Part shown: positions 1-64,000 of the stretch, piece by piece
Numbering within the stretch: position 1 is the stretch's first letter
Layout: each line of letters begins with the position of its first letter
NCBI RefSeq assembly: GCF_001640025.1
Contig: NC_031671.1
Span: 1,054,001 to 1,118,000, forward strand
Reading direction: 5' to 3'
Length of the DNA stretch: 64,000 nt
Origin: Sugiyamaella lignohabitans
Lineage: Eukaryota; Ascomycota; Dipodascomycetes; Dipodascales; Trichomonascaceae
Translations under genes and position numbers: made by a program
Notes under the pieces: generated by a model
Seen by the model: the letters and a program-made list of their open reading frames with translations, nothing else
Databases searched by the model: none
Told to the model about the DNA's origin: nothing

Positions 1-1707
<1,707 letters not shown>

Positions 1708-2874
1708 ATGAGGAATTTGTCAAGCAATCTAAGTAGAAGTGCGTTCCATGTTTCAGGCCAATTGTTTGGAATATCACGACAGAAGGCTTTTTCTTCAGAA
1801 GCTATAGGTCAAGTTCTGATACGCGGCGTAGCAGCCAGACATTACAGTCGCAATGTTACCAGCTCATTTTCAACTCTTGGGTCTAAATATGAAGCATTTA
1901 CCAGAAGTCATACCAGTATAAATACTCCTGAAAAGAGTGTTAGTGTTAAGCACTTTACGGCTGGCTTTTTTACCAATACATTTCATACGCAAAATGGGCC
2001 ATTTCTGCAATCTTTTACTAAATCTGTTAGCCCTAGACAATCTATTTTGTTTATGGCGACCCATAGAGACCACGGATATGGTGGTTCCAACGGTGGTAGT
2101 AGCTATGGTAGAGGCGGCAATTGGGGCAAGTTCAATCGGTATAAAAATATTCTCGTAAACCACCGGGTGCCATTGCTGTTTACTGGCGCGGTACTCACAG
2201 TAACCACCTTCATATTTCCAGTGTTATTCCAGATGCCTGGAATGGGAGTTGTCAAGCAAAACCCACAGCTTGTAGTCTACGCACTAATTGGCCTCAATGT
2301 TGCAGGGTTCCTGGCATGGAAAACGAAACAAGGTTCTCGTTTCATGTATAGATACGGCCTCCTCCATAAGGATTCGCAATTCAATAAATGGAGTATGATT
2401 GGCTCTGCATTTTCCCACCAAGAATTTTGGCATATTGGTATTAATATGTATGTGCTCTACAATTTCGGTACTACTGTTGCTAGCTGGGTCGGTACTGAGC
2501 AGTTTCTTGCCGCGTATATAGATGGAGCTGTTATTTCCTCTCTGGCCTCACTTATGTTACCAGTGTTGGTCCGTAGATTTCAAAACATTCCTAGTCTTGG
2601 TGCAAGTGGTGCTGTGTTCACGACTTTTGGACTGTTTTCATACCTCGCACCTCATGCTAAATTGGCTCTAATGTTTATTCCACTTCCTTTTGGAGCCTGG
2701 ACAGTTTTTCTCGGGACAATGGCGTATAATGGAGCAGGACTGTTTATGCGGTTTGGGCTCAGTGACTATGCTGGTCATCTCGGTGGCTCTATTGTCGGAA
2801 TTATCTGGGGTTACTATCTAACACAGCGGGCCCGTCGAATTCGCCAACGGCGCAGTGTTATAAACTATCGATGA
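1708..2874 (+). CDS. PCP1: Mitochondrial rhomboid protease (Pcp1/Rbd1, PARL family)
   Basis: A 388-residue intramembrane serine protease of the mitochondrial inner membrane. In yeasts Pcp1 cleaves Mgm1 (dynamin-like fusion GTPase) and cytochrome c peroxidase Ccp1. The N-terminal ~110 residues are rich in Ser, Arg and Thr and poor in acids, as expected for a presequence. A Gly/Tyr-rich linker (about 120-140) precedes a helix at about 153-172 and a six-helix rhomboid core at about 190-375. The catalytic serine is in GASGA (S300) and the catalytic histidine in YAGHLGG (H357). The conserved FSHQEFWHIGINM segment of helix 2 is present. Single exon; the ATG begins the presequence. Unlike the genes right of 23.8 kb, it has no GC-hairpin element after its stop. 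Family assignment is firm; substrates are inferred from the family. Confidence 0.95.
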   Translation: MRNLSSNLSRSAFHVSGQLFGISRQKAFSSEAIGQVLIRGVAARHYSRNVTSSFSTLGSKYEAFTRSHTSINTPEKSVSVKHFTAGFFTNTFHTQNGPFLQSFTKSVSPRQSILFMATHRDHGYGGSNGGSSYGRGGNWGKFNRYKNILVNHRVPLLFTGAVLTVTTFIFPVLFQMPGMGVVKQNPQLVVYALIGLNVAGFLAWKTKQGSRFMYRYGLLHKDSQFNKWSMIGSAFSHQEFWHIGINMYVLYNFGTTVASWVGTEQFLAAYIDGAVISSLASLMLPVLVRRFQNIPSLGASGAVFTTFGLFSYLAPHAKLALMFIPLPFGAWTVFLGTMAYNGAGLFMRFGLSDYAGHLGGSIVGIIWGYYLTQRARRIRQRRSVINYR

Positions 2875-5225
2875 TAAATAGATATATTTTTATTTTCGAA
2901 ATATTATGTAAAAATAGGTGCACGCCGAAATAACCTGGGAGAGCACTATGTTTGATGAAAACATCAGCCCTATACCAATTTTTATGCTGCTTTAAGATTT
3001 TGAACGCTTCTCATTCAACTTTAGAAGATACGGAAAGTGTTATATCAGCCTGTATGTCTCTTATATTGAGAACCTCACCTCCACACTACTCTTAAATATA
3101 ATAACAAAACCATATTTATTGATCCTAGTCGCAATCCTTTCACATTGCCGAGCTTTCGCTGGAAAGCTTAGACGGCTTGTAATCTCATCAATTCTGGTCT
3201 ACTAGCTTTTTCATTGATAGTTCTATGATGCTATGCAGATACAAGGCAACAGGACGGCCGCAACAAAATCCAGTTTACTTCCGGGTGCGTGGGCCATATT
3301 CTATCCAATCTTACAACCAACAAGAAGTATACGAGTATGTTTTATATAAGCCACTCAGAATTAGGTGTCTAGATATGGTTACCAAGAATCTTCATAGTAA
3401 TCACCGCTCGGAAACAATTTAGTTCAGTTGTTATTAGTTGGGGAATCAGCAGAGAAGGTTAGCCGCTCTTTTTGAATGTTGGCAGTATCCATTTCGATCT
3501 ATGACTTTATCACAAGAATGGCAGCCGAGATGGATATTTCGACGGGTATCCGGCCTTGCTTGCTGAAGACCCTTCAACGGCTTTCATACCCAAGCAATCA
3601 TCTAACTGGTATTATAATTAGTGCTATCATTTACCTAGAGCAACCGCAATATTTCTCGATTTTTCACAGGATACGACCGTTGTGAGTTGAAATTCGGTTT
3701 GCGCCTTGAAATTAACAATATCTCCACCGTCTTGCCTCAATCTGTTCCAAAACTGATAGCAATTATAAGCTTCTAGATCTTCTAACACCGGTGCACCGCT
3801 CTGGACCCACTACCACGGTGGCGTCGCCTTCCAATCCTCGATACTAAATGTGCCTTTCCATTCCCAATGCTATCATAGCCAAGTGCGACCAACTAGTATA
3901 TACGACTCCATGATACTGATGCGCTAATATTGACCACTAGGATACCCCCTAACCATGATACACGGTGTCAACCCCCACCCCCACCCCCCACCGTACCCGA
4001 CTTGTACCTATTCTTGATATCAGCCGAGATGTCCCTCAGTTACTGTGGTATACCCTCATCTTGGAATACCTCACAGTACAAGTTTTATGATTGTTCGATG
4101 GCATCCCAAGGTCACGAGCCACCTACTAGCGGAACAAACCGGTACCACTCCTTTCTCGATAACTTAGTATGATGCAAAGAGCAACATACATTTTGCAGTC
4201 CAGTCCAATAGATAGAGATTCGACCAGTATTTATCATAATTTGGGACTCCAGAGAGGTGGAGCAGCAGGTATTCAATTAGAAGATGGTTACAGTACTAGA
4301 TATGTTTATTAAAGTATAGTATATTAGTAGGTACAGTAGTAGAGTAGAGTAGAGTGGAGCAGAGAAGGGGCCAAGTAGAGTAAAGTGGCCAAGTAGAGTT
4401 GTCAGAATAAAGTAGATCCTGATAGTAGACTAGCATAGAGTGGCTAGGAAATTGTAGCAGTACAGTAGACTGGTGTAGAGTGGCCAATAGAGTAGAGTAG
4501 ACCAAATAAGAATAGAATAGTAGAGACCAAGAGACCGAGTAGAGTGATGTCCATGAGACACAGTAGAGAGTAGAGCTTTTTTTTCCAGGGTTTTCATTTA
4601 GATTCTTTTTTTTTTTTGCGAGGGTTTTCAATTTTTCCTTTTTTCAAACAGAAGTAGTAGAGAGTAGTTGAGAGTAGTAGAGAGCAAAAAACCAGGCAGA
4701 GACCGAGAAACCAGAGAGAAAATGGACCAAGAGTAGAACAGAGAGCCAATGAGAGAAACCAGAGCAGCATGAGTTGTAATGGTGTGAATGATGGAGCCAG
4801 TTTTAGCGAACAACAATCTGTGTGATGATTTAAATTGACACCCGATCTTGTAATGAAGGACTGTGAGTTTTGAAAACATGTCGAACCGCAGACAGCGGCG
4901 CCAGTGTAATAAAACCTCAGTAGGGGTGGGAGATCGGGATGACTAGAAGTGATATCCAAGGATGGCGACTCTGAGGAAGCCACAATCAAATTGCAAAACT
5001 AGGCGCAGCAAGGAGCGCGCCACTGTTAAGACTCATGATTTCAGTGGATGATTGTTGTACTAGTAGTCATAGTCAAATGGTGTGTTGTTGGCCAGATTGT
5101 TGAACGACTGGATGCAAGTGATGGTGAAGTAGTGGTGAATTGGTACTTTGGAGTAGTTTCGTTGCTGCAAAAGACTGGCTGGTTCCTCAATTGAATGGGA
5201 GAATAACCAAGAGCGGTTGATGGCT
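2875..5225. other. Gene-poor AT-rich stretch
   Basis: No gene recognised. Apparent reading frames at 4300-5400 come from low-complexity AGAGT-type DNA (see the repeat at 4310) and have no family resemblance. Confidence 0.45.
4310..4760. repeat. Degenerate AGAGT/GTAGAGT low-complexity tandem repeat
   Basis: About 450 bp of purine-biased sequence built from short units such as GTAGAGTAGAGT and GGCCAAGTAGAGT, with oligo-T runs at about 4577-4587 and 4606-4617. It creates spurious minus-strand reading frames rich in Leu, Tyr and Ser. Confidence 0.7.
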
Positions 5226-5678
5226 TTAATAGCCGAGTGTGCGGAGCGTGCATTTTCGCACCGCTTTCCAAGACCTGGTGATGGCACGTTTAACCGTAAG
5301 AGGCTTGGGTTTAGGTGGAGGTGGTGGTTTGGGATAGACTGGGACCGGAATAGTTCGAAAGACCCGTTTGGGAGGAGGAGGAGGACGGTTGGCACGTTCA
5401 AGAGCCCGTTGGGCCTTCCATTCCTGTGTTTCCCGCCACAGCTTTTGAATTTTCTCTCTCTCAGTCAAGGGTCTAGGTGGTTCCTCGACAACTTCAACCA
5501 CAACAACAGGTTCAGGTTCAGTAACCTCACCACAGTCAACAAGGACTAGAGCGGGGTGGACGTCATACCAATACCAGACAGTGAGGAGTAAAAAGGTAAA
5601 CAATAGGTGAAGAGGGTCCTCATGGACAGAAACACTGAAGATAGCGTGAGCTAAAACAGTAGACACAATGAAAGTCAT
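5226..5678 (-). CDS. Small single-TM proline-rich protein, unknown function
   Basis: A 150-residue protein I do not recognise. The N-terminal ~50 residues are hydrophobic with one clear membrane segment (about 25-45, LLFTFLLLTVWYWY). A Pro/Val/Glu-rich stretch follows, then a charged helix (LTEREKIQKLWRETQEW, about 72-88), a run of prolines and a very basic C-terminus. The likely topology is a signal anchor with a Pro-rich tail. The ATG is preceded by a pyrimidine-rich leader, and a TATA-like AAATATAAATATG lies about 110 bp upstream, the same promoter style as the genes at 8.4 and 12.1 kb. Codon-level coherence (continuous Pro and charged patterns) supports a real gene, but no homolog is evident by eye. 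Confidence 0.55.
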   Translation of the reverse strand: MTFIVSTVLAHAIFSVSVHEDPLHLLFTFLLLTVWYWYDVHPALVLVDCGEVTEPEPVVVVEVVEEPPRPLTEREKIQKLWRETQEWKAQRALERANRPPPPPKRVFRTIPVPVYPKPPPPPKPKPLTVKRAITRSWKAVRKCTLRTLGY

Positions 5679-8448
5679 TGTTGATCGACGAAGAAGTAAA
5701 TTTGATTCGAGAGAATTGATTTGTAAAAAAAAAGTGATAGTGAAGAGAAAGAGAATTCGGGGGGAAAAGACGCATATTTATATTTTTTGGGCTCTAGCGT
5801 AACCCACCTTTGTTGTAAACAACCCCATAACGAGCACAACATGTGTTGTTGTTCCTGCAAAAGCAACGCACTGAATGCGGTATCGGTACTCTGTGCCCAT
5901 AAACTTCCCCAAAACTACCCCTAACCTACTGCAATGCAATGCGTGCTGATGCAGGGAAGATGCAGGGAAGGTCTGAAAGAGGTATTCTTAATCAAAATCC
6001 ATAAGATTCCCAAAAACTACCCGTAACCTGATGCAATGCAATGCAACATCTGTGGGAAGGGGTGCTTAATCTGGTATTTAAGCATAAATTTCCTAAAACC
6101 TACCCTTAACCTGATGCATATCCATGTGATGGGTGCAGACGGTCGGTAGTCCCGAATTTTAATTTACTTGAAACTATGGGCAACCCGATGCAACAAAATG
6201 CACGGAACCTCGATATTCGCCAGCTTCTATCACAACCAGACAGGTCGTGTATGCACACTTACCTCCGTCATTGACAGGGATTATGCTTAGGGTTCACGCT
6301 AACGGAGCTTACTAGGTAATCAAAGACATTATTGCTCTTGCCTGTCGGAAGATGACGATACTGGCCAATATTATGGGAGTCGCCCCAGTTACATGTTTGC
6401 TGCTACTTTTAACTGACTGAGTCATCTAGAAGCTGCTTTCTGCTACGGGTACCTACCCTCTGCAGCATACCTATAGGCGTCAACCTTATTCTCCCTCTCA
6501 ATTATTTCATAAAGTGCAGATTTTTTTATAATTTGAGAACCTTGGTGATCACATCAGTAAGGCAAGCGGATGCCCCATGATTGCAAGAATCTTTCAGTGG
6601 CCGTTATCCCCCTATCAATGGTTCCAATGTGTATTGATCAAATTAGACCGAGAACTGTGGTCCCAATGCGCTATTGAGTACAGTGCTCGTGAAAATTAAA
6701 CAAGAAAAAAAAAAAAAATATGGACTAATTCACTCTATATGTTCTGTTCCTATTTTAGTGATTAATTACACATGCCGATAATGGGCCGTCAAAGAAATCG
6801 GGTAAACTAGAGAGAGATAATTCAATTCTATCATTATTTTCCGTCACAGTAGAAAAAGTGCCTGACCACCGAACTCGACGTTGGGATGATCATATACCCT
6901 GTTACTACAATAGTCCATGTGATACAACCCTGTCAAGAGAAAGAGTAAGTTTGCAGGGTTCAACATGACAGTCACTGGCCAGGATACAATACTATCCATT
7001 CAGAATGTGACAGGTCATCAAGAGGTCAGACTTCGAGCAGGGTTCGTATGCATGCACGTTGATAAGCTAAGCATGCACCAAGATAGAACATATAAGGTGC
7101 AAATGTGGCATCACTACCCGATCGCCATGAAGCTTAATTACCTGGAAAAGGATCTAGAATAGGAGGCAGCTTTATCCAATTGCTGTCTATTGTATCCCGA
7201 ATATATATACTGTTGAGCCACACTCGATAAACCACATCTCGAACTGGGATTGGAATGTAATAAGAGGACATCATGTAATAGATAGCACTTCAATTGTTAG
7301 TAGTACTCACCGGTACTCACTTAGGACTTGATCCTGTATTAGTGATAGCCCATGCATCAAATGTGTCTGGTCGAGATCTTGAGAATGTTGGGTGTGGTGA
7401 GGGTCAATTGGAGTTTGGCAGATGAGTAGTGAGTAGGAAGAAAGAAGGGAGAAGCAGGAGATTTGACCTCTATTTATAATAATCAGGAACTCCAGGTCAG
7501 TGGCACACAAGGGTGGAGAGGCCTATGCCATAACATACTAACCCCTGCATTTTGGAATGCAGAATCTTGCTGGCGCTGTACTAAAGATATAGCTTGATTG
7601 GTATCATTAGATTGAGAAAACTCAGCCGATTCTATTGGGTATTTTTTGACCTAGCCATAAATGTGGGTTTCAATTACGGTTTCGAAGCATTTTGAGACAG
7701 GCTTCACGCTAGTCGGAATTTTCAGGCCAAGAATAATGTTCGTTTGTCAGTAATGAAGGCGGATCATCTCATCAGTAGGAGAAAAAGAAAGGATCATGCA
7801 TGCATGGTTCTCCCTATAGATTTTGGAAAAGGGGATAAAAACATGAGAGAAAAAGGTATGATAATACTAGCCAGCACAGTTTAAAAACTCTTGAAGCTCT
7901 CTTTGTAATTAACGTCGCATTGTTTAGAGCTAGGGTCTTAAATGCGAGCACGAAGACACACGTTGGTTATCAATGGTTCGTCGTTTAATTTTAAAGTAGA
8001 GAGTATCGGGGATAAAGTGCTCTAATTTATCACCTTCCTTAAACATAGAAGGCCTTATCATTGTGTATACATATGGACTAATAACAGAGGCATTCGGTGG
8101 TTGACTAGGGTTTCTACTGGATCTAAGACAACCGGTTTGTGGTATAACTCATACGAACCTTAGCCTCCCCTCCAGCCACTATTACCCAACCGGCACAGCC
8201 AATACTTGTAATCAGTGGCCGGGCTTTATTTATCTTACATACCCATCGTTGTAAAGGGCTCGGGCTTTAGTCATCAATACCATAGTTAACTATACAGAAA
8301 ATAGACCGGAATGCGAGTTATGAATTACGAATATCGGGCTCTGCCCGATCTCGTTTGCCGGAGGCAATCAGAGATACTAATTTGGGGCACTACATACTTA
8401 TGTATTTATAGCTATGGTGGTGGTTGCTCATGGCCCGAGACCGCAAGC
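5679..8448. other. Long gene-poor intergenic stretch
   Basis: About 2.8 kb with no recognisable gene apart from the promoter of the 5226-5678 gene and the tandem repeat at 5898-6202. A 14-bp A-run lies near 6705. Confidence 0.45.
5898..6202. repeat. Imperfect tandem repeats, about 80-100 bp period
   Basis: Three clear copies begin near 5898, 6000 and 6083. Each carries CATAA, then TTCC, AAAAC, TACCC, TAACCT and GATGCAATGCAATGC-like blocks. A weaker fourth copy is near 6163-6202 (CAACCCGATGCAAC). The core is pyrimidine-rich on the plus strand and ends in iterated TGCAA. Not coding in any frame. Confidence 0.7.
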
Positions 8449-9699
8449 TTATTCCGATTCAAGCGTGATCTTGGCGATATCGCAGAATCGCTCTAACTTA
8501 CCCAAACTCATGAGAATCTCTGACTTCTTCGTTTGATGGAGGTCCAGGGTATCAACTCCCATATCAAGGAGCTTCAGGTAAGCTTCGTTGACTGCCAGTA
8601 GTTGCTTCAGGAGGGCTCGTCGGTGGATTCTAGCTTGCTCGACAGTAACCTTCAAACAAGTGAAGGTCAGCTTGTCATTGCAAGCACCACTGTAAGCGTA
8701 GCTAAGGTTCAAGCTATCCATAAAAGCTTCGAACTTCAAGTACTCTTTGGAACCGTAGGAATAGTTAGTAAGTCTGGAAGGCAGGTTAGCAAGTCTGTTC
8801 AACAGACGTTGAGAGGGAGCAGTGGTGGTGGTGATGGAAGTGGGGTTAGCGGTAGTGCGGGAGGACTTCGATGGTCTGGGAATAGAAGGGGCCTTGCGGG
8901 GGTTCATGTAGGTATCGGAGAGGGTTGACGTTGTGGAGCGAGACGAATGGTGGCTGGAGTGGTGACGGGAGTTGGAGTGAGAGCTAGAGTGAGAGCTGGA
9001 GTGAGAGCTGGAGCGAGAGCTGGAGATTGAGTTAGGAGCACGTCTTGTTGAAGTGATAGGAGCTGTCATGGGGATAGAGGGACAGGAGGTAGAGCGGGTA
9101 TTGCGAGACGAGAAAGGAGCGAGTGCAATGCGTTGAGAAGGAACGGATGAGGAAGAAACAGACCGGGTACGAGTTGCAGGTAATGGGGTAGAGGTGGCAA
9201 GTGGGGTGAATTGGTAGGTAGTGGGAGAACGTGAGCGGGAAGAAGAAGAGGAATGAGAGCTGGAGCGAGACGAGGAAGCAGTAGATGTAGAGTGGGTGGT
9301 GGGATGTGAGGACAATGAGGCGGAGTGAGTATCAGAGCGTGGGGAGAAAGATGTGGGAGATGAAGTGGTTGAACGGGTGGCAGAATGTCTGGAATAGGAG
9401 GGAATGGATCCAGAAGAAGAGGAAGCAGTAGAATGATGGAAAAGACGAGCTAGAGTGGCTGTGCTACCAGAAGTGGAAGTACTGCGGAAAGTGGTGGTGG
9501 AGGAAGAACGAGAACTGTGGTGGGAACTCGTACTAGATTCGGTGCGGGAGACATTGGTAACGGTTCTGAGAGGGGACTGGATGGGTGGAGAAAAGGTACG
9601 TTTGATGACTGTTGGGCGAGGTCTGGATTTATAGGGTATGCGAGGGATAATTCGAAGGGCGTTGGCAGAAGTAGCGGAGGTGGTAGTAGCACGATACAT
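8449..9699 (-). CDS. Serine-rich low-complexity protein with N-terminal motif shared with the 12.1 kb gene
   Basis: A 416-residue protein of unknown function. Residues 16-50 contain a block reading RIIPRIPY, then RPRPTV, then SPLRTVTNVS. The same block in the same order occurs near the start of the 12120-13100 protein, so the two are probably paralogs with a common functional N-terminus. The middle (about 55-280) is extremely Ser/Thr/Arg-rich and looks disordered. The C-terminal ~125 residues (after LLNRLANLPSRL) regain normal composition and are predicted helical. The promoter has a GTTTATATAA TATA box about 70 bp upstream, preceded by AAAAAGAAATG, exactly as in the 12.1 kb gene. No signal peptide or membrane segment is seen. 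No homolog recognised. Confidence 0.65.
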   Translation of the reverse strand: MYRATTTSATSANALRIIPRIPYKSRPRPTVIKRTFSPPIQSPLRTVTNVSRTESSTSSHHSSRSSSTTTFRSTSTSGSTATLARLFHHSTASSSSGSIPSYSRHSATRSTTSSPTSFSPRSDTHSASLSSHPTTHSTSTASSSRSSSHSSSSSRSRSPTTYQFTPLATSTPLPATRTRSVSSSSVPSQRIALAPFSSRNTRSTSCPSIPMTAPITSTRRAPNSISSSRSSSHSSSHSSSHSNSRHHSSHHSSRSTTSTLSDTYMNPRKAPSIPRPSKSSRTTANPTSITTTTAPSQRLLNRLANLPSRLTNYSYGSKEYLKFEAFMDSLNLSYAYSGACNDKLTFTCLKVTVEQARIHRRALLKQLLAVNEAYLKLLDMGVDTLDLHQTKKSEILMSLGKLERFCDIAKITLESE

Positions 9700-12119
9700 T
9701 TTTGCTTAGTACTAGAGAGGAAAAAAGAAGAAGAAAACAGAAGCAACAGCGACCAAACGCCGCGCTTATATAAACAAAACATTTCTTTTTCCTCTTTGTT
9801 GTTGGTTGAGTGGTCATGAGTCGATATTTTCTTTTTTCCAGCGCATTTCTGTCACCATATTTTGAACAATGTACCCATTAATAGATACAAAGTCACGCCG
9901 CACTCTCTGACCATGATCCACGGTACCTAATGACTCGTTTTTTCAATAAATCCCTGAGCTACACATTGTCGGCGACTTATATAATTTTTAGCTCATAAGT
10001 AGGATAACTCATACTGCACATGATCTGAATCGCCTTAAATAATTAAACTTTATGGCGATTAAGTAGTGACGTCAAATATCAACTTAACACTATTTAGGTA
10101 CTTGATTATCTTATCAATATGCATATAACTTTAACCCTGTTTGAATGAGATCGGACCGCAATGTCTGCCTGGTATTTCTAGATTATTTTTAATTCTCTAT
10201 TTTGGTAACCACCACTGGTTTTGCCAAACTTAATTATACCTCTTAGCTTGCAAATTGTTCAGAGAAAGAATCGGTACAGGAGCATATCACATGACCAGGT
10301 GACCCGTCATTTTTGGTACTTAGCCGATACCACCCCTGTTTATTTTCTACGAATCTAATCAGCATATTGGGTATGTATGATTAGCCACGGACCGCTTGAA
10401 ACTGTTATTAAATTATTTCCACTTGAGTACAAATTAAAGCCAACAAGTTCTCCCAAATAAATCTTGTTTGAAGTCCTATTACTACACATGGTCATAATAA
10501 TACACAAGCAACTGAAAGTACCTGTCATGGCATATGCTTCTGCTCTTTAATATTAAAAGAATAAGCCATATGAAAGTAGAAGAGTTAACAAAATGTAAAG
10601 ATATAAAAAGAGCGCTGAAATACGAATGCCGAATGCGGCAAGGTGGTTGTCAACACACGATTAGACGAATTCCATTAGGCTGGTCTGAAAACAGAACAGG
10701 GTCATCAGCATATTATCTACCCATAATCTCATCTCTCGTTATCATGGGGCGAATATCAAGGGTATGCTTAAAAAAAATCTAGATGTGTGGTGTGCACGGA
10801 AGAATATAGGTCTTGAAATAATCCCTGTTACAGATCTTCATTACTGGAGGTGAGCAATATATTTGCCGGGGTTTTGAATGTAGCTTGGATATTGTGCAAT
10901 TAGTAGTATAGTAACACATGGTTTCACGCAGAATGCCTATTGTGTACCTCTGTCACTTGAACGTTGCAACCATTGACGGTCTTTCTTGACCCTTTATTGT
11001 TAACTGAAGCAAACTATGCCATGTTTTGAGATTCTGAGTAAAAGCATGTTGACATATTATCATTTGAGGCATATCATATCTCGGTGGAATACATCCATTT
11101 ATTTTCTGTATGAGTTGACTAGGTAACATTATTTATCATCACTCTCTGAATAGTTCGTATTAAACCATGATATGCAGGGATTAGCTGATCGCCATGGCGA
11201 ATGGGACACTAAATACCTGGATATTTCAACTCTAACTCGAACTTGAACCGGCTTTGCTCAATCAAATATTTTTACATGCTTTTGGAAGTGGATCAAATAA
11301 AAGGTAATTTTAATAATTTATTTATCAAGGTTTTATGCATGAAAAGTACAGCTAGATTTAGTTGAATTTCTCCCAAGTTCCCCTGATTGTCCTTTACTTC
11401 GAGTCTACACATGGCAAGTAGAACTCAGTTATATTAGGCGTTCTTCCCGTCAGTACCTAGATTCTAACTGATTATGGACTGCTCGGTAGTGTGGGACAGA
11501 GCTCGATCTAATAAAATACTATATAAGGATGCAAAAGTCGGCCTCCGGCCTCTGCTTCTTTCCCAGTTACAGTTGCTGCAATACCGTATCTTCTTCACCA
11601 ATAGATTTATTTTCAGTTGGAATGACTTAAATTACTTCTACTACTACGAGTGTAATCATTCGTATATTCTGTGGTCATTCCGATCATGCTGGCTCGCTTT
11701 ATTACTCGAAATTTCTGCCTGTCCTAATATCTGATTCTAGCCGGAATCTCGCCAATCGTTGAACTTTGGAACCCGCTATACGGCTCATTATTACTGTTTC
11801 AAGCCCGAAGTGAATCAAATGTGGGTCCGTTATTACTAAAGTTGAAATGGCAAATGTAAAGGAGTACAACTTCTACCACTCTCGGTTCGCGATGCAAAAC
11901 TCAAACTGGAAGAGAGGTTATCCCCGTTACTCGTCATCCATAAGACGAAATAAAGTCAGATTTAATTACAAACTTCAAGTTAACACAATACTAAGCTCGA
12001 CACATTGTTTAGTGGTCTACATGTCGATGGATAAAAGTTTGGGTAAAAAACCCAGCTGCCTGAGACAGCCAGGCTAGTGTATTGGCTATATACATATAGA
12101 AATAGACTATATACAGAAC
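9700..12119. other. AT-rich intergenic stretch
   Basis: No gene recognised. The left ~110 bp hold the TATA box and leader of the Ser-rich gene. Remaining reading frames (for example near 10534 and 11474) are short, AT-biased and without motifs. Confidence 0.45.
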
Positions 12120-13100
12120 TTACAGGTCATTTCCAAAGAAGGATTTCTTGACCCAGGCAGAAAGAGAGTTAGTTATTCTAAAAGCAGTATTGTTGAGAAA
12201 ATTGTACCAGGCAGTTTCAGTGATATGTCTTGGTTCGACTGCATTCGAAGTAGGTTGAGGCATGTCTGTCGGCTTGTTAGTAGTATCAGAAAGAGGGACT
12301 TCTTCCTCAGTAGCTTTGTCGTTGAAATTGGAAACGGATTCAGTGATTGGTGCGGGTGTATTGGTGCGGGAATTCGAAGCACAGACTCTGCGCAAAAACT
12401 CAGGAGGGTACGCAAAGATCGAACGGTAGACAGGGGGTTGGAATGTGAGCGGAACTGGAATGCTGGGGGTAGGGCAGCAGCAAGTGTACGGGTATGAAGG
12501 AGGTGGTCGGCCAGAAGGCGGGTATAAGGGCTTGCGCTTCTTGTGCTCTCTCAAGCGAGGCACTGGCTTACTACTGGCGAACATCGCGTTAAATCTATCC
12601 GGTCCTGTAGGGTAGGGTTGCCATTCTTTCGATTGCTTGTTGGCCATGGTCTTCTCATTTATTTCATTGTTCTTGCTTTGCTTTTCATTCTCTTTCTTCT
12701 CGGCCTTTTTGATCTCTTCGGACTTTAAAGAAGAAGTAGCCAAGCAAGACGAGGAACATGTAAAAGACGAAGCTGCAGCTCTCTGTTCAAAATAGGAAAA
12801 CAAATCGTCAAAGCTGGAGGCATCAGGAGTTTCGGTGCTGTCAGAATCGTCAGTGCAATTGAAGTAAGGGGTATTGGCAAACAAATCGTCGAAGTTGGAG
12901 GCTTCAGGAGTTTCGGTACTGTCAAAATCCTCAGTGGAATCGAAGTCAGAGGCATTGGTAACTTCCCGGAGTGGGCTGTGCTGGTAAGGTATATGGTTGA
13001 CGTTAAGGGTGGTGCGAGTAGGTCTCTCGCAGTAAGGTACGCGAGGGAGAATTTTTATGGAGTTCACAATAAAAAATGGTGCAGCCGATGTAGAAGACAT
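12120..13100 (-). CDS. Acidic/Pro-rich protein with repeated DSTETP-FDDLF motif, unknown function
   Basis: A 326-residue protein. I chose the ATG at 13100 (MSSTSAAPF) over an in-frame ATG at 13160 because the latter overlaps the TATA box (TTTATATAA). Near the N-terminus it repeats the order seen in the 8.4 kb gene: KILPRVPY, RPTRTT, then SPLREVTNAS. Two acidic repeats follow, each built on DSTETP-AS-FDDLF (roughly residues 52-100). Next come a Lys/Glu-rich helix and a Pro/Tyr-rich region with a SYPYTCCCP Cys cluster. The C-terminus has an ordered segment with TAWYNFLNN. It is tandem with and on the same strand as its likely paralog. No homolog recognised. Confidence 0.6.
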   Translation of the reverse strand: MSSTSAAPFFIVNSIKILPRVPYCERPTRTTLNVNHIPYQHSPLREVTNASDFDSTEDFDSTETPEASNFDDLFANTPYFNCTDDSDSTETPDASSFDDLFSYFEQRAAASSFTCSSSCLATSSLKSEEIKKAEKKENEKQSKNNEINEKTMANKQSKEWQPYPTGPDRFNAMFASSKPVPRLREHKKRKPLYPPSGRPPPSYPYTCCCPTPSIPVPLTFQPPVYRSIFAYPPEFLRRVCASNSRTNTPAPITESVSNFNDKATEEEVPLSDTTNKPTDMPQPTSNAVEPRHITETAWYNFLNNTAFRITNSLSAWVKKSFFGNDL

Positions 13101-15029
13101 TTTTCTTAAGAGGGATAAGAAAAGAGAAAGAAGATAGAATGATGCATCAATGCAACCCATTTATATAAACAAACCCCCATTTCTTTTTGCTCTTGTTTTG
13201 GTTGCGGTTGCTGCGGCTACGTTTTTTCTTTTTCTATTAACGCCCATGTTGATGCATTCTGAAAAAAACTTCAATTCAATAACAATATATCTTATCTTTG
13301 AAGATCTGCCATTAGCGATGTAATGTAAGCACGATATCTGCACCCTGTAATCAACCTTAAATTTAAACATTCTAGGCGGTGCTTGGATGTCAACAACTGG
13401 AAGCATGAGGAGCCTCACAGTAGAAATAAAGTCTTCTATGGATGTTTCAGTTGGACAGAAGCTGCCTGACAACTATCGTCCAATTGAGTGACATATCTAG
13501 CTTTGTGATAAGTAGTAAACAAGTCAACGTCGGGAGTAGAAGACTAAGTAGATCGCTCAAAACGGTTTAAAGTAGGAATGCAAGATAACACCCAAAAGAT
13601 GTCTGTAGATCTCCAGCTGTGCTTGCAGTTGATGATTACGGGCGTTTGTTAAGGTGCATCTCATAGGATTCCGGCAGACTAGAGTTCAAAGGTGATCAAT
13701 TTGAGATTATTCGCTGTAATAACACCAGGTATAGGGGGAGCTCTAGTTTATTCGAGGATCAATTTCGCATCGAATTATTCACTATTCTGCTAACCTCTTT
13801 TATGCCATACATTACTATATCGCGATAATCCCAACAGATGGCGCCTGGAGTTGATCTGGGCAGGTGTTAAGCAGCCGCTAATTATATAGCCTTTAGTCAT
13901 CATCTGTATTGTTCAACACGCCTTACTATACTCGCTGAGACCAACTTTTAACTGTAATATCTGAAGGGGTGTTAACAGTAACCTGAAAATTGTTAGAGTA
14001 GTTACGGCCATATCTAGAGTAAAATAAGATTTCCCGTCCGATCAATCATATTCAAGCCTCTAAGAGCCTTGATCAGTAATGCCGTGGGAGACCAGGCGTG
14101 AACAGAAGGTGCTGTAATTTTTTGGAATTTTTTATATGTCTAAGATCTTCAAATATAATCAAACTAGGTCATTCTGTTACCAAAATATAATACGAAAAGA
14201 AATATTATACTCTAGAAATGAGGTAATCAACATCTAGTTGGCGTGCTCTGGAAGGGTATTGCCAAACAGCTCCCTTACTAAATGTATAATTATAGAGAAA
14301 TATCCCTCCTTGTCTCACATTAAAGCTCGCCAAATGTCAGTTCCATCTCTGTAAAAGCTAGATTTTGGCTTCTGAAGCTGGGGACTCGACATGACTTTAG
14401 TCTCTCACTTTAACCGTGCTACGAGCGTTCAGTTGAAGAACCTATCATCTTTATCAGTCAAAGAGACAATTATGAAGTATAAGTTTCAGTAAATCTGACT
14501 TTGATATTTTGAAACAAAAGACTCACCATCGATAAAATTTAATCGAAGAACTTGGGCTTCTTCACTGACCTACCTCGAGACGTCACTAATGTACTCTCCA
14601 TTTCAGAATGTTCCCCAAACGTCCGACATGTCCCTCTACGTGTCACTTCTTCCACTTGATCAAGAAAACCAAGAGCTCCGTGACTCGGGACGCCATCACT
14701 AGGTTCAGTCACAGCAGTCGGAATCTCTACATTATCTGGACTTTGATCCATATCAGACCCTGGGCGGTTGAGTCTACTTCAGGGGAAGTGCGAGACGGTT
14801 GGGAGCCAGCAGATCAGCCAATGAACGTGTGTTGAAGTACGCTGAGGATACGCATAGGGGCCCACTACCGATACCATGAATTCAAGAATCTTGCTACATA
14901 CCAGCTGGGTTTTATAGGGATTTCATAGTACCAAGTATAATGATTTTAATATTAATTATAAGGGACAATAGAAAAACAACAATGTAATAAAAACCTTCTC
15001 ATTCCTTCCGATAAAAGTAGTCAGGCCCA
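13101..15029. other. Intergenic stretch with one possible coding relic
   Basis: Mostly AT-rich without genes. A 70-codon minus-strand frame (14539-14751) ends in SRGRSVKKPKFFD, a basic motif loosely reminiscent of the linker before reverse transcriptase in copia-type elements. No other retroelement sequence surrounds it, so it may be a relic or chance. Confidence 0.35.
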
Positions 15030-15680
15030 ATCAAGTGTGCGGTTACCACTAGCCAGTCCAGCTCCTGTTCTTGAATACGTGTCTGCCAGCTCCGTGAGAG
15101 GCGAGGGAACTTTCCATCAATACCAAGAATTCCGTTAGAGCAGAATCAACTAGCGCATTGAATTCATTTGTCGAGCTCTGAATAGTAGAACTGGATCCCA
15201 GAGTCCATGTCACAGTAATGGGAAGGTACTATTAACTGCCCAATGGCCAGGTGGGTAACCAGAGAAGACCACCTAAGGTGCTCAAGTCTTTGAATGCTCA
15301 TCGTCCGTCCATAGAGATTGTGTGCCTCGAAATCCAATTCCAAAATGTCGCTAAGGAAGCGCCGCATTTGGAAGGATTCAAGAATGTCCAGGAGTAGACT
15401 GGCAAGGAGCCAGATCTACCGTAGTCGAACTGTCTAAATCGTCGTCTACTCGCGGTGTGCGAGGCGACAGATGAAGTGAACAACAAGGGACGATGAGCGA
15501 GTAGTGAGACTTGAGACCAGAAGCCAATGAATGACAGCGCTTTTCGGTTGGGACTCGGGATGCCGCCAGCTGAAGATCGCTAATCCGAAGGGAGGAGTAC
15601 CAAATGTGAAACCATGACAAGGGTGCTGAAGATCAGTTCGAATTCTTTTGTCAACTATCAAATAACAAGATAGTCTCATC
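15030..15680 (-). pseudogene. Decayed coding relic downstream of PIPK-1 (family of three)
   Basis: The minus strand holds coding-like segments broken by frameshifts, including ILESFQMRRFLSDILELDF followed by EAHNLYG and HYCDMDSGIQFYYSELDK, with an upstream Asp/Ser piece (VDDDLDSSTTVDLAP) in another frame. The same sequence, more decayed, sits downstream of PIPK-3 (37350-37930). A third, divergent version is at 21800-22210. Sharing of protein-level pattern despite nucleotide decay shows an ancestral gene, but I cannot name the family. Confidence 0.55.
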
Positions 15681-15796
15681 ATGACCTAATAGTCATAGCT
15701 AGTATTGGTCCTTCGAGGAGCAGGGAGCAACAGACAAGGCAATAAAAACCTTGAATCATGCTAGACTGACCAGGTAACCGCACATCATGAAAGAAC

Positions 15797-17667
15797 TTAA
15801 CAACGAGTAGACACTGATCTGCCAGGTCTAGGGACCACGGCAGATTGAACGAAATTGAGGAATCTCGCTCCATACTTCGAAGGGTGAACAACGTCAATAG
15901 CGGAGCTTCCAAAGATTAGTGATTTGGAAATGGTCTCCGCTCTCTTGCGCCAACTAAAGGGGCAAAGGGTATCAATCATACCAATGACAGGTTGTTGTTG
16001 ACAAGTACGAGTGTCACTCTGAAGTCCTACCAATAATGAATAATCCATGATATTGTGTTGCTTCAAGAAATCGACATCCTTCGAGACTTGAACCATTAAC
16101 TTGTCTCTGTCCTCTTGACTCATGAAGATAGCCTCGTGTTTGTCAGTCCAGTCAAGATCCTTGAACACTACACGACCACGATTGTCTTTTCTAGGTCCAG
16201 CACGTCGGTCATGGGTCGATCCCTTGAGGTCGTAAATCAATTGAGTTTCCTTCTGAAGCAAATTCTTCATAATGACGAAGTGAGTCTTCTTTCCACCAGC
16301 AACAAGGGTGTAGTTTCCAAGATAGAAAGGGAGCTGAGTACTGGACTGGGCCTTGACATGATTGTAATAATCGGCCAAAAATTCCGAATTAGCAATGACG
16401 TTGTGCTCTTTGCGTTTGATGGTCTTAATAATGTACTTGCCATCAGGTGTAAACAAGAAATCGGATCCAGATTTGCCAGGAGATTTAGTCTTGGTCAAGT
16501 CAGACTGCAAAACAAACGAGTTCAAAAACTCATGACAGTCAATTCCACAAAGGGTGCGGATGCTCTGATAAACAATAGGCGAATAGGCCTTAATAATGGC
16601 ACCACCATCAAGTCTGTATTTCTTGTTCTCCATAGTGAGGGTCTCATGGCTACTAAGGGGAGTAGCATAGACGGCAGTTTGAACTCCATTAAACATGAGA
16701 GTGGATTTCAAAATAGGGGAAGCGTGACCAGTAAAAGAAGTCAGCTTTGCCTTGGCTCTTGTCAACAACAACGTTGTTTTAGACTTGTCGACTTCCTCAA
16801 CCTGAATGACCAAATCGTCAGAGGGTGTTTGAGCAATGGGCTTAGATAGCGCCAATGGAGCTGTCTTGGGAAGCTCGAACTCTGAGTCAGCTTGAAGGCC
16901 ACCAGAAACAACCAGTTGTGGCAAACCCTTGTACAAGGTTGCAACAGCAATAATCTCAGCAACAAGGCTGTCAATAGAGGAATTGCTGGTAGGGATGTCT
17001 GCAATAGCGCATGGAACCTCAGCCACCTTGGAAGGAGTGATTTCCTCAGATTCAGCCAAATCGCTTCGAGAGGTCTCCAAAGGCGACTCAACCAATGTAA
17101 CTTCGCCATGGGACTCGGGAGTGGATTCATTCTCATCAATTTCAATAGGACAATCAGACAGAGCCCAAGAGGCAGCAGGAGCAGACCAGGTAGCCTCGGT
17201 GTCTTCCTCGGACCAGGTAGTTCCAAATTGGCCGGTGGTAAAGGCAGCCTCGTCTCCAGTCTCAAAAGACCACTCAGAGGAGTTGTCATCATCATTATCA
17301 ATGGGAGCAGAGCTACAGTAAGCTTGTTCAGCAACAATATCAATGGGTTTCCAAACGGTGGGTTCGTTGAGGGTCTCATCAGATCCAACAGAGACACCAG
17401 AGTCATCAGGGGAACATTCAAGGATCAAAACCTTGTGATAAGCAAAAGCGGAACGTCTGGCTAGGCGACGGTTCTCTTGTTGTGCACAAGCACCATACTT
17501 GGGCACAACAATACCATGGTTGACGTCACTCAAGACAGGACGACGAGGGACTCTGTGGGAACCTAGCTTGTTAGCAGGTGTTGAATCAATTGAGCAGCAA
17601 CCGCTTCGTAGTACTTACCTCCATTAGAGGAACAATAATCACCGTTGGTGAAGAGAGAGACACCCAT
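15797..17667 (-). CDS. PIPK-1: phosphatidylinositol phosphate kinase-like protein (two exons)
   Basis: Exon 1 is 17619-17667 and exon 2 is 15797-17562. The 56-bp intron has GTAAGT, GCTAAC and a CTAG end. The spliced protein (604 aa) starts MGVSLFTNGDY and joins as SNG|GSHRVPRRPVLSDV, matching PIPK-5 at the same place. The N-terminal ~330 residues are acidic, Ser/Thr/Trp-rich and probably disordered. The C-terminal ~270 form a PIPK catalytic core: a Gly-loop region SPGKSGSDF, nucleotide-binding Lys in YIIKTI (K396), DLKGST (D461), MDYSLLVG (D523), metal-binding Asp in GMIDTL (D547) and a C-terminal PSKYGARFLNF block. All key residues are kept, so it should be able to phosphorylate a phosphoinositide; which one cannot be read from the sequence. 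There are no Fab1-type FYVE or chaperonin domains. Its neighbours are a relic downstream and PIPK-2 upstream on the same strand. Confidence 0.85.
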
Positions 17668-17685
17668 TTTATCAATTAAAATGGG
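17663..17685 (-). promoter_or_regulatory. Inverted repeat over the PIPK-1 start codon
   Basis: CCCATTTT and AAAATGGG flank a 7-nt AATTGAT loop. The ATG start codon lies inside the right arm. The same structure occurs at PIPK-5 (63061) and, with one outer mismatch, PIPK-3 (39856). In the mRNA it could form a hairpin sequestering the initiation codon. Confidence 0.6.
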
Positions 17686-17837
17686 CAACAGTAAGACAGT
17701 AGTAGAAAAATAGTGTTGAAAGCGCTGGTTAAAAATTCACAGAACAAAAATATAGTGTAAGAACAACTGTAGTTTTATTCTGAGGAAAAAAAAAAGAGAA
17801 GAGAAGAAAAAAGGTCATTGCAGCGGATTTCCTTTCA

Positions 17838-17945
17838 TATATATACACGGGGCTCTAAAGATTATGTTGATGTCTGCACCGACCACATAATCTTGGTTCA
17901 CGTACCCGGTGGCTGCAACCTGCAGTCTGCAGCCTGCAGCCGCTG
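17838..17945 (-). promoter_or_regulatory. PIPK-1 core promoter: TATA box, 37-bp inverted repeat, CTGCAG cluster
   Basis: Reading toward the gene, this holds a cluster of CTGCAG units (about 17919-17942), then an inverted repeat with 10-bp arms AAGATTATGT and ACATAATCTT around a 17-bp centre (17858-17894), then TATATATA (17838-17845). The block is nearly identical at PIPK-3 and PIPK-5, whereas the flanks have diverged. Confidence 0.7.
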
Positions 17946-18128
17946 GGACACCGGCTGGGGAACCGGCTGGGGTACTCACTGGGAACAAGCCAGTGTCCAG
18001 TGCTAGCATCTGAACGTCAGGAAGGGCTAAGAATTTGCTGAAGCTATCATTTCGGACTAGATACACTAAATTTTGTCAAAAGTAGGTATGAGTTTACTCA
18101 GAATGTGTAACTTTATTCTAATTTTTTC

Positions 18129-18260
18129 GGTATGGAAATATCAGGGGTAATCTCATCGCTGCCCAGCTGAACGGCTAGGCCCATATGCGAGATAACAGGT
18201 CAGGCTGTAATGGGGCATGCATGCATGTATGCTAGGGGGGTATCAGGGTGGCCTGGGCAG
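18129..18260 (-). promoter_or_regulatory. Distal upstream module of PIPK-1
   Basis: About 130 bp shared with the upstream regions of PIPK-3 (40299) and PIPK-5 (62509), always inverted relative to the gene and 439-462 bp from the ATG. On the plus strand the conserved words are GGTATGGAAAT, CAGGGGTAATCTCATCGC, GATAAC and GCATGCAT. This copy lacks the GC-hairpin element that abuts the module in the other two. Confidence 0.6.
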
Positions 18261-19339
18261 ACAGAGTCGCCTACTTTTTGGGCCGGTCGAAACTCGACAG
18301 CAGCCTTTATTTAGACGGCTGGGAGTATTGGAGCCGGCCTGAAGTTGGAGCTCAGCGGTACAAGCAATCTACGGGATCCTGAGTTAACAGCCGTCGTCGG
18401 CTTACTTGCAGAATTGCCAGAACTGCTGATATTAAGTAGATGTCGCCGCCACGTTCTTAAACCTCTCTCAGCGCCACAAGAATTCAGCAACTATAAGACC
18501 CACTATTACCTTAAACTAGAATGGTTGAATAAACTACTCCGGTCTCTATAAAGCAAGCCTAAGTTCGACGACTCGAGTTGGTTCCAGCTGCTCTTGGTTC
18601 TAGCTCACTACCGAGGCAAAACAATCAAAACAGAATGAGTGGAGTGGAACCCTTTACTATTAAAATGATAACCTGAATCCAATATAACCTATATAATATC
18701 TCAGTTCAGGCAAGCTGATGTTATCTTATGGAGATGTTCAGTTGGGTGACTGCTTACCGATTGGCTAGCCGCCTTTGAGTTTAACCTCAGAGCGTTCTGT
18801 CCAAGCAATTGGAGTACAAAATTTGGCTTCAATCTAGTAGTTGGTGTCGCTAGTAAACATAAACATATATCTTCAACTGCAATTTGGTAAGCGCATCAAA
18901 TATGCGGGTGTTGTGCTTGACTCTTTGCCTTGGCGGCTTATTTTGAAAACCTCCTATAACCCCCCGCATACTATAATATCTTGAAATATTGATGTTACAC
19001 AAGAATAACTATCTCTAGTGAAGTCCTATCTCGAGATCTAACATCGAGCTGCAGATTTATTGCCAGTATATAACTTATCTTGGGTATAATCTTAGGGCCT
19101 TTTCCATACGAGATTAAAGTAATTTTGACTAGATTACTTGGATTGATCATTTGTTATAGGTCGGGAAAAAAAAATAACGGGGTCGGGACCGGGTCCCGTC
19201 TCCGGAAGCCGGAGGCAGAGATCGAGATCAGACGGAGTCCTATCCCGATATTTATATACAAGGCCAAGGCACTGGGCAATCACTCTGCAATTACCGCCTC
19301 TTATATGACTACATCTACCTATTTATATACTCTACATAT
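18261..19339. other. Intergenic stretch between PIPK-1 and PIPK-2
   Basis: No gene recognised. It covers the region beyond the PIPK-1 distal module and the 3' flank of PIPK-2. Confidence 0.4.
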
Positions 19340-20926
19340 TTAATGTTTGTGGTGTCTGCTGACTCTGCCAGTGATGACCGCTGGTACCACTTTGGATTCC
19401 ATGAAATTGAAAAACCTTGCAGCGTAGTCGCAGGGTTTCATACAACTAAGAGTCGTGGGATCATGTAACAGTCCCAATGCTGTTCTCTTCAGTGCTTGTG
19501 GTTTGTTATAGGGTGTCAAAATGTCAATGATTCCCATGACACCCTTTTTGCTGTCATCATACTTACCAACCAGCATGGAGTAGTCGAAGATGTTATTTCT
19601 CTTCAGGAATGCGATATCGTTCATTAATTGTATCATGAATTTTGTTCTCTCTTCTTCATTCATCTGAATCGTTTCCTTGTGTTTCATCCACTCAATGTCT
19701 TTGTACACTAACCGACCAACATTATCTGTGTTTTCATCAACGGCTCGATTGTAGGTAGACCCCTTGAGGTCAAAGACTTTGTCTACAAGGCCGTGTCCTG
19801 AGAACAAGTTCTTCATCACAACGAAATGAGTTCGCTTACCATTATCTTCATGGGTATAGTGACCAAGGAATACGGGCAAAAGACTATTCTTATGTCTCTC
19901 AAGATGCTCAACATAAGAGGGTAACAAGTCAATCAGCACCTCGTGTTCAGAACTGGGAATTGTCTTAATGATGTACTTACCGTTTTCAGTGTAGAGCAAA
20001 TCTGAACCAGATCTGCCAGGAGACTTGATAGCAATACCAGCAGAATTCAAATCAAATGCGCTTAGATAGTCGCTGGTTCTAATTCCTTGTAGCCTACGAA
20101 TGGTATTGAACAGATCTTGTGAATGCCCCTCAATTGTACCACCAGCCACCGCGTAAATGGTGGGAGAGGAGATATGGCTCACACCAGGAGTCAAACTAGT
20201 GCAGACGCATCTGTAAACACCATCAAAGAGAATGGCGGTTCTCAAGGATCGAGTCGGTGTCTTCTTCTCATAGGAGCGTTTGGCTGTAGTTGGGATACTT
20301 ACCTTTTGCTGGTGTGAGCTGCTAGGACGAGTTCCTCGTGTATCACGAGGATTAGTAGAACTTTTGGTGGCAGAAGGCACTCGCTTTTTAGGACGAGGTG
20401 CCCTTGCTGTTTCCCAAGTGGATAACCTCCCACTCAAGTGAGACTCTGCTTTCTTGATGGATTCAGTACTGACAGTCGCACCAAGGGTAAGAACAAAGTT
20501 AAGGTGCTTCTCTACTCCTCTAATGGCCCTCCATAACTCTACTTCGGAGCGGTCAATCTGATCTCTAGCAATCTCAATGGTTTCATTGAGATCTGCTATA
20601 GCAGACGTTAAAGTAGACCAAGCACTGGATTGAGACAGGCGTGCTTTCCGAACAAGCTCCTGTGTCTTCTTCTCACAGAGCTTCTCACAGACATAGGTGT
20701 TGCAGTAGCCTTTACTCTCCAGGTACTTGACAGCCAATTCATTGGCGGAGTGGAACTTACTTTGTACCGAGCGGTCCCATAGGAGCTGTGGTATGTTTAC
20801 CTCAGGTAAAAGGTACGAGCATGTGTATAGGTGATCGGTGAACTTGATGAGGTTGCGAGCCATGTATCGCACAGGTCTTGCATAGTTTGCAAGTGAGCGT
20901 CGAAGGGGTATATCGTAGTGATACAT
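19340..20926 (-). CDS. PIPK-2: divergent phosphatidylinositol phosphate kinase-like protein
   Basis: A single-exon 528-residue protein with a C-terminal PIPK core but an N-terminus unlike the other copies. Residues 1-170 are mostly helical, with a Cys/Lys-rich patch (YVCEKLCEKKTQEL) and coiled-coil-like segments. A basic linker (about 175-225) leads into the kinase: SPGRSGSDLL, YIIKTI with K321, FDLKGST (D386), FDYSMLVG (D448), MGIIDIL (D468) and a C-terminal CDYAARFFNFME block. Catalytic and metal-binding positions are intact. The promoter has GAGTATAAATATG (about 20990-21002) and a CACGT/ACGTG inverted repeat at 21017-21030. A GGTAAGT lies in the frame near 20304, but the reading frame is continuous and no acceptor is needed. 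Confidence 0.85.
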   Translation of the reverse strand: MYHYDIPLRRSLANYARPVRYMARNLIKFTDHLYTCSYLLPEVNIPQLLWDRSVQSKFHSANELAVKYLESKGYCNTYVCEKLCEKKTQELVRKARLSQSSAWSTLTSAIADLNETIEIARDQIDRSEVELWRAIRGVEKHLNFVLTLGATVSTESIKKAESHLSGRLSTWETARAPRPKKRVPSATKSSTNPRDTRGTRPSSSHQQKVSIPTTAKRSYEKKTPTRSLRTAILFDGVYRCVCTSLTPGVSHISSPTIYAVAGGTIEGHSQDLFNTIRRLQGIRTSDYLSAFDLNSAGIAIKSPGRSGSDLLYTENGKYIIKTIPSSEHEVLIDLLPSYVEHLERHKNSLLPVFLGHYTHEDNGKRTHFVVMKNLFSGHGLVDKVFDLKGSTYNRAVDENTDNVGRLVYKDIEWMKHKETIQMNEEERTKFMIQLMNDIAFLKRNNIFDYSMLVGKYDDSKKGVMGIIDILTPYNKPQALKRTALGLLHDPTTLSCMKPCDYAARFFNFMESKVVPAVITGRVSRHHKH

Positions 20927-21799
20927 CTTGCAGTGTTTACGTAATACGTGAGGAGAGGAAAAGAGAAGGTAAACAAACCTAAAACTAAACCATATTTATA
21001 CTCAGGGGCATTACTTCACGTGATTACGTGCATAGAGTTGGGATCAGTGGCCAAGCGATGGATCTTCACATGCTGCATATGTACGGCAATGCTAGATAAT
21101 GTACGATAAGATAAGGTAGGATAGGATAAGCTAAAAGAAGATTTGGCCAGCTATCTAGGCTTATTTCCCAAAGCTTATAATTTCACTACAGACAGGGGTA
21201 TGTGGAAACTAGGGTAATGGCAAATAATTGGGAATCCAGGAATACTTGTCGATCAGTATATACTAGCAATCTTGTTGACCTTGGTGCCCAGCTTTTAATC
21301 TGATGGATACAGCTCCTTTCAGTAAATCTATTTATATCTATCATCAGTTGCTAAGAAACCTAGGTTGAGCAAAAACAATATTTCCAGTCTTTGTAATTCT
21401 TGAATTCAATGGCTCAATTTTGTAATGTTCGCCGATCCACTCAACCCACCACCGAGGCTCGTGCTCACGTTTGGCTGCTTGGCCTCGTCCACCACTTCGT
21501 CATGTCCCAACAGCAAAATCATAACTTTGACCGAAGAAGGCGTGGATGTTATCCAAACTCGGTGGAACTTCAAAGAATAATCAATTTGCTAAAGGGAGCA
21601 AATAATGGCCGGGCCGATACGGCAACCTGACCACCTCACTTTCGGGGGCATCCTTTTCCACGTTATCATAAGCCTTCCATAACCAGCCTTGACCATATTA
21701 AATACAGTTGTTCATGTAACCCTAACTCTATAGCAAGCAATTCAGTACAAAGCCCATAAAAGGAACAATGACAGGCGACATTTTTTCTAGTCCATTAGG
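20927..21799. other. PIPK-2 promoter and unassigned sequence
   Basis: The left 100 bp are the PIPK-2 promoter. A 73-codon plus-strand frame at 21409-21630 begins with a good ATG (MAQFCNVRRST) but shows no recognisable motif; I do not call it a gene. Confidence 0.35.
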
Positions 21800-22210
21800 A
21801 AGTTGTCAAATTCAAAGCAATAAACTGTGCAGTAGTGACTACTGGCAATCTAGCATCAATTTGTGAATGACTGTATACCAGCTTGTAAGAAGGTAGGATC
21901 ATTCCGTCTATACGAGAAATCCCGTTTGAATAGAATATATTAGCCGGTTGAATTGATTTGTGAACTCTGAACCTAGAATTAGACCCCAGGTCCAAGTCAT
22001 AGCAGGGTGACACTGTTAAATGTTCATTGGTAAGGTGTATAACTAGGGCTCATATCTAGTTGCATAGTCGTCGTCCATAAATGATGTGAGGTTTGAACTC
22101 GGATCCAAGGTATCGCTAAGGATAATACGAAGCGATTGGAAGGTGTCAAAAATTTCCTGGAATAAGTAGGGAGCCAGTTCTTTAGTAGTTGAATGTAATC
22201 ACCAATCCAG
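21800..22210 (-). pseudogene. Third, most divergent copy of the PIPK-associated relic
   Basis: On the minus strand one frame reads ELAPYLFQEIFDTFQSLRI, then ILSDTLD and MDDDYATRYEP before stop codons. This parallels ILESFQMRRFLSDILELDF in the relic at 15030-15680. A following segment (CHPAMTWTWGL) parallels YHPTMTWPLGL at 37350-37930. It has several in-frame stops, so it is decayed. It lies near PIPK-2 rather than directly downstream of it. Confidence 0.45.
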
Positions 22211-23848
22211 TAGTACCAAAAGTTTTCATAATCTTCAACTTAAAAGATGTTTTTTTTATTTTAAACATTTGTGCTCAAAACGAAAAGTAGTAGCCAAGCT
22301 GTCAAATACTTAGGAAAAAGGTGAAACCAACAACAGGCGATCTCAGGGAGAAATGAGGCAATTTAGTGTACACAAGATCAGCATATGGCAGCCGTCAATG
22401 TAGAATCTCCACGTGATTGTCGCAATTGATCGAGCCCTTTTCTGACAACTCTTTTCAGCTCTTGAACTCGATAGCAGCTGAGTTATTGCACCGGGCTAGC
22501 ATTTGCTGAGTCCATACCTCTTAGCTAAACCAGCATCGGCTAGTCTGCTAAAATAGAACAAGACTGGGACTGGGCGATTGGGACTAACTTGAGAGGTCTC
22601 TTTTGGAAGCCTCACCTTCAACCAAATAATTTACCTGCCACAGCTATAACCGAACTAAAGTGACTTACGATAACAAAATCTATGTAACTGATGGAGAATC
22701 CGGAGGGTCTATTCCTATTGGACGTCTAATGCAGATTGTTCCATCAAGAATCTAAATAGACAGAGAGTCAATTTTTAAATACACTTATCCTATTTCTACT
22801 ATTCAATTGTCAGATTATCATTTTCTTTAAAAATCTACAAAAACTTCACCTGTGCTTGCCAGAGCTATCCGCTCTTACGCACAGGATCCATTTCCCGTCT
22901 GCGCTGCAAGTGGCCCCACCAGCTTAGCTGCTGGGACCGCCCTACACCCATGTTCTCACGGCCTGGATTTGGTTCGCTGGGCCAGCAGGTGCTTAGCAGC
23001 CTGCTGGTATCAGCCCCATTTTGTCCGGCCGCTTTCTACGCTCTTCCCCCTATAGGCAGCTGTGTATCCAGGGAGCGCCAGCCCACCGCCAGCCGCAGAC
23101 AGACCGCGTCCCCACAGTTATTGCCGTTATAGTCACTATCATGCGGCTCACCGAGGTTCCTTGGGGACGAAGCGATAACCACTAGGCCAAAAGGCCTAAC
23201 AGTTGTAAATCTAGTTTTCTAGGGGATCTTATGGGAGAAAGTTGAAACTTGATTTGCGATTTTCTCGATCAATATTTAACGTTTTAGGTTAGTTTTGAGC
23301 CCATGACGATCAGTAGATCCTGCTCTATCGTTTGACACCAATTTTAAAAAAAAAAGGGTCGATCAAGAGAATTGGGAAAATAATATTAATAACCATATAA
23401 ATCTTCTTAGTCACCTGATAGTCACGTGACTTTATTTAGAGATCTGGGTTCGATTCTAGGCTCGAGCAAATAAATTGTACACTTAATCTGGATATTATCC
23501 ATTGAGGAAGTAAAACTAATCAGACTATAAAAACTATAAATCCCTTCGCAACAAAGGTAACTCGGAGTTGGCAAAATATTAATGTTGGTTGTAACTGTAT
23601 CTTGAGGTGATCTAAGAGTGTATGGGCATTTGGCTTAAAGACATCAACGAAGCCGAAATCGAGAGGTTGGCATTAACCCAACAAACGGATCATCACTTTT
23701 TAAAGGTCTTCCCTTCTTCACATGACTTCTGTCACCAGTCACTTGTATGCCTAATTCTCTATTTTAAAGAAACATATCAACGGTTTAATCACGACCTCCC
23801 AGGAGGGTTTAGCCAGATAATAAGACACGAAGTGACACCCCGACGCCC
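22211..23848. other. Intergenic stretch with a GC-rich island at 22850-23130
   Basis: No gene recognised. The AT-rich background is interrupted by a GC-rich island at about 22850-23130. Next to it on the minus strand is a tRNA A-box-like word (TGGCCTAGTGG, about 23183-23193) inside a perfect TTAGGCC/GGCCTAG inverted repeat. No good B box or cloverleaf follows. Confidence 0.4.
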
Positions 23849-23909
23849 CGACTCGAGCGAAGCGAGAGGAGCCACGGGGTCTGGGGCAGAGCCCCAGCCG
23901 CCGGAGGCA
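23849..23909 (-). repeat. GCH element downstream of UBC6 (sense)
   Basis: Leftmost member of the GC-rich hairpin family. Read on the minus strand it begins TGCCTCCGGCGG, then a CTGGGGC/GCCCCAG hairpin, GACCCCGTGG and the CTCTCGCTTCGCTCGAG tail. It ends 112 bp past the UBC6 stop. Confidence 0.9.
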
Positions 23910-24021
23910 GGCCACAATCAATATATACCAGATGAAAGCCATTAATATCTACCAGAACAGAAACAAAAAACAAATATGTGCATGTATATGAAAAATAGGG
24001 AGCCATTAGCAGGCAATAGTG

Positions 24022-25362
24022 TTAGCGATATACCTGGATGAGGTGGCTGGCAAGAACATAGGATGCGACAACAACTACAACACATAGCGCCTTCTGGCCT
24101 AGTGAGAATCCGCTAGTGTTAGTGGTAGCCGTTTTTTCAGTTTCCTGGCCAGCTCCAGCTTGTACTAGAGTGGCAGTTCCTGACTGGGTAACCCCGTTAG
24201 GCTTCTGAGAGGCCGTAGAGTTAGCAGAGGCAGCAAGGGCTTCCTGGGCCTGTTGAGCCACCAAATCGGCAGAATTTTTCTTGGCCACCTCGGGGAAATG
24301 GATATTAAAGTTGACGTTATACTTGACATTCCAGGCAAGTGACTCTCGAGCGAGCTTCCGTTTCTGTTCGTCGGTGGAAATCATCGACCCGGCAGTCGAC
24401 TCGTCTGAAACCATAAAACTCAGTAACCCCGTCAAAATCGTGCTCACAGACCACGCAGGGTTCCATGTCTTGGGGTGATAATCGGAAATCGACAGGCACA
24501 ATCGGGTACTGGTCTTAAACCGGCCACTAGGAGTCATCATCCGGATAGCAGGTGGTTTGAATGGGTAATCCGCCGGAAAAACTAGTGTGCCATGGTACTG
24601 GCCTCCTTCATATGGAGTATCAGGGGGTCCTGTTATCAGGTAGTGCCATCTGGCTATGTTAGTGATCTTTCCATGCTGGCTGCCTCCGGCGGCTGGGGCT
24701 CCGCCCCAGACCCCGTGGCTCCTCTCGCTTCGCTCGAGTCGGGCGTCGGGTTCCCACGGATTATTATTGAAATAGTCCGATATATGTCGACCTGATATCG
24801 TGCTATTTCATAGATCTGACGAATTTCAGTCCCTGTCTCTGGGAAGAGGTTGGGTTCGGACTGGAGAATGAGGTGGCGTTGGTTCCGATCCTGAGTGATC
24901 CACAGAACAAACTTACTCTAAAATGTTCGACTCACTTGGTAGTGCTTCTATGTACTGTGTGGGGTTTTCTTGGATTAATTTATACTCCCTCGCCAACTGT
25001 TTTGTTGTTAGTCTATTGTTCACGGCCGCTTATATCGGACTCGGTGTTCCGAATAATGTCCTTCATCACTTGACCGGGCCTCGTGGTTGTCTCCTTCGAG
25101 TCTGGCTTTGATCCTGATCTCAGGACACTATAGTTTAGACCACTCGTGTGAAGAAATTTCACAGCGATACAACCTGATATAACAGTCCCAGATCCATATC
25201 AACCGCGGAACTCCACTACGAACGGCCACTGAATAACTCCTGTGAACCGCACAGAAGCTCGCGAAGCGAGCACAACGCGGTCTGGGGCAGCGCCCCAGCC
25301 GCCGGAGGCACACCACTTTCATCGAACCAACTTACTCTTTTGTGAGCGGCTTTTGTAGCCAT
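24022..25362 (-). CDS. UBC6: ER tail-anchored ubiquitin-conjugating enzyme E2 Ubc6 (three exons)
   Basis: Exons are 25336-25362, 24917-24996 and 24022-24649, giving a 244-residue protein starting MATKAAHKR|LAREYKLIQ, with SNILE|WHYLITGPP at the second junction. It is the ER-associated degradation E2 working with Doa10-type ligases. The UBC fold spans about residues 5-160. The catalytic cysteine is in TRLCLSISDYHP (C87), the typical Ubc6 position, and the GGQYHGTL and FPADYPFKPP blocks are intact. A Thr/Ala/Gln-rich linker precedes the C-terminal membrane anchor (about 220-240, LCVVVVVASYVLASHLI). Both introns (339 and 267 bp) start GTAAGT, have a CTAAC branch point and contain one GCH element each. 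In intron 2 the first AG after the branch point (CTAACATAG) must be skipped for CCAG to keep frame. Confidence 0.95.
24681..24741 (+). repeat. GCH element in UBC6 intron 2 (antisense to gene)
   Basis: Full-length element with the CTCTCGCTTCGCTCGAG tail, inside the 267-bp intron and 31 bp from its 3' splice site. Confidence 0.9.
25258..25310 (-). repeat. GCH element in UBC6 intron 1 (sense)
   Basis: Short-tail variant whose second hairpin is CTCGC-TTC-GCGAG instead of CTCCTGC-TTC-GCAGGAG. It starts about 25 bp from the 5' splice site. Confidence 0.9.
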
Positions 25363-26744
25363 GTTTGCGGACTTGTATCTGTTAAACTGGTTGATATATT
25401 GGTTCACAAATATGAAACCATGCCGGTATCTTCAGGTTGGGACCTGGCGGTAACTTGGCCCTAACCCACCAGTGATGATGCCGTTCAAAATGGGCAGTTC
25501 AATGGGAACGCCAGAATGGCGTACCAGATGTGGTGGTGAAAGGGCTCATTTTCCGCACTTGGAAGTTGGACGTGTGGTGTTTCCATTTTTGCTGGTTGTA
25601 GTTATGCCCTTGTGTTTATGAAATTCGGTATGAGTTATCAAGATCAGGTCGGGCAAGAAATGTGCTGGTGCTTGCTTGCTTCTGAAATGCTTGTTATAAT
25701 ACCGTTAGTAATAGCTCGGTAATTAAGGTAGCTGGACTTCGGACTCTCTGTTATTGATTTTAGCGGTTTTTGTGCTTATACCGATGATATACCGAGTAGC
25801 GACTGTTTGCGACTGTTTGCTATTGTCTCTTGCATTGGTACCTGTGGAAATATGTTCAGCAGATCACTATCACTGCATGCACGGTTAATTGGCGATTATG
25901 CACCTGGATGTGAGGGTACCGACAAAGTGGCCAGCATTTACTGCTTATCAACTGGAGCCTCTGTATCGGTGACATTCCCGCTGTGATTGGATAGGTGTTC
26001 TATATTGCTAATATATTGGTCACTTGGTCAACCCTCGACATACTTCGTGGCTTTCAGCTCCACGTCCCATCCTCTCAGCTACTCAATTACTTAAAAACTA
26101 ACTACCCAGCCATCTGCTCGAGTGTCACTTTCTTTACTAAATAATACAACTGGCTTTTAAATTATTGCTTTTACAGTCTCGATATCAGCTCCTTCATTCT
26201 GTTTATCTCTAGATTGGTCTTTTAACCCTATTACAATGATGGGTGTTTTATGTGTGTGCTTCTATCGCTGCTGCTGTCACCTGCTGTGTGTCAATTAGCC
26301 GCCTCGTTATTAGCCAATCTCTATAAACTTCGATACCATACTCCAGTATTTTAACTCGAATCATTTAGGTTAGTCTCGCTATTATCTAATCTTATTCTAT
26401 TTACTCTTTTTATCACCTTATCGTAGACCCTCATCTCCCCTGCCTCGTTATCATGGGTTAGGTTTACGTTTGTATACAAACGTACATATTCCTAATAATA
26501 AACATGACGGTTAATCTCCACCACAAACCTAAATCGCCGCTACCATCTAAGACACTTAAAACATAGTTTTGAGTTGAGTAGCAGGATATAAATATACGAC
26601 TGTTGGGCATGTTGTGTGTTGAACAAATGAGAAATTAAATATCCAGTGGAATCAGTTTTTTGTGTCGATTCATTTTTTTCATATTTTGTCACTCCTTGAA
26701 ATTTTGTTATTTTTTAGTTTATATTCGATCTATAGACAGCAGTG
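25363..26744. other. Divergent UBC6/MEH1 intergenic region, no gene seen
   Basis: About 1.4 kb between divergent start codons, with no motif-bearing reading frame on either strand. The right 150 bp are T-rich, as expected for a MEH1 leader. Confidence 0.4.
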
Positions 26745-27287
26745 ATGGGGATCTGTTTGTCTTGTTTCCGCTCTAGTTACCCCGAAGAAAATGGGTCTGG
26801 TGGTCCTACAGAGACAAGTCCTCTGTTACAAGAGTACTCTGCCAACAGTGTTGGTGCCAATAATCCATACAGAGCCAGCATAACCGATCCAGACCGATTA
26901 GACCGTGCCAAACGGCAGCAGGCATTGAACACTATAGTTGGTTTTACTGGTGAAAACCTGATAGATGTGACGTCGGTTGCCCAACCCGAAATTCATACAA
27001 TCGGCCGCTCGGCTGTCGAGTATAAAAAGCTGCTGGCAGAGATCTCCAACGATGCCGGTGGAGTGTCTGGTAAGTCGGACCACAAATCACAATCGGATTC
27101 TCAATCACAATCTCCTGAACATTCACAGAAAAAGCCATCAACTACATTCCTACCGAAACTGCCGACCATGAAAGTCCTTTCAGAGGAAGAGCGTGCCTGG
27201 CTCAAGGGACTCAACTCTGGGGCTTCAAGTGCTCTGAAGCAGGAGAATCCTGTCCAGCTACCGGGACCCTTAGTGCATACATTCTAG
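26745..27287 (+). CDS. MEH1: EGO/Ragulator membrane anchor subunit (Meh1/Ego1, LAMTOR1-like)
   Basis: A 180-residue protein with N-terminus MGICLSCFRSS: Gly2 in an N-myristoylation context plus Cys4 and Cys7 as palmitoylation sites. This is the dual lipid anchor by which Meh1/Ego1 (LAMTOR1) tethers the EGO complex and Rag GTPases Gtr1/Gtr2 to the vacuole for TORC1 control. TETSPLLQEY resembles the acidic-dileucine sorting signal of the family. A helical core (about 45-105, RAKRQQALNTIVGFTGENLIDVTS) is the conserved LAMTOR1-like segment. A Ser/Gln-rich stretch (SQSDSQSQS) and a C-terminal helix (LSEEERAWLKGL) follow. The start is the ATG at 26745. Single exon. A GCH element begins 99 bp past the stop, in sense orientation. 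Confidence 0.85.
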   Translation: MGICLSCFRSSYPEENGSGGPTETSPLLQEYSANSVGANNPYRASITDPDRLDRAKRQQALNTIVGFTGENLIDVTSVAQPEIHTIGRSAVEYKKLLAEISNDAGGVSGKSDHKSQSDSQSQSPEHSQKKPSTTFLPKLPTMKVLSEEERAWLKGLNSGASSALKQENPVQLPGPLVHTF

Positions 27288-27386
27288 CCCATATGTGGAT
27301 TTCTATATTTTATTTGTTCTGCTTTCTTTGGTTCCTCATAGTATTTATAATTGTAATGTAATATTCAACTGCTTTTGGGGCTCGTT

Positions 27387-27446
27387 GCCTCCGGCGGCTG
27401 GGGCTCCGCCCCAGACCCCGTGGCTCCTCTCGCTTTGCTCAAGTCG
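27387..27446 (+). repeat. GCH element downstream of MEH1 (sense)
   Basis: Full-length type; the tail is slightly degenerate (CGCTTTGCTCAAGTCG in place of CGCTTCGCTCGAGTCG). Confidence 0.85.
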
Positions 27447-27738
27447 TTAATTTGGGGTCCCAGTTGCTCGTAAGAGTGTGCAATAGCTACGGTCAGATGT
27501 GTTTAGCTTTATATTTGGCTGACGGTTATTTGGAGTTTAGGTAGCATGTGTATATACTATCGACATATAAAATTGGTGTCTTCGTTGCTAATACTATGCG
27601 TGGTGTAATAGAGACGCATTTAAGTCGAATAAAGGCGGCCATTTAATACAATATATTTATTTTCCATATTAATATAAATTGTTTCTGCTTTACTAGTTAA
27701 GTATCTCCTATCAGGAAAAAAAAAATCAAAAAATATGA

Positions 27739-27837
27739 CGACACCAGCAGGACTCGAACCTGCGAGGGAGAATCCCAAAAGATGCCTGAACCCATAGGTA
27801 TTCAAGTCTTTCGCCTTAACCGCTCGGCCATAGTGCC
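27739..27837 (-). tRNA. tRNA-Ser(UGA) with 17-nt intron
   Basis: The 99-nt gene folds as a class II tRNA. Acceptor arm GGCACTA pairs with TGGTGTC; discriminator G73 is typical of tRNA-Ser. The D arm has GCCGAGCGGTTAAGGC. The anticodon stem AAAGA/TCTTT closes loop CTTGAA|A with anticodon TGA. The intron TACCTATGGGTTCAGGC sits one base 3' of the anticodon and contains TTCA, which pairs with it. The long variable arm is GGGA-TTC-TCCC, and the T arm is GCAGG-TTCGAGT-CCTGC. The mature length is 82 nt. A T-rich stretch (the complement of the A-run at 27717-27724) follows as a Pol III terminator. Confidence 0.95.
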
Positions 27838-28041
27838 AATTGATGGAAGTGATTTTTTTCACCTGCTGACAACCTGGGTATATGCGCCAAAAGAGACAGA
27901 CCCTCCACAGGCCTTTTTCTGGTGAAATATGAGTCCAACCAACTACAAACGACTACCACAGCACTCAAAACGCCATAAAACAGGTAGAAAACCCCGAAAT
28001 AAGCACGGGGAACTAAAACTACCGAGTACGGTCCGAGCCAT

Positions 28042-28096
28042 CTCCTGCGGAGCAGGAGCAACGGGGTCTGGGGCAGCGCCCCAGCCGCCGGAGGCA
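28042..28096 (-). repeat. GCH element downstream of SNRNP27 (sense)
   Basis: Variant with second hairpin CTCCTGC/GCAGGAG. It lies 66 bp past the SNRNP27 stop, reading with the gene. Confidence 0.85.
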
Positions 28097-28162
28097 CACC
28101 CTCCACTGTATTCGTTCAAAGAATTTGAAATACAGGAATAAATAAGAAGCAGATAAGAGCTG

Positions 28163-29047
28163 TTATTCGCGAGTGGGCGACAGGTCTCTGTTGAAGCCGC
28201 GAGTACGGTTCATGTACTGCCTGAAGGTCGACGACTTGGCAGTCTTTGCAATACCACTGACGTCAGCACCAACCACTTTTTGGCCTTTTGTGGTGGAGAA
28301 TCCAGAGAATCCCATCATTTTGCGCATGAGTTCTTCTGGGTCTTCTGGTGCAGCTTCTGTAGCAGGTGTGTTGTCAATCTGCTGTTTTTTATCGGTATCA
28401 TTGCCAGCCTTATTGTCGCGATAAGAATCGTACCGGGACTTGGAGAGTCCATTGGATGTTTTGGTTTTACTGTCAAATTCGCCAGATCTGCTCCGTGACC
28501 TGCTCCTAGCACTATTGTACCGTCTGTATGAATCTCGGTTACGGCCAAAATCTCTGCCTCTTTCACGACGGTCTCCTCTGTCTTCCTCAATCTCCCGTTT
28601 TGGATCATAATAGCGGTCGTCATACCGAGAATCCTCATATCGACCTCTACCACGTGGAGTCTCATCTCGTTCGTATCGTCCACTTCTGTCACCACGATCG
28701 CCACGGTCGGTAATGCGGTCATCACGTCTGTCATACCTGCGACTGTCTCCTCTATATGGACTATAGCTCCTTTCAGATCTCCGTTTACTGTCACGATCAT
28801 CTCGTTCATATCTGGTTGCCCTTCGAACTGTTTCTCGGCTTCCGCTTCTATCACCGTATCTATCAGAGTCTCGGCCATACTCTCTACTCCTGCTTCTTGG
28901 ATCATTTGTATTCTCGTCACCATCTTTTGATGAATCCGATGGTCTCGACTCTGATATCGAGTCTAACTCATCCTTTTTATCAGCACTGTAACTGTCAGCA
29001 TCGTAATCCATGAAATCCGCAGCAGACGCTCTACTTTGCCTCGACAT
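28163..29047 (-). CDS. U4/U6.U5 tri-snRNP 27 kDa protein homolog (SNRNP27/RY1 family)
   Basis: A 294-residue protein of the spliceosomal tri-snRNP. The long N-terminal region (about 45-200) is an RS/RD/RE-type domain of alternating Arg with Ser, Asp, Glu and Tyr, with RSRSRSRS near 185. The C-terminal ~55 residues are the diagnostic SNRNP27 domain: a Pro-Glu-Glu helix, KMMGFSGFSTTKGQKVVG, then FRQYMNRTRGFNRDLSP. In humans this small domain contacts the U4/U6.U5 particle and influences 5' splice-site choice; S. cerevisiae lacks an obvious counterpart. Its presence fits the intron-rich genes seen here. It is divergent from CHM7, with start codons 290 bp apart. Confidence 0.85.
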   Translation of the reverse strand: MSRQSRASAADFMDYDADSYSADKKDELDSISESRPSDSSKDGDENTNDPRSRSREYGRDSDRYGDRSGSRETVRRATRYERDDRDSKRRSERSYSPYRGDSRRYDRRDDRITDRGDRGDRSGRYERDETPRGRGRYEDSRYDDRYYDPKREIEEDRGDRRERGRDFGRNRDSYRRYNSARSRSRSRSGEFDSKTKTSNGLSKSRYDSYRDNKAGNDTDKKQQIDNTPATEAAPEDPEELMRKMMGFSGFSTTKGQKVVGADVSGIAKTAKSSTFRQYMNRTRGFNRDLSPTRE

Positions 29048-29337
29048 CGTAATTTCTCTCAGGACTCAGTAGCTTCTTCCTCTGCACCTAAGATACTGCT
29101 CCAGAAATACCAGCTATATACTTTTTGTTCAACCCAGCGGTTCAAATCCAATCAGTTTATCAGATCTCTTTTTGTTTTGGTCGGTCTAAAAGATTCTGGA
29201 AATGATTTGTGTTCACATGTAATCAAGTTCTTGCCGCCGCACATATTCAGATCAATGTTTATTATGTCCTTATCTCACACTACGATTCTATCACCCAGGA
29301 GAAGAGACTTCTTCAATTTTGGATTGGTGTCAGCAAA

Positions 29338-30726
29338 ATGTCATTAATAGACACGGTTCTGGCCAATAAACTATTCACAGATCGTAGACGAGTATCTCTG
29401 TACTCGAACTTCCGCAAACTCAAGGATTCTAACATCGATGGTTATGAAGCTAACATTGCAGCGTGGAAAATACTACTGACAGACGCACTTGATCAGGGGA
29501 ATTTTGAAGATGCCACAGCCATTCCAGGTGGCCCGGGGCTATTAGAAGCACTCTATGATCCTGATAATGGAAGACCTTTAGCACTGGATGTTGTAATAGA
29601 CGAGTTAGTGGCGGACAAAGTGCTCATCCCACTACCAATATATATGGCGGAGAAGTCGAGTATCTACAGTCAGGGGGCTTGGCTCACAAAAATGCTGAAC
29701 CCAAAGGTGGTCACATCGTGGGTGCTATCATACACCAAAGTATGGGACTCATCTTGGAAATCAATTGGCCCAAAAGCCGAGCTGGGAACTCTGAAAAAGG
29801 AGAAATATATTAGCATCCAAGCATTAGAAACTATAGGCAATGCCATATGGGCCAATCTTGAAAATGAGCATGGCATCACTGCCAGCTATACTAACGGAGT
29901 TTTTACAAAAGAAATGCTGACATCGCTTCTATCAGAAGTATCTGTCACCAAAAAGATCCACAATACAGTGCAAACGTCACGGGTGCTCCTATCCCCTACA
30001 GATATCGAGGTAGTACTGAAATATCTTGTTCGAGATAAGAACAAGTTGATATCCGATGGACAGATCTATAAAGTCAATTCACGAAATGCTTCACCACTTA
30101 TCACACAAAAGGACATTGCCATTGCTAACCTCCGGTCGACAATACTACAAGTCACAGACCGGGTCAACGGGCTGTCAGACCAGATTGCCGACTGCGACTT
30201 AAAAGCGCGGAATGCTCTTGAGAGAAAGAACAAGCCGGTTGCTGTCTATGCATTAAAATCTAAAAAGTTGGCTGAATCTAGTCAAGTCAAAGCACTGGAC
30301 ATGTTGAGCAACCTCGAGCTGTTAGTAGGCAAAATCGACGACGCTACAGACCAAGCCGAGATCGTGTCTGCTCTGAGTTCCGGAGCCGAAATTCTCACAA
30401 CACTCAACTCGACAATTGGCGGAGCAGAGAAGGTCGGAGATCTGATGGATCAACTGCGAGACCAGGCCGACGAGACGGACGAAATCGGGCGCGAGATCTC
30501 GAGCATGGTCGGCCGAAGCGTGGACGAAGACGAAGTCGAGTCGGAACTCGATCTCATGCTTGCCGAAGAGCGCCAAAAACAGCTCGACAAACTCCCTGTC
30601 CCGCCCACCAACTCAACACACGCTACCCCTGCCAAAGACTCACAAGAAGACCCGGCCATTGCATCACTCTCGGACGAACTCAGCGCTACCAGCCTAGAAC
30701 CACGCAAAAAGGTACTTGCAGAGTAA
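29338..30726 (+). CDS. CHM7: ESCRT-III-like nuclear envelope protein Chm7 (CHMP7)
   Basis: A 462-residue protein starting MSLIDTVLANKLFTDRR. I use this ATG, not in-frame codons upstream, because homology-like sequence begins here. The N-terminal half (about 1-230) is the tandem winged-helix ESCRT-II-like region of CHMP7. The C-terminal half (about 250-420) is an SNF7-type helical core, with the segment around LRSTILQVTDRVNGLSDQI, a paired long helix, and an acidic C-terminal helix near 405-425 that resembles a MIT-interacting motif. Chm7 recruits Snf7 and Vps4 to seal and survey the nuclear envelope with Heh1/LEM2. Single exon, convergent with the UBX gene. A GCH element starts 50 bp after the stop in sense orientation. 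Confidence 0.85.
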   Translation: MSLIDTVLANKLFTDRRRVSLYSNFRKLKDSNIDGYEANIAAWKILLTDALDQGNFEDATAIPGGPGLLEALYDPDNGRPLALDVVIDELVADKVLIPLPIYMAEKSSIYSQGAWLTKMLNPKVVTSWVLSYTKVWDSSWKSIGPKAELGTLKKEKYISIQALETIGNAIWANLENEHGITASYTNGVFTKEMLTSLLSEVSVTKKIHNTVQTSRVLLSPTDIEVVLKYLVRDKNKLISDGQIYKVNSRNASPLITQKDIAIANLRSTILQVTDRVNGLSDQIADCDLKARNALERKNKPVAVYALKSKKLAESSQVKALDMLSNLELLVGKIDDATDQAEIVSALSSGAEILTTLNSTIGGAEKVGDLMDQLRDQADETDEIGREISSMVGRSVDEDEVESELDLMLAEERQKQLDKLPVPPTNSTHATPAKDSQEDPAIASLSDELSATSLEPRKKVLAE

Positions 30727-30776
30727 CTCTCACCCTAGACTTTATTTATATTAGACCACTTTTGATCGGTGTCCAC

Positions 30777-30914
30777 TGCCTCCGGCGGCTGGGGCTCTGC
30801 CCCAGACCCCGTAGCTCCTGCTTCGCAGGAGACCCTGGACCGTAGACGGGGAACCGACTCGAGCGGAGCGAGAGGAGCCACGGGGTCTGGGGCGGAGCCC
30901 CAGCCGCCGGAGGC
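30777..30914. repeat. Inverted pair of GCH elements between convergent CHM7 and UBX genes
   Basis: A plus-oriented copy (30777-30831; CTCCTGC/GCAGGAG hairpin) and a minus-oriented copy (30854-30914; CTCTCGC-type tail) face each other across about 22 bp. Each is sense for the gene that ends beside it (CHM7 stop 50 bp left; UBX stop 40 bp right). Confidence 0.9.
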
Positions 30915-30954
30915 AGATGGGGATCACACGTGTTTTTTATGAGAAATGTACTGG

Positions 30955-33141
30955 CTAGCTATTATTGTCGTCCTCGAGGTTGAGTTGGTTGCCGTTGTAG
31001 GTCAGACGGTCGTCTTTGGCGTCGTCGTTGTCGTGGAGGGTGCGGACGTTGACGGCGGAGGAGGACCGACTGCTGCTGATGCTGTTGGGCTTGCTCGGGT
31101 GGACGTCGTCTCGAGGTTGGGAAAACGAGTTTGCCGACAAGAGGGTGGCCGGGGCCGGGTTCTCTGATTTTGGTGGCGATGGAGACGACGGATTAGTGTT
31201 GTCAGATGGCCGTGGAGTGGGCAGAGGAGTGCTATAACCACTTCTTCGTGGATTAGGAACAGGACTGGCCGACCGTGAAGGCTCGTCAGACGGCTCCGAT
31301 GGAGCGGGTGGAGGGGGTTTGTATCCTATACCAAGAAAGGTATAAATGGCGTCAGAAATGGTGCGGGTTCCTCCTTGCAGCCATGCCGACGGTGAATATG
31401 AGGATGAGTATGCATTAAGGACGTTTTCAGCGGGTTTGAGGATCAGGGTAGACGAAGGACATAGATCTAGTTCTAGTAGGGTAGAGTTTTCTTCTCCAGG
31501 ACCAAAGGAGCGTTTTGGAAACGTCTGGTAGAATTGATAAGGGTCTTCCGAGTCCGTTCTGTTCTCATCAACCCATTTGCGAACGATATCTAAAGTATCG
31601 GAGTTGTTGAAGATATTTTTTAGGGCCTGGCCATCAAACAGTCGGATGACAAGTGCACATTGATTAGACTGAGAAAGTGACAGTGAGCGAGTTTGTTTCT
31701 TTTTTTGAGGGATTGTGGTCGATTCAGCAGCCAACGGAACATCTTGTTGCTCTTGTTGGTGGTGTAATCGTTGAGCACGTCTTTCTTCACGGTCTGTTTC
31801 CAGTAGACGAAGTATGCGTTTTCTTTCCTCAGCATCCGCCTGTCTTTGCTTTCGCAATTGTATCTGGTATCGTTGTGTATCAGATAAGCCAGAAGACGAC
31901 GAGGTCGAGCTGGAGTGGGTGTTGGAAGTGTTAGTAGAAGCAGAAGCAGCAACAGAGTTCGTTGGAGTGGACGATTTCTCTTTACGAGGTACGGGTGGAT
32001 TAGTGGGTTCCGGGCTCGAACTGGATACATCATTAGCCCCAGAATTCGATGCACTATTTGTTGATGTTGTTGTGGAACCAGAACCCGATGTGGATATTGT
32101 ATTATTGTGTGATGTCGATGCGCTACGATCGGTAGCAGCATCTGAACCACGAGTTACAGCTGAATCATCAGCAGTTGAATTGCCAGCTCCAGTGGAATTC
32201 GACGAATCAGAACCAGCAGAAGGTGTGACTGAAGAGACAGAAGGAACTGAAGCAGAAGAACCAGCTGGAAGTCCACTTGCAGACCCCGACCTGCCTGTCA
32301 GAGCAGCAACAGCAGCGGCAGCGGCAGCAGCAATTGCGTTCTGATCGAGAGAAGAACCATTCGAGCTATCCAAACTAGACTGATTCTGAACATTTGCGGT
32401 CGAACCAGTGTCGTTTCCAGCACCACTGGTATTACCACTGACGTCTCTGACGCCCCTAACCAGGCCCTGATCTGCCTGAGCCAGGCGGTCTAGAAACTCC
32501 TGAGCATCGACCTCACTGTCGAAACGGTCGACAACCACCGACTGATTTATAATAAATATGCTTGGAATCTTAGCTACGGGGAACACCTGGCTGAAAAACA
32601 CATACTGCTGCGACCCGGCGACCACTTCTAACGGGACAAACTTGGTCTGGATATACGACTCAGCCTAAAAACACATGTCAGTAAAACGCTATTCACGGTC
32701 TCGATGCCTCCGGCGGCTGGGGCTCTGCCCCAGACCCCGTAGCTCCTGCTTCGCAGGAGTCAGCCAGGCCCGTCGACGCCCCGACTCGAGCGTAGCGAGA
32801 GGAGCCACGGGGTCTGGGGCGGAGCCCCAGCCGCCGGAGGCATCGACCCCCAACCACACGTGGGGGCCATACCCCGGGCTCCCGGGCCCTTTTGGGGTAA
32901 AACTCACCTGAGGCTGGTTCACGAGCCTGTCCGCCCATAGCAAATCGTCTGAAAGAGACTCGGAAGAGACTGGAACTGGAGTTAGACATTTGGGTCCTGG
33001 ATCGAAGGTGGGGGCATGTTCGGTACCCCGCACCGGCGGCGAGCACTTACCGGGACTGACCAATACCAGGAGCTTCTTATTCAGCTGCAAAGACTGGCCA
33101 ATAGCCGTCTCCACGGACTTGTGAAAGATGGACTCCTTCAT
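30955..33141 (-). CDS. UBX-domain protein with N-terminal thioredoxin-like domain (UBXN4 / Ubx6-Ubx7 type), three exons
   Basis: Exons are 33051-33141, 32908-32975 and 30955-32664 (622 aa). The N-terminus reads MKESIFHKSVETAIGQ, then LVLVSP|V, LVNQPQ|AESYIQTKF, FSQVFPVAKIPSIFII. That is the UAS/thioredoxin-like fold of UBXN4, with the cis-Pro IPS and no CxxC. A long Ser/Asn/Thr-rich disordered middle (about 140-330) precedes a charged helix rich in Arg/Glu (about 330-380). The UBX domain follows (about 400-490): ALVIRLFDG, then FPKRSF and TLLELDL, the loop that docks on Cdc48/p97. The C-terminus is Ser/Pro-rich. It probably links Cdc48 to the ER/nuclear membrane, by analogy. Intron 1 (75 bp) lacks and intron 2 (243 bp) contains GCH elements. 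Intron 1 has tandem possible acceptors 6 nt apart, both in frame. Confidence 0.85.
32705..32842. repeat. Inverted pair of GCH elements in UBX-gene intron 2
   Basis: A plus-oriented copy at 32705-32759 and a minus-oriented copy at 32782-32842 are separated by 22 bp, the same spacing as the 30777 pair. Together they make up over half of the 243-bp intron. Confidence 0.9.
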
Positions 33142-33356
33142 TCGCGACTGTACAGAAATCACTGCGATATTTTTCGGCTCGTCTGATTTCGTGACCTCGC
33201 AGACGTAAATGGTGCAGCCTGGCTTGCTGATACTGAGGTGGCTGCTCGTGATGCTGGCTCGTTCCCACCCGCACATATCGTCTGTCACAGCCACCTATCG
33301 CTAAACCGGGGGTCACGACGCAGGGTCCTGCAGGAGGCACGCAGGGTTCGGGCACT

Positions 33357-33417
33357 TGCCTCCGGCGGCTGGGGCTCCGCCCCAGACCCCGCTGCTCCTC
33401 TCGCTGCGCTCGAGTCG
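33357..33417 (+). repeat. GCH element upstream of the UBX gene
   Basis: Full-length copy with CTCGCTGCGCTCGAG tail, 215 bp upstream of the UBX-gene ATG. Confidence 0.9.
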
Positions 33418-33472
33418 GGCGTGTGGGGTCTCAGAGCTCCTGTGGTAATTAAAACGTGGGCACCCCCTCGCC

Positions 33473-33533
33473 CGACTCGAGCGCAGCGAGAGGAGCAGCG
33501 GGGTCTGGGGCGGAGCCCCAGCCGCCGGAGGCA
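33473..33533 (-). repeat. GCH element downstream of PDC (sense)
   Basis: Full-length copy ending 59 bp past the PDC stop, an inverted partner of the copy at 33357. Confidence 0.9.
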
Positions 33534-33592
33534 GGCCCCTACCCGGGAACTATGTTTCAAATGATATTAATTTGTGTTTATGTAGGAATAAG

Positions 33593-35384
33593 TTACTCGC
33601 TGTTGGTGGCGGCGGTGATTTTGGCTTGTTTGATGAGGTTGGTGGGCGCGTCCATTTGTGGCAGGAACAGCTCGATGGTTCTGATCTTTGTGGGTGAGGC
33701 GAATTTGGCGTCGTTGAACAGGTCGTCGAGCTCGCCGGTAGTTGATACTTGCAGGGCATCGTGGTCTTTAGCGTTGAACAGGTCGAGGAGCTTGCTGTAC
33801 TTCCACATGTGAACATCGTTATAGGTAGCTTTCTCGCCGCGGATCAGTCTCTCAATGGTGTATCCGTCGTTGTTGAGAATGAAGATATATGGCTTGAGTC
33901 CCCATCTGACAAGTGTGGAGATCTCAGTCACAGTCAGTTGCAACGAACCATCTCCTACAAACAAAATGACTCGGCGAGAAGGATCGACCTCGCTGGCAGC
34001 CATGGTTGCTCCAACAAGTGCTCCGACTGAATAACCAATGGATCCCCACAAAACTTGCGAAATACCAACTGCACCCTGGGGGAACTTGGTTTGAATGATA
34101 CCGAAGTTCGAGGTACCGGTCTCACTGACAATGATATCGCCCTTGCGCAACCACGACGTCAGTCTTGTCCACAACCACTCTTGCTTCAAAGGAGACTCGG
34201 GTGTGGCTTTAATAAGAGGTGGATAAGGAGGAACCTCGCAAAGTTTCTTTTGAGGCAACGCTGAAAGTCTCTTGGCCACCTTGTCCAGGATAAGTTGCAT
34301 CTTGACCTCGGGATATGTGGCACTGCGGATCTTGGTGCTATCAGAGTGGAATTCCACAATGTTCTTTGTGTCATAGTGGTAACTGAACGAACCAGTGTTG
34401 AAATCAGACAACAATGCACCAAAAGACAGAATCAAATCGGCGTGTTCAACAACCTTAGCAACCTCGGGAAGCGTCAATGATCCAACATACACACCGCCGA
34501 ATCTAGGATCATGCTCGTCAAACGATCCTTTACCCATAGGAGTAGTGAACACAGGGAATTGAGTGACTCTAGCAATCTCGGCAACCTCTTTCATGACATT
34601 GTGTCTAGAAGCACAAGCATCAATGAGAAGAATGGGATGATCGGCCTTCAAGACCATCTCGGCAACAACCTCAATGACCTCAGCCTCGGCCTCTGGAGGA
34701 TTGGGTTCCAATTCCAAATTGATGGGCTGGCGTAGCAGATCGGCGTCTAACTTGACATCCGACAAATTGGCGGGAATGGCCAAATACACTGGACGTTGGT
34801 AGATATATGCGGTACGAATGGCCTTATCGATCTGTTCAGCGGCAGTAGTGATATCAGTAATGACACTAGCATGCTCGGTGATTCTACCCGACATGCTCTT
34901 GAAAACAGTGAAATCACCGTTACCCAAAGTGTGGTGAAGCAGCAAATGCTTATTCTGAGCCGACATCGAGGGGACACCTACAACGTGAAGCAAACCGACG
35001 TGTTCAGCATACGAACCGGCCACTGCTGCCAAAGCAGACAATTCACCGACACCAAAAGTAGTGACCAAAGCAGCCAATCGCTTAATACGCGAGTAACCGT
35101 CAGCGGCATAACCAGCGTTCAACTCGTTGGTGTTTCCAGCCCATCGAATTCCCTCGACCTCGTAAATATGATCCAAAAGAGCCAAATTGAAGTCACCGGG
35201 AACACCAAAAACCTGCCGTTTCGTTAGTATGGTCAATTGGGTCAATTGGGTCAATTGACAATGCAATTGAGCCATTTTGACGTCGATTGAACGACAATTG
35301 ATGGGAAATACGTACCGTAGTGACACCCAGTTGCTTGAGTCTGGTGAAGAGGTATTCACCCAATGAGATCTCGTTCTTGACCAT
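33593..35384 (-). CDS. PDC1: Pyruvate decarboxylase (two exons)
   Basis: Exon 1 is 35316-35384 and exon 2 is 33593-35212, giving a 562-residue protein. The junction reads LGVTT|VFGVPGDFNL; the 103-bp intron is GTACGT, TACTAAC, GGCAG. It is a cytosolic ThDP- and Mg-dependent enzyme converting pyruvate to acetaldehyde and CO2 for ethanol fermentation. Visible motifs: GVPGDF, the cofactor-activating Glu in NELNAGYAADGY, the His pair in LLLHHTLGNGDF, and the ThDP-Mg motif from VGDGSLQ to NNDGYTIE. The length matches yeast Pdc1. PDC and indolepyruvate decarboxylase share this fold; the close match to the Pdc1 pattern favours pyruvate. A minus-strand TATTTAAA at 35567-35574 could be the TATA element. 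The intron contains three direct TCAATTGGG-like repeats and no GCH element. Confidence 0.93.
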
Positions 35385-36360
35385 TGTAGATAGTGAGTGA
35401 GTGATTCAGGCTTGTTGGACGACTGTTCGTTTGGATGAGAATTGGCCTGTTTGTTTTGTTTGTGTGGTGATGGAAAGTATTAGAGAATTGCAATTGATCC
35501 AATTGACTTGACTAGTGGAACGGGTGAAAAAAAAAATTGGGAACAAAAATAGGATTAGGTTGCCTTTAAATAGAGAAGCCAGGAAAATCACCTTGCGAAA
35601 CAGGCAACCGATAAAGAGAGGTGGGCCTAAATTTACACATACTACATACACCCTCACCTCATTAAGCATGGACCAGTATCTCCAACGCACAGTAACAAAG
35701 AAACCCGTGCAGCAACCAGGAGTTATGCAAACTTTACGCCCATATGCGGAACTCGGTGCGTGATATGACGCAGCTAACGGTAAACAAGGTCAACTCAGGC
35801 CCGCTAGCACCGCAAATGGTGAGACACCGTGAACATCCGCTAGCAATATCTGCATCTGCACCTGCTCCTGCACCACCACCACCTGAGCTTTCTGTAACAT
35901 GCACAGGGTTTGGAGGGGCCGATATCATCCGTTCGGAAAAACTCCCTCGCCTCAATAAACGCTGCATCTCAACTTACCGGATGTCATACAGTCTGCTGTC
36001 AAATAAGCTACTGTCACATCACATACACATGGCCAGATCTTTTGTGGCAACAGAGACAATTCCCTGGAACGGGAGTCCAATTCCATGAACTGATGTGGAA
36101 CCGTGTTATTCCACTTGCAACGGTTGATAGGTCCATTTGTCTCGTTATCCTGACTCAGCGCCCGCCCATCCACCTCAAACCCGGGTCATGACCATGTCAT
36201 AACCAACAATCGTCATTCATCGATCACCGGAAGTTTGTATACAATCTTCCTCGAGCTAGCGACATCGCCTAATCTTTCAACAACCACGCTCCACTCCCAT
36301 AAACCCCAACAACAACACCAACATCGAACCCCAAACGACCCATCCACCACCCCCCAACCG
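35385..36360. other. PDC upstream region; possible short coding exon
   Basis: Holds the PDC promoter. A plus-strand frame from the ATG at 35668 (MDQYLQRTVTKKPVQQPG, then VMQTLRPYAELG, ending by 35763) looks coding-like and is followed by a GTGCGT and, 18 bp on, a GCTAAC. I cannot complete a convincing spliced gene. Otherwise nothing recognised. Confidence 0.3.
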
Positions 36361-36413
36361 CTCGCGAAGCGAGCACAATGGGGTCTGGGGCAACGCCCCA
36401 GCCGCCGGAGGCA
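36361..36413 (-). repeat. GCH element, short CTCGC/GCGAG variant
   Basis: Intergenic copy directly abutting the C24 tract that begins at 36417. Confidence 0.85.
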
Positions 36414-36416
36414 CAA

Positions 36417-36440
36417 CCCCCCCCCCCCCCCCCCCCCCCC
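36417..36440 (+). repeat. Homopolymer run of 24 C
   Basis: Uninterrupted C tract, followed by TCCTCCTC, three bases from the GCCTCCGG terminus of the adjoining GCH element. Confidence 0.95.
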
Positions 36441-36810
36441 TCCTCCTCAACCAAGTCCACGATACCCCCTGAGACGGTAACGCCACTGCCAGATCTGACA
36501 CCGGTGGAAACGGAACTCGGCCCTGCATGCCTTCTGCAGGCTGCAACTCTAATACCGTCGTGCTGCGGTCTTGATCCGGGCCGCAAGACACGGTTCCCCC
36601 CCTGCTAGCACGGTGCCCCCCGTGCAGTCCAACCAGCAGCCAGCAGGCGCGCGCTACTGCAGCCCGCGGCCCGAACCAGCCTAGCTCCACCCAACTCGGC
36701 CCAAACAAAGACTCGCCTGCATCTGCCGCCTGGGCGCTAAAGATCAGGCTATATAATTATTCCGGCCGGAAAAACTCGCAGGGGGACGGGTGCGAACGGT
36801 TGGAGGTTTC

Positions 36811-37028
36811 TGCCTCCGGCGGCTGGGGCTCCGCCCCAGACCCCGTAGCTCCTCTCGCTGCGCTCGAGTCGTTGCGTGGGGGTCCCCCAGTAGGAGAACT
36901 GTGTGGTTTTTTTTGTACCGGGGTGCTCTGCACCGGTTCCTGGTCCCCTTCGTTGCGTCGACGGTCCTAGTAACTCCTGCGAAGCAGGAGCAACGGGGTC
37001 TGGGGCGGAGCCCCAGCCGCCGGAGGCA
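36811..37028. repeat. Inverted pair of GCH elements, intergenic
   Basis: A plus copy at 36811-36871 (CTCTCGC tail) and a minus copy at 36974-37028 (CTCCTGC/GCAGGAG) are 102 bp apart. No gene is adjacent on the left; the PIPK-3 duplication begins to the right at about 37345. Confidence 0.85.
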
Positions 37029-37349
37029 GTAGGGGGACACCGCATGTGTTGATCAGTTCCCCTGAAACCACCTGTTAGGGCTACACTTCTTTTTCCGTAG
37101 CTAGTATCGCCAAGTCGATTTATCACGCAACCACGGCCAACGAGCTGGCCAACGGGTTGTACTAGCTGAGTAGTGAGAAGGGGTACGGTGCTCACAGTAT
37201 CTACCCTGTATACTATATAAATGTATGGTAAAAAAAGGCGAGGAAGGGACATCCATTGCAATGGGATTATTATAATAATATTAATATTAGGTACGAGAGA
37301 CAATACAAGAAACAATAATAGTAAAAAGAGTAGGTTATGAAGTTCAATC

Positions 37350-37930
37350 AATCAGTGTGCAGTTACTGCTGGTCAGTCTGGCTCTTGTCCTGAATACGTG
37401 CTTGCCAAACTGTAGGAGGCGAGGGATACTTCCATCAATATCGGGAATCCTATTAGAACTGTGAAGTGAGTCCCAGGGGCCATGTCATGGTAGGATGGTA
37501 CTGCTAAAATTCCATTGGTCAGGGTCTCAAGTCTAGTCGAATGCTCATCGTCCGTCCATAGAAATTGTAAGCCTTGAAATCCAATTCCAAAATGTCGCTA
37601 AGGAAGCGCCGCAATTGGAAGGATTCAAGAATGTCCAGGAGTAGACTGGCAAGGAGCCAGATCTACCATAGTCGAACTGTCTAAATCGTCGTCTGCTCGC
37701 GGTGTGCGAGGCGACAGATGAAGTGAACAACAAGGGACAATGAGCGAGTAGTGAGACTAGAGACCAAAAACCAATGAATAGCAGCGCTTTTCGGTTGGGA
37801 CTCGGGATGCCGCCAACTGAAGATCGCTAATCCGAAGGGAGGAGTACCAAATGTGAAACCATGACCAGGGAGAGTTGAAGATCAGTTCGAATTCATTTGT
37901 CAACCATCAAATAACAAGATAGTCTCACCA
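37350..37930 (-). pseudogene. Decayed coding relic downstream of PIPK-3
   Basis: Near-identical to 15030-15680 over much of its length, including LESFQLRRFLSDILELDFKA and YNFYGRTMS, but with different stops and indels. The word YHPTMTWPLGL is retained, which links it to the 21.8 kb relic. It belongs to the same ~3 kb duplicated block as PIPK-3. Confidence 0.6.
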
Positions 37931-38051
37931 TGAACTAATAGTCTTTACCAGTATTGATCCCTTGAGAAATAAGAATGGCAAACAAGGCAATAATGAAAGC
38001 CTAAAATCAAGCTAAACTGACCAGGGTGATCGCACATCATGAAAGGAGAAC

Positions 38052-39860
38052 TTAACAACGAATAGACACTGATCTGCCAGGTCTAGGGACCACAGCAGAT
38101 TGAACGAAATTGAGGAATCTCGCTCCATACTTCGAAGGGTGAACAACGTCAATAGCGGAGCTTCCAAAGATTAGTGATTTGGAAATGGTCTCCGCTCTCT
38201 TGCGCCAACTAAAGGGGCAAAGGGTATCAATCATACCAATGACAGGTTGTTGTTGACAAGTACGAGTGTCACTCTGAAGTCCTACCAACAATGAATAATC
38301 CATGATGTTGTGTCGCTTCAAGAAATCGACATCCTTCGAGACTTGAACCATTAACTTGTCTCTGTCCTCTTGACTCATGGAGATAGCCTCATGTTTGTCA
38401 GTCCAGTCAAGATCCTTGAACACTACACGACCACGATTGTCTTTTCTAGGTCCAGCACGTCGGTCATGGGTCGATCCCTTGAGGTCGTAAATCAATTGAG
38501 TTTCTTTCTGAAGCAAATTCTTCATAATGACAAAGTGAGTCTTCTTTCCACCAGCAACAAGGGTGTAGTTTCCAAGATAGAAAGGGAGCTGAGTACTGGG
38601 GTGGGCCTTGACATGATTGTAGTAGTCGGCCAAAAATTCCGCATTAGCAATGACGTTGTGCTCCTTGCGTTTGATGGTCTTAATAATGTACTTGCCATCA
38701 GGTGTAAACAAGAAATCGGATCCAGATTTGCCAGGAGATTTAGTCTTGGTCAAGTCAGACTGCAAAACAAACGAGTTCAAAAACTCATGACAGTCAATTC
38801 CACAAAGGGTGCGGATGTTCTGATAAACAATAGGCGAATAGGCCTTAATAATGGCACCACCATCAAGTCTGTATTTCTTGTTCTCCATAGTGAGGTTCTC
38901 ATGGCTACTAAGGGGAGTAGCATAGACGGCAGTTTGAATCCCATTAAACATGAGAGTGGATTTCGTAATAGGGGCAGTGCGTCCAGTAAAAGAAGTCAGC
39001 TTTGCCTTGGCTCTTGTCAATAACAATGGTGTCTTGGACTTGTCGACTTCTTCAACCTGAATGACCAAATTGTCAGAGGGAGTGTGAGTAATGGGCTTAG
39101 ATAGAGCCAATGGAGCTGTCTTGAGAAGCTCGAACTCTGAGTCAGCTTTGTGGCCACCAGAAACAATCAATTGTGGCAAGTCCTTGTACAAGGTTGCAAC
39201 GGAAATAATCTCAGCAATAAGGCTGTCAATAGAAGAATTGCTGGTAGGGATGTCAGCAATAGCGCAAGGAGTCTCAGCCACCTTTGCAGGGGTGATTTCC
39301 TCAGATTCAGCCAAATCGCTGCTAGTGGTCTCCAAAGGCAACTCAACCAATGTTGCATCGCCATGGGACTCGATAGGAGAGTCACTCTCATCAACTTCAA
39401 TGGGGCAATCAGACAGAGCCCAATAGGCAGCAGGAGCAGACCAGGTAGCCTCAGTGTCTTCCTCAGACCGGGCAGATTCAATTTGGCGGGTGGTAAAAGC
39501 AGCCTCGTCTCCAGCTTCAAAAGACCACTCAGAACAATTGACATCATCATTGTCAACGGGAGCAGAGTAGGTGTGGCTCGACTCTTCACAATAAGGTTGT
39601 TCAGAAACAATATCAATGGGTTTCCAAACTGTAGGTTCATTGAGGGTCTCATCAGATCCAACCGAGACACCAGAGTCGTCGTCGGAACATTCAAGGATCA
39701 AAACCTTGTGATAAGCAAAAGCAGAACGTCTGGCAGCACGACGGTTCTCTTGTTGTGCACAAGCACCATACTTGGGCACAACAATACCACGGTTGACGTC
39801 ACTCAAGACACCTCCATTAGAGGAACAATAATCACCGTTGGTAAAGAACGAAGCACCCAT
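38052..39860 (-). CDS. PIPK-3: close paralog of PIPK-1
   Basis: A 602-residue single-exon protein starting MGASFFTNGDYCSSNG at the ATG inside the start-codon inverted repeat (a longer frame upstream has only a TTG). The catalytic half is almost identical to PIPK-1, including SPGKSGSDF, YIIKTI, DLKGST, MDYSLLVG and GMIDTL, so it should be catalytically competent. The N-terminal acidic/Trp-rich half has more substitutions and a few extra residues (EESSHTYSAPV). Compared with PIPK-1 and PIPK-5 it lacks the HRVPRRP-type segment: SNGG runs straight into VLSDVNRG. This means a genomic deletion removed the intron region and about nine codons. It lies in a ~3.1 kb segmental duplicate (37346-40430) of the 15028-18260 block. 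Confidence 0.87.
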   Translation of the reverse strand: MGASFFTNGDYCSSNGGVLSDVNRGIVVPKYGACAQQENRRAARRSAFAYHKVLILECSDDDSGVSVGSDETLNEPTVWKPIDIVSEQPYCEESSHTYSAPVDNDDVNCSEWSFEAGDEAAFTTRQIESARSEEDTEATWSAPAAYWALSDCPIEVDESDSPIESHGDATLVELPLETTSSDLAESEEITPAKVAETPCAIADIPTSNSSIDSLIAEIISVATLYKDLPQLIVSGGHKADSEFELLKTAPLALSKPITHTPSDNLVIQVEEVDKSKTPLLLTRAKAKLTSFTGRTAPITKSTLMFNGIQTAVYATPLSSHENLTMENKKYRLDGGAIIKAYSPIVYQNIRTLCGIDCHEFLNSFVLQSDLTKTKSPGKSGSDFLFTPDGKYIIKTIKRKEHNVIANAEFLADYYNHVKAHPSTQLPFYLGNYTLVAGGKKTHFVIMKNLLQKETQLIYDLKGSTHDRRAGPRKDNRGRVVFKDLDWTDKHEAISMSQEDRDKLMVQVSKDVDFLKRHNIMDYSLLVGLQSDTRTCQQQPVIGMIDTLCPFSWRKRAETISKSLIFGSSAIDVVHPSKYGARFLNFVQSAVVPRPGRSVSIRC

Positions 39861-39878
39861 TTTATCAATTAAAATGGA
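39856..39878 (-). promoter_or_regulatory. Inverted repeat over the PIPK-3 start codon
   Basis: Same as at PIPK-1, but the outermost pair is mismatched (CCCATTTT opposite AAAATGGA on the plus strand). Confidence 0.55.
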
Positions 39879-40029
39879 CAACAGTAAGAGAGTAGTTGAA
39901 AATAGTGTTGAAAGCGCTGGTTAAAAATTCACAGAACAAAAATAAAGTGTAAGAACAGCTGTAGTTTTATTCTGAGGAGAAAAAAAGAAGAAGAGAAGAA
40001 AAAAGACCATTGCAGCGGATTTTCTTTCA

Positions 40030-40128
40030 TATATATACACGGGGCTCTAAAGATTATGTTGATGTCTGCACCGACCACATAATCTTGGTTCACAGACCCG
40101 GTCGAGCTGCAGCCTGCAGCCTGCGGCC
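40030..40128 (-). promoter_or_regulatory. PIPK-3 core promoter block
   Basis: TATATATA (about 40030), the AAGATTATGT/ACATAATCTT inverted repeat (40050-40086) and a CTGCAG cluster (about 40109-40126), in the same order as PIPK-1. Confidence 0.7.
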
Positions 40129-40298
40129 GGCAGGGACCACACCCGCTATAGTACCAGCTGGAACTCCCGCTAGAAATCAACCTGTGACGAGCCGGAATTA
40201 TCGCAAAGAGCAAAAGATCAAGCATAATCTATTATTTCGATTTACCACCCTAATTCTTGTATGGATATTGAGTTTGATCTCGATCGATAACCTTACTT

Positions 40299-40420
40299 GG
40301 TACGGCAATGCCAGGGGTAATCTCATCGCCGCTGCCAAGCGGATACTGGCCGATATGCAAGATAACGGGCTGGCAGCACGGGGTATGCATACCGCTCGGG
40401 GGGACCCTGGGGGTGGCCAG
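40299..40420 (-). promoter_or_regulatory. Distal upstream module of PIPK-3
   Basis: Contains CAGGGGTAATCTCATCGC, CGATATGCAAGATAACGGG, CTGGCAGC and GGTATGCAT on the plus strand. It matches the module at PIPK-5 closely and at PIPK-1 more weakly. A GCH element abuts it directly (40423). Confidence 0.65.
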
Positions 40421-40422
40421 GG

Positions 40423-40473
40423 TGCCTCCGGTGGCTGGGGCTCTGCCCCAGACCCCGTGGCTCGCTTCGCTCG
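40423..40473 (+). repeat. GCH element abutting the PIPK-3 distal module
   Basis: Variant with TGCCTCCGGTGG start and a short GCTCGCTTCGCTCG tail. It is in the same position and orientation relative to the module as the copy at 62457. Confidence 0.8.
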
Positions 40474-40791
40474 TTACGCAGGGGCCGCCAGCCCGTGCAG
40501 GATGGGGTTTTAGGTGGGAGAATTGCGGCTGGGAGCACCACAAGTGCTATGCTGAGGCCTCAGTAACCCGACAAAACTGGAAATTCACCACAAAAATTAT
40601 CCCAATTAACAGGGTTTCAGCCCAGGAAGAGTTTATAACTCACAGAACCGGTTTTTGACTATTCCATTTGAGCAATTGACTGAACAGCAAAACCCTTCGC
40701 GGCCACTACCCACCACCAGAAAATCATTCGGACAAACCAAACAACCCCAATCTTTGAGCCCCAGAACCCAGCGGACGGGACCCCCAACGCC

Positions 40792-40852
40792 CGACTCGAG
40801 CGAAGCGAGAGGAGCCACGGGGTCTGGGGCAGAGCCCCAGCCGCCGGAGGCA
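40792..40852 (-). repeat. GCH element upstream of AIM24
   Basis: Full-length copy 98 bp before the AIM24 ATG, antisense to it. Confidence 0.9.
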
Positions 40853-40950
40853 GAGTCCCCCGACCCCCTGCCAATGATGTTCCTAGCCCCAGCCCCACCA
40901 CTGCAACCGAGCAGAGGTTCACGAGATTCTGACTGGCTGAAATACCCACG

Positions 40951-42322
40951 ATGAGACACAAGTTTGGTACCGTGAAAAAGTGTAGAATTATGACGACGCC
41001 GGTGTCCAGAGTCGCTAAACGGGGACTGCACATCCTCCAGGCGCCGTCAGCGGGCACACTGGTTCATTTGGGCGGCGGTGATGTTAAAAATGCCCTTGAC
41101 ATCCGCAGTCCTCAGAGCTCGGATAATGGTATGTTGGATGGGGGGACTTGCCTCCGGCGGCTGGGGCTCTGCCCCAGACCCCGTGGCTCCTCTCGCTTCG
41201 CTCGAGTCGGGCGTTGGGGGGAAGGGTGTTTGTCAATTGGAGGTAGGATGTTGGGAGTTTGGAGAGACGTAGTTCTAACTGTGAGTAGTATCTTTTGAAG
41301 TTCTCGGGTCACCAGCTTCGTTGCTGAAGGTTGGATTGCCTCCTTCTACTCCATTGTATACACGGAGAAACTCGCTGGTCGCGACTTTGGGCAATATCGA
41401 GTCGATTATCACGACACTGCATATAGCTCGGGGCCCGATACGCAGAATCCTGTCAGGATTGCCCTGGTGCTACCAGAAAATCACATCCACAACTCCTGTT
41501 TCGACGCTGCTGTCGTGTACAGCGTCTAGAAATACGTCAATTGGCGTTCTGGCTCTTGATGGTACTACCGATTGGATCGTGACCAACCCATCTAGTTTAC
41601 ACACTTATTCAGGAGAACTACTGCGAATTCTGCCAAGAACCGGCTGGTCGTTTAATAGAAGATTGCCGTCGTTTGCACACATATTTCTATCGGGTCGCGG
41701 AACTGTTGCTCTGGCTTCTGCTGGCCAACTTTACCAGATCACTCTTGCTAAAGGAGAGCAATTCCTCATCCAGAAACCCAGTTTAGTGGCATATTCACTG
41801 GACTCCAATAATATCAATGCTGCAGTCCCGACTGCCTACAAAATTCCTTACAAATTAGAAGAAACCAAAACCAGTACTGAATCTGATGCATTATTGAAAG
41901 CCAGTACTTCGGAGCCATCTTCTGAGGTCAAACCCAGTATTCTATCACGAGTGAGCTCTCTTTTGAAGTCGTTAGGATCGTGGACCACTCGAGTAGTCCG
42001 TTCGGACTCGTCTCAATTCCTGAAAATGGAAGGACCCAGCACGCTGTTGGTCCAGTCAGCTACACACCATGTATTTGAATCACTCGGAAGTACTACCGCC
42101 AGTCTTGTACCCACGACATTACGGTCTCCAGACGTAGAGGCTCAAGTTCAACGCATAGCACAAGGTCTCGAAGACAAAAAGACCCAGCGGGCCTCAGAAG
42201 CAGTAGCATCTGGCTTTGCTGGCAACCCCGAAGACCACTTTAAAGTAGCCACTGTGGTAAACGGTAAGGTCACATTTGTGTCGACCCGCAACTTTGACGA
42301 GTTCACAAAACCAAAACCATAA
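40951..42322 (+). CDS. AIM24: Mitochondrial protein Aim24 (two exons)
   Basis: Exon 1 is 40951-41128 and exon 2 is 41289-42322, giving 403 residues. The 160-bp intron is GTATGT, CTAAC, then GAGTAG. The junction gives SSDN|V-SFEVLGSPASLLKVGLPP, the start of the conserved Aim24 domain. The tandem GAG/TAG acceptor would allow a one-residue (Val) alternative. The N-terminus is basic and acid-free over about 30 residues (TTPVSRVAKRGLHILQ), fitting a mitochondrial presequence; an alternative start is Met14. Recognisable Aim24 blocks are LYTRRNSLVATLG, FLSGRGTVALAS and GEQFLIQKPSLVAYS. In yeast, Aim24 is an inner-membrane protein that supports MICOS integrity. The intron carries one sense GCH element. 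It is convergent with the PMU1-like gene. Confidence 0.88.
41149..41209 (+). repeat. GCH element in AIM24 intron (sense)
   Basis: Full-length copy, 20 bp past the 5' splice site; it makes up over a third of the intron. Confidence 0.9.
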
Positions 42323-42405
42323 GTTCTTCATTTGTATCTACACATAATAGACATTTTGTACATACATCACAGAAATCACAGAAAACACTTGGCACCCCGA
42401 CGCAA

Positions 42406-42466
42406 CGACTCGAGCGCAGCGAGAGGAGCCACGGGGTCTGGGGCGCAGCCCCAGCCGCCGGAGGCA
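42406..42466 (-). repeat. GCH element between convergent AIM24 and PMU1-like genes
   Basis: The only copy in this convergent gap. It is 14 bp past the PMU1-like stop in sense for that gene and antisense for AIM24. Hairpin 1 has loop TGC. Confidence 0.9.
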
Positions 42467-42480
42467 CATCCACCCACCCT

Positions 42481-43416
42481 TTACACCCTGTCAGCACGAA
42501 TTATCACAGGGATCATACCACCGGGAAGTACAGTGAATGGCCGGTGATTAATGACCAGTAGGAACGAGTTGATCGTTCCCATGTGAGAAGTCACCGAAAC
42601 GTAGTCGTCAGGAGTTGGTGAATGCCAGTCCGAGTCGAACAGCCGAGTCAGGAACCGTTTAGTACGAATACTGTGCTCCAAAGGGGTTTCTCTGTGGTCA
42701 GGGCGCCAGGTGGTATCTTCCTCGGGGAACGAGTCTTCAATATTGACAACATGACCAAACCGTGTAGAAATGTGAGTACGACTGCGTCGTTTGTTACAGG
42801 GTTCAAGTCCGATGGTTTCGCGGAGATCATCCACAACAAGAGGTGGAGGATCAAGCAGGATCCCGTCCCAGGTATAAATCATGGTATCAAGAGATCTTGT
42901 GAACGGAGAACAGTAGAAAGCAGTGGGAAGCGGGATCCCCTGGCTGATCTGATTTTTCCATGCCAGATGATTATTTTTCGCCTGCTGGATACCCAGATCA
43001 GTCAACTCGGCATCTGGTCCCCAGACCGTCTTGCCATCAGTTGTAATCAATCCCCAGTGGGTCTACAACACAGTTAGTACCGACTTTGAGTCTTGGAATA
43101 TAAGATATAAACAAAACAAAACAAAACATACATCAAACGCCTCTTGGCCATAAGTCTCTATACAGAGGTTGTGGTAACCCTGGCCATGTCTGGCAAGAAA
43201 CAGGACCTTGTACCTTGTATTTTCACCGGCCTGTCGTTTCAGCTCGAGGAAATCGCTGTGAAACTGGTTCCACGAGGATTTCAACAGTCCGAAGTTTTGT
43301 TCCAGATGGTCAAACCCCACATCGTCAGTCGCCGGATCGTTCTGAGCCAGAAAACCCAAACCAGCCGCTTCAAACGTGAAACTGCCCTCTGCCACTGAAG
43401 GAAACACTTTAACCAT
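42481..43416 (-). CDS. Histidine-phosphatase (phosphoglycerate mutase-like, Pmu1 family), two exons
   Basis: Exon 1 is 43132-43416 and exon 2 is 42481-43062 (288 aa). The 69-bp intron is GTATGT, TACTAAC, TTGTAG, joining QEAFD|THWGLITTDG. The histidine phosphatase signature is FLARHGQGYHN (phospho-acceptor His in RHG) and the second catalytic His is in SVTSHMGTINSF. The conserved CSPFTRSLDT and LRETIGLEPCNKRR blocks are those of fungal Pmu1-like proteins, which have no mutase activity shown and act as broad phosphatases. There is no signal peptide, so it is probably cytosolic. TATATAAG about 75 bp upstream of the ATG is a likely TATA box. The intron is short and free of GCH elements. Confidence 0.88.
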
Positions 43417-44278
43417 GATCTAAACGACAAACGAAGTCAACACTACCAGACTACCCATTATTTCACCCATGTCTCCAGCCCCAGCCGCTTATATAATACC
43501 TCTAAAAAGTTCCGACCAGTCATCATGCCGCTGCCATGCACCCCAGTAGTACACCGGGCCAAGCCACTCCGACCGCTGTCATTCTGACTGTAACACGAAC
43601 CACTACCCCGCTCCACGACGCTGGACAATTTCTCCGGCTGGAGGGCTTTTGGACGGGGTGGGTGCGCCTCCGGCGGCTGGGGCTGCGCCCCAGACCCCGC
43701 GGCTCCTCTCGCTTCGCTCGAGTCGGGCGTGGGGGATGCCAGGAAGTTTCTTGGAAATGGTCGAGTATGAAACAGATTCGTTTATCAACTGATGGTGAAG
43801 ACTCGACGCCCGACTCGAGCGAAGCGAGAGGAGCAACCAGGGTCTGGGGCGGAGCCCCAGCCGCCGGAGGCATGCCTCCGCCCGTACCATGTCCCGGAAC
43901 CCCTTGTGGGACTCGTATTCCAGAATACGCACCGTATTCAGTGTCGCGGGTTGTAGTGAGAAAGTTACCACAAGAATCTGTACCCCTGATTTAGAGTGTG
44001 TTTGGTGCAGGTACGTACTTCGACGTCGGACCCTGCAGGGAAAACGATGCAGATCGATCATTCCCGATTTGAGCGCTGTGCAGATTCCCAAAATGGGACT
44101 TTGTAAACAGCGACTGTTTGTTATGAAAAACAGCATCTGCATATGAGACTTGCGATGAGATTCGGATGTTGTCTTTAGTACACTACTGAACTGTTGTCAG
44201 AAAGCTGTGTATATTAACGACGGAGAAGAAGATAAGAGTATAGCCAGCAAAATTGAGACGTCGTGAATACAACCACAG
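43417..44278. other. Divergent PMU1-like/CDC5 intergenic region
   Basis: An 860-bp bidirectional promoter region with an inverted GCH pair in its middle. Stretches outside the pair look somewhat coding-like on the minus strand (for example QILVVTFSLQPATLNTVRIL near 43910-43970), but I found no splice path giving a complete gene. Confidence 0.35.
43665..43872. repeat. Inverted pair of GCH elements in the PMU1-like/CDC5 divergent promoter
   Basis: Plus copy 43665-43725 and minus copy 43811-43872, 85 bp apart, both with CTCTCGC-type tails. The minus copy has the CCAGGGTCTGG variant of the central block. Confidence 0.9.
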
Positions 44279-46837
44279 ATGACAGAGGCATTGAGAGTTC
44301 TCGAAGCCCGAGATATTAATCGGCTGCCCAAGGTCGAGAAAGTTGCAGAGACCGACCAACAAAAAGATGGTGGTGCTGTCAAGAAACCTAAAGAGAAGAA
44401 GAAGAGAGAGAAGCTGTCATCGCTTTGTAAGACGCCGCCACAAGTAATTCGAGCTCGTCATGGACAAGACTACGAACGAGGCTCCTGTCTTGGAGAAGTA
44501 AGTTACAAACCATCAGGGTTCAGATCTGAAATGAATTGGCAGCATCAGCCTCAAAATCCACTATTTCCACATCTCTCACACTTGCTGACCGCCCGAAGAA
44601 CTTCTCGAGCGGAGCGAGAGGAGCCACGGGGTCTGGGGCAGAGCCCCAGCCGCCGGAGGCAGCACCACCACTACACAAACACAACATTGTCGCAGTAGCT
44701 AACCGAAGATTAGGGAGGGTTTGCCCGATGTTTCCAGGTGAGAGATAACAGTGGAATGATATATGCCGCTAAGACGGTGGCTAAAGCGTCGCTGAAGTCT
44801 AGTAAGACTAAGGAGAAACTACTGGCCGAAATCAAGATCCACAAGAGTATGCACCACCCTAATATTGTGCAGTTTGTAGACTGTTTTGAAGACGACGACA
44901 ATGTATATATACTGCTAGAGATTTGTGAGAATCAAAGTTTAATGGAGATGCTACGAGCTCGTAGTAGACTCACTGAGGAAGAGACAAAGTATTACATTGT
45001 ACAAATTCTAGGAGCAGTTCGTTATATGCATAAACGCAGAGTTCTTCATAGAGACTTGAAGCTGGGTAACATATTTATTGGCGACAACATGGATGTGAAA
45101 ATCGGTGATTTCGGTCTTGCTACTGTTCTTGCATCGGATAGTGACAGGAGGAGAACTATTTGTGGTACCCCCAACTACATAGCTCCAGAGGTGCTATTCG
45201 GAAAGAAGGTCGGCCATAGCTATGAAGCAGACATCTGGTCCGTGGGTATTATTCTGTACACCATGTTATTTGGCAAACCGCCATTTCAAACCAAGGAGAT
45301 TGAAGATATCTACGATCGTATTGCTAATCTAAGTTATTCGTTCCCAGAAAAGGTCAAAGTCAGTGAAGATGCCAAGGACTTGATAAGAAAACTGCTGGTT
45401 ACAGATCCAGTAGAAAGACTGTCAATTGAAAAGGTCCTTGAACATCCATTTTTCGAATACCAGTTCCCAGCCATGGTTCCATCATTTGCATTGACCAAGA
45501 AACCTATTTATGCTGCCATGACCGAGCATGATGCCCGCAAAAACTTTATTAACTGTCAGGTTCAAGCCAAGATAAGACTTGCTGAGAGTACAGAGGTTGC
45601 TTCAACCGATGTCAAGCCCATCAAGATCGACGAACGAGCTGCTACAAGTGCACAGAACTCACAAACCGAAAATGGACCTGCTGCTGTACTGCCCACATCG
45701 CTATCACCTGCGTCTACCAAGGACAAGTATAAGATGGTCATTGTTCCACGAAAGAGTGGACTCGATCTGAAGCAGCAACAACAGCAGAAACTGAAGCTGA
45801 CAGGAGAATACGCCGGAAAGGCTGTTGAAGGAAACAAACAAACTGCTGAGCAGAATCAGGATAGAGCATATGACCGTCATTCGGCCAGTCCTCGACCACG
45901 ATGGACTCGAGCTGTCACTGCACTTGCTACTGGTAACAGAAACCAGACCGACAAACAAGTTGCTGTCGAGCAACGAGTAACAAGATCCGCTACCGCACCT
46001 CCTAAAACCGGCCAGACCAACACAGCCAGTCGTACCGCCGTGGCAGCAGCAGCTGCAGCAGCAGCAGCACCAGCAGCATCAGCAGTATCAGGAAGAACGA
46101 CTCATGACGGAAAATCCATGCTCTACCGTACACTAAAGACCCTGACAATAGCAATCAACAGCTACGAGTCGAAAGAAACACTGGCCCCTGCGCAATCCAG
46201 TCCACGGGTACCGGCGGTGTTTATCAGCAAATGGGTCGACTTCTCCGACAAGTACGGCCTGGCATACCAAACCTCAGAATCCAATGACGGTGTATTATTT
46301 CGCAACGGCACAGTTCTTCTGATGAACCCGGAAAATGAGACGTATCTGATGCTCGACAAAGACGACACCACTGAGAAACCGTTAGTATGTAAATGGACAG
46401 GAAAAGCTATCTACCCCAGTACGGAAAACGCCAGTGAGCACAAAGTGATTCGACTAATCAACACGTTCCACCGATATATGCAAGATCATTTACAGAAGAG
46501 TAACTACGGCATCCAACGAGCATCGGACGACCTTTCGGTGAACCCAGTATTTGTGACCTACTACGAGCGTCAGCCCGAGTACGTGATGCTGTGCTTGAAC
46601 AACGGAACTTTCCAATTCAACTTCCCGGACCACATGAAACTCATCGTCTCAAGCGGAGCCAGTCAAATCGATCTCATTGACAACGACCAGCGACTGCACA
46701 CCTGGAGCATCCAAGAAGCACTGGCCTTCACCCACCGAGCCCAGCACAAAAAGCTGGTCTCCGACCCGGCTTACACACTTATCCACAAGCTCGCCATGTG
46801 CCGGACTGCTGTCAAGAAAGAGTACAACAGCCTATAA
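44279..46837 (+). CDS. CDC5: Polo-like kinase Cdc5 (two exons)
   Basis: Exon 1 is 44279-44497 and exon 2 is 44714-46837, giving 780 residues. It is the mitotic polo kinase that controls mitotic entry, cohesin cleavage, the FEAR/MEN exit pathways and cytokinesis. A basic N-terminus (KKPKEKKKREK) precedes the kinase domain. The intron (216 bp, GTAAGT, GCTAACC, GATTAG) falls in the glycine-rich loop, joining GSCLGE|GGFARCF. K93 (YAAKTV), HRDLKLGN with D187, DFG with D205, activation-loop T221 (RRRTICGTPNY) and APE are present. A polyAla/Gln linker (about 420-490) leads to two polo boxes: KWVDFSDKYGLAYQ (about 545) and YYERQPEYVMLCLNNG (about 650), which bind primed phosphosites. The length is close to yeast Cdc5. 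The intron contains one antisense GCH element. Confidence 0.95.
44603..44661 (-). repeat. GCH element in CDC5 intron (antisense)
   Basis: Full-length copy, 53 bp before the 3' splice site. Confidence 0.9.
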
Positions 46838-46921
46838 CTGCCAGACGACACCCATTTTTTCTTTCCATGCATTTCTAATACCACAACGATTACACATCCA
46901 TCTCCAATCCATGGGGGCATC

Positions 46922-47060
46922 TGCCTCCGGCGGCTGGGGCTCTGCCCCAGACCCCGTAGCTCCTGCTTCGCAGGAGATAGCTAGGACCGTCGACGAAACG
47001 ACTCGAGCGCAGCGAGAGGAGCAACCAGGGTCTGGGGCGGAGCCCCAGCCGCCGGAGGCA
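46922..47060. repeat. Inverted pair of GCH elements between convergent CDC5 and RPB11
   Basis: Plus copy 46922-46976 (CTCCTGC/GCAGGAG) and minus copy 46999-47060, 22 bp apart, each sense for the neighbouring gene (84 and 53 bp past the stops). The flanks GGGGGCAT and ATGCCCCC extend the inverted symmetry beyond the elements. Confidence 0.9.
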
Positions 47061-47113
47061 TGCCCCCAGCACAGAGAAACACAGAAATAAATAAATATTT
47101 TTAGATACAGCGG

Positions 47114-47736
47114 CTAGTCGTCGGTCTCGGCGAGCATGGCCTTGAGACCGTACTCGGCGCGGAACTTTTCGGACAGGACACTGAGCTGGCCAATGAGGGC
47201 GCTGCACGCGTTTTTGAGCGCTTCTTTAGGAGTATACCCGTCCTGGGTCTGGATTCGCATCACGAAGTTGGCGAACAACGGGTGCTCGATCTTGTATGCG
47301 GCAAACACGACCTGGGGGTCCTGGAGCAGCTGGGCTTTAATCAAGTTGCCCAGTGTATGATCCTCTCTCTCGAACTTGATAATCGCAGCATTTGGCATCC
47401 GCAAATCGGGCGACACCGTGAGTCTGGGGTCTGTTAGTGGCTGGTTGGGGGTTGTGCCTCCGGCGGCTGGGGCGCTGCCCCAGACCCCGTTGTGCTTGCT
47501 TCGCAAGCAGCGCGTGGGGGCCGCGGTGTAGGGTAGTGGACAGCAAATTTGAGGAGTTTGGACCAGAACCACTTGGTAAAAGTGGCTGATGTTGGATGAG
47601 ATGCGGGTGAATGGGGTTGCTAAAGGTGAAGACAGAGCCATCTGAAAATAGCAGGGAGAGAAATGGGTTTACAGGGTACTTACTTGGAGACGCCATCGGG
47701 CAGAATGAATAACTCGAAACGGTCTGGGGCGTTCAT
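47114..47736 (-). CDS. RPB11: RNA polymerase II subunit Rpb11 (two exons)
   Basis: Exon 1 is 47684-47736 and exon 2 is 47114-47423, giving exactly 120 residues, the length of S. cerevisiae Rpb11. It begins MNAPDRFELFILPDGVS; the junction codon makes K, then LTVSPDLRMPNAAIIKFE. The alpha-like dimerisation motif EDHTLGNLIKAQLL is intact; Rpb11 pairs with Rpb3 as the assembly platform of Pol II. The 260-bp intron is GTAAGT, CACTAAC, CCCCAG. The AG directly after the branch point (CTAACAG) is out of frame and must be skipped. The intron contains a GCH element, antisense to the gene. Confidence 0.95.
47455..47509 (+). repeat. GCH element in RPB11 intron (antisense)
   Basis: Variant with hairpin-1 loop GCT and a second hairpin TGCTTGC-TTC-GCAAGCA, another compensatory version of that stem. 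Confidence 0.9.
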
Positions 47737-48891
47737 TTTGTCTGTTTGTGTGTTACCTCAGCCGCCGTCTGTCTGATCAGGTGTGAAGTATTTCAGACTC
47801 GTGAAGCTCTGACTGTATTCGGTAATGCAGCTGCTGCCAGATGGCACTCTTAAAGCATGTTATGCTTGTACCGGGTCTCACGCCAGGCTGACAGCTCAGT
47901 TGACAGAAGCCTGTGAATTTTATGGTCAAGATTCGTTTGTTGGTCAAGAGGATCTTCCAGTCCGTCACTAATTTCAGCTCTGTTCTCTGAGCTGAAAACT
48001 CCAAGAGACTTTGGGGGTCGATTTGAGTAGCTCTCACGGGATAGCCATACTACTGTCCTATATGAACATATTATTCACATTGCCAAGTATCACTATCGGA
48101 TGGCTATCTATCCACCATATAATTTGTTTTACAGTTGGTTATTATTTATTTAACCATTGATGATTGATATCCAGCCAATGATTCCACACTTGAATCGCCT
48201 GAACTGTCTGCCAACTCTCAATTCTGAACCCGACAGGCAGCAATCAACCCTGAAAGTGGCATGTACCTCCAGCGGCTGGGGCTCTACCGCAGACCCCGTA
48301 GCTCCTGCTCAGCAGGAGACGGCTGGGCCCGTCGACGCCCCGACTCGAGCGCAGCGAGAGGAGCAACCAGGGTCTGGGGCGGAGCCCCAGCCGCCGGAGG
48401 CATTCCCCGGACCCTGCATCTCAGCTCCGCGGCCCACTTGGAGCCGATGACGCGCCTGTTGGGTGCCGACAGCGGCAGCCGGGACCAGCCGTGCAACGCA
48501 GCGGGAGATGGCAGAACCCTGGCCCTGAGAGTATCGAGAGTGGTGAATGCGCTTGTCTGAGAGCGACACAGTCGACTTTTTGTTTACCACTGCAACTTCA
48601 CCACCATCGGTTTTTGATTAAGCAATTGCCGGTGTACCCAGAAACCCAAGCTTATTTGTTTGAGGCCGAGTTCTCGATCCACCAGCAGCAAATCACGTCT
48701 CTCATCCAACCCGTGATTGAGCGCCGGTGACGAAAAACCGTGCTGCCAGTCGCATTTCACTTTCGACCTGGGATTCTGACACAAGTGAAAAAAACGGTCA
48801 CCCGTGAATACAATCAAACCAGTCGGAATATAAATCTATCACCACAAATCAAGTTTGCAACGAAGAACAGGATTTCTGAAATCTCTAGAAA
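47737..48891. other. Divergent RPB11/SIN3 intergenic region
   Basis: A 1.15-kb bidirectional promoter region with a GCH pair at 48264-48402. To the right (48420-48730) the GC content stays high and short frames on both strands look coding-like (plus: RFLIKQLPVYPETQAYLFEA near 48610-48670). I could not build a spliced gene with a start and good splice sites. Confidence 0.35.
48264..48402. repeat. Inverted pair of GCH elements in the RPB11/SIN3 promoter
   Basis: The plus copy 48264-48319 is degenerate (ACCTCCAGCGG start, hairpin-1 base changes, loop TCA in hairpin 2). The minus copy 48341-48402 is near-consensus. Spacing is 21 bp. Confidence 0.85.
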
Positions 48892-51800
48892 ATGTCGGGC
48901 CAGGAATGGAACATCCATTCACAGCAGGACGGCTCGCAACCGCCTCCTCCTCCCGATGCTAACCGCCATCACCAGACGTTTGTGTAAGTTTTTTGGCTGG
49001 GGGGTGTGTGCCTCCGGCGGCTGGGGCGTTGCCCCAGACCCCGTTGTGCTCGCTTCGCGAGCGGCGTGGGGACTGGGGTTGTTAGTGGGGTGCTGTTGCC
49101 GTGGCTGGGGAAGTGCCAGCGAGCGACGGTCTGGATGAAGCGACTGCTGCTAGGAATGGTTGAGTTTTGAGTGTTTTGTTCACGGATCCAGTGTGTATGA
49201 GACTCAAGTTTCGTAGATGCTAATGGTTGAATGGTTTGATGGTATCGTGAGACACACTCATTTGTGAGACATTATTAGCGGTCACACCAGTCACAGCAGC
49301 AGTATCGGCATCAGCATCGGCATCAGCATCAGCATCAGCTGGAAAATAGTAGCCAGTAGAACAGTGGTGCCACTGTTTTGACGAGTTTTGTTTTTTAATG
49401 GCATTTTAATTATACCAATAATTTGTCATCATTCTCAGGATATTTACTAACTGAATGACAGAACCCCACAAGGAGGTCACCCTGTTCTGCCACCACCTGC
49501 TTCACTTAATGGAGCTGGATCATCTCGTAAGTGACACCAGCAATGGAAACAAATGTGCTCGAGGAGTCTGTCACATTGCTCCCACAACTTGGATTTGATT
49601 CCAATGACCGCCATTCGCTTCGCTAAAGCTCCTACGTGCCTGAAGTTGCGACCTTGTACCCCAGTAAGCTCGCGAAGCGAGCACTACGGGGTCTGGGGCA
49701 GCGCCCCAGCCGCCGGAGGCACATATCCAACCAATTTCAGAACCGGCTGGTCCCAAGTAAGCTCGCGAAGCGAGCACAACGGGGTCTGGGGCAGCGCCCC
49801 AGCCGCCGGAGGCACGGTCACCACCCCCCAAGAACCCCTAAGGAGCCCTAAAACTAACAAGAATCGCAGTTCCAGGCCAAGGAAGGCCGTATTACTCGTC
49901 GTTGCCGTCGATTTCGGGGTTGAGTGGTGGTCCTGGGGGTCCACCTCCACGGAGCACCTCGCCAGGGGGTGTACACCCACACCAGCACCAGCATCAGCCA
50001 AGTCCAGGCCAGGGTGGAGCAGGACCTCATTCGTTACAAAATCAGGGTCCAGGTGGTCAGCAGCAGCCCCAGGGACAACCTGGAAATGGCCATTCGCAGC
50101 CTCAGCAGCAACAGCCGGGTCAACAGCCAGGTCAGCCAGGCCCACCAGGTCCACAACAACAACCCGGCCAACAACAGCGTCAAATGCCTGGTCACCCGTC
50201 TCCACCACCTCCACCACCACCTCCTCCACCCTCGCAATCTCATAACATGCTCTCAATTCAGTCGCTCAGCGGTGCTGGAGGTCCTCCTCCACCTGCTTCT
50301 CAGTCCAACCGATCTCCTCCAGTCGGTCCAACCGCGGCTTTGGCTCAACAGCAGCAACAACAACCATCATCTGGTCCAGGAACCTCGTCTGTGGGTCCTT
50401 TACCTCCTCAACAGAGCCCTCAACTCCAAACAGTGCCTCCTCCACCCTCACAGGCCTCTGGATTGAGTTCGCTGGCTCAACTTGGCGGAGCCGCCGCAGG
50501 CACTGCGGCGCAGGGTCCGCCCGGCGGACATGGCCCACCACCTCCATCTCAAACAGCATCTCAAACAGGACCTGCTCCTGGTGGTCTTGGCCAGCCACAA
50601 ATCCCTCCAACATCACCCAACCAGCAACACCAGCAACAACAGCAGTCGGCAGGACTTCCTCCCTCGGCAGCTCAAGTCCTCCAACCAAGCCCAATCCAGT
50701 CGGCCCAGCAAATCGCCGAGGCCGCGGCGTACCGCCCTTTGAATGTCAAGGACGCTTTGTCGTACCTCGACCAGGTCAAAGTCCAATTCCAGAACCAGCC
50801 GGACGTGTATAACCACTTCCTGGATATCATGAAGGACTTCAAGAGCCACAGGTAAGTGCCCGGGAATGCCTCCGGCGGCTGGGGCTGCGCCCCAGACCCC
50901 CCGGCTCCTCTCGCTGCGCTCGAGTCGGATGTCGACGGTCCCAGCAGCTCCGCGAAGCGGAGCACAGCGGGGTCTGGGGCAGCGCCCCAGCCGCCGGAGG
51001 CACAGTCCCCGGTCCAGAAATAGTTTACTAACTTTGCAGTATTGATACCCCTGGGGTTATCGACAGGGTGTCGAGTTTGTTCCGTGGCCACCCGAATTTG
51101 ATTCAGGGGTTTAACACGTTTTTGCCGCCCGGGTACCGTATCGAGTGCTCGATGGATCCTATGGATCCTAACCCGATTCGTGTTACGACGCCCATGGGTA
51201 CTACCAGCAGACCCGATGGTGAGCCTACTATCCCGTATCCGGGAGATGGAAGGTGGGGTGGTCCTCCTCAGGGTCCTGGTCAAGGTCTTCCTCCTGTGGC
51301 AGGTCAACCGCAGTTACAGGGTCCTGGACAGGTTCAGGTTTTGGAGCAACAGCAGGTTCAGCCACCTGGGGTTCCAGGCCAGCAGCCTCAGGGACCTCAT
51401 CCTCAGTACCAGAGAGTGCCATCTGTGACTGAATTGGGTCCAGGCGGTGCTGGAGGACTGCCTCCTCAGTTGCAGCAACCACAACAACCACCTCAGCAGC
51501 CTGGTCAGCAGCAACCTCAGTATCCAGGTTACTTGGCTGAACAACAGCAACAACAACAACAGCAGCAGCAGCAACAACAACAACAGCAGCAACAACAGCA
51601 ACAGCAACAGCAACAACAGCAGCATCCAATGGGTCCCCCAGATCCTCAGACTCAACCGTTTAATAGCAACGGTGCCATGTCAGAATTGCATGCCGCTGCG
51701 AATGGCGGGCGTCCTCCGATGATGACGGAGCAACAAAGAAGACAGGGAGGTGGTCCAGTCGAGTTCAACCATGCTATTAACTACGTGAACAAGATCAAGA

Positions 51801-54800
51801 ACAGATTTGCATCTCAACCTGAGATTTACAAGAACTTTTTGGAGATCTTGCAGACTTATCAACGCGAGCAGTTGCGCATTGCTGAGGTTTACACTCAAGT
51901 CACTTTGTTATTTAAGGAAGCTCCTGATTTGTTGGAGGATTTCAAACAGTTCCTTCCTGATACCTCTCAGCCTCAAGGACAAATGGGCCCAGGTGCTGGT
52001 GGCCAGGAGGCTATGAGATTACCTCCAGTGGGTAATTTTGCTCCTCCTGGGTCTATTGGTGCTGGTGGCCCAGCTGCTGCAATTGGCAGAGATGCTGGTA
52101 TTGGTCCTGGTGGTAAGAAGAAAAAGGGAGGCGCTACAAACGCTGAACAGGCTTACCAGCAACAGCAACAACAACAGCAGCAACAGCTTCAAATGCAGCA
52201 GCAACAACAGGCCATATCTCAACAGTATGGCGGTTATAACATTGACTCGAATAATGGAGTTCCTGTGTCTAGTTTGAGATCGGGTGGTCCTACCATTGCC
52301 GGTACCGGCCGTGGTGGTAAAGGTAAAGGAGCTGGTGGTAATATGATGATTCGCGAGCCGAGTCCCACTTTAGTACCAGCAATTCCCGAACCATTACCTC
52401 CCCCATCGCGGTCTGGCGGTCTTCATGATGAAATCGCCTTTTTCGACAAGGTCAAGAAGTTTATTGGTAATAAGCAAACTTATAACGAGTTCTTGAAAAT
52501 CATCAATTTGTTCACCCAGAAGATTATTGATAAAAATGTTCTTGTTGAGCGGGTCGATGGATTTATTGGTAACAATAAAGAGCTCATGGACTGGTTCAAG
52601 CGATTTGTCAAATATGAAGGAAAACCGTTGCACATTGAGAACATTGTTCATAAGAAGCACAATCTGGACCTGTCCTTGTGTCGGTCATATGGTCCATCAT
52701 ATAGATTGCTTCCCAAGAGTGAGACTTTGATGCCATGTTCGGGTCGAGATGAGATGTGTTGGGAGGTTTTGAATGACGAGTGGGTTGTTCACCCTACTTG
52801 GGCTTCAGAAGACTCTGGATTTGTATCTCACCGTAAGAATCAGTACGAAGAGATTTTGTATCGAGTAGAAGAGGAACGACATGAATACGATTATTATATC
52901 GGATCTAACCTCCGTACCATTCAAACTTTGGAGACTATTGCTAACCGTATTGCTAATTTGACTAATGAGGAAAAGGCAATCTTCAAGTTGCAACCTAAAT
53001 TAGGAACTGACTCGACCATTTATCAAAAGATCATTCGCAAGATTTATGACAAGGAAAAGGGACTCGAGGTCATTGAAGCTCTTCATGAGAATCCTGCTGT
53101 TGCGGTGCCTATTGTGTTGCGTCGGTTGAAACAGAAGGACGAGGAATGGAAACGTGCTCACCGTGAATGGAACAAAGTGTGGCGTGAAACTGAGCAAAAG
53201 ATCTTTTACAAGTCACTGGATCATATTGGTTTGACGTTTAAACAAACTGATAAAAAACTTCTTACTACCAGAAGTCTTGTATCTGAAATTACTACTGTCA
53301 AGGCTGAACAGAACTCCAAACGTAAGAACCCTGCTCTGCCCTTACCAAAGTCACAATTAGTTTTCAAAATGGCTGATAATGACGTTCTTCTTGACATTTT
53401 ACGTCTTGTATTGAGCTTTTTGGAGCACGGTGGCTCTTATTCAAGCAATGACAGAGAACGTATGGAAGCTTTCTTCCGGTCTTTCTTGGAGCTTTTCTTC
53501 TCGCTCCCTCCTAATCTGATTTCTGAGAGGTTCCCCGAGAATGAGGGCCGCAAGTCTTCTTCTCCTGAAGCTGAAGACGAATCTAAAACTGATGGTGGTG
53601 CTGCTGCTACTGCTGCTGGAGCTGTTAGTAATGGCAGCACTGGCGCTGGTGGTTCGAAGAAACGTGCTAGAGAGCCTTCAGGAGATTTATTGCGAGATGT
53701 TCTTAAAAAGTCTCGATTCAACGGTAGAGCTGATCTGTCACCTTCTGCCGAAGTGGAACTGGATACTGAGACGGACAGCCCTGCTGAAACTCCAGTTCCC
53801 AGTGCTGAAGACACAACTGGTGCTGAAAATACTAACATCCCACGATTCGGCGATTCTGAAGATGCTTGGTTGAAGCATGCTCAAACTTCTCCATCGCCTG
53901 AACTCGGCGCCAAGAATGACAACCAGAAGAGAGAGGTGTTTAATCTGTTTGCGAACACCACTATTTACGTGTTTGTTCGTATTTTACAAATTTTGTATGA
54001 TCGACTGGAAGAAGTCAAGGGGTACGAATCACTTGTATCGGAGGAGATTGCTAACAGTTTTAATGTTGATTTTGCCAATGACCTTGGTCTGTACGACACC
54101 AAACTGGCCGATATGGGACTCCGCTTTGATAGTAAAGATTGCTATGGCCAGCTGCTTTCGTTGTCTGAACGATTGATTGAGGGCGAGGTCGAACACCAGT
54201 GGTTCGAAGAGGCTATTAGACAAGCTTATAGAAACAGGGCTTACAAGTTCTACACGATAGATAAGATTGTGCAGGCACTTGTTAAACATGTCCATGCCAT
54301 TGTTGGCGACCAAAAGTCGTCTGATGTTTTGGTTCTGTTCCAAGCTGACCGGGTCGAGCCACTTAGTGACATTAAGAAACAAATTGCTTACAGAATGCAA
54401 GTCAAGAAGATTATCGGATCCGATGAGAGTTTATTCCGTATTGACTGGAACGATGAAGAGAAGCGGATTGGATTCCAGTTCCTTGGCAACTACGACTTGA
54501 CCATGAGAGACATCAAAAAGGCAGAAGACAAGTGGAACTATTACTTGACATCTTATATGATGAGCGTGCCCACTGAGGGAGTCGCTCTAGACAGAATCAA
54601 GGCACCACTGCTGTACCGATCAATGATCGAGCTGGTTGACGAAAATTATCCATTTGTGATCATCGAGCAAGGACTCATGGCCCGTGTTTGTATGAACACG
54701 TACAAGCTGTTTTTCGAAGCAGGCACGGTAGATTTCTTCACCAGACCCGGTGTAGACAATTCAGTTTTGAGAACCCCTGCTGTGCTTGAAGGCAGAAAAA

Positions 54801-55414
54801 ACCGTTGGTCGAGCATCATTGATGGTCCAGATGGATGGAAATCGGGACTCAGTGAGACGGATATCAAGAACACTGAGGATCGATTCAAGATTTGGGAAGA
54901 GCAAGGACCCGAAGCTTTTGAAAAGTGGGAGGCTCCCGTGGTTGCTGTTGAGCCCGAGGCTACTGCCAACGGTACCAGCGATGAACAAACCAACCAAACC
55001 GAAGCTGCTGTTGTCCCCACTGGTGAGACCACAGTTGATGAAGCCAAGCCTCTCGAAGCTCCTGCTGATGCTATGGAAGTGGAGACCACATCCAACGGAG
55101 TGAAAGCTGCTGACGACACCACCTCTGAACCAGCTGCCGGCGAACCCAGCTCGGAAAAGTCCGAAGTAGTTGCACCTGAGTCCAAGCTCACGACCGATGA
55201 CGAACCCAAACCGAAGCTGGATGCTTCATCTGAAGTTAAATCTGAGAACGATTCCAAGCCTGAACCTTCTGCTGGCGAGCAAGAAGCATCTGCCGCAGCT
55301 GCCACCGAAACTTCATCCCCCTCTTCTGCCCCAACGTCAACCACCAATCCTGCTGGAGACGCTGACCAGCAGCCTCCCAAAGCTGCTGACGGAGACGTTG
55401 AAATGAGCGGTTAA
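48892..55414 (+). CDS. SIN3: Sin3 transcriptional corepressor scaffold (four exons)
   Basis: Exons are 48892-48983, 49462-49526, 49870-50851 and 51040-55414 (1837 aa); frames close exactly. The start is [16 protein letters not shown]. It is the scaffold of Rpd3-type histone deacetylase complexes. N-terminal Pro/Gln/Gly low-complexity sequence leads to PAH1 (about 338-405), split by intron 3 at [20 protein letters not shown]2 (about 618-690) starts [15 protein letters not shown] and PAH3 (about 840-905) starts [18 protein letters not shown]. The HDAC-interaction region follows with [16 protein letters not shown] 24-residue Gln run (51541-51620) lies between PAH1 and PAH2. The C-terminal ~190 residues are Glu/Ala/Thr-rich. 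Introns (478, 343, 188 bp) use GTAAGT and CTAAC; all carry GCH elements. A CAT/CAG-repeat tract inside intron 1 (about 49290-49350) could be an overlooked exon, but its donor is poor. Confidence 0.95.
49009..49062 (+). repeat. GCH element in SIN3 intron 1 (sense)
   Basis: Short variant: hairpin-1 loop GTT, second hairpin GCTCGC-TTC-GCGAGC. It lies 25 bp after the 5' splice site. Confidence 0.9.
49668..49814 (-). repeat. Two directly repeated GCH elements in SIN3 intron 2
   Basis: Copies at 49668-49721 and 49761-49814, both short CTCGC/GCGAG variants in the same orientation (antisense to SIN3), differ at one position in the hairpin flank. Each is preceded on the plus strand by CCNAGTAAG, so a GTAAG donor-like word abuts both. 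This is the only clean direct repeat in the window. Confidence 0.9.
50867..51002. repeat. Inverted pair of GCH elements in SIN3 intron 3
   Basis: Plus copy 50867-50927 and minus copy 50947-51002, 19 bp apart. The minus copy has second hairpin GCTCCGC-GAA-GCGGAGC, a further compensatory variant. The pair makes up most of the 188-bp intron inside the PAH1 coding region. Confidence 0.9.
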
Positions 55415-55532
55415 TCTGCCTAACTTATATCTATTTGTCGTTTTTGTTTTCTTTGTATTAATGATCTTTCGTAAATAACTCAAAACTATGTATACTACCA
55501 GTTCCCTCCCTCAACCACTGGAATCGGGCCCA

Positions 55533-55762
55533 GCCTCCGGCGGCTGGGGCTCCGCCCCAGACCCCGTAGCTCCTGCTTCGCAGGAGTTTTCTGGGGCCCA
55601 GCTGTTGGGAACAGTGGCCGTGAGACAGACTCCGGCAGCTTGGGCTCTGCCCCAGATCCCGTAGCTCCTTCTTCGCAGGAGTTTCCTGGCACCGAGCGGT
55701 TCGACTCGAGCGGAGCGAGAGGAGCCACGGGGTCTGGGGCAGAGCCCCAGCCGCCGGAGGCA
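55533..55762. repeat. Cluster of three GCH elements downstream of SIN3
   Basis: Plus 55533-55586 (sense to SIN3, 118 bp past its stop), a decayed plus copy 55629-55681 (ACTCCGGCAGCTTGGGC start) and minus 55702-55762. The decayed copy keeps the CTCTGCCCCAGA and GCAGGAG blocks, showing substitution decay of old copies. Confidence 0.88.
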
Positions 55763-56084
55763 CACTCACCAATCGCTGATTCAAGTTCCCCCTGAACCCG
55801 AGTGGTCCAAGTGCAATTGCAGTCGCTAGATTATAGATACAGGTCTAATTAGGTCCAATGCTGCATCTGCAGCTCTGGCGGCTCCAGCCAAGTGCCTGTA
55901 TGAAAGACGGGCCCAGATTTGGGCCGATATGGGGGTGTTATGGGCCGGGGCTGCCCAGACTACCCACATGTAAACAAACATGCATGCGTAATTTGGAGCA
56001 CGGGCAGCGTATTTATCGTGCATGTGGGGCCTGTTGGGCTTGACAGGTGATGGGCAGGCGATGGGCGACTATGTGGGACGGCGG

Positions 56085-56106
56085 TACCCCTGACATTTCC
56101 ATACCG
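56085..56106 (-). promoter_or_regulatory. Partial distal module upstream of PIPK-4
   Basis: On the minus strand CGGTATGGAAATGTCAGGGG matches CGGTATGGAAATATCAGGGG in the PIPK-1 module with one change. It has the same inverted orientation and lies 430 bp from the PIPK-4 ATG. The rest of the module is eroded. Confidence 0.5.
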
Positions 56107-56345
56107 AGTAAGCATCTACGATACGATCGGGGCGAGGGTCTCCTTTCGGGGCAAGCACGGCCCATCGCCTTCGATCTCTAAATAACGTGGGGCTAATAGC
56201 TTAAAGGGTATCTTGAACGGATTGATACTTGAATTTTGTCACACTCAGCGGTACAGACTGGGTGTCTGCTGAGGTGCCTCCAAGGAAGCTGTATGCATGC
56301 AGGTAAGCTGGGGTGCAGCTGGTTATGCTGCTTCACGCCCACAGA

Positions 56346-56376
56346 CCCATAACTTATGGGATGAGGTCTATATATA
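56346..56376 (+). promoter_or_regulatory. PIPK-4 core promoter: 15-bp palindrome and TATA box
   Basis: CCCATAA-C-TTATGGG (56346-56360), a perfect inverted repeat, sits 8 bp before TATATATA (56369-56376). It occupies the place held by the AAGATTATGT inverted repeat in PIPK-1/3/5, with different sequence. Confidence 0.55.
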
Positions 56377-56535
56377 CAGTGGGAGGCCATGGCTGCTTTC
56401 GCTCGTCTTTTTCCTCTTCTTCTTTTACCATTCAAAAAAAAGTTCTTCTTTTGCTGTGAGTATTTTTTTGTCATTGTTAAACAGCGCTACAATTTTCGAT
56501 TATTTTTATTACTGTGTGATCATTATTTACCTGCC

Positions 56536-57903
56536 ATGAGTAGACTAGCTTCTCTTTCTGTTAAGAAAGCTGGGTGTGCTTCTATTGGTTGGTCGTCCCG
56601 TGCCCAAGTTAAACCCACTGCTACTTCAGTGGTCTCTGGCTTGCCTCGTGAGTTTAAAGACATGGATTCATCTTCTGCTTTTATGTCCTCATTGAACGGT
56701 TCATTTGTTAAGTCTTGTGGTCCTATTACTTTGGTTCCTGGTGTTGTGAATGATACTATTGTACCCACTACTTTGATTCCCAATACTACTGGACGCCAAA
56801 CTCCCATTGACTGCCACAAGTCTTGGAAGCAGCTTTCTAAACAGTTGAATGTACTTTCTATTGGCAAGAAGCTGTTTAAATCTATTAAGAAGAACTGTCA
56901 TAAGTCAAAGGTTCCTCAAGTTAAACCAGTCAAGTGCAGAGCCTTTAACCTCTTGGATGAGGATACTATTGAAGAGGAGCCCCGTTCAAGCATTGATACT
57001 TCTGCTACACTCACCGTTGACACCCCTACTGCTCCCGAGTTTTATTCTTATGAGCACAATCAACAGTCAAACATGGAAGATTGCCACGTTGTTCCTCATT
57101 CTTGGTCCGACCTCCTCAGTGTCCTGTCTGAAGGCACACAGGCCAACCCCACCACTTCTCCTTCTCTTCTTAGAAGATTTCTGTCCAAGTTTTTCAAGGC
57201 AGAAGATGACGAGCCCAAGCTTACTGAACAAGACTTGCAGCAGCTGGCTCTCGATAACATCGACAACCTCTCATTCCAATCTTTCAATGAAAAAGCATTT
57301 GCTTCTATCAGAAAGTCATTAGGAGTCCAACTCCCCAACTGGAATCAGTTCGTTATTGATGACAACCAAACCATTATTTATTCATCTGATGGCAAGTTTG
57401 CTCTCCACTCTCTTTATTACTCCGAGGTACAGGCACTGAATGCCATGGCTACAGATCTCAGCCACCACCTGAGCAGACACAAGACCGATCTTACCAATTA
57501 CATTGGTCTGTACCGTGTTGGATCCCACTATTTGTCTCTTGAGAGTCTACCATTTAACGAATCCGACATGGTCAACGCATTTTACATGCAATTCAACCGT
57601 GAGGATATCAACCTCTATCACGACGTCTCTGGTAATTCCCAGGTATCAGCTGGTCAACACTTCAGAACCAGTCATGTCACCCCTCGTGACAAGAAGACAT
57701 TATTTCGGGATCTCAAGTTCCTGAAGCATCATTCAGCCTTTGGCTATAAACTAGTTTTTGGTGATGTCAATGGTAAACCTTGTTTCAAGTTTGCCAACAT
57801 TTTGCCGTCAACATCCGGCGAGGGTCTGATTACTTCGGTCAAGACAGAATCGGACTCCAATTTCAATCTCTTCACCCGAGAGATTGATTACATGTCAATG
57901 TAA
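56536..57903 (+). CDS. PIPK-4: degenerate PIPK-like pseudokinase
   Basis: A 455-residue protein. I use the ATG at 56536 (MSRLASLSVKKAG); an in-frame ATG at 56389 lies 13 bp after the TATA box. The N-terminal half is Ser/Thr/Pro-rich with an acidic patch. The C-terminal half aligns with the PIPK core but has lost catalytic residues: SSDGKFALHSL replaces TPDGKYIIKTI (no lysine), DLKGST has no counterpart, SAFGYKLVFG replaces NIMDYSLLVG, and the metal-binding GMIDTL becomes FKFANIL. Spacing and flanking words (DLTNYIGLYRVG for QLPFYLGNYTL; TLFRDLKFL for RVVFKDLDW) remain. The frame is open with coherent codons, so it is a maintained protein without kinase activity, not an obvious pseudogene. A protein-binding or lipid-binding role is possible. 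Confidence 0.7.
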   Translation: MSRLASLSVKKAGCASIGWSSRAQVKPTATSVVSGLPREFKDMDSSSAFMSSLNGSFVKSCGPITLVPGVVNDTIVPTTLIPNTTGRQTPIDCHKSWKQLSKQLNVLSIGKKLFKSIKKNCHKSKVPQVKPVKCRAFNLLDEDTIEEEPRSSIDTSATLTVDTPTAPEFYSYEHNQQSNMEDCHVVPHSWSDLLSVLSEGTQANPTTSPSLLRRFLSKFFKAEDDEPKLTEQDLQQLALDNIDNLSFQSFNEKAFASIRKSLGVQLPNWNQFVIDDNQTIIYSSDGKFALHSLYYSEVQALNAMATDLSHHLSRHKTDLTNYIGLYRVGSHYLSLESLPFNESDMVNAFYMQFNREDINLYHDVSGNSQVSAGQHFRTSHVTPRDKKTLFRDLKFLKHHSAFGYKLVFGDVNGKPCFKFANILPSTSGEGLITSVKTESDSNFNLFTREIDYMSM

Positions 57904-58255
57904 CCTGGTTATTGTCAGCATCCATCTGTACATGTCTTGTTTGGTTCCTTTTACGTTCCAGTGGCCATGACATTTGGTTCCAGGCCCTTTTGGTGCGACT
58001 GTCTTCCCATTTAGTGATTTGGGACCCAGGATCTAGGATCATTCCCAGTGGTTCAGAAAACTCGTTCGACTGTTAGGAGCTACGTGATGTCGACCAGCTC
58101 CAAATTCAGGCGCCGCCCGACCGGCGACTAGGAGCAGGTCTCATCCATTGTCCATTCTTCCATTGGTCCTTTAGTGGCGCTCCTTGCTGCCTTTTAGGGT
58201 TGGTAATGGAACATGAGACAAGTAGCTACTGATACAGGCTGCGACAATCAATGCC

Positions 58256-58429
58256 ATGGATCTTGATGCAAATCCTGAACTCTTTGAACTATTCAACTGG
58301 ACAGTTGCACCATCTTGGGCACCACACTACTCAACAATTGGACAACCCTGGCACCAGCAAGGAACCTACAAGCCTGGTACAGACCCACTGACAGTTGACC
58401 TACTTAATGACACTATTTATTTTTGTTGA
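58256..58429 (+). CDS. Possible 57-residue small protein
   Basis: A 57-codon frame beginning MDLDANPELFELFNWTVAPS and continuing through YSTIGQPWHQQGTYKPG to DTIYFC and a TGA. The composition is balanced and protein-like. Immediately upstream is CTACTGATACAG, which could be a branch point plus acceptor, so it might instead be the last exon of a spliced gene whose first exon I could not find. No family recognised. Confidence 0.35.
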   Translation: MDLDANPELFELFNWTVAPSWAPHYSTIGQPWHQQGTYKPGTDPLTVDLLNDTIYFC

Positions 58430-58630
58430 GAGTTGCAGCACGTTTGCCACCCTCTTAAATTTTGACTTTGTTTTGGCGTTTGGGTAAAACTATTAGATTG
58501 TCTTTTTTTAATGTAATTAATTAATATTAATAGAGTTTTTAATATCTCAAACTCCTAATCTGATGAACAGACTCCATGGTCCTAGCAGTCCGAATCCAAG
58601 TTCATCCGTCACTAGTCCACTGTCACAGCA

Positions 58631-58684
58631 GCTCGCGAAGCGAGCACCACGGGGTCTGGGGCAGCGCCCCAGCCGCCGGAGGCA
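58631..58684 (-). repeat. GCH element downstream of PFA4 (sense)
   Basis: Short CTCGC/GCGAG variant, 65 bp past the PFA4 stop. Confidence 0.9.
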
Positions 58685-58749
58685 AAAATCAACCACAAAA
58701 GTGACGAAAGAGTAATAAATAAATGTAATATGTAACAGGTCGCATGGAC

Positions 58750-60010
58750 CTAGCTCTCAGTATCGACGTCGACACCGAAATCGGCGATGGACTCGCCCTC
58801 AAAGTTCATCCACTGATCGCGCTTGTAAAAATCGTTCTCTTCAGGAAGACGTTCGACTTCTTCGTCTTCGGAATCACTGTCATAGCCATCGTCTCCATCG
58901 TCTTCGGCATACTCACCATTACCACGGTGGCGCATGTACCCCAGTGTTCTGGGATAGTGTCCTCGTGGAGCCGCTGTCCTTATACCGATATCCCCGGACG
59001 GCGAGGATGACGCTCCAGCAGACCCAGAACGAGGAGGACCCTGGTCTCGATGGTCAGGTGGCCAAACAGAGCCGTCATCAGCGGCCTCATTTTTCTCAAA
59101 ATGCATACCATCACCAACAGGCCCACCAAACGGCCACATCCATGCCAGCGGATTATTACCGCCCATGGCATTAGCTACATTAGTCCACGGATCTAAATCA
59201 TACGGAAATTCGACATTTTGCACCAGTTTTCTGCGAACGAGAGTTTCAATACGTTCGACCTCCCATGTTTCAATTTGAGTCTGACCCTCGACCATGTTCC
59301 ATGCGACACGGATGGACAGCAAGCCAACTGAGAACAAGACAAATGAAACCACTGGGATCAATACAATAGTAAATGCAATCTCGGTTTTAGTCACATCATA
59401 AGTTGATAGAGGAAGATGCCGCTTAGAGTACAAAAAGAAGCCTCTAGCCCATACATGATAGAATGCGTAACTAGCCGATATGAGCACCCAAGCTAGGAAC
59501 CTCACAAAGTGAGGCATATTGGCATGACCCACGCAGTTATAAGTCCAAGGACAATGGTGGTCCATCTTCAAGACACATTTCTTACACTGTCTACAATGAT
59601 GAGTTCTTTCGGGCTTATAACCATTGCACTTGATACACCACCTGGTCCATTCACCAGGAAGCGGCTTGAAATCCGATGTTGGGCTTCCTGGCGAGGTCAT
59701 AATTGCCAGATAATATGACAGCCACGTCATAACCAGGGAAAACTGGAACCATATCAGCTGCCAATGCGACTCATGGCGAGGTAGCAGCACAAAAAAATAA
59801 GTCCCATAGCCGCCAAACGCGATAAGTATCGACGGGATCTGTCTCACCTGTTAGTAACCGCCCCTACAGGGACAATGATCTGGGTCCTCCGGAAACTGAA
59901 CCAGCCTTCCCCAGTTCCATTGATCTCTCCACGATGATGAAAAATACAATCCGGTGTAATCAACCACTTACAATCACACCCAATATGGGCCACGACAGTT
60001 CTATAGCCAT
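58750..60010 (-). CDS. PFA4: ER palmitoyltransferase Pfa4 (DHHC family), two exons
   Basis: Exon 1 is 59972-60010 and exon 2 is 58750-59838 (375 aa), joining MAIELSWPILGVI|IPSILIAFGGYG. I place the acceptor at GACAG and not at the first AG (TACTAACAG). The first AG would add VRQ inside the first membrane helix, and skipping an AG that close to the branch point also happens in RPB11. Four membrane helices flank the cytosolic DHHC cysteine-rich domain: CIKCNGYKPERTHHCRQC, then MDHHCPWTYNCVGH with the catalytic Cys. The segment FGGPVGDGMHFEKN and the C-terminal ADFGVDVD are Pfa4 hallmarks. Pfa4 palmitoylates chitin synthase Chs3 and amino acid permeases in the ER. The C-terminal region is acidic. 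The 133-bp intron has no GCH element. Confidence 0.92.
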
Positions 60011-60609
60011 GGCGTGTGATCCGGTAAAACACCATGAAGTTCACGAAGTTCGAATATCTGTCGCCAGTACGGCTCATACAAATACCCCTTCTATACAGAC
60101 ATCCGACCGGCGGCAGCTCGGTCCGCGAAACAGTCTCCATCACCCAAAACATGGCCAATGGCCACTAAAAAACTCATCCAACGAGGCAATCGGTCCTGGA
60201 GGACCAATTTATACAGAAACAGGGGCTCTGGAGTCCACGTCTGGATCCCCTGTGTGCCTCCGGCGGCTGGGGCTCCGCCCCAGACCCCGTTGCTCCTGCT
60301 TCGCAGGAGAATACTCCGGGACCAAAACGTAACGACTCGAGCGAAGCGAGAGGAGCCACGGGGTCTGGGGCGGAGCCCCAGCCGCCGGAGGCAACAGTTC
60401 CCACGGAAATACGGCCCTGGACGTCTGGGTTAGGAGTGGACCCTGGAATTTTTCAGGGCTAGGATGTGTGAAAAAGATAAGCGATGGCAGGTGCGTGAGT
60501 CTTTAAAGATCGAGGAGCGAGAGATAGCGACGGATCGTAATATACAGCATCATCTGTGGACCAAGTTTAGTGTATACAGCGGTTGGAAAGTAGTTAAGGA
60601 TAGTATAAA
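60011..60609. other. Divergent PFA4/ARG4 promoter region
   Basis: 600 bp between divergent starts, holding a GCH pair in the middle. TGAGTCT near 60497 resembles a Gcn4 site (TGASTCA), fitting general amino-acid control of ARG4. Confidence 0.5.
60255..60393. repeat. Inverted pair of GCH elements in the PFA4/ARG4 promoter
   Basis: Plus copy 60255-60309 (CTCCTGC/GCAGGAG) and minus copy 60333-60393 (CTCTCGC tail), 23 bp apart. Confidence 0.9.
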
Positions 60610-62007
60610 ATGAGCAGCGAGCAACCAGCAGAGTTGAAATTGTGGGGTGGTCGTTTCACTGGCGGCACCGATCCTTTGATGGAGCTGTACAACGCTTCTT
60701 TGCCCTATGATAAGAAGATGTATGTTGCCGATTTGGAGGGCACTCGTGTTTATACTTCGGCTCTTCACAAGGTGGGCCTTCTTAACGATCACGAATTGTC
60801 TGAGATCCACCGAGGATTGAAGCTCGTAGAGGCTGAATGGGCTGAGGGAAAGTTTGTTGAGAAGCCTGGTGATGAGGATATCCATACTGCAAATGAGAGA
60901 AGATTGGGCGAGCTCATTGGCCGTGATATTTCTGGTAAGGTTCACACTGGTCGTTCTCGTAATGACCAGGTCGCTACTGATATGAGATTGTATGTTCGTG
61001 AAGAACTTGCCAAGATCCGTGCTATTTTGGTGGGTCTTATCAAGGTGTTTGTTTCTCGTGCTGAGAAGGAGATGGACATTCTCATGCCTGGTTACACTCA
61101 TTTGCAAAGAGCTCAACCCATTCGTTGGTCGCACTGGTTGAGTTCTCATGCCACATATTTGGCCAATGATTTAGAACGTCTTGACCAGGTCATCAAACGG
61201 GTCAACAGATCGCCTCTTGGAGCCGGTGCTTTGGCTGGTCACCCTTACGGAGTTGACCGTGAGTACATTGCCGACAACCTGGGTTTCGAGTCTGTTATTG
61301 GAAACTCTTTGACTGCTGTTGCTGATAGAGATTTCGTTGTCGAGACCTTGTTCTGGGGTTCTTTGGTGTTGAACCATTTGTCGAAGTTCTCTGAGGATCT
61401 GATCATTTACTCGACTGCTGAGTTTGGTTTTATCAAGCTTGCCGACGCTTACTCTACTGGATCCAGTTTGATGCCTCAAAAGAAGAACCCCGACAGTTTG
61501 GAGCTTCTTCGTGGTAAGAGTGGTCGTGTGTTTGGTCAATTGGCTGGATTCATGATGTCACTCAAGGCTACCCCCTCAACCTATAACAAGGACTTGCAAG
61601 AAGACAAGGAGCCCTTGTTCGACTGTCTGACCACTGTCAGCCACTCACTCTCCATTGCTACCGGCGTCATCTCCACTTTATCTGTTGACGCTGCTAAAAT
61701 GAGAGCTGCTCTGACCATGGACATGCTCGCCACCGACTTGGCTGACTACCTTGTCCGCAAGGGCGTCCCCTTCAGAGAGACCCACCACATTTCTGGCGAG
61801 GCTGTTGCCACTTCCGAAAAGCTCGGACTTTCAGGCATCGACCAACTCACTCTCGAGCAGTACAAGCAAATCGACGCTCGTTTCGATGCCGACGTCGTCA
61901 ATGTCTTCAACTTCGAGACCTCTGTCGAGCGTCGTACTGCCACCGGTGGTACTGCCAAGTCCGCAGTTCTCGCTCAACTCAAGAACATCGCATCTTCTCT
62001 TAACTAA
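60610..62007 (+). CDS. ARG4: Argininosuccinate lyase
   Basis: A 465-residue cytosolic enzyme of the fumarase/aspartase superfamily that splits argininosuccinate into arginine and fumarate, the last step of arginine synthesis. Visible blocks are [12 protein letters not shown] at the N-terminus, [16 protein letters not shown] (substrate binding), the catalytic His region [17 protein letters not shown], and the superfamily signature [12 protein letters not shown] (residues 284-295), whose flexible loop carries the catalytic Ser. The length and blocks match yeast Arg4. Single exon. The upstream TGAGTCT (about 60497) may be a Gcn4 element. A GCH element begins 42 bp after the stop, sense. Codon usage looks biased to C/T-ending codons, suggesting good expression. 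Confidence 0.97.
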
Positions 62008-62049
62008 CCTCTCACGCTAAATATATTAATTCTACTCGTACTGGGATTG

Positions 62050-62111
62050 TGCCTCCGGCGGCTGGGGCTCCGCCCCAGACCCCGCTAGCTCCTCTCGCTG
62101 CGCTCGAGTCG
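62050..62111 (+). repeat. GCH element downstream of ARG4 (sense)
   Basis: Full-length copy with CTCGCTGCGCTCGAG tail, 42 bp after the stop codon. Confidence 0.9.
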
Positions 62112-62456
62112 TACGTCGGGGGTCCAGTGAAACCTGCGTCCCTTACCGTTTGAGTTCTTGAGGGGAGCACGAGCTAGTGGGTTTGAGAGAAAGCCCTAGT
62201 GTCGGAGGCTCGCTCAGGATCAGGCAAATATGATTATCCCAGTGACAGTGATAGTGTCAGTCTCACCATTAGCTCAATTGCCCCATTGAAGTTGGTAGAA
62301 ACTGCTGTTGTGTACTGTACAACGATCTTAGGGCTCAAAAACCTGCTAAACAACTTAAGGTTTGAGCTAAACCTTCACTCTCGGATTCTCCCAAGCATGG
62401 CGCTTTTTACGCTCCCAGCTGCAAGCCACAGGTAGCCGGCGGGTCAGCCCAGCGTA

Positions 62457-62507
62457 ACGAGCGAAGCGAGCTACGGGGTCTGGGGCGGAGCCCCAGCCGC
62501 CGGAGGC
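62457..62507 (-). repeat. GCH element abutting the PIPK-5 distal module
   Basis: Short-tail copy (GAGCGAAGCGAGC) whose GGAGGC terminus touches the distal module, as at 40423. Confidence 0.85.
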
Positions 62508-62508
62508 C

Positions 62509-62630
62509 GCCTGGCCACCCCATTGCCCCCGAACCCGCATGCATACCCCGGAGCTGCCAGCCCATTATCTTGCATATGGGGCGGATCGGCTTGGCAGCGA
62601 TGAGATATACCCCCGACATTGCCGTACGGA
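62509..62630 (-). promoter_or_regulatory. Distal upstream module of PIPK-5
   Basis: On the minus strand it carries GGCAATGTCGGGGGT, CTCATCGCTGCCAAGCCG, ATATGCAAGATAATGGGCTG and GGGGTATGCATGCGGG, aligning over ~120 bp with 40299-40420. It ends 449 bp before the ATG. Confidence 0.7.
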
Positions 62631-62802
62631 GTAAATTTCGATTTAGAGGGAACTAACTTGTACTGTTATAATTAGATGCAAACCAGGCTATTGAACTCTA
62701 AATACAGCTGAACACTTGATATCTCGGCTGCTCCAGTGTTCAGATACTTCAATTAGATTGCTGCTGGTCTCCAGCGGTTGCCCAGCGGGTGTGGATACTC
62801 CC

Positions 62803-62909
62803 AGCCTGCAGGTTGCAGGCTGCAGGCTGCAGCCCACAGAGTCCGTGAACCAAGATTATGTGGTCGGTGCAGACATCAACATAATCTTTAGAGCCCCGTG
62901 TATATATAT
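62803..62909 (+). promoter_or_regulatory. PIPK-5 core promoter block
   Basis: CTGCAGG/GGCTGCAGG cluster (62803-62836), the AAGATTATGT/ACATAATCTT inverted repeat (62852-62888) and TATATATAT (62901-62909), then a pyrimidine-rich leader. Confidence 0.75.
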
Positions 62910-63060
62910 GAAAGGAAATCCGCTGCAATGGTCTTTTTTCTTCTCTTCTTCTTTTTTTCTCCTCAGAATAAAACTACAGCTGTTCTTACGCTTTATTTTT
63001 GTTCTGTGAATTTTTAACCAGCGCTTTCAACACTAATTTTCTACTACTGTTTTACTGTTG

Positions 63061-63083
63061 CCCATTTTAATTGATAAAATGGG
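63061..63083 (+). promoter_or_regulatory. Inverted repeat over the PIPK-5 start codon
   Basis: CCCATTTT and AAAATGGG with a 7-nt AATTGAT loop; the ATG is in the right arm. Identical to PIPK-1. Confidence 0.6.
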
Positions 63084-64000
63084 TGCATTTTTCTTTACCA
63101 ACGGTGATTATTGTCCTTCTAATGGAACACACAAGGTCCCTCGTCGTCCTGTTTTGAGTGACGTCCATTGCGGTGTCTCTGTTCCCAAGTATGGTGCTTG
63201 TGCACAACTAGAGAGCCGTCGTCCTGCCAGACGTTCTGCTTTTGCTTATCACAAGGTTTTGATCCTTGAATGTTCCCCCGATGACTCTGGTGTCTCGGTT
63301 GGATCTGATGAGACCCTCAATGAACCCACCATTTGGAAACCCGTTGATATTGTTTCTGAACAAGCTTATTGTGAAGAGTCGAGTAACATTAGCTCTGCTC
63401 CCATTGACAATGATGATGACAACTCCTCTGAGTGGTCTTTTGAGACTGGAGACGAGGCTGCCTTTACCACCCGCCAAATTGAAACTGCCTGGTCCGAGGA
63501 AGACACCGAGGCAACCTGGTATGCTCCTGCTGCCTCTTGGGCTCTATCTGGTTTCCCTATTGAAATTTATGAGAATGACTCTACTCCTGAGTCCCATGGC
63601 GAAGTTACATTGGTTGAGTTGCCTTTGGAGACCCCTCGCAGCGATTTGGCTGAATCTGAGGAAATCACTCCTGCCAAGGTGGCTGAGACTCCTTGCGCTA
63701 TTGCTGACATCCCTACTAGCAATCCCTCTATTGACAGCCTCGTTGCTGAGATTATTGCCGTTGCAACCTTGTACAAGAACTTGCCACAATTGATTGTTTC
63801 TGGTGGCCTTCAAGCTGACTCAGAGTTCGAGCTTCCCAAGACAGCTCCATTGGCTCTATCTAAGCCCATTGCTCAAACTCCCTCTGACGATTTGGTCATT
63901 GAGGAAGTTGACAAGTCTAAAACACCATTGTTGTTGACAAGAGCCAAGGCAAAGCTGACTTCTTTTACTGGTCACGCTTCCCCTATTACGAAATCCACTC
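63079..64000 (+). CDS. PIPK-5: PIPK-1 paralog, cut by the window edge
   Basis: Open to the end of the window (307 codons seen, frame still open). It begins MGAFFFTNGDYCPSNGTHKV and continues PRRPVLSDVHCGVSVPKYG, colinear with PIPK-1 but with no intron between SNG and the VPRRP block. The acidic N-terminal half is strongly conserved with PIPK-1/3 (SVGSDETLNEPTIWKP, SEEDTEATWYAP), and the sequence stops just before the catalytic domain. Whether the kinase core is intact cannot be judged here. It is on the opposite strand to PIPK-1/2/3, with the same promoter block and distal module. Because it has no stop in the window it is easily missed by frame callers. Confidence 0.85.
   Translation, partial: MGAFFFTNGDYCPSNGTHKVPRRPVLSDVHCGVSVPKYGACAQLESRRPARRSAFAYHKVLILECSPDDSGVSVGSDETLNEPTIWKPVDIVSEQAYCEESSNISSAPIDNDDDNSSEWSFETGDEAAFTTRQIETAWSEEDTEATWYAPAASWALSGFPIEIYENDSTPESHGEVTLVELPLETPRSDLAESEEITPAKVAETPCAIADIPTSNPSIDSLVAEIIAVATLYKNLPQLIVSGGLQADSEFELPKTAPLALSKPIAQTPSDDLVIEEVDKSKTPLLLTRAKAKLTSFTGHASPITKST

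Follow-up and report, generated by a model that had tools for sequence, protein, structure and literature searches.

In bacteria, REP sequences and their inverted doublets (BIMEs/REPINs) are mobilised by TnpA-REP/RAYT (PMC6006769). The GC clusters of fungal mitochondria have been reported to transfer between species (PMC4478555, PMC2800124). Here we describe a repeat in the nuclear genome of the yeast Sugiyamaella lignohabitans, where thousands of copies sit mostly directly behind genes, starting from a stretch of 64,000 nt (hereafter the window).

As far as REP/REPIN sequences are outlined in PMC6006769, the yeast repeat resembles them in having a short hairpin immediately preceded on its 5' side by a fixed foot, inverted doublets, high copy number, intergenic location and several stem families. 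It differs in the foot, which is GCGG in the consensus, inside GCCTCCGGCGG, with the GTAG/GTGG guide absent, and in the host, a yeast nuclear genome without a match to the Y1 transposase (PF01797; the control search worked), which was also found in only four of 14 bacterial carriers. With the mitochondrial GC clusters and double-hairpin elements, as presented in PMC4478555 and PMC2800124, it shares GC-rich palindromes, double hairpins and loop variation, whereas the contigs here are 2.3-5.9 Mb long with nuclear-type genes, the copies number thousands, and a consistent AG/ACT-type duplication was not seen. The DUS/USS of Neisseria and Pasteurellaceae are likewise words of ~9-12 bases in at least 1000 copies, with inverted pairs concentrated at meeting gene ends; there, however, the two words of a pair together build a short terminator stem with a T-run, whereas each word here precedes its own hairpin (PMC1852404, in outline). 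Hairpin-directed polyadenylation in mimivirus also involves a palindrome behind genes in polyadenylated mRNAs, but that system is viral, with a hairpin sequence that PMC4402537 describes as not conserved. No description of the repeat was found in the literature searched for the head and hairpin letters, Sugiyamaella, palindromic repeats and REP, mostly through titles and the beginnings of abstracts, the genome paper of Bellasio et al. (cited in PMC5499181) lying outside this scope.

Overall architecture of the repeat unit

Each element is one arm of a palindromic repeat that is usually 132-147 bp in length, with identical heads at its outward ends. It makes up half of a ~138-bp unit, both ends of which start with TGCCTCCGGCGG and face outward. 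An arm consists, in order, of this head, hairpin 1 (CTGGGGC-nnn-GCCCCAG), the tail ACCC, a free linker and hairpin 2, which is generally of type A on one arm and of type B or C on the other. In a sample of 33 full units, 24 are A/B, four are A/C, and five have one arm relaxed or unclassed. Genome-wide, 1054 pairs at equal spacing are head-out, compared to 15 head-in and 22 direct, and the 19-mer occurs 2675 times forward and 2667 times reverse. The units thus contain both the inverted head-out doublet typical of REP/REPIN and the terminal inverted repeats typical of DDE-type MITEs. The yeast also possesses variant heads with other hairpins, and among the 307,968 12-mers of the yeast sample GCCTCCGGCGGC ranks first in frequency.

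Most arm positions are conserved, and the loops, the linker and the core drift. The mean pairwise identity is 0.83-0.94 for the arm parts, 0.465 for the core and mostly 0.23-0.33 for the outer flanks, in a sample that tilts toward conserved arms because full units were collected with an arm profile. These unpicked identities are preferred to the 98.3% consensus match of the "constrained" arm columns, which is partly circular, as the columns were chosen as conserved. At the centre of the A arm, all four letters occur (39/22/13/7) between fixed neighbours.

The variants cluster regionally: the linker class forms 28 runs against 45.8 expected (p 0.00015), full units are more similar within a stretch than across stretches (p 0.009), and the hairpin 1 loop and linker class sort by stretch (p about 0.02). 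The two most similar cores among the 33 units belong to adjacent units. For the hairpin 2 type, regional clustering was not found (p 0.19), and arm-to-arm co-variation at variable sites was not significant in the 24 of 33 usable units (loop, p 0.08; linker, p 0.05).

Reading the loops as DNA-specific GNA mini-hairpins on the antisense strand was rejected as a general rule. The loop of type B hairpin 2 is TTC in 30 of 33 cases, of 150 copies of hairpin 1 only 96 fit, bacterial loops are often TTT or TGA, and the A arm fits via its own defining motif. A folding program revealed no special stability for the A arm.

Distribution of the elements in the window

The window contains 36 copies of TGCCTCCGG, where shuffled sequence would give 0.35, and a profile search, from which the halves, full units and long pairs below are taken, detected 39 half-elements. 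The sequence-only reading had listed, for 13 genes, the distance from the stop codon to the nearest element, and our recomputed values agree to within 1 bp. Along the window, with Pfam backing the gene names, an element lies 112 bp past UBC6 (UQ_con; 23849..23909, minus strand), 98 bp past MEH1 (LAMTOR/MEH1; earlier 99 bp; 27386..27446, plus), 66 bp past SNRNP27 (28039..28096, minus), 50 bp past CHM7 (Snf7), 39 bp past UBX (earlier 40 bp), 59 bp past PDC (TPP enzyme), 83 bp past AIM24, 14 bp past the PMU1-like gene (histidine phosphatase), 84 bp past CDC5 (polo kinase), 53 bp past RPB11, 118 bp past SIN3 (55533..55589, plus), 65 bp past PFA4 (DHHC; 58631..58684, minus) and 42 bp past ARG4 (62050..62112, plus). 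The recount also agrees on sense orientation in 12 of the 13, with AIM24 as the antisense exception; in sampled genome DNA, orientation is sense in 42 of 45.

The 13 genes are not independent. CHM7 (+) and UBX (-) use the two ends of a single 139-bp head-out unit at 30777..30915 (halves 30777-30832(+) and 30855-30915(-)), and CDC5 (+) and RPB11 (-) those of another at 46922..47060 (139 bp), for which the RNA fold gave -106.6 kcal/mol (z -10.69). AIM24 and the phosphatase gene have a single half in common (42406..42466, minus), antisense to the former and sense to the latter. The other full units, like these without assigned strand, are located at 32705..32842 (138 bp; halves 32705-32762(+) and 32782-32842(-)), 48264..48402 (139 bp, degenerate left head), 50867..51002 (136 bp), which starts 11 bp after an ORF end at 50855 and lies 149 bp ahead of the SIN3 ORF, 55627..55762 (136 bp, past SIN3, degenerate left head) and 60255..60393 (139 bp), in the divergent region on the upstream side of ARG4. 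Longer head-out pairs, also unstranded, span 177 bp past PDC (33357..33533; halves 33357-33417(+) and 33473-33533(-)), 218 bp at 36811..37028 (halves 36811-36871(+) and 36972-37028(-)) and about 208 bp at 43666..43872 (halves 43666-43725(+) and 43811-43872(-)). Single halves on the plus strand sit at 24681..24741, on the 5' side of the UBC6 coding ORF and probably within an intron predicted from the sequence, 41149..41209, 47455..47509 and 49009..49064, and on the minus strand at 25255..25310, 36359..36413, 40792..40852, 44601..44661 (94 bp upstream of the CDC5 ORF), 49666..49721 and 49760..49814.

An element behind every housekeeping gene, as first proposed, applies to this block of the window, but not to low-GC stretches outside it, which mostly lack one: there, within the DNA covered, CDC73-, PNO1-, TSR1-, VPS8-, MIOS- and HSP70-like genes are followed by no half, and a degenerate half lies 53 bp beyond the stop of one NSUN2-like gene. 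The stated absence of elements from the PIPK genes is not entirely accurate: the minus-strand PIP5K gene at 19340-20926 is followed, 122 bp past its stop, by a variant (19170..19217, minus; low end approximate) with the perfect head TGCCTCCGGC, a different hairpin and a ACCCCGTT tail. A second perfect-head variant with a different hairpin (8317..8366, minus; low end approximate) lies 82 bp past the minus-strand gene 8449-9699.

Placement relative to genes

Codon-score calling gave 79 genes in the sampled yeast DNA, a set that was widened to 89. Elements are present at 41 of 59 stops versus 13 of 56 starts, a real preference for gene 3' ends, and the units favour GC-rich blocks as well. Across 25 stretches, the element count tracks the GC content of the remaining sequence (rho 0.92) and GC3 (rho 0.74), and in low-GC blocks genes mostly have no element behind them, housekeeping genes included.

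The sequence-only reading had regarded the strand bias as hard to obtain by random insertion. The pattern is indeed non-random, with its 3' preference, but it gives no argument for the sense strand. As the unit is head-out and nearly palindromic, its nearest end reads "sense" (TGCCTCCGG first) behind any gene; the sense orientation is therefore a matter of geometry. Heads near starts also face the gene (21 of 22 within 500 bp), and this same rule at starts, together with the head-out geometry, rules out the bias as evidence for a sense-strand role. Among 20 tandem intergenic regions shorter than 2.5 kb, 13 have elements, all 13 in both orientations with "+" first, and the units hug the stop of the upstream gene.

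In 11 of 44 genes the stop and the start of the element are 3-26 bp apart, so that a poly(A) signal would hardly fit between them; elsewhere the gap reaches up to 180 bp. Given this range of 3-180 bp, the element does not occupy a set position in the 3' UTR. It may take part in 3'-end formation, as first suggested. TTTT within the 12 nt after hairpin 1, the U-run expected of an intrinsic terminator, is absent from all 151 yeast halves and present in 15 of the 172 bacterial copies.

Separately, the stop distance is exactly 53 bp in six of the 44 genes (p 0.01; null drawn from genes at ≤120 bp).

Bacterial copies of the repeat

Some unrelated bacteria carry the head GCCTCCGGCGGC, with a hairpin of free sequence after it, as a high-copy repeat; the combination often lies directly past stops and often continues with ACC, and at least 119 bacterial stretches matched. 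Among 70 heads, restricted to copies not selected by the search pattern, 43 are directly followed by a hairpin of at least 6 bp, against 0.45 in shuffles, with 28 different stems. The 12-mer is at least five times as frequent as its reversed control in 22 of the 31 genomes with a match. To our knowledge, DNA uptake is not known for the hosts of the GCCTCCGGCGGC repeat.

Past stops, the bacterial copies lie in sense. Most are single and unpaired; neighbours at most 400 bp apart are head-out in 18 cases and direct in one. In tandem gene regions some copies are antisense, namely in 12 of 39 regions with a copy (selected loci) and in three of nine in Desulfoluna. Two hosts were examined because they had matched: in 120 kb of Desulfoluna, GCCTCCGGCGGC tops 115,125 12-mers in frequency, and a sphingomonad MAG, whose contigs carry FtsY and ClpA genes, pairs arms almost like those of the yeast (GCCTCCGGCGGCTGGGGC-loop-GCCCCAGACCCC) into head-out units of 125-128 bp. 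The distribution across bacteria is patchy, which fits mobility. An Rfam 15 search of 13 loci (11 bacterial, two yeast) at the gathering score gave three matches (RNase P, tRNA and a riboswitch), none at an element, and a single yeast unit had no match among plasmids and phages.

Origin and possible function of the repeat

We consider it an evenly balanced proposition that these repeats form a REPIN-like family of hairpin-ended, non-coding mobile repeats across domains. The family would work like the inverted REP doublets of bacterial REPINs or like mitochondrial GC clusters: a trans-acting enzyme or copying process would recognise the head and hairpin, yielding new and partly nearby copies, and the 3' preference may arise because copies insert into transcript ends or are tolerated there. 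More tentatively, a single GCCTCCGGCGGC-headed family might have spread horizontally among unrelated bacteria and into the yeast nucleus, and grown to several thousand copies behind genes, carrying or borrowing a mobilising activity effective in both domains. Transfer of the repeat from bacteria into the yeast, or in the opposite direction, is a guess. A Helitron search was uninformative, as its control likewise had no match anywhere. Judged by eye, the flanks of 33 units showed no clear target-site duplication, with one possible TCGA duplication at 32705-32842. In the three-copy PIP5K duplication, half-elements flank copy B (40423..40477, plus) and copy C (62455..62507, minus) and copy A has none, but the sequence of copy A could be a decayed copy rather than an empty site.

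The conserved arms beside drifting loops and core are also expected under host function, in which the hairpin would act at the 3' end either in RNA (RNase III-type cut, termination barrier, exonuclease protection) or in DNA (polymerase roadblock), and selection would keep it behind genes, effective in either direction via its symmetry. The excess at stops over starts, the position close to the upstream gene's stop in tandem regions, the very stable RNA stem and the comparable position in bacteria all speak for this reading, which we nevertheless hold to be rather unlikely, given the element-free genes of low-GC blocks, the wide span of stop distances, the missing U-run, the regional clustering of variants and the patchy occurrence in bacteria. 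That clustering, together with the correlations with GC and GC3, would also suit recombination or biased gene conversion, with palindromes marking recombination-rich, GC-rich blocks and local conversion multiplying and homogenising them without a transposase; a GC bias, however, explains neither the fixed A/T bases of the arms beside drifting loops, linker and core nor the bacterial copies, making this account quite improbable.

Insertion via an RNA intermediate tied to transcript ends, the second idea of the sequence-only reading, accords with the 3' preference, but neither a poly(A) tail nor a consistent duplication was seen by eye beside the 33 units, which are near-symmetrical and occur in both orders; we regard it as very improbable. 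Convergence, by which the yeast and bacteria reinvented a GC-rich hairpin with a good flank, gains from the free variation of stems among bacteria, from the selection of Desulfoluna and the sphingomonad for their matches, and from the perfect inverted repeats past stops that PMC13155455 describes as common in bacteria generally. It appears improbable nonetheless, as the 12-mer head is identical with all but its last base outside the hairpin, the ACC tail is identical too, and the sphingomonad matches the yeast in head-out pairing and along almost the full arm.

Altogether, a repeat found after most genes in GC-rich regions of a eukaryotic genome has its head and tail in common with bacterial repeats, and in one case the pairing too. 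Should these belong to a single family, a small mobile element would cross domains without a known enzyme; if the repeat is selected at gene ends, it would represent a new kind of bidirectional 3' signal.

Architecture and abundance of the repeat

The Sugiyamaella lignohabitans genome has 15.93 Mb in four contigs, from which we sampled the window, 25 coordinate-picked stretches (10 kb each; 17 from contig 1; four are contig starts) and six ~3-kb loci around matches, totaling 331,689 bases. For the CDC5 protein of the window, the top match from a named organism is Trichomonascus (41% identity). Gene calling in this sample relied on open reading frames, with no account of introns or expression, and gave 89 genes; others were missed and a few of those called may be spurious. 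The sample contains 177 half-elements, each an arm that runs from a head through hairpin 1, ACCC and a linker to hairpin 2, and 33 head-out pairs of such arms at 132-147 bp. Across these pairs, hairpin 2 combines type A with type B in 24 and type A with type C in four, one arm being relaxed or unclassed in the other five. As RNA, the whole unit at 46922-47060 forms a long stem of -106.6 kcal/mol (z -10.69).

Throughout the yeast genome, exact 12-base heads 100-130 bases apart are arranged head-out 1054 times, compared to 15 head-in and 22 direct. The exact 19-mer start is present in 5342 copies versus 0 for the reversed word used as control, and TGCCTCCGGC followed by a non-G base adds a further 211 words versus nine. 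Extrapolation from 123 halves per 250 kb gives ~7800 half-elements in the genome. Within the window, TGCCTCCGG occurs 36 times against 0.35 expected. One half-element (24681-24741) apparently sits in an inferred intron of UBC6, antisense to that gene, beside a CTAAC near AG.

Position and orientation relative to genes

The sequence-only reading had described an element past the stops of 13 window genes, sense in 12, and had suggested a role in 3'-end formation, termination or mRNA stability, or else insertion coupled to transcript ends. All 13 gene identities are backed by Pfam, and the stop-to-element distances and orientations are correct. The genes are not independent cases, because CHM7 and UBX have one common unit, CDC5 and RPB11 another, and AIM24 shares a single half with its neighbor. 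The sense bias itself extends to the yeast sample: at loci with elements, 45 of the 71 genes carry a half no more than 150 bp from the stop, in sense for 42 of them, and leaving out full units gives 25 sense halves out of 28. Ahead of gene starts, halves within 500 bp likewise point toward the gene (21/22). Among 20 tandem intergenic regions shorter than 2.5 kb, 13 are occupied, all with both orientations and all with the first half sense to the upstream gene. Five convergent regions have one half only, which lies closer to its sense gene in four and about equidistant in the fifth (locus L012, 116 bp). This orientation pattern follows from head-out pairing at variable spacing and needs no sense-strand function.

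The preference for gene 3' ends is real. At loci with three or more halves, a sense half lies within 200 bp past 41 of 59 stops, and any half within 200 bp upstream of 13 of 56 starts. The density reaches 3.14 per kb in short convergent regions, compared to 1.46 in tandem and 0.73 in divergent ones, and the first half starts 3-180 bp past the upstream stop in 11 of the 13 occupied tandem regions. The distance from stop to element is loose, spanning 3-180 bp in 44 genes. A stop-to-head distance of exactly 53 bp recurs in six of these 44, above a smoothed null (p 0.01).

Distribution and conservation of the yeast copies

Over the 25 stretches, elements per 10 kb correlate with GC content, both in the rest of the sequence (rho 0.92) and at third codon positions (rho 0.74). 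Seven stretches, including the four contig starts, are element-free and have a GC content of 0.410-0.425, compared to up to 0.515 in the richest stretch. Recombination or mixed ancestry could produce this blockwise GC variation. The first ~1.1 kb of the four contigs are 87-94% alike, probably a subtelomere repeat. Another repeat or mobile element of ~960 bp, 83% alike and inverted, is common to two sampled stretches (L017 3729-4665 and L018 4836-5783).

In the 33 full units, mean pairwise identity on the left side is 0.94 for head plus hairpin 1 and 0.83 for hairpin 2, falls to 0.465 in the core and is 0.91 and 0.91 for the right parts; retrieval by arm profile biases these units toward conserved arms. 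Beyond the seed word, GCCCCAG, ACCC and the type A hairpin 2 are conserved, and the loops, the linker and the central base of the type A hairpin 2 vary. The outside flanks are nearly random save for a G-rich stretch ahead of the head, where 109 of 177 halves have GGG within the 15 bases next to the head, compared to 41 within the 15 bases before those.

Relatedness among the copies depends on location. Along contig 1, linker variants fall into 28 runs versus 45.8 expected (p 0.00015; from the first 100 listed pairs, six unclassed ones were dropped, leaving 94), and full units are more similar within a stretch than between stretches (p 0.009); the hairpin 2 type showed no regional clustering (p 0.19). 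A PIP5K segment is present in three copies of 89-92% identity, at 15277-17948, 37523-40483 and, inverted, 62448-64000. The flank in which the half-element lies is 84% identical. The copies at 37523-40483 and 62448-64000 carry a half-element there; the copy at 15277-17948, in the element-poor part of the window, has none and may have lost it or never had it.

Similar repeats in bacteria

The closest relative seen is in a sphingomonad metagenome-assembled genome, which has 115+94 copies of head-N-ACCCC in 3.4 Mb and whose contigs include FtsY, ClpA and other bacterial genes. In stretches chosen for visible head-out pairs, nine of the ten units measure 125-128 bp and one 97 bp. Their arms match the yeast arm outside the hairpin 1 loop, with single-base differences in three of 20, and their cores vary. 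A stop is 4-16 bp away from two of the units (L164 and L166) and from three single heads (in L114 and L162); the remaining eight units fall within called open frames or overlap them, and in this DNA of 65-72% GC such frames may be false. At 510-1868 of locus L114, elements flank a gene of the beta-lactamase family (PF00144).

Searching for the head plus a GGGGCT..GCCCC hairpin turned up at least 119 bacterial stretches, the majority belonging to Desulfovibrionaceae, Desulfoluna, Oscillospiraceae and other clostridia, and alphaproteobacteria. In 22 of the 31 genomes with a match, the 12-mer is 5-fold or more above its reversed control, with Desulfoluna limicola at the top (778+780 versus 0); in the other nine, including four actinobacteria and a Myxococcota assembly, matches may be chance. 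Among 70 copies not selected by the pattern, 43 have a hairpin directly after the head (0.45 in shuffles), with 28 different stems, and ACC or ATCC just past it in 24 of the 43. The 119 loci hold 202 heads; setting aside 79 within called frames, 72 are sense past a stop, at a median distance of 28.5 bp, another 34 point to a start, at a median of ~130 bp, and 17 are without that neighbor.

Because these loci had been chosen with the yeast pattern, Desulfoluna, a genome picked for its many copies, was sampled by coordinate in six 20-kb stretches. The commonest 12-mer in these stretches, GCCTCCGGCGGC, is also the commonest in the yeast sample. Nine of its 30 copies fall in called frames; where both neighbors are known (n=20), 16 are sense past a stop and four face a start, and none occurs in nine divergent regions. 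Bacterial copies are mostly single, and of the occupied tandem regions 12 of 39 at the selected loci and three of nine in Desulfoluna have a lone copy that runs antisense to the upstream gene; both points count against strict likeness to the yeast repeat. The bacterial distribution is patchy: among the matches listed, counted by eye with a strict pattern that misses variants, three of 247 genomes from the Desulfoluna phylum have repeated hairpin copies, as does only the center genome in each of two other phyla (119 and 120 genomes). A viral collection gave three matching contigs. The IMG/VR contig L153 has GCCTCCGGCGGCTGGGGCTTTACGCCCCAGAGG, a sequence similar to the yeast arm.

Proposed mobility and a possible role at gene 3' ends

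The yeast unit is built like a REPIN, the inverted REP doublet of bacteria, but departs from one in two tested respects, the GTAG/GTGG guide (its hairpin foot is GCGG) and the Y1 transposase. The enzyme was not found in this yeast and is present in four of 14 bacterial carriers. Rfam placed no family at an element in 13 loci, one yeast unit had no match among plasmids and phages, and no paper describing the repeat was seen in the open-access literature searched.

Conserved arms together with drifting loops, linker and core cannot come from simple youth of the copies; selection can yield this pattern, whether for mobility or for a host function. The most likely reading, to which we give an even chance, is a mobile, hairpin-ended repeat. 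Its main rival, a selected role at gene 3' ends, seems rather doubtful to us. The sequence-only reading had put an element behind every housekeeping gene, which does not stand: CDC73-, PNO1-, TSR1-, VPS8-, MIOS- and HSP70-type genes, in stretches with no or two halves, are followed by none in the DNA read. One NSUN2-like gene of the element-poor stretches is followed by a degenerate half. Two variant heads are all that the window shows in its first 23 kb, where a rhomboid and two PIP5K genes lie among other genes. The element is thus no general need for transcript ending. Mobility and a selected 3'-end role may both be true in turn, if mobile copies were co-opted.
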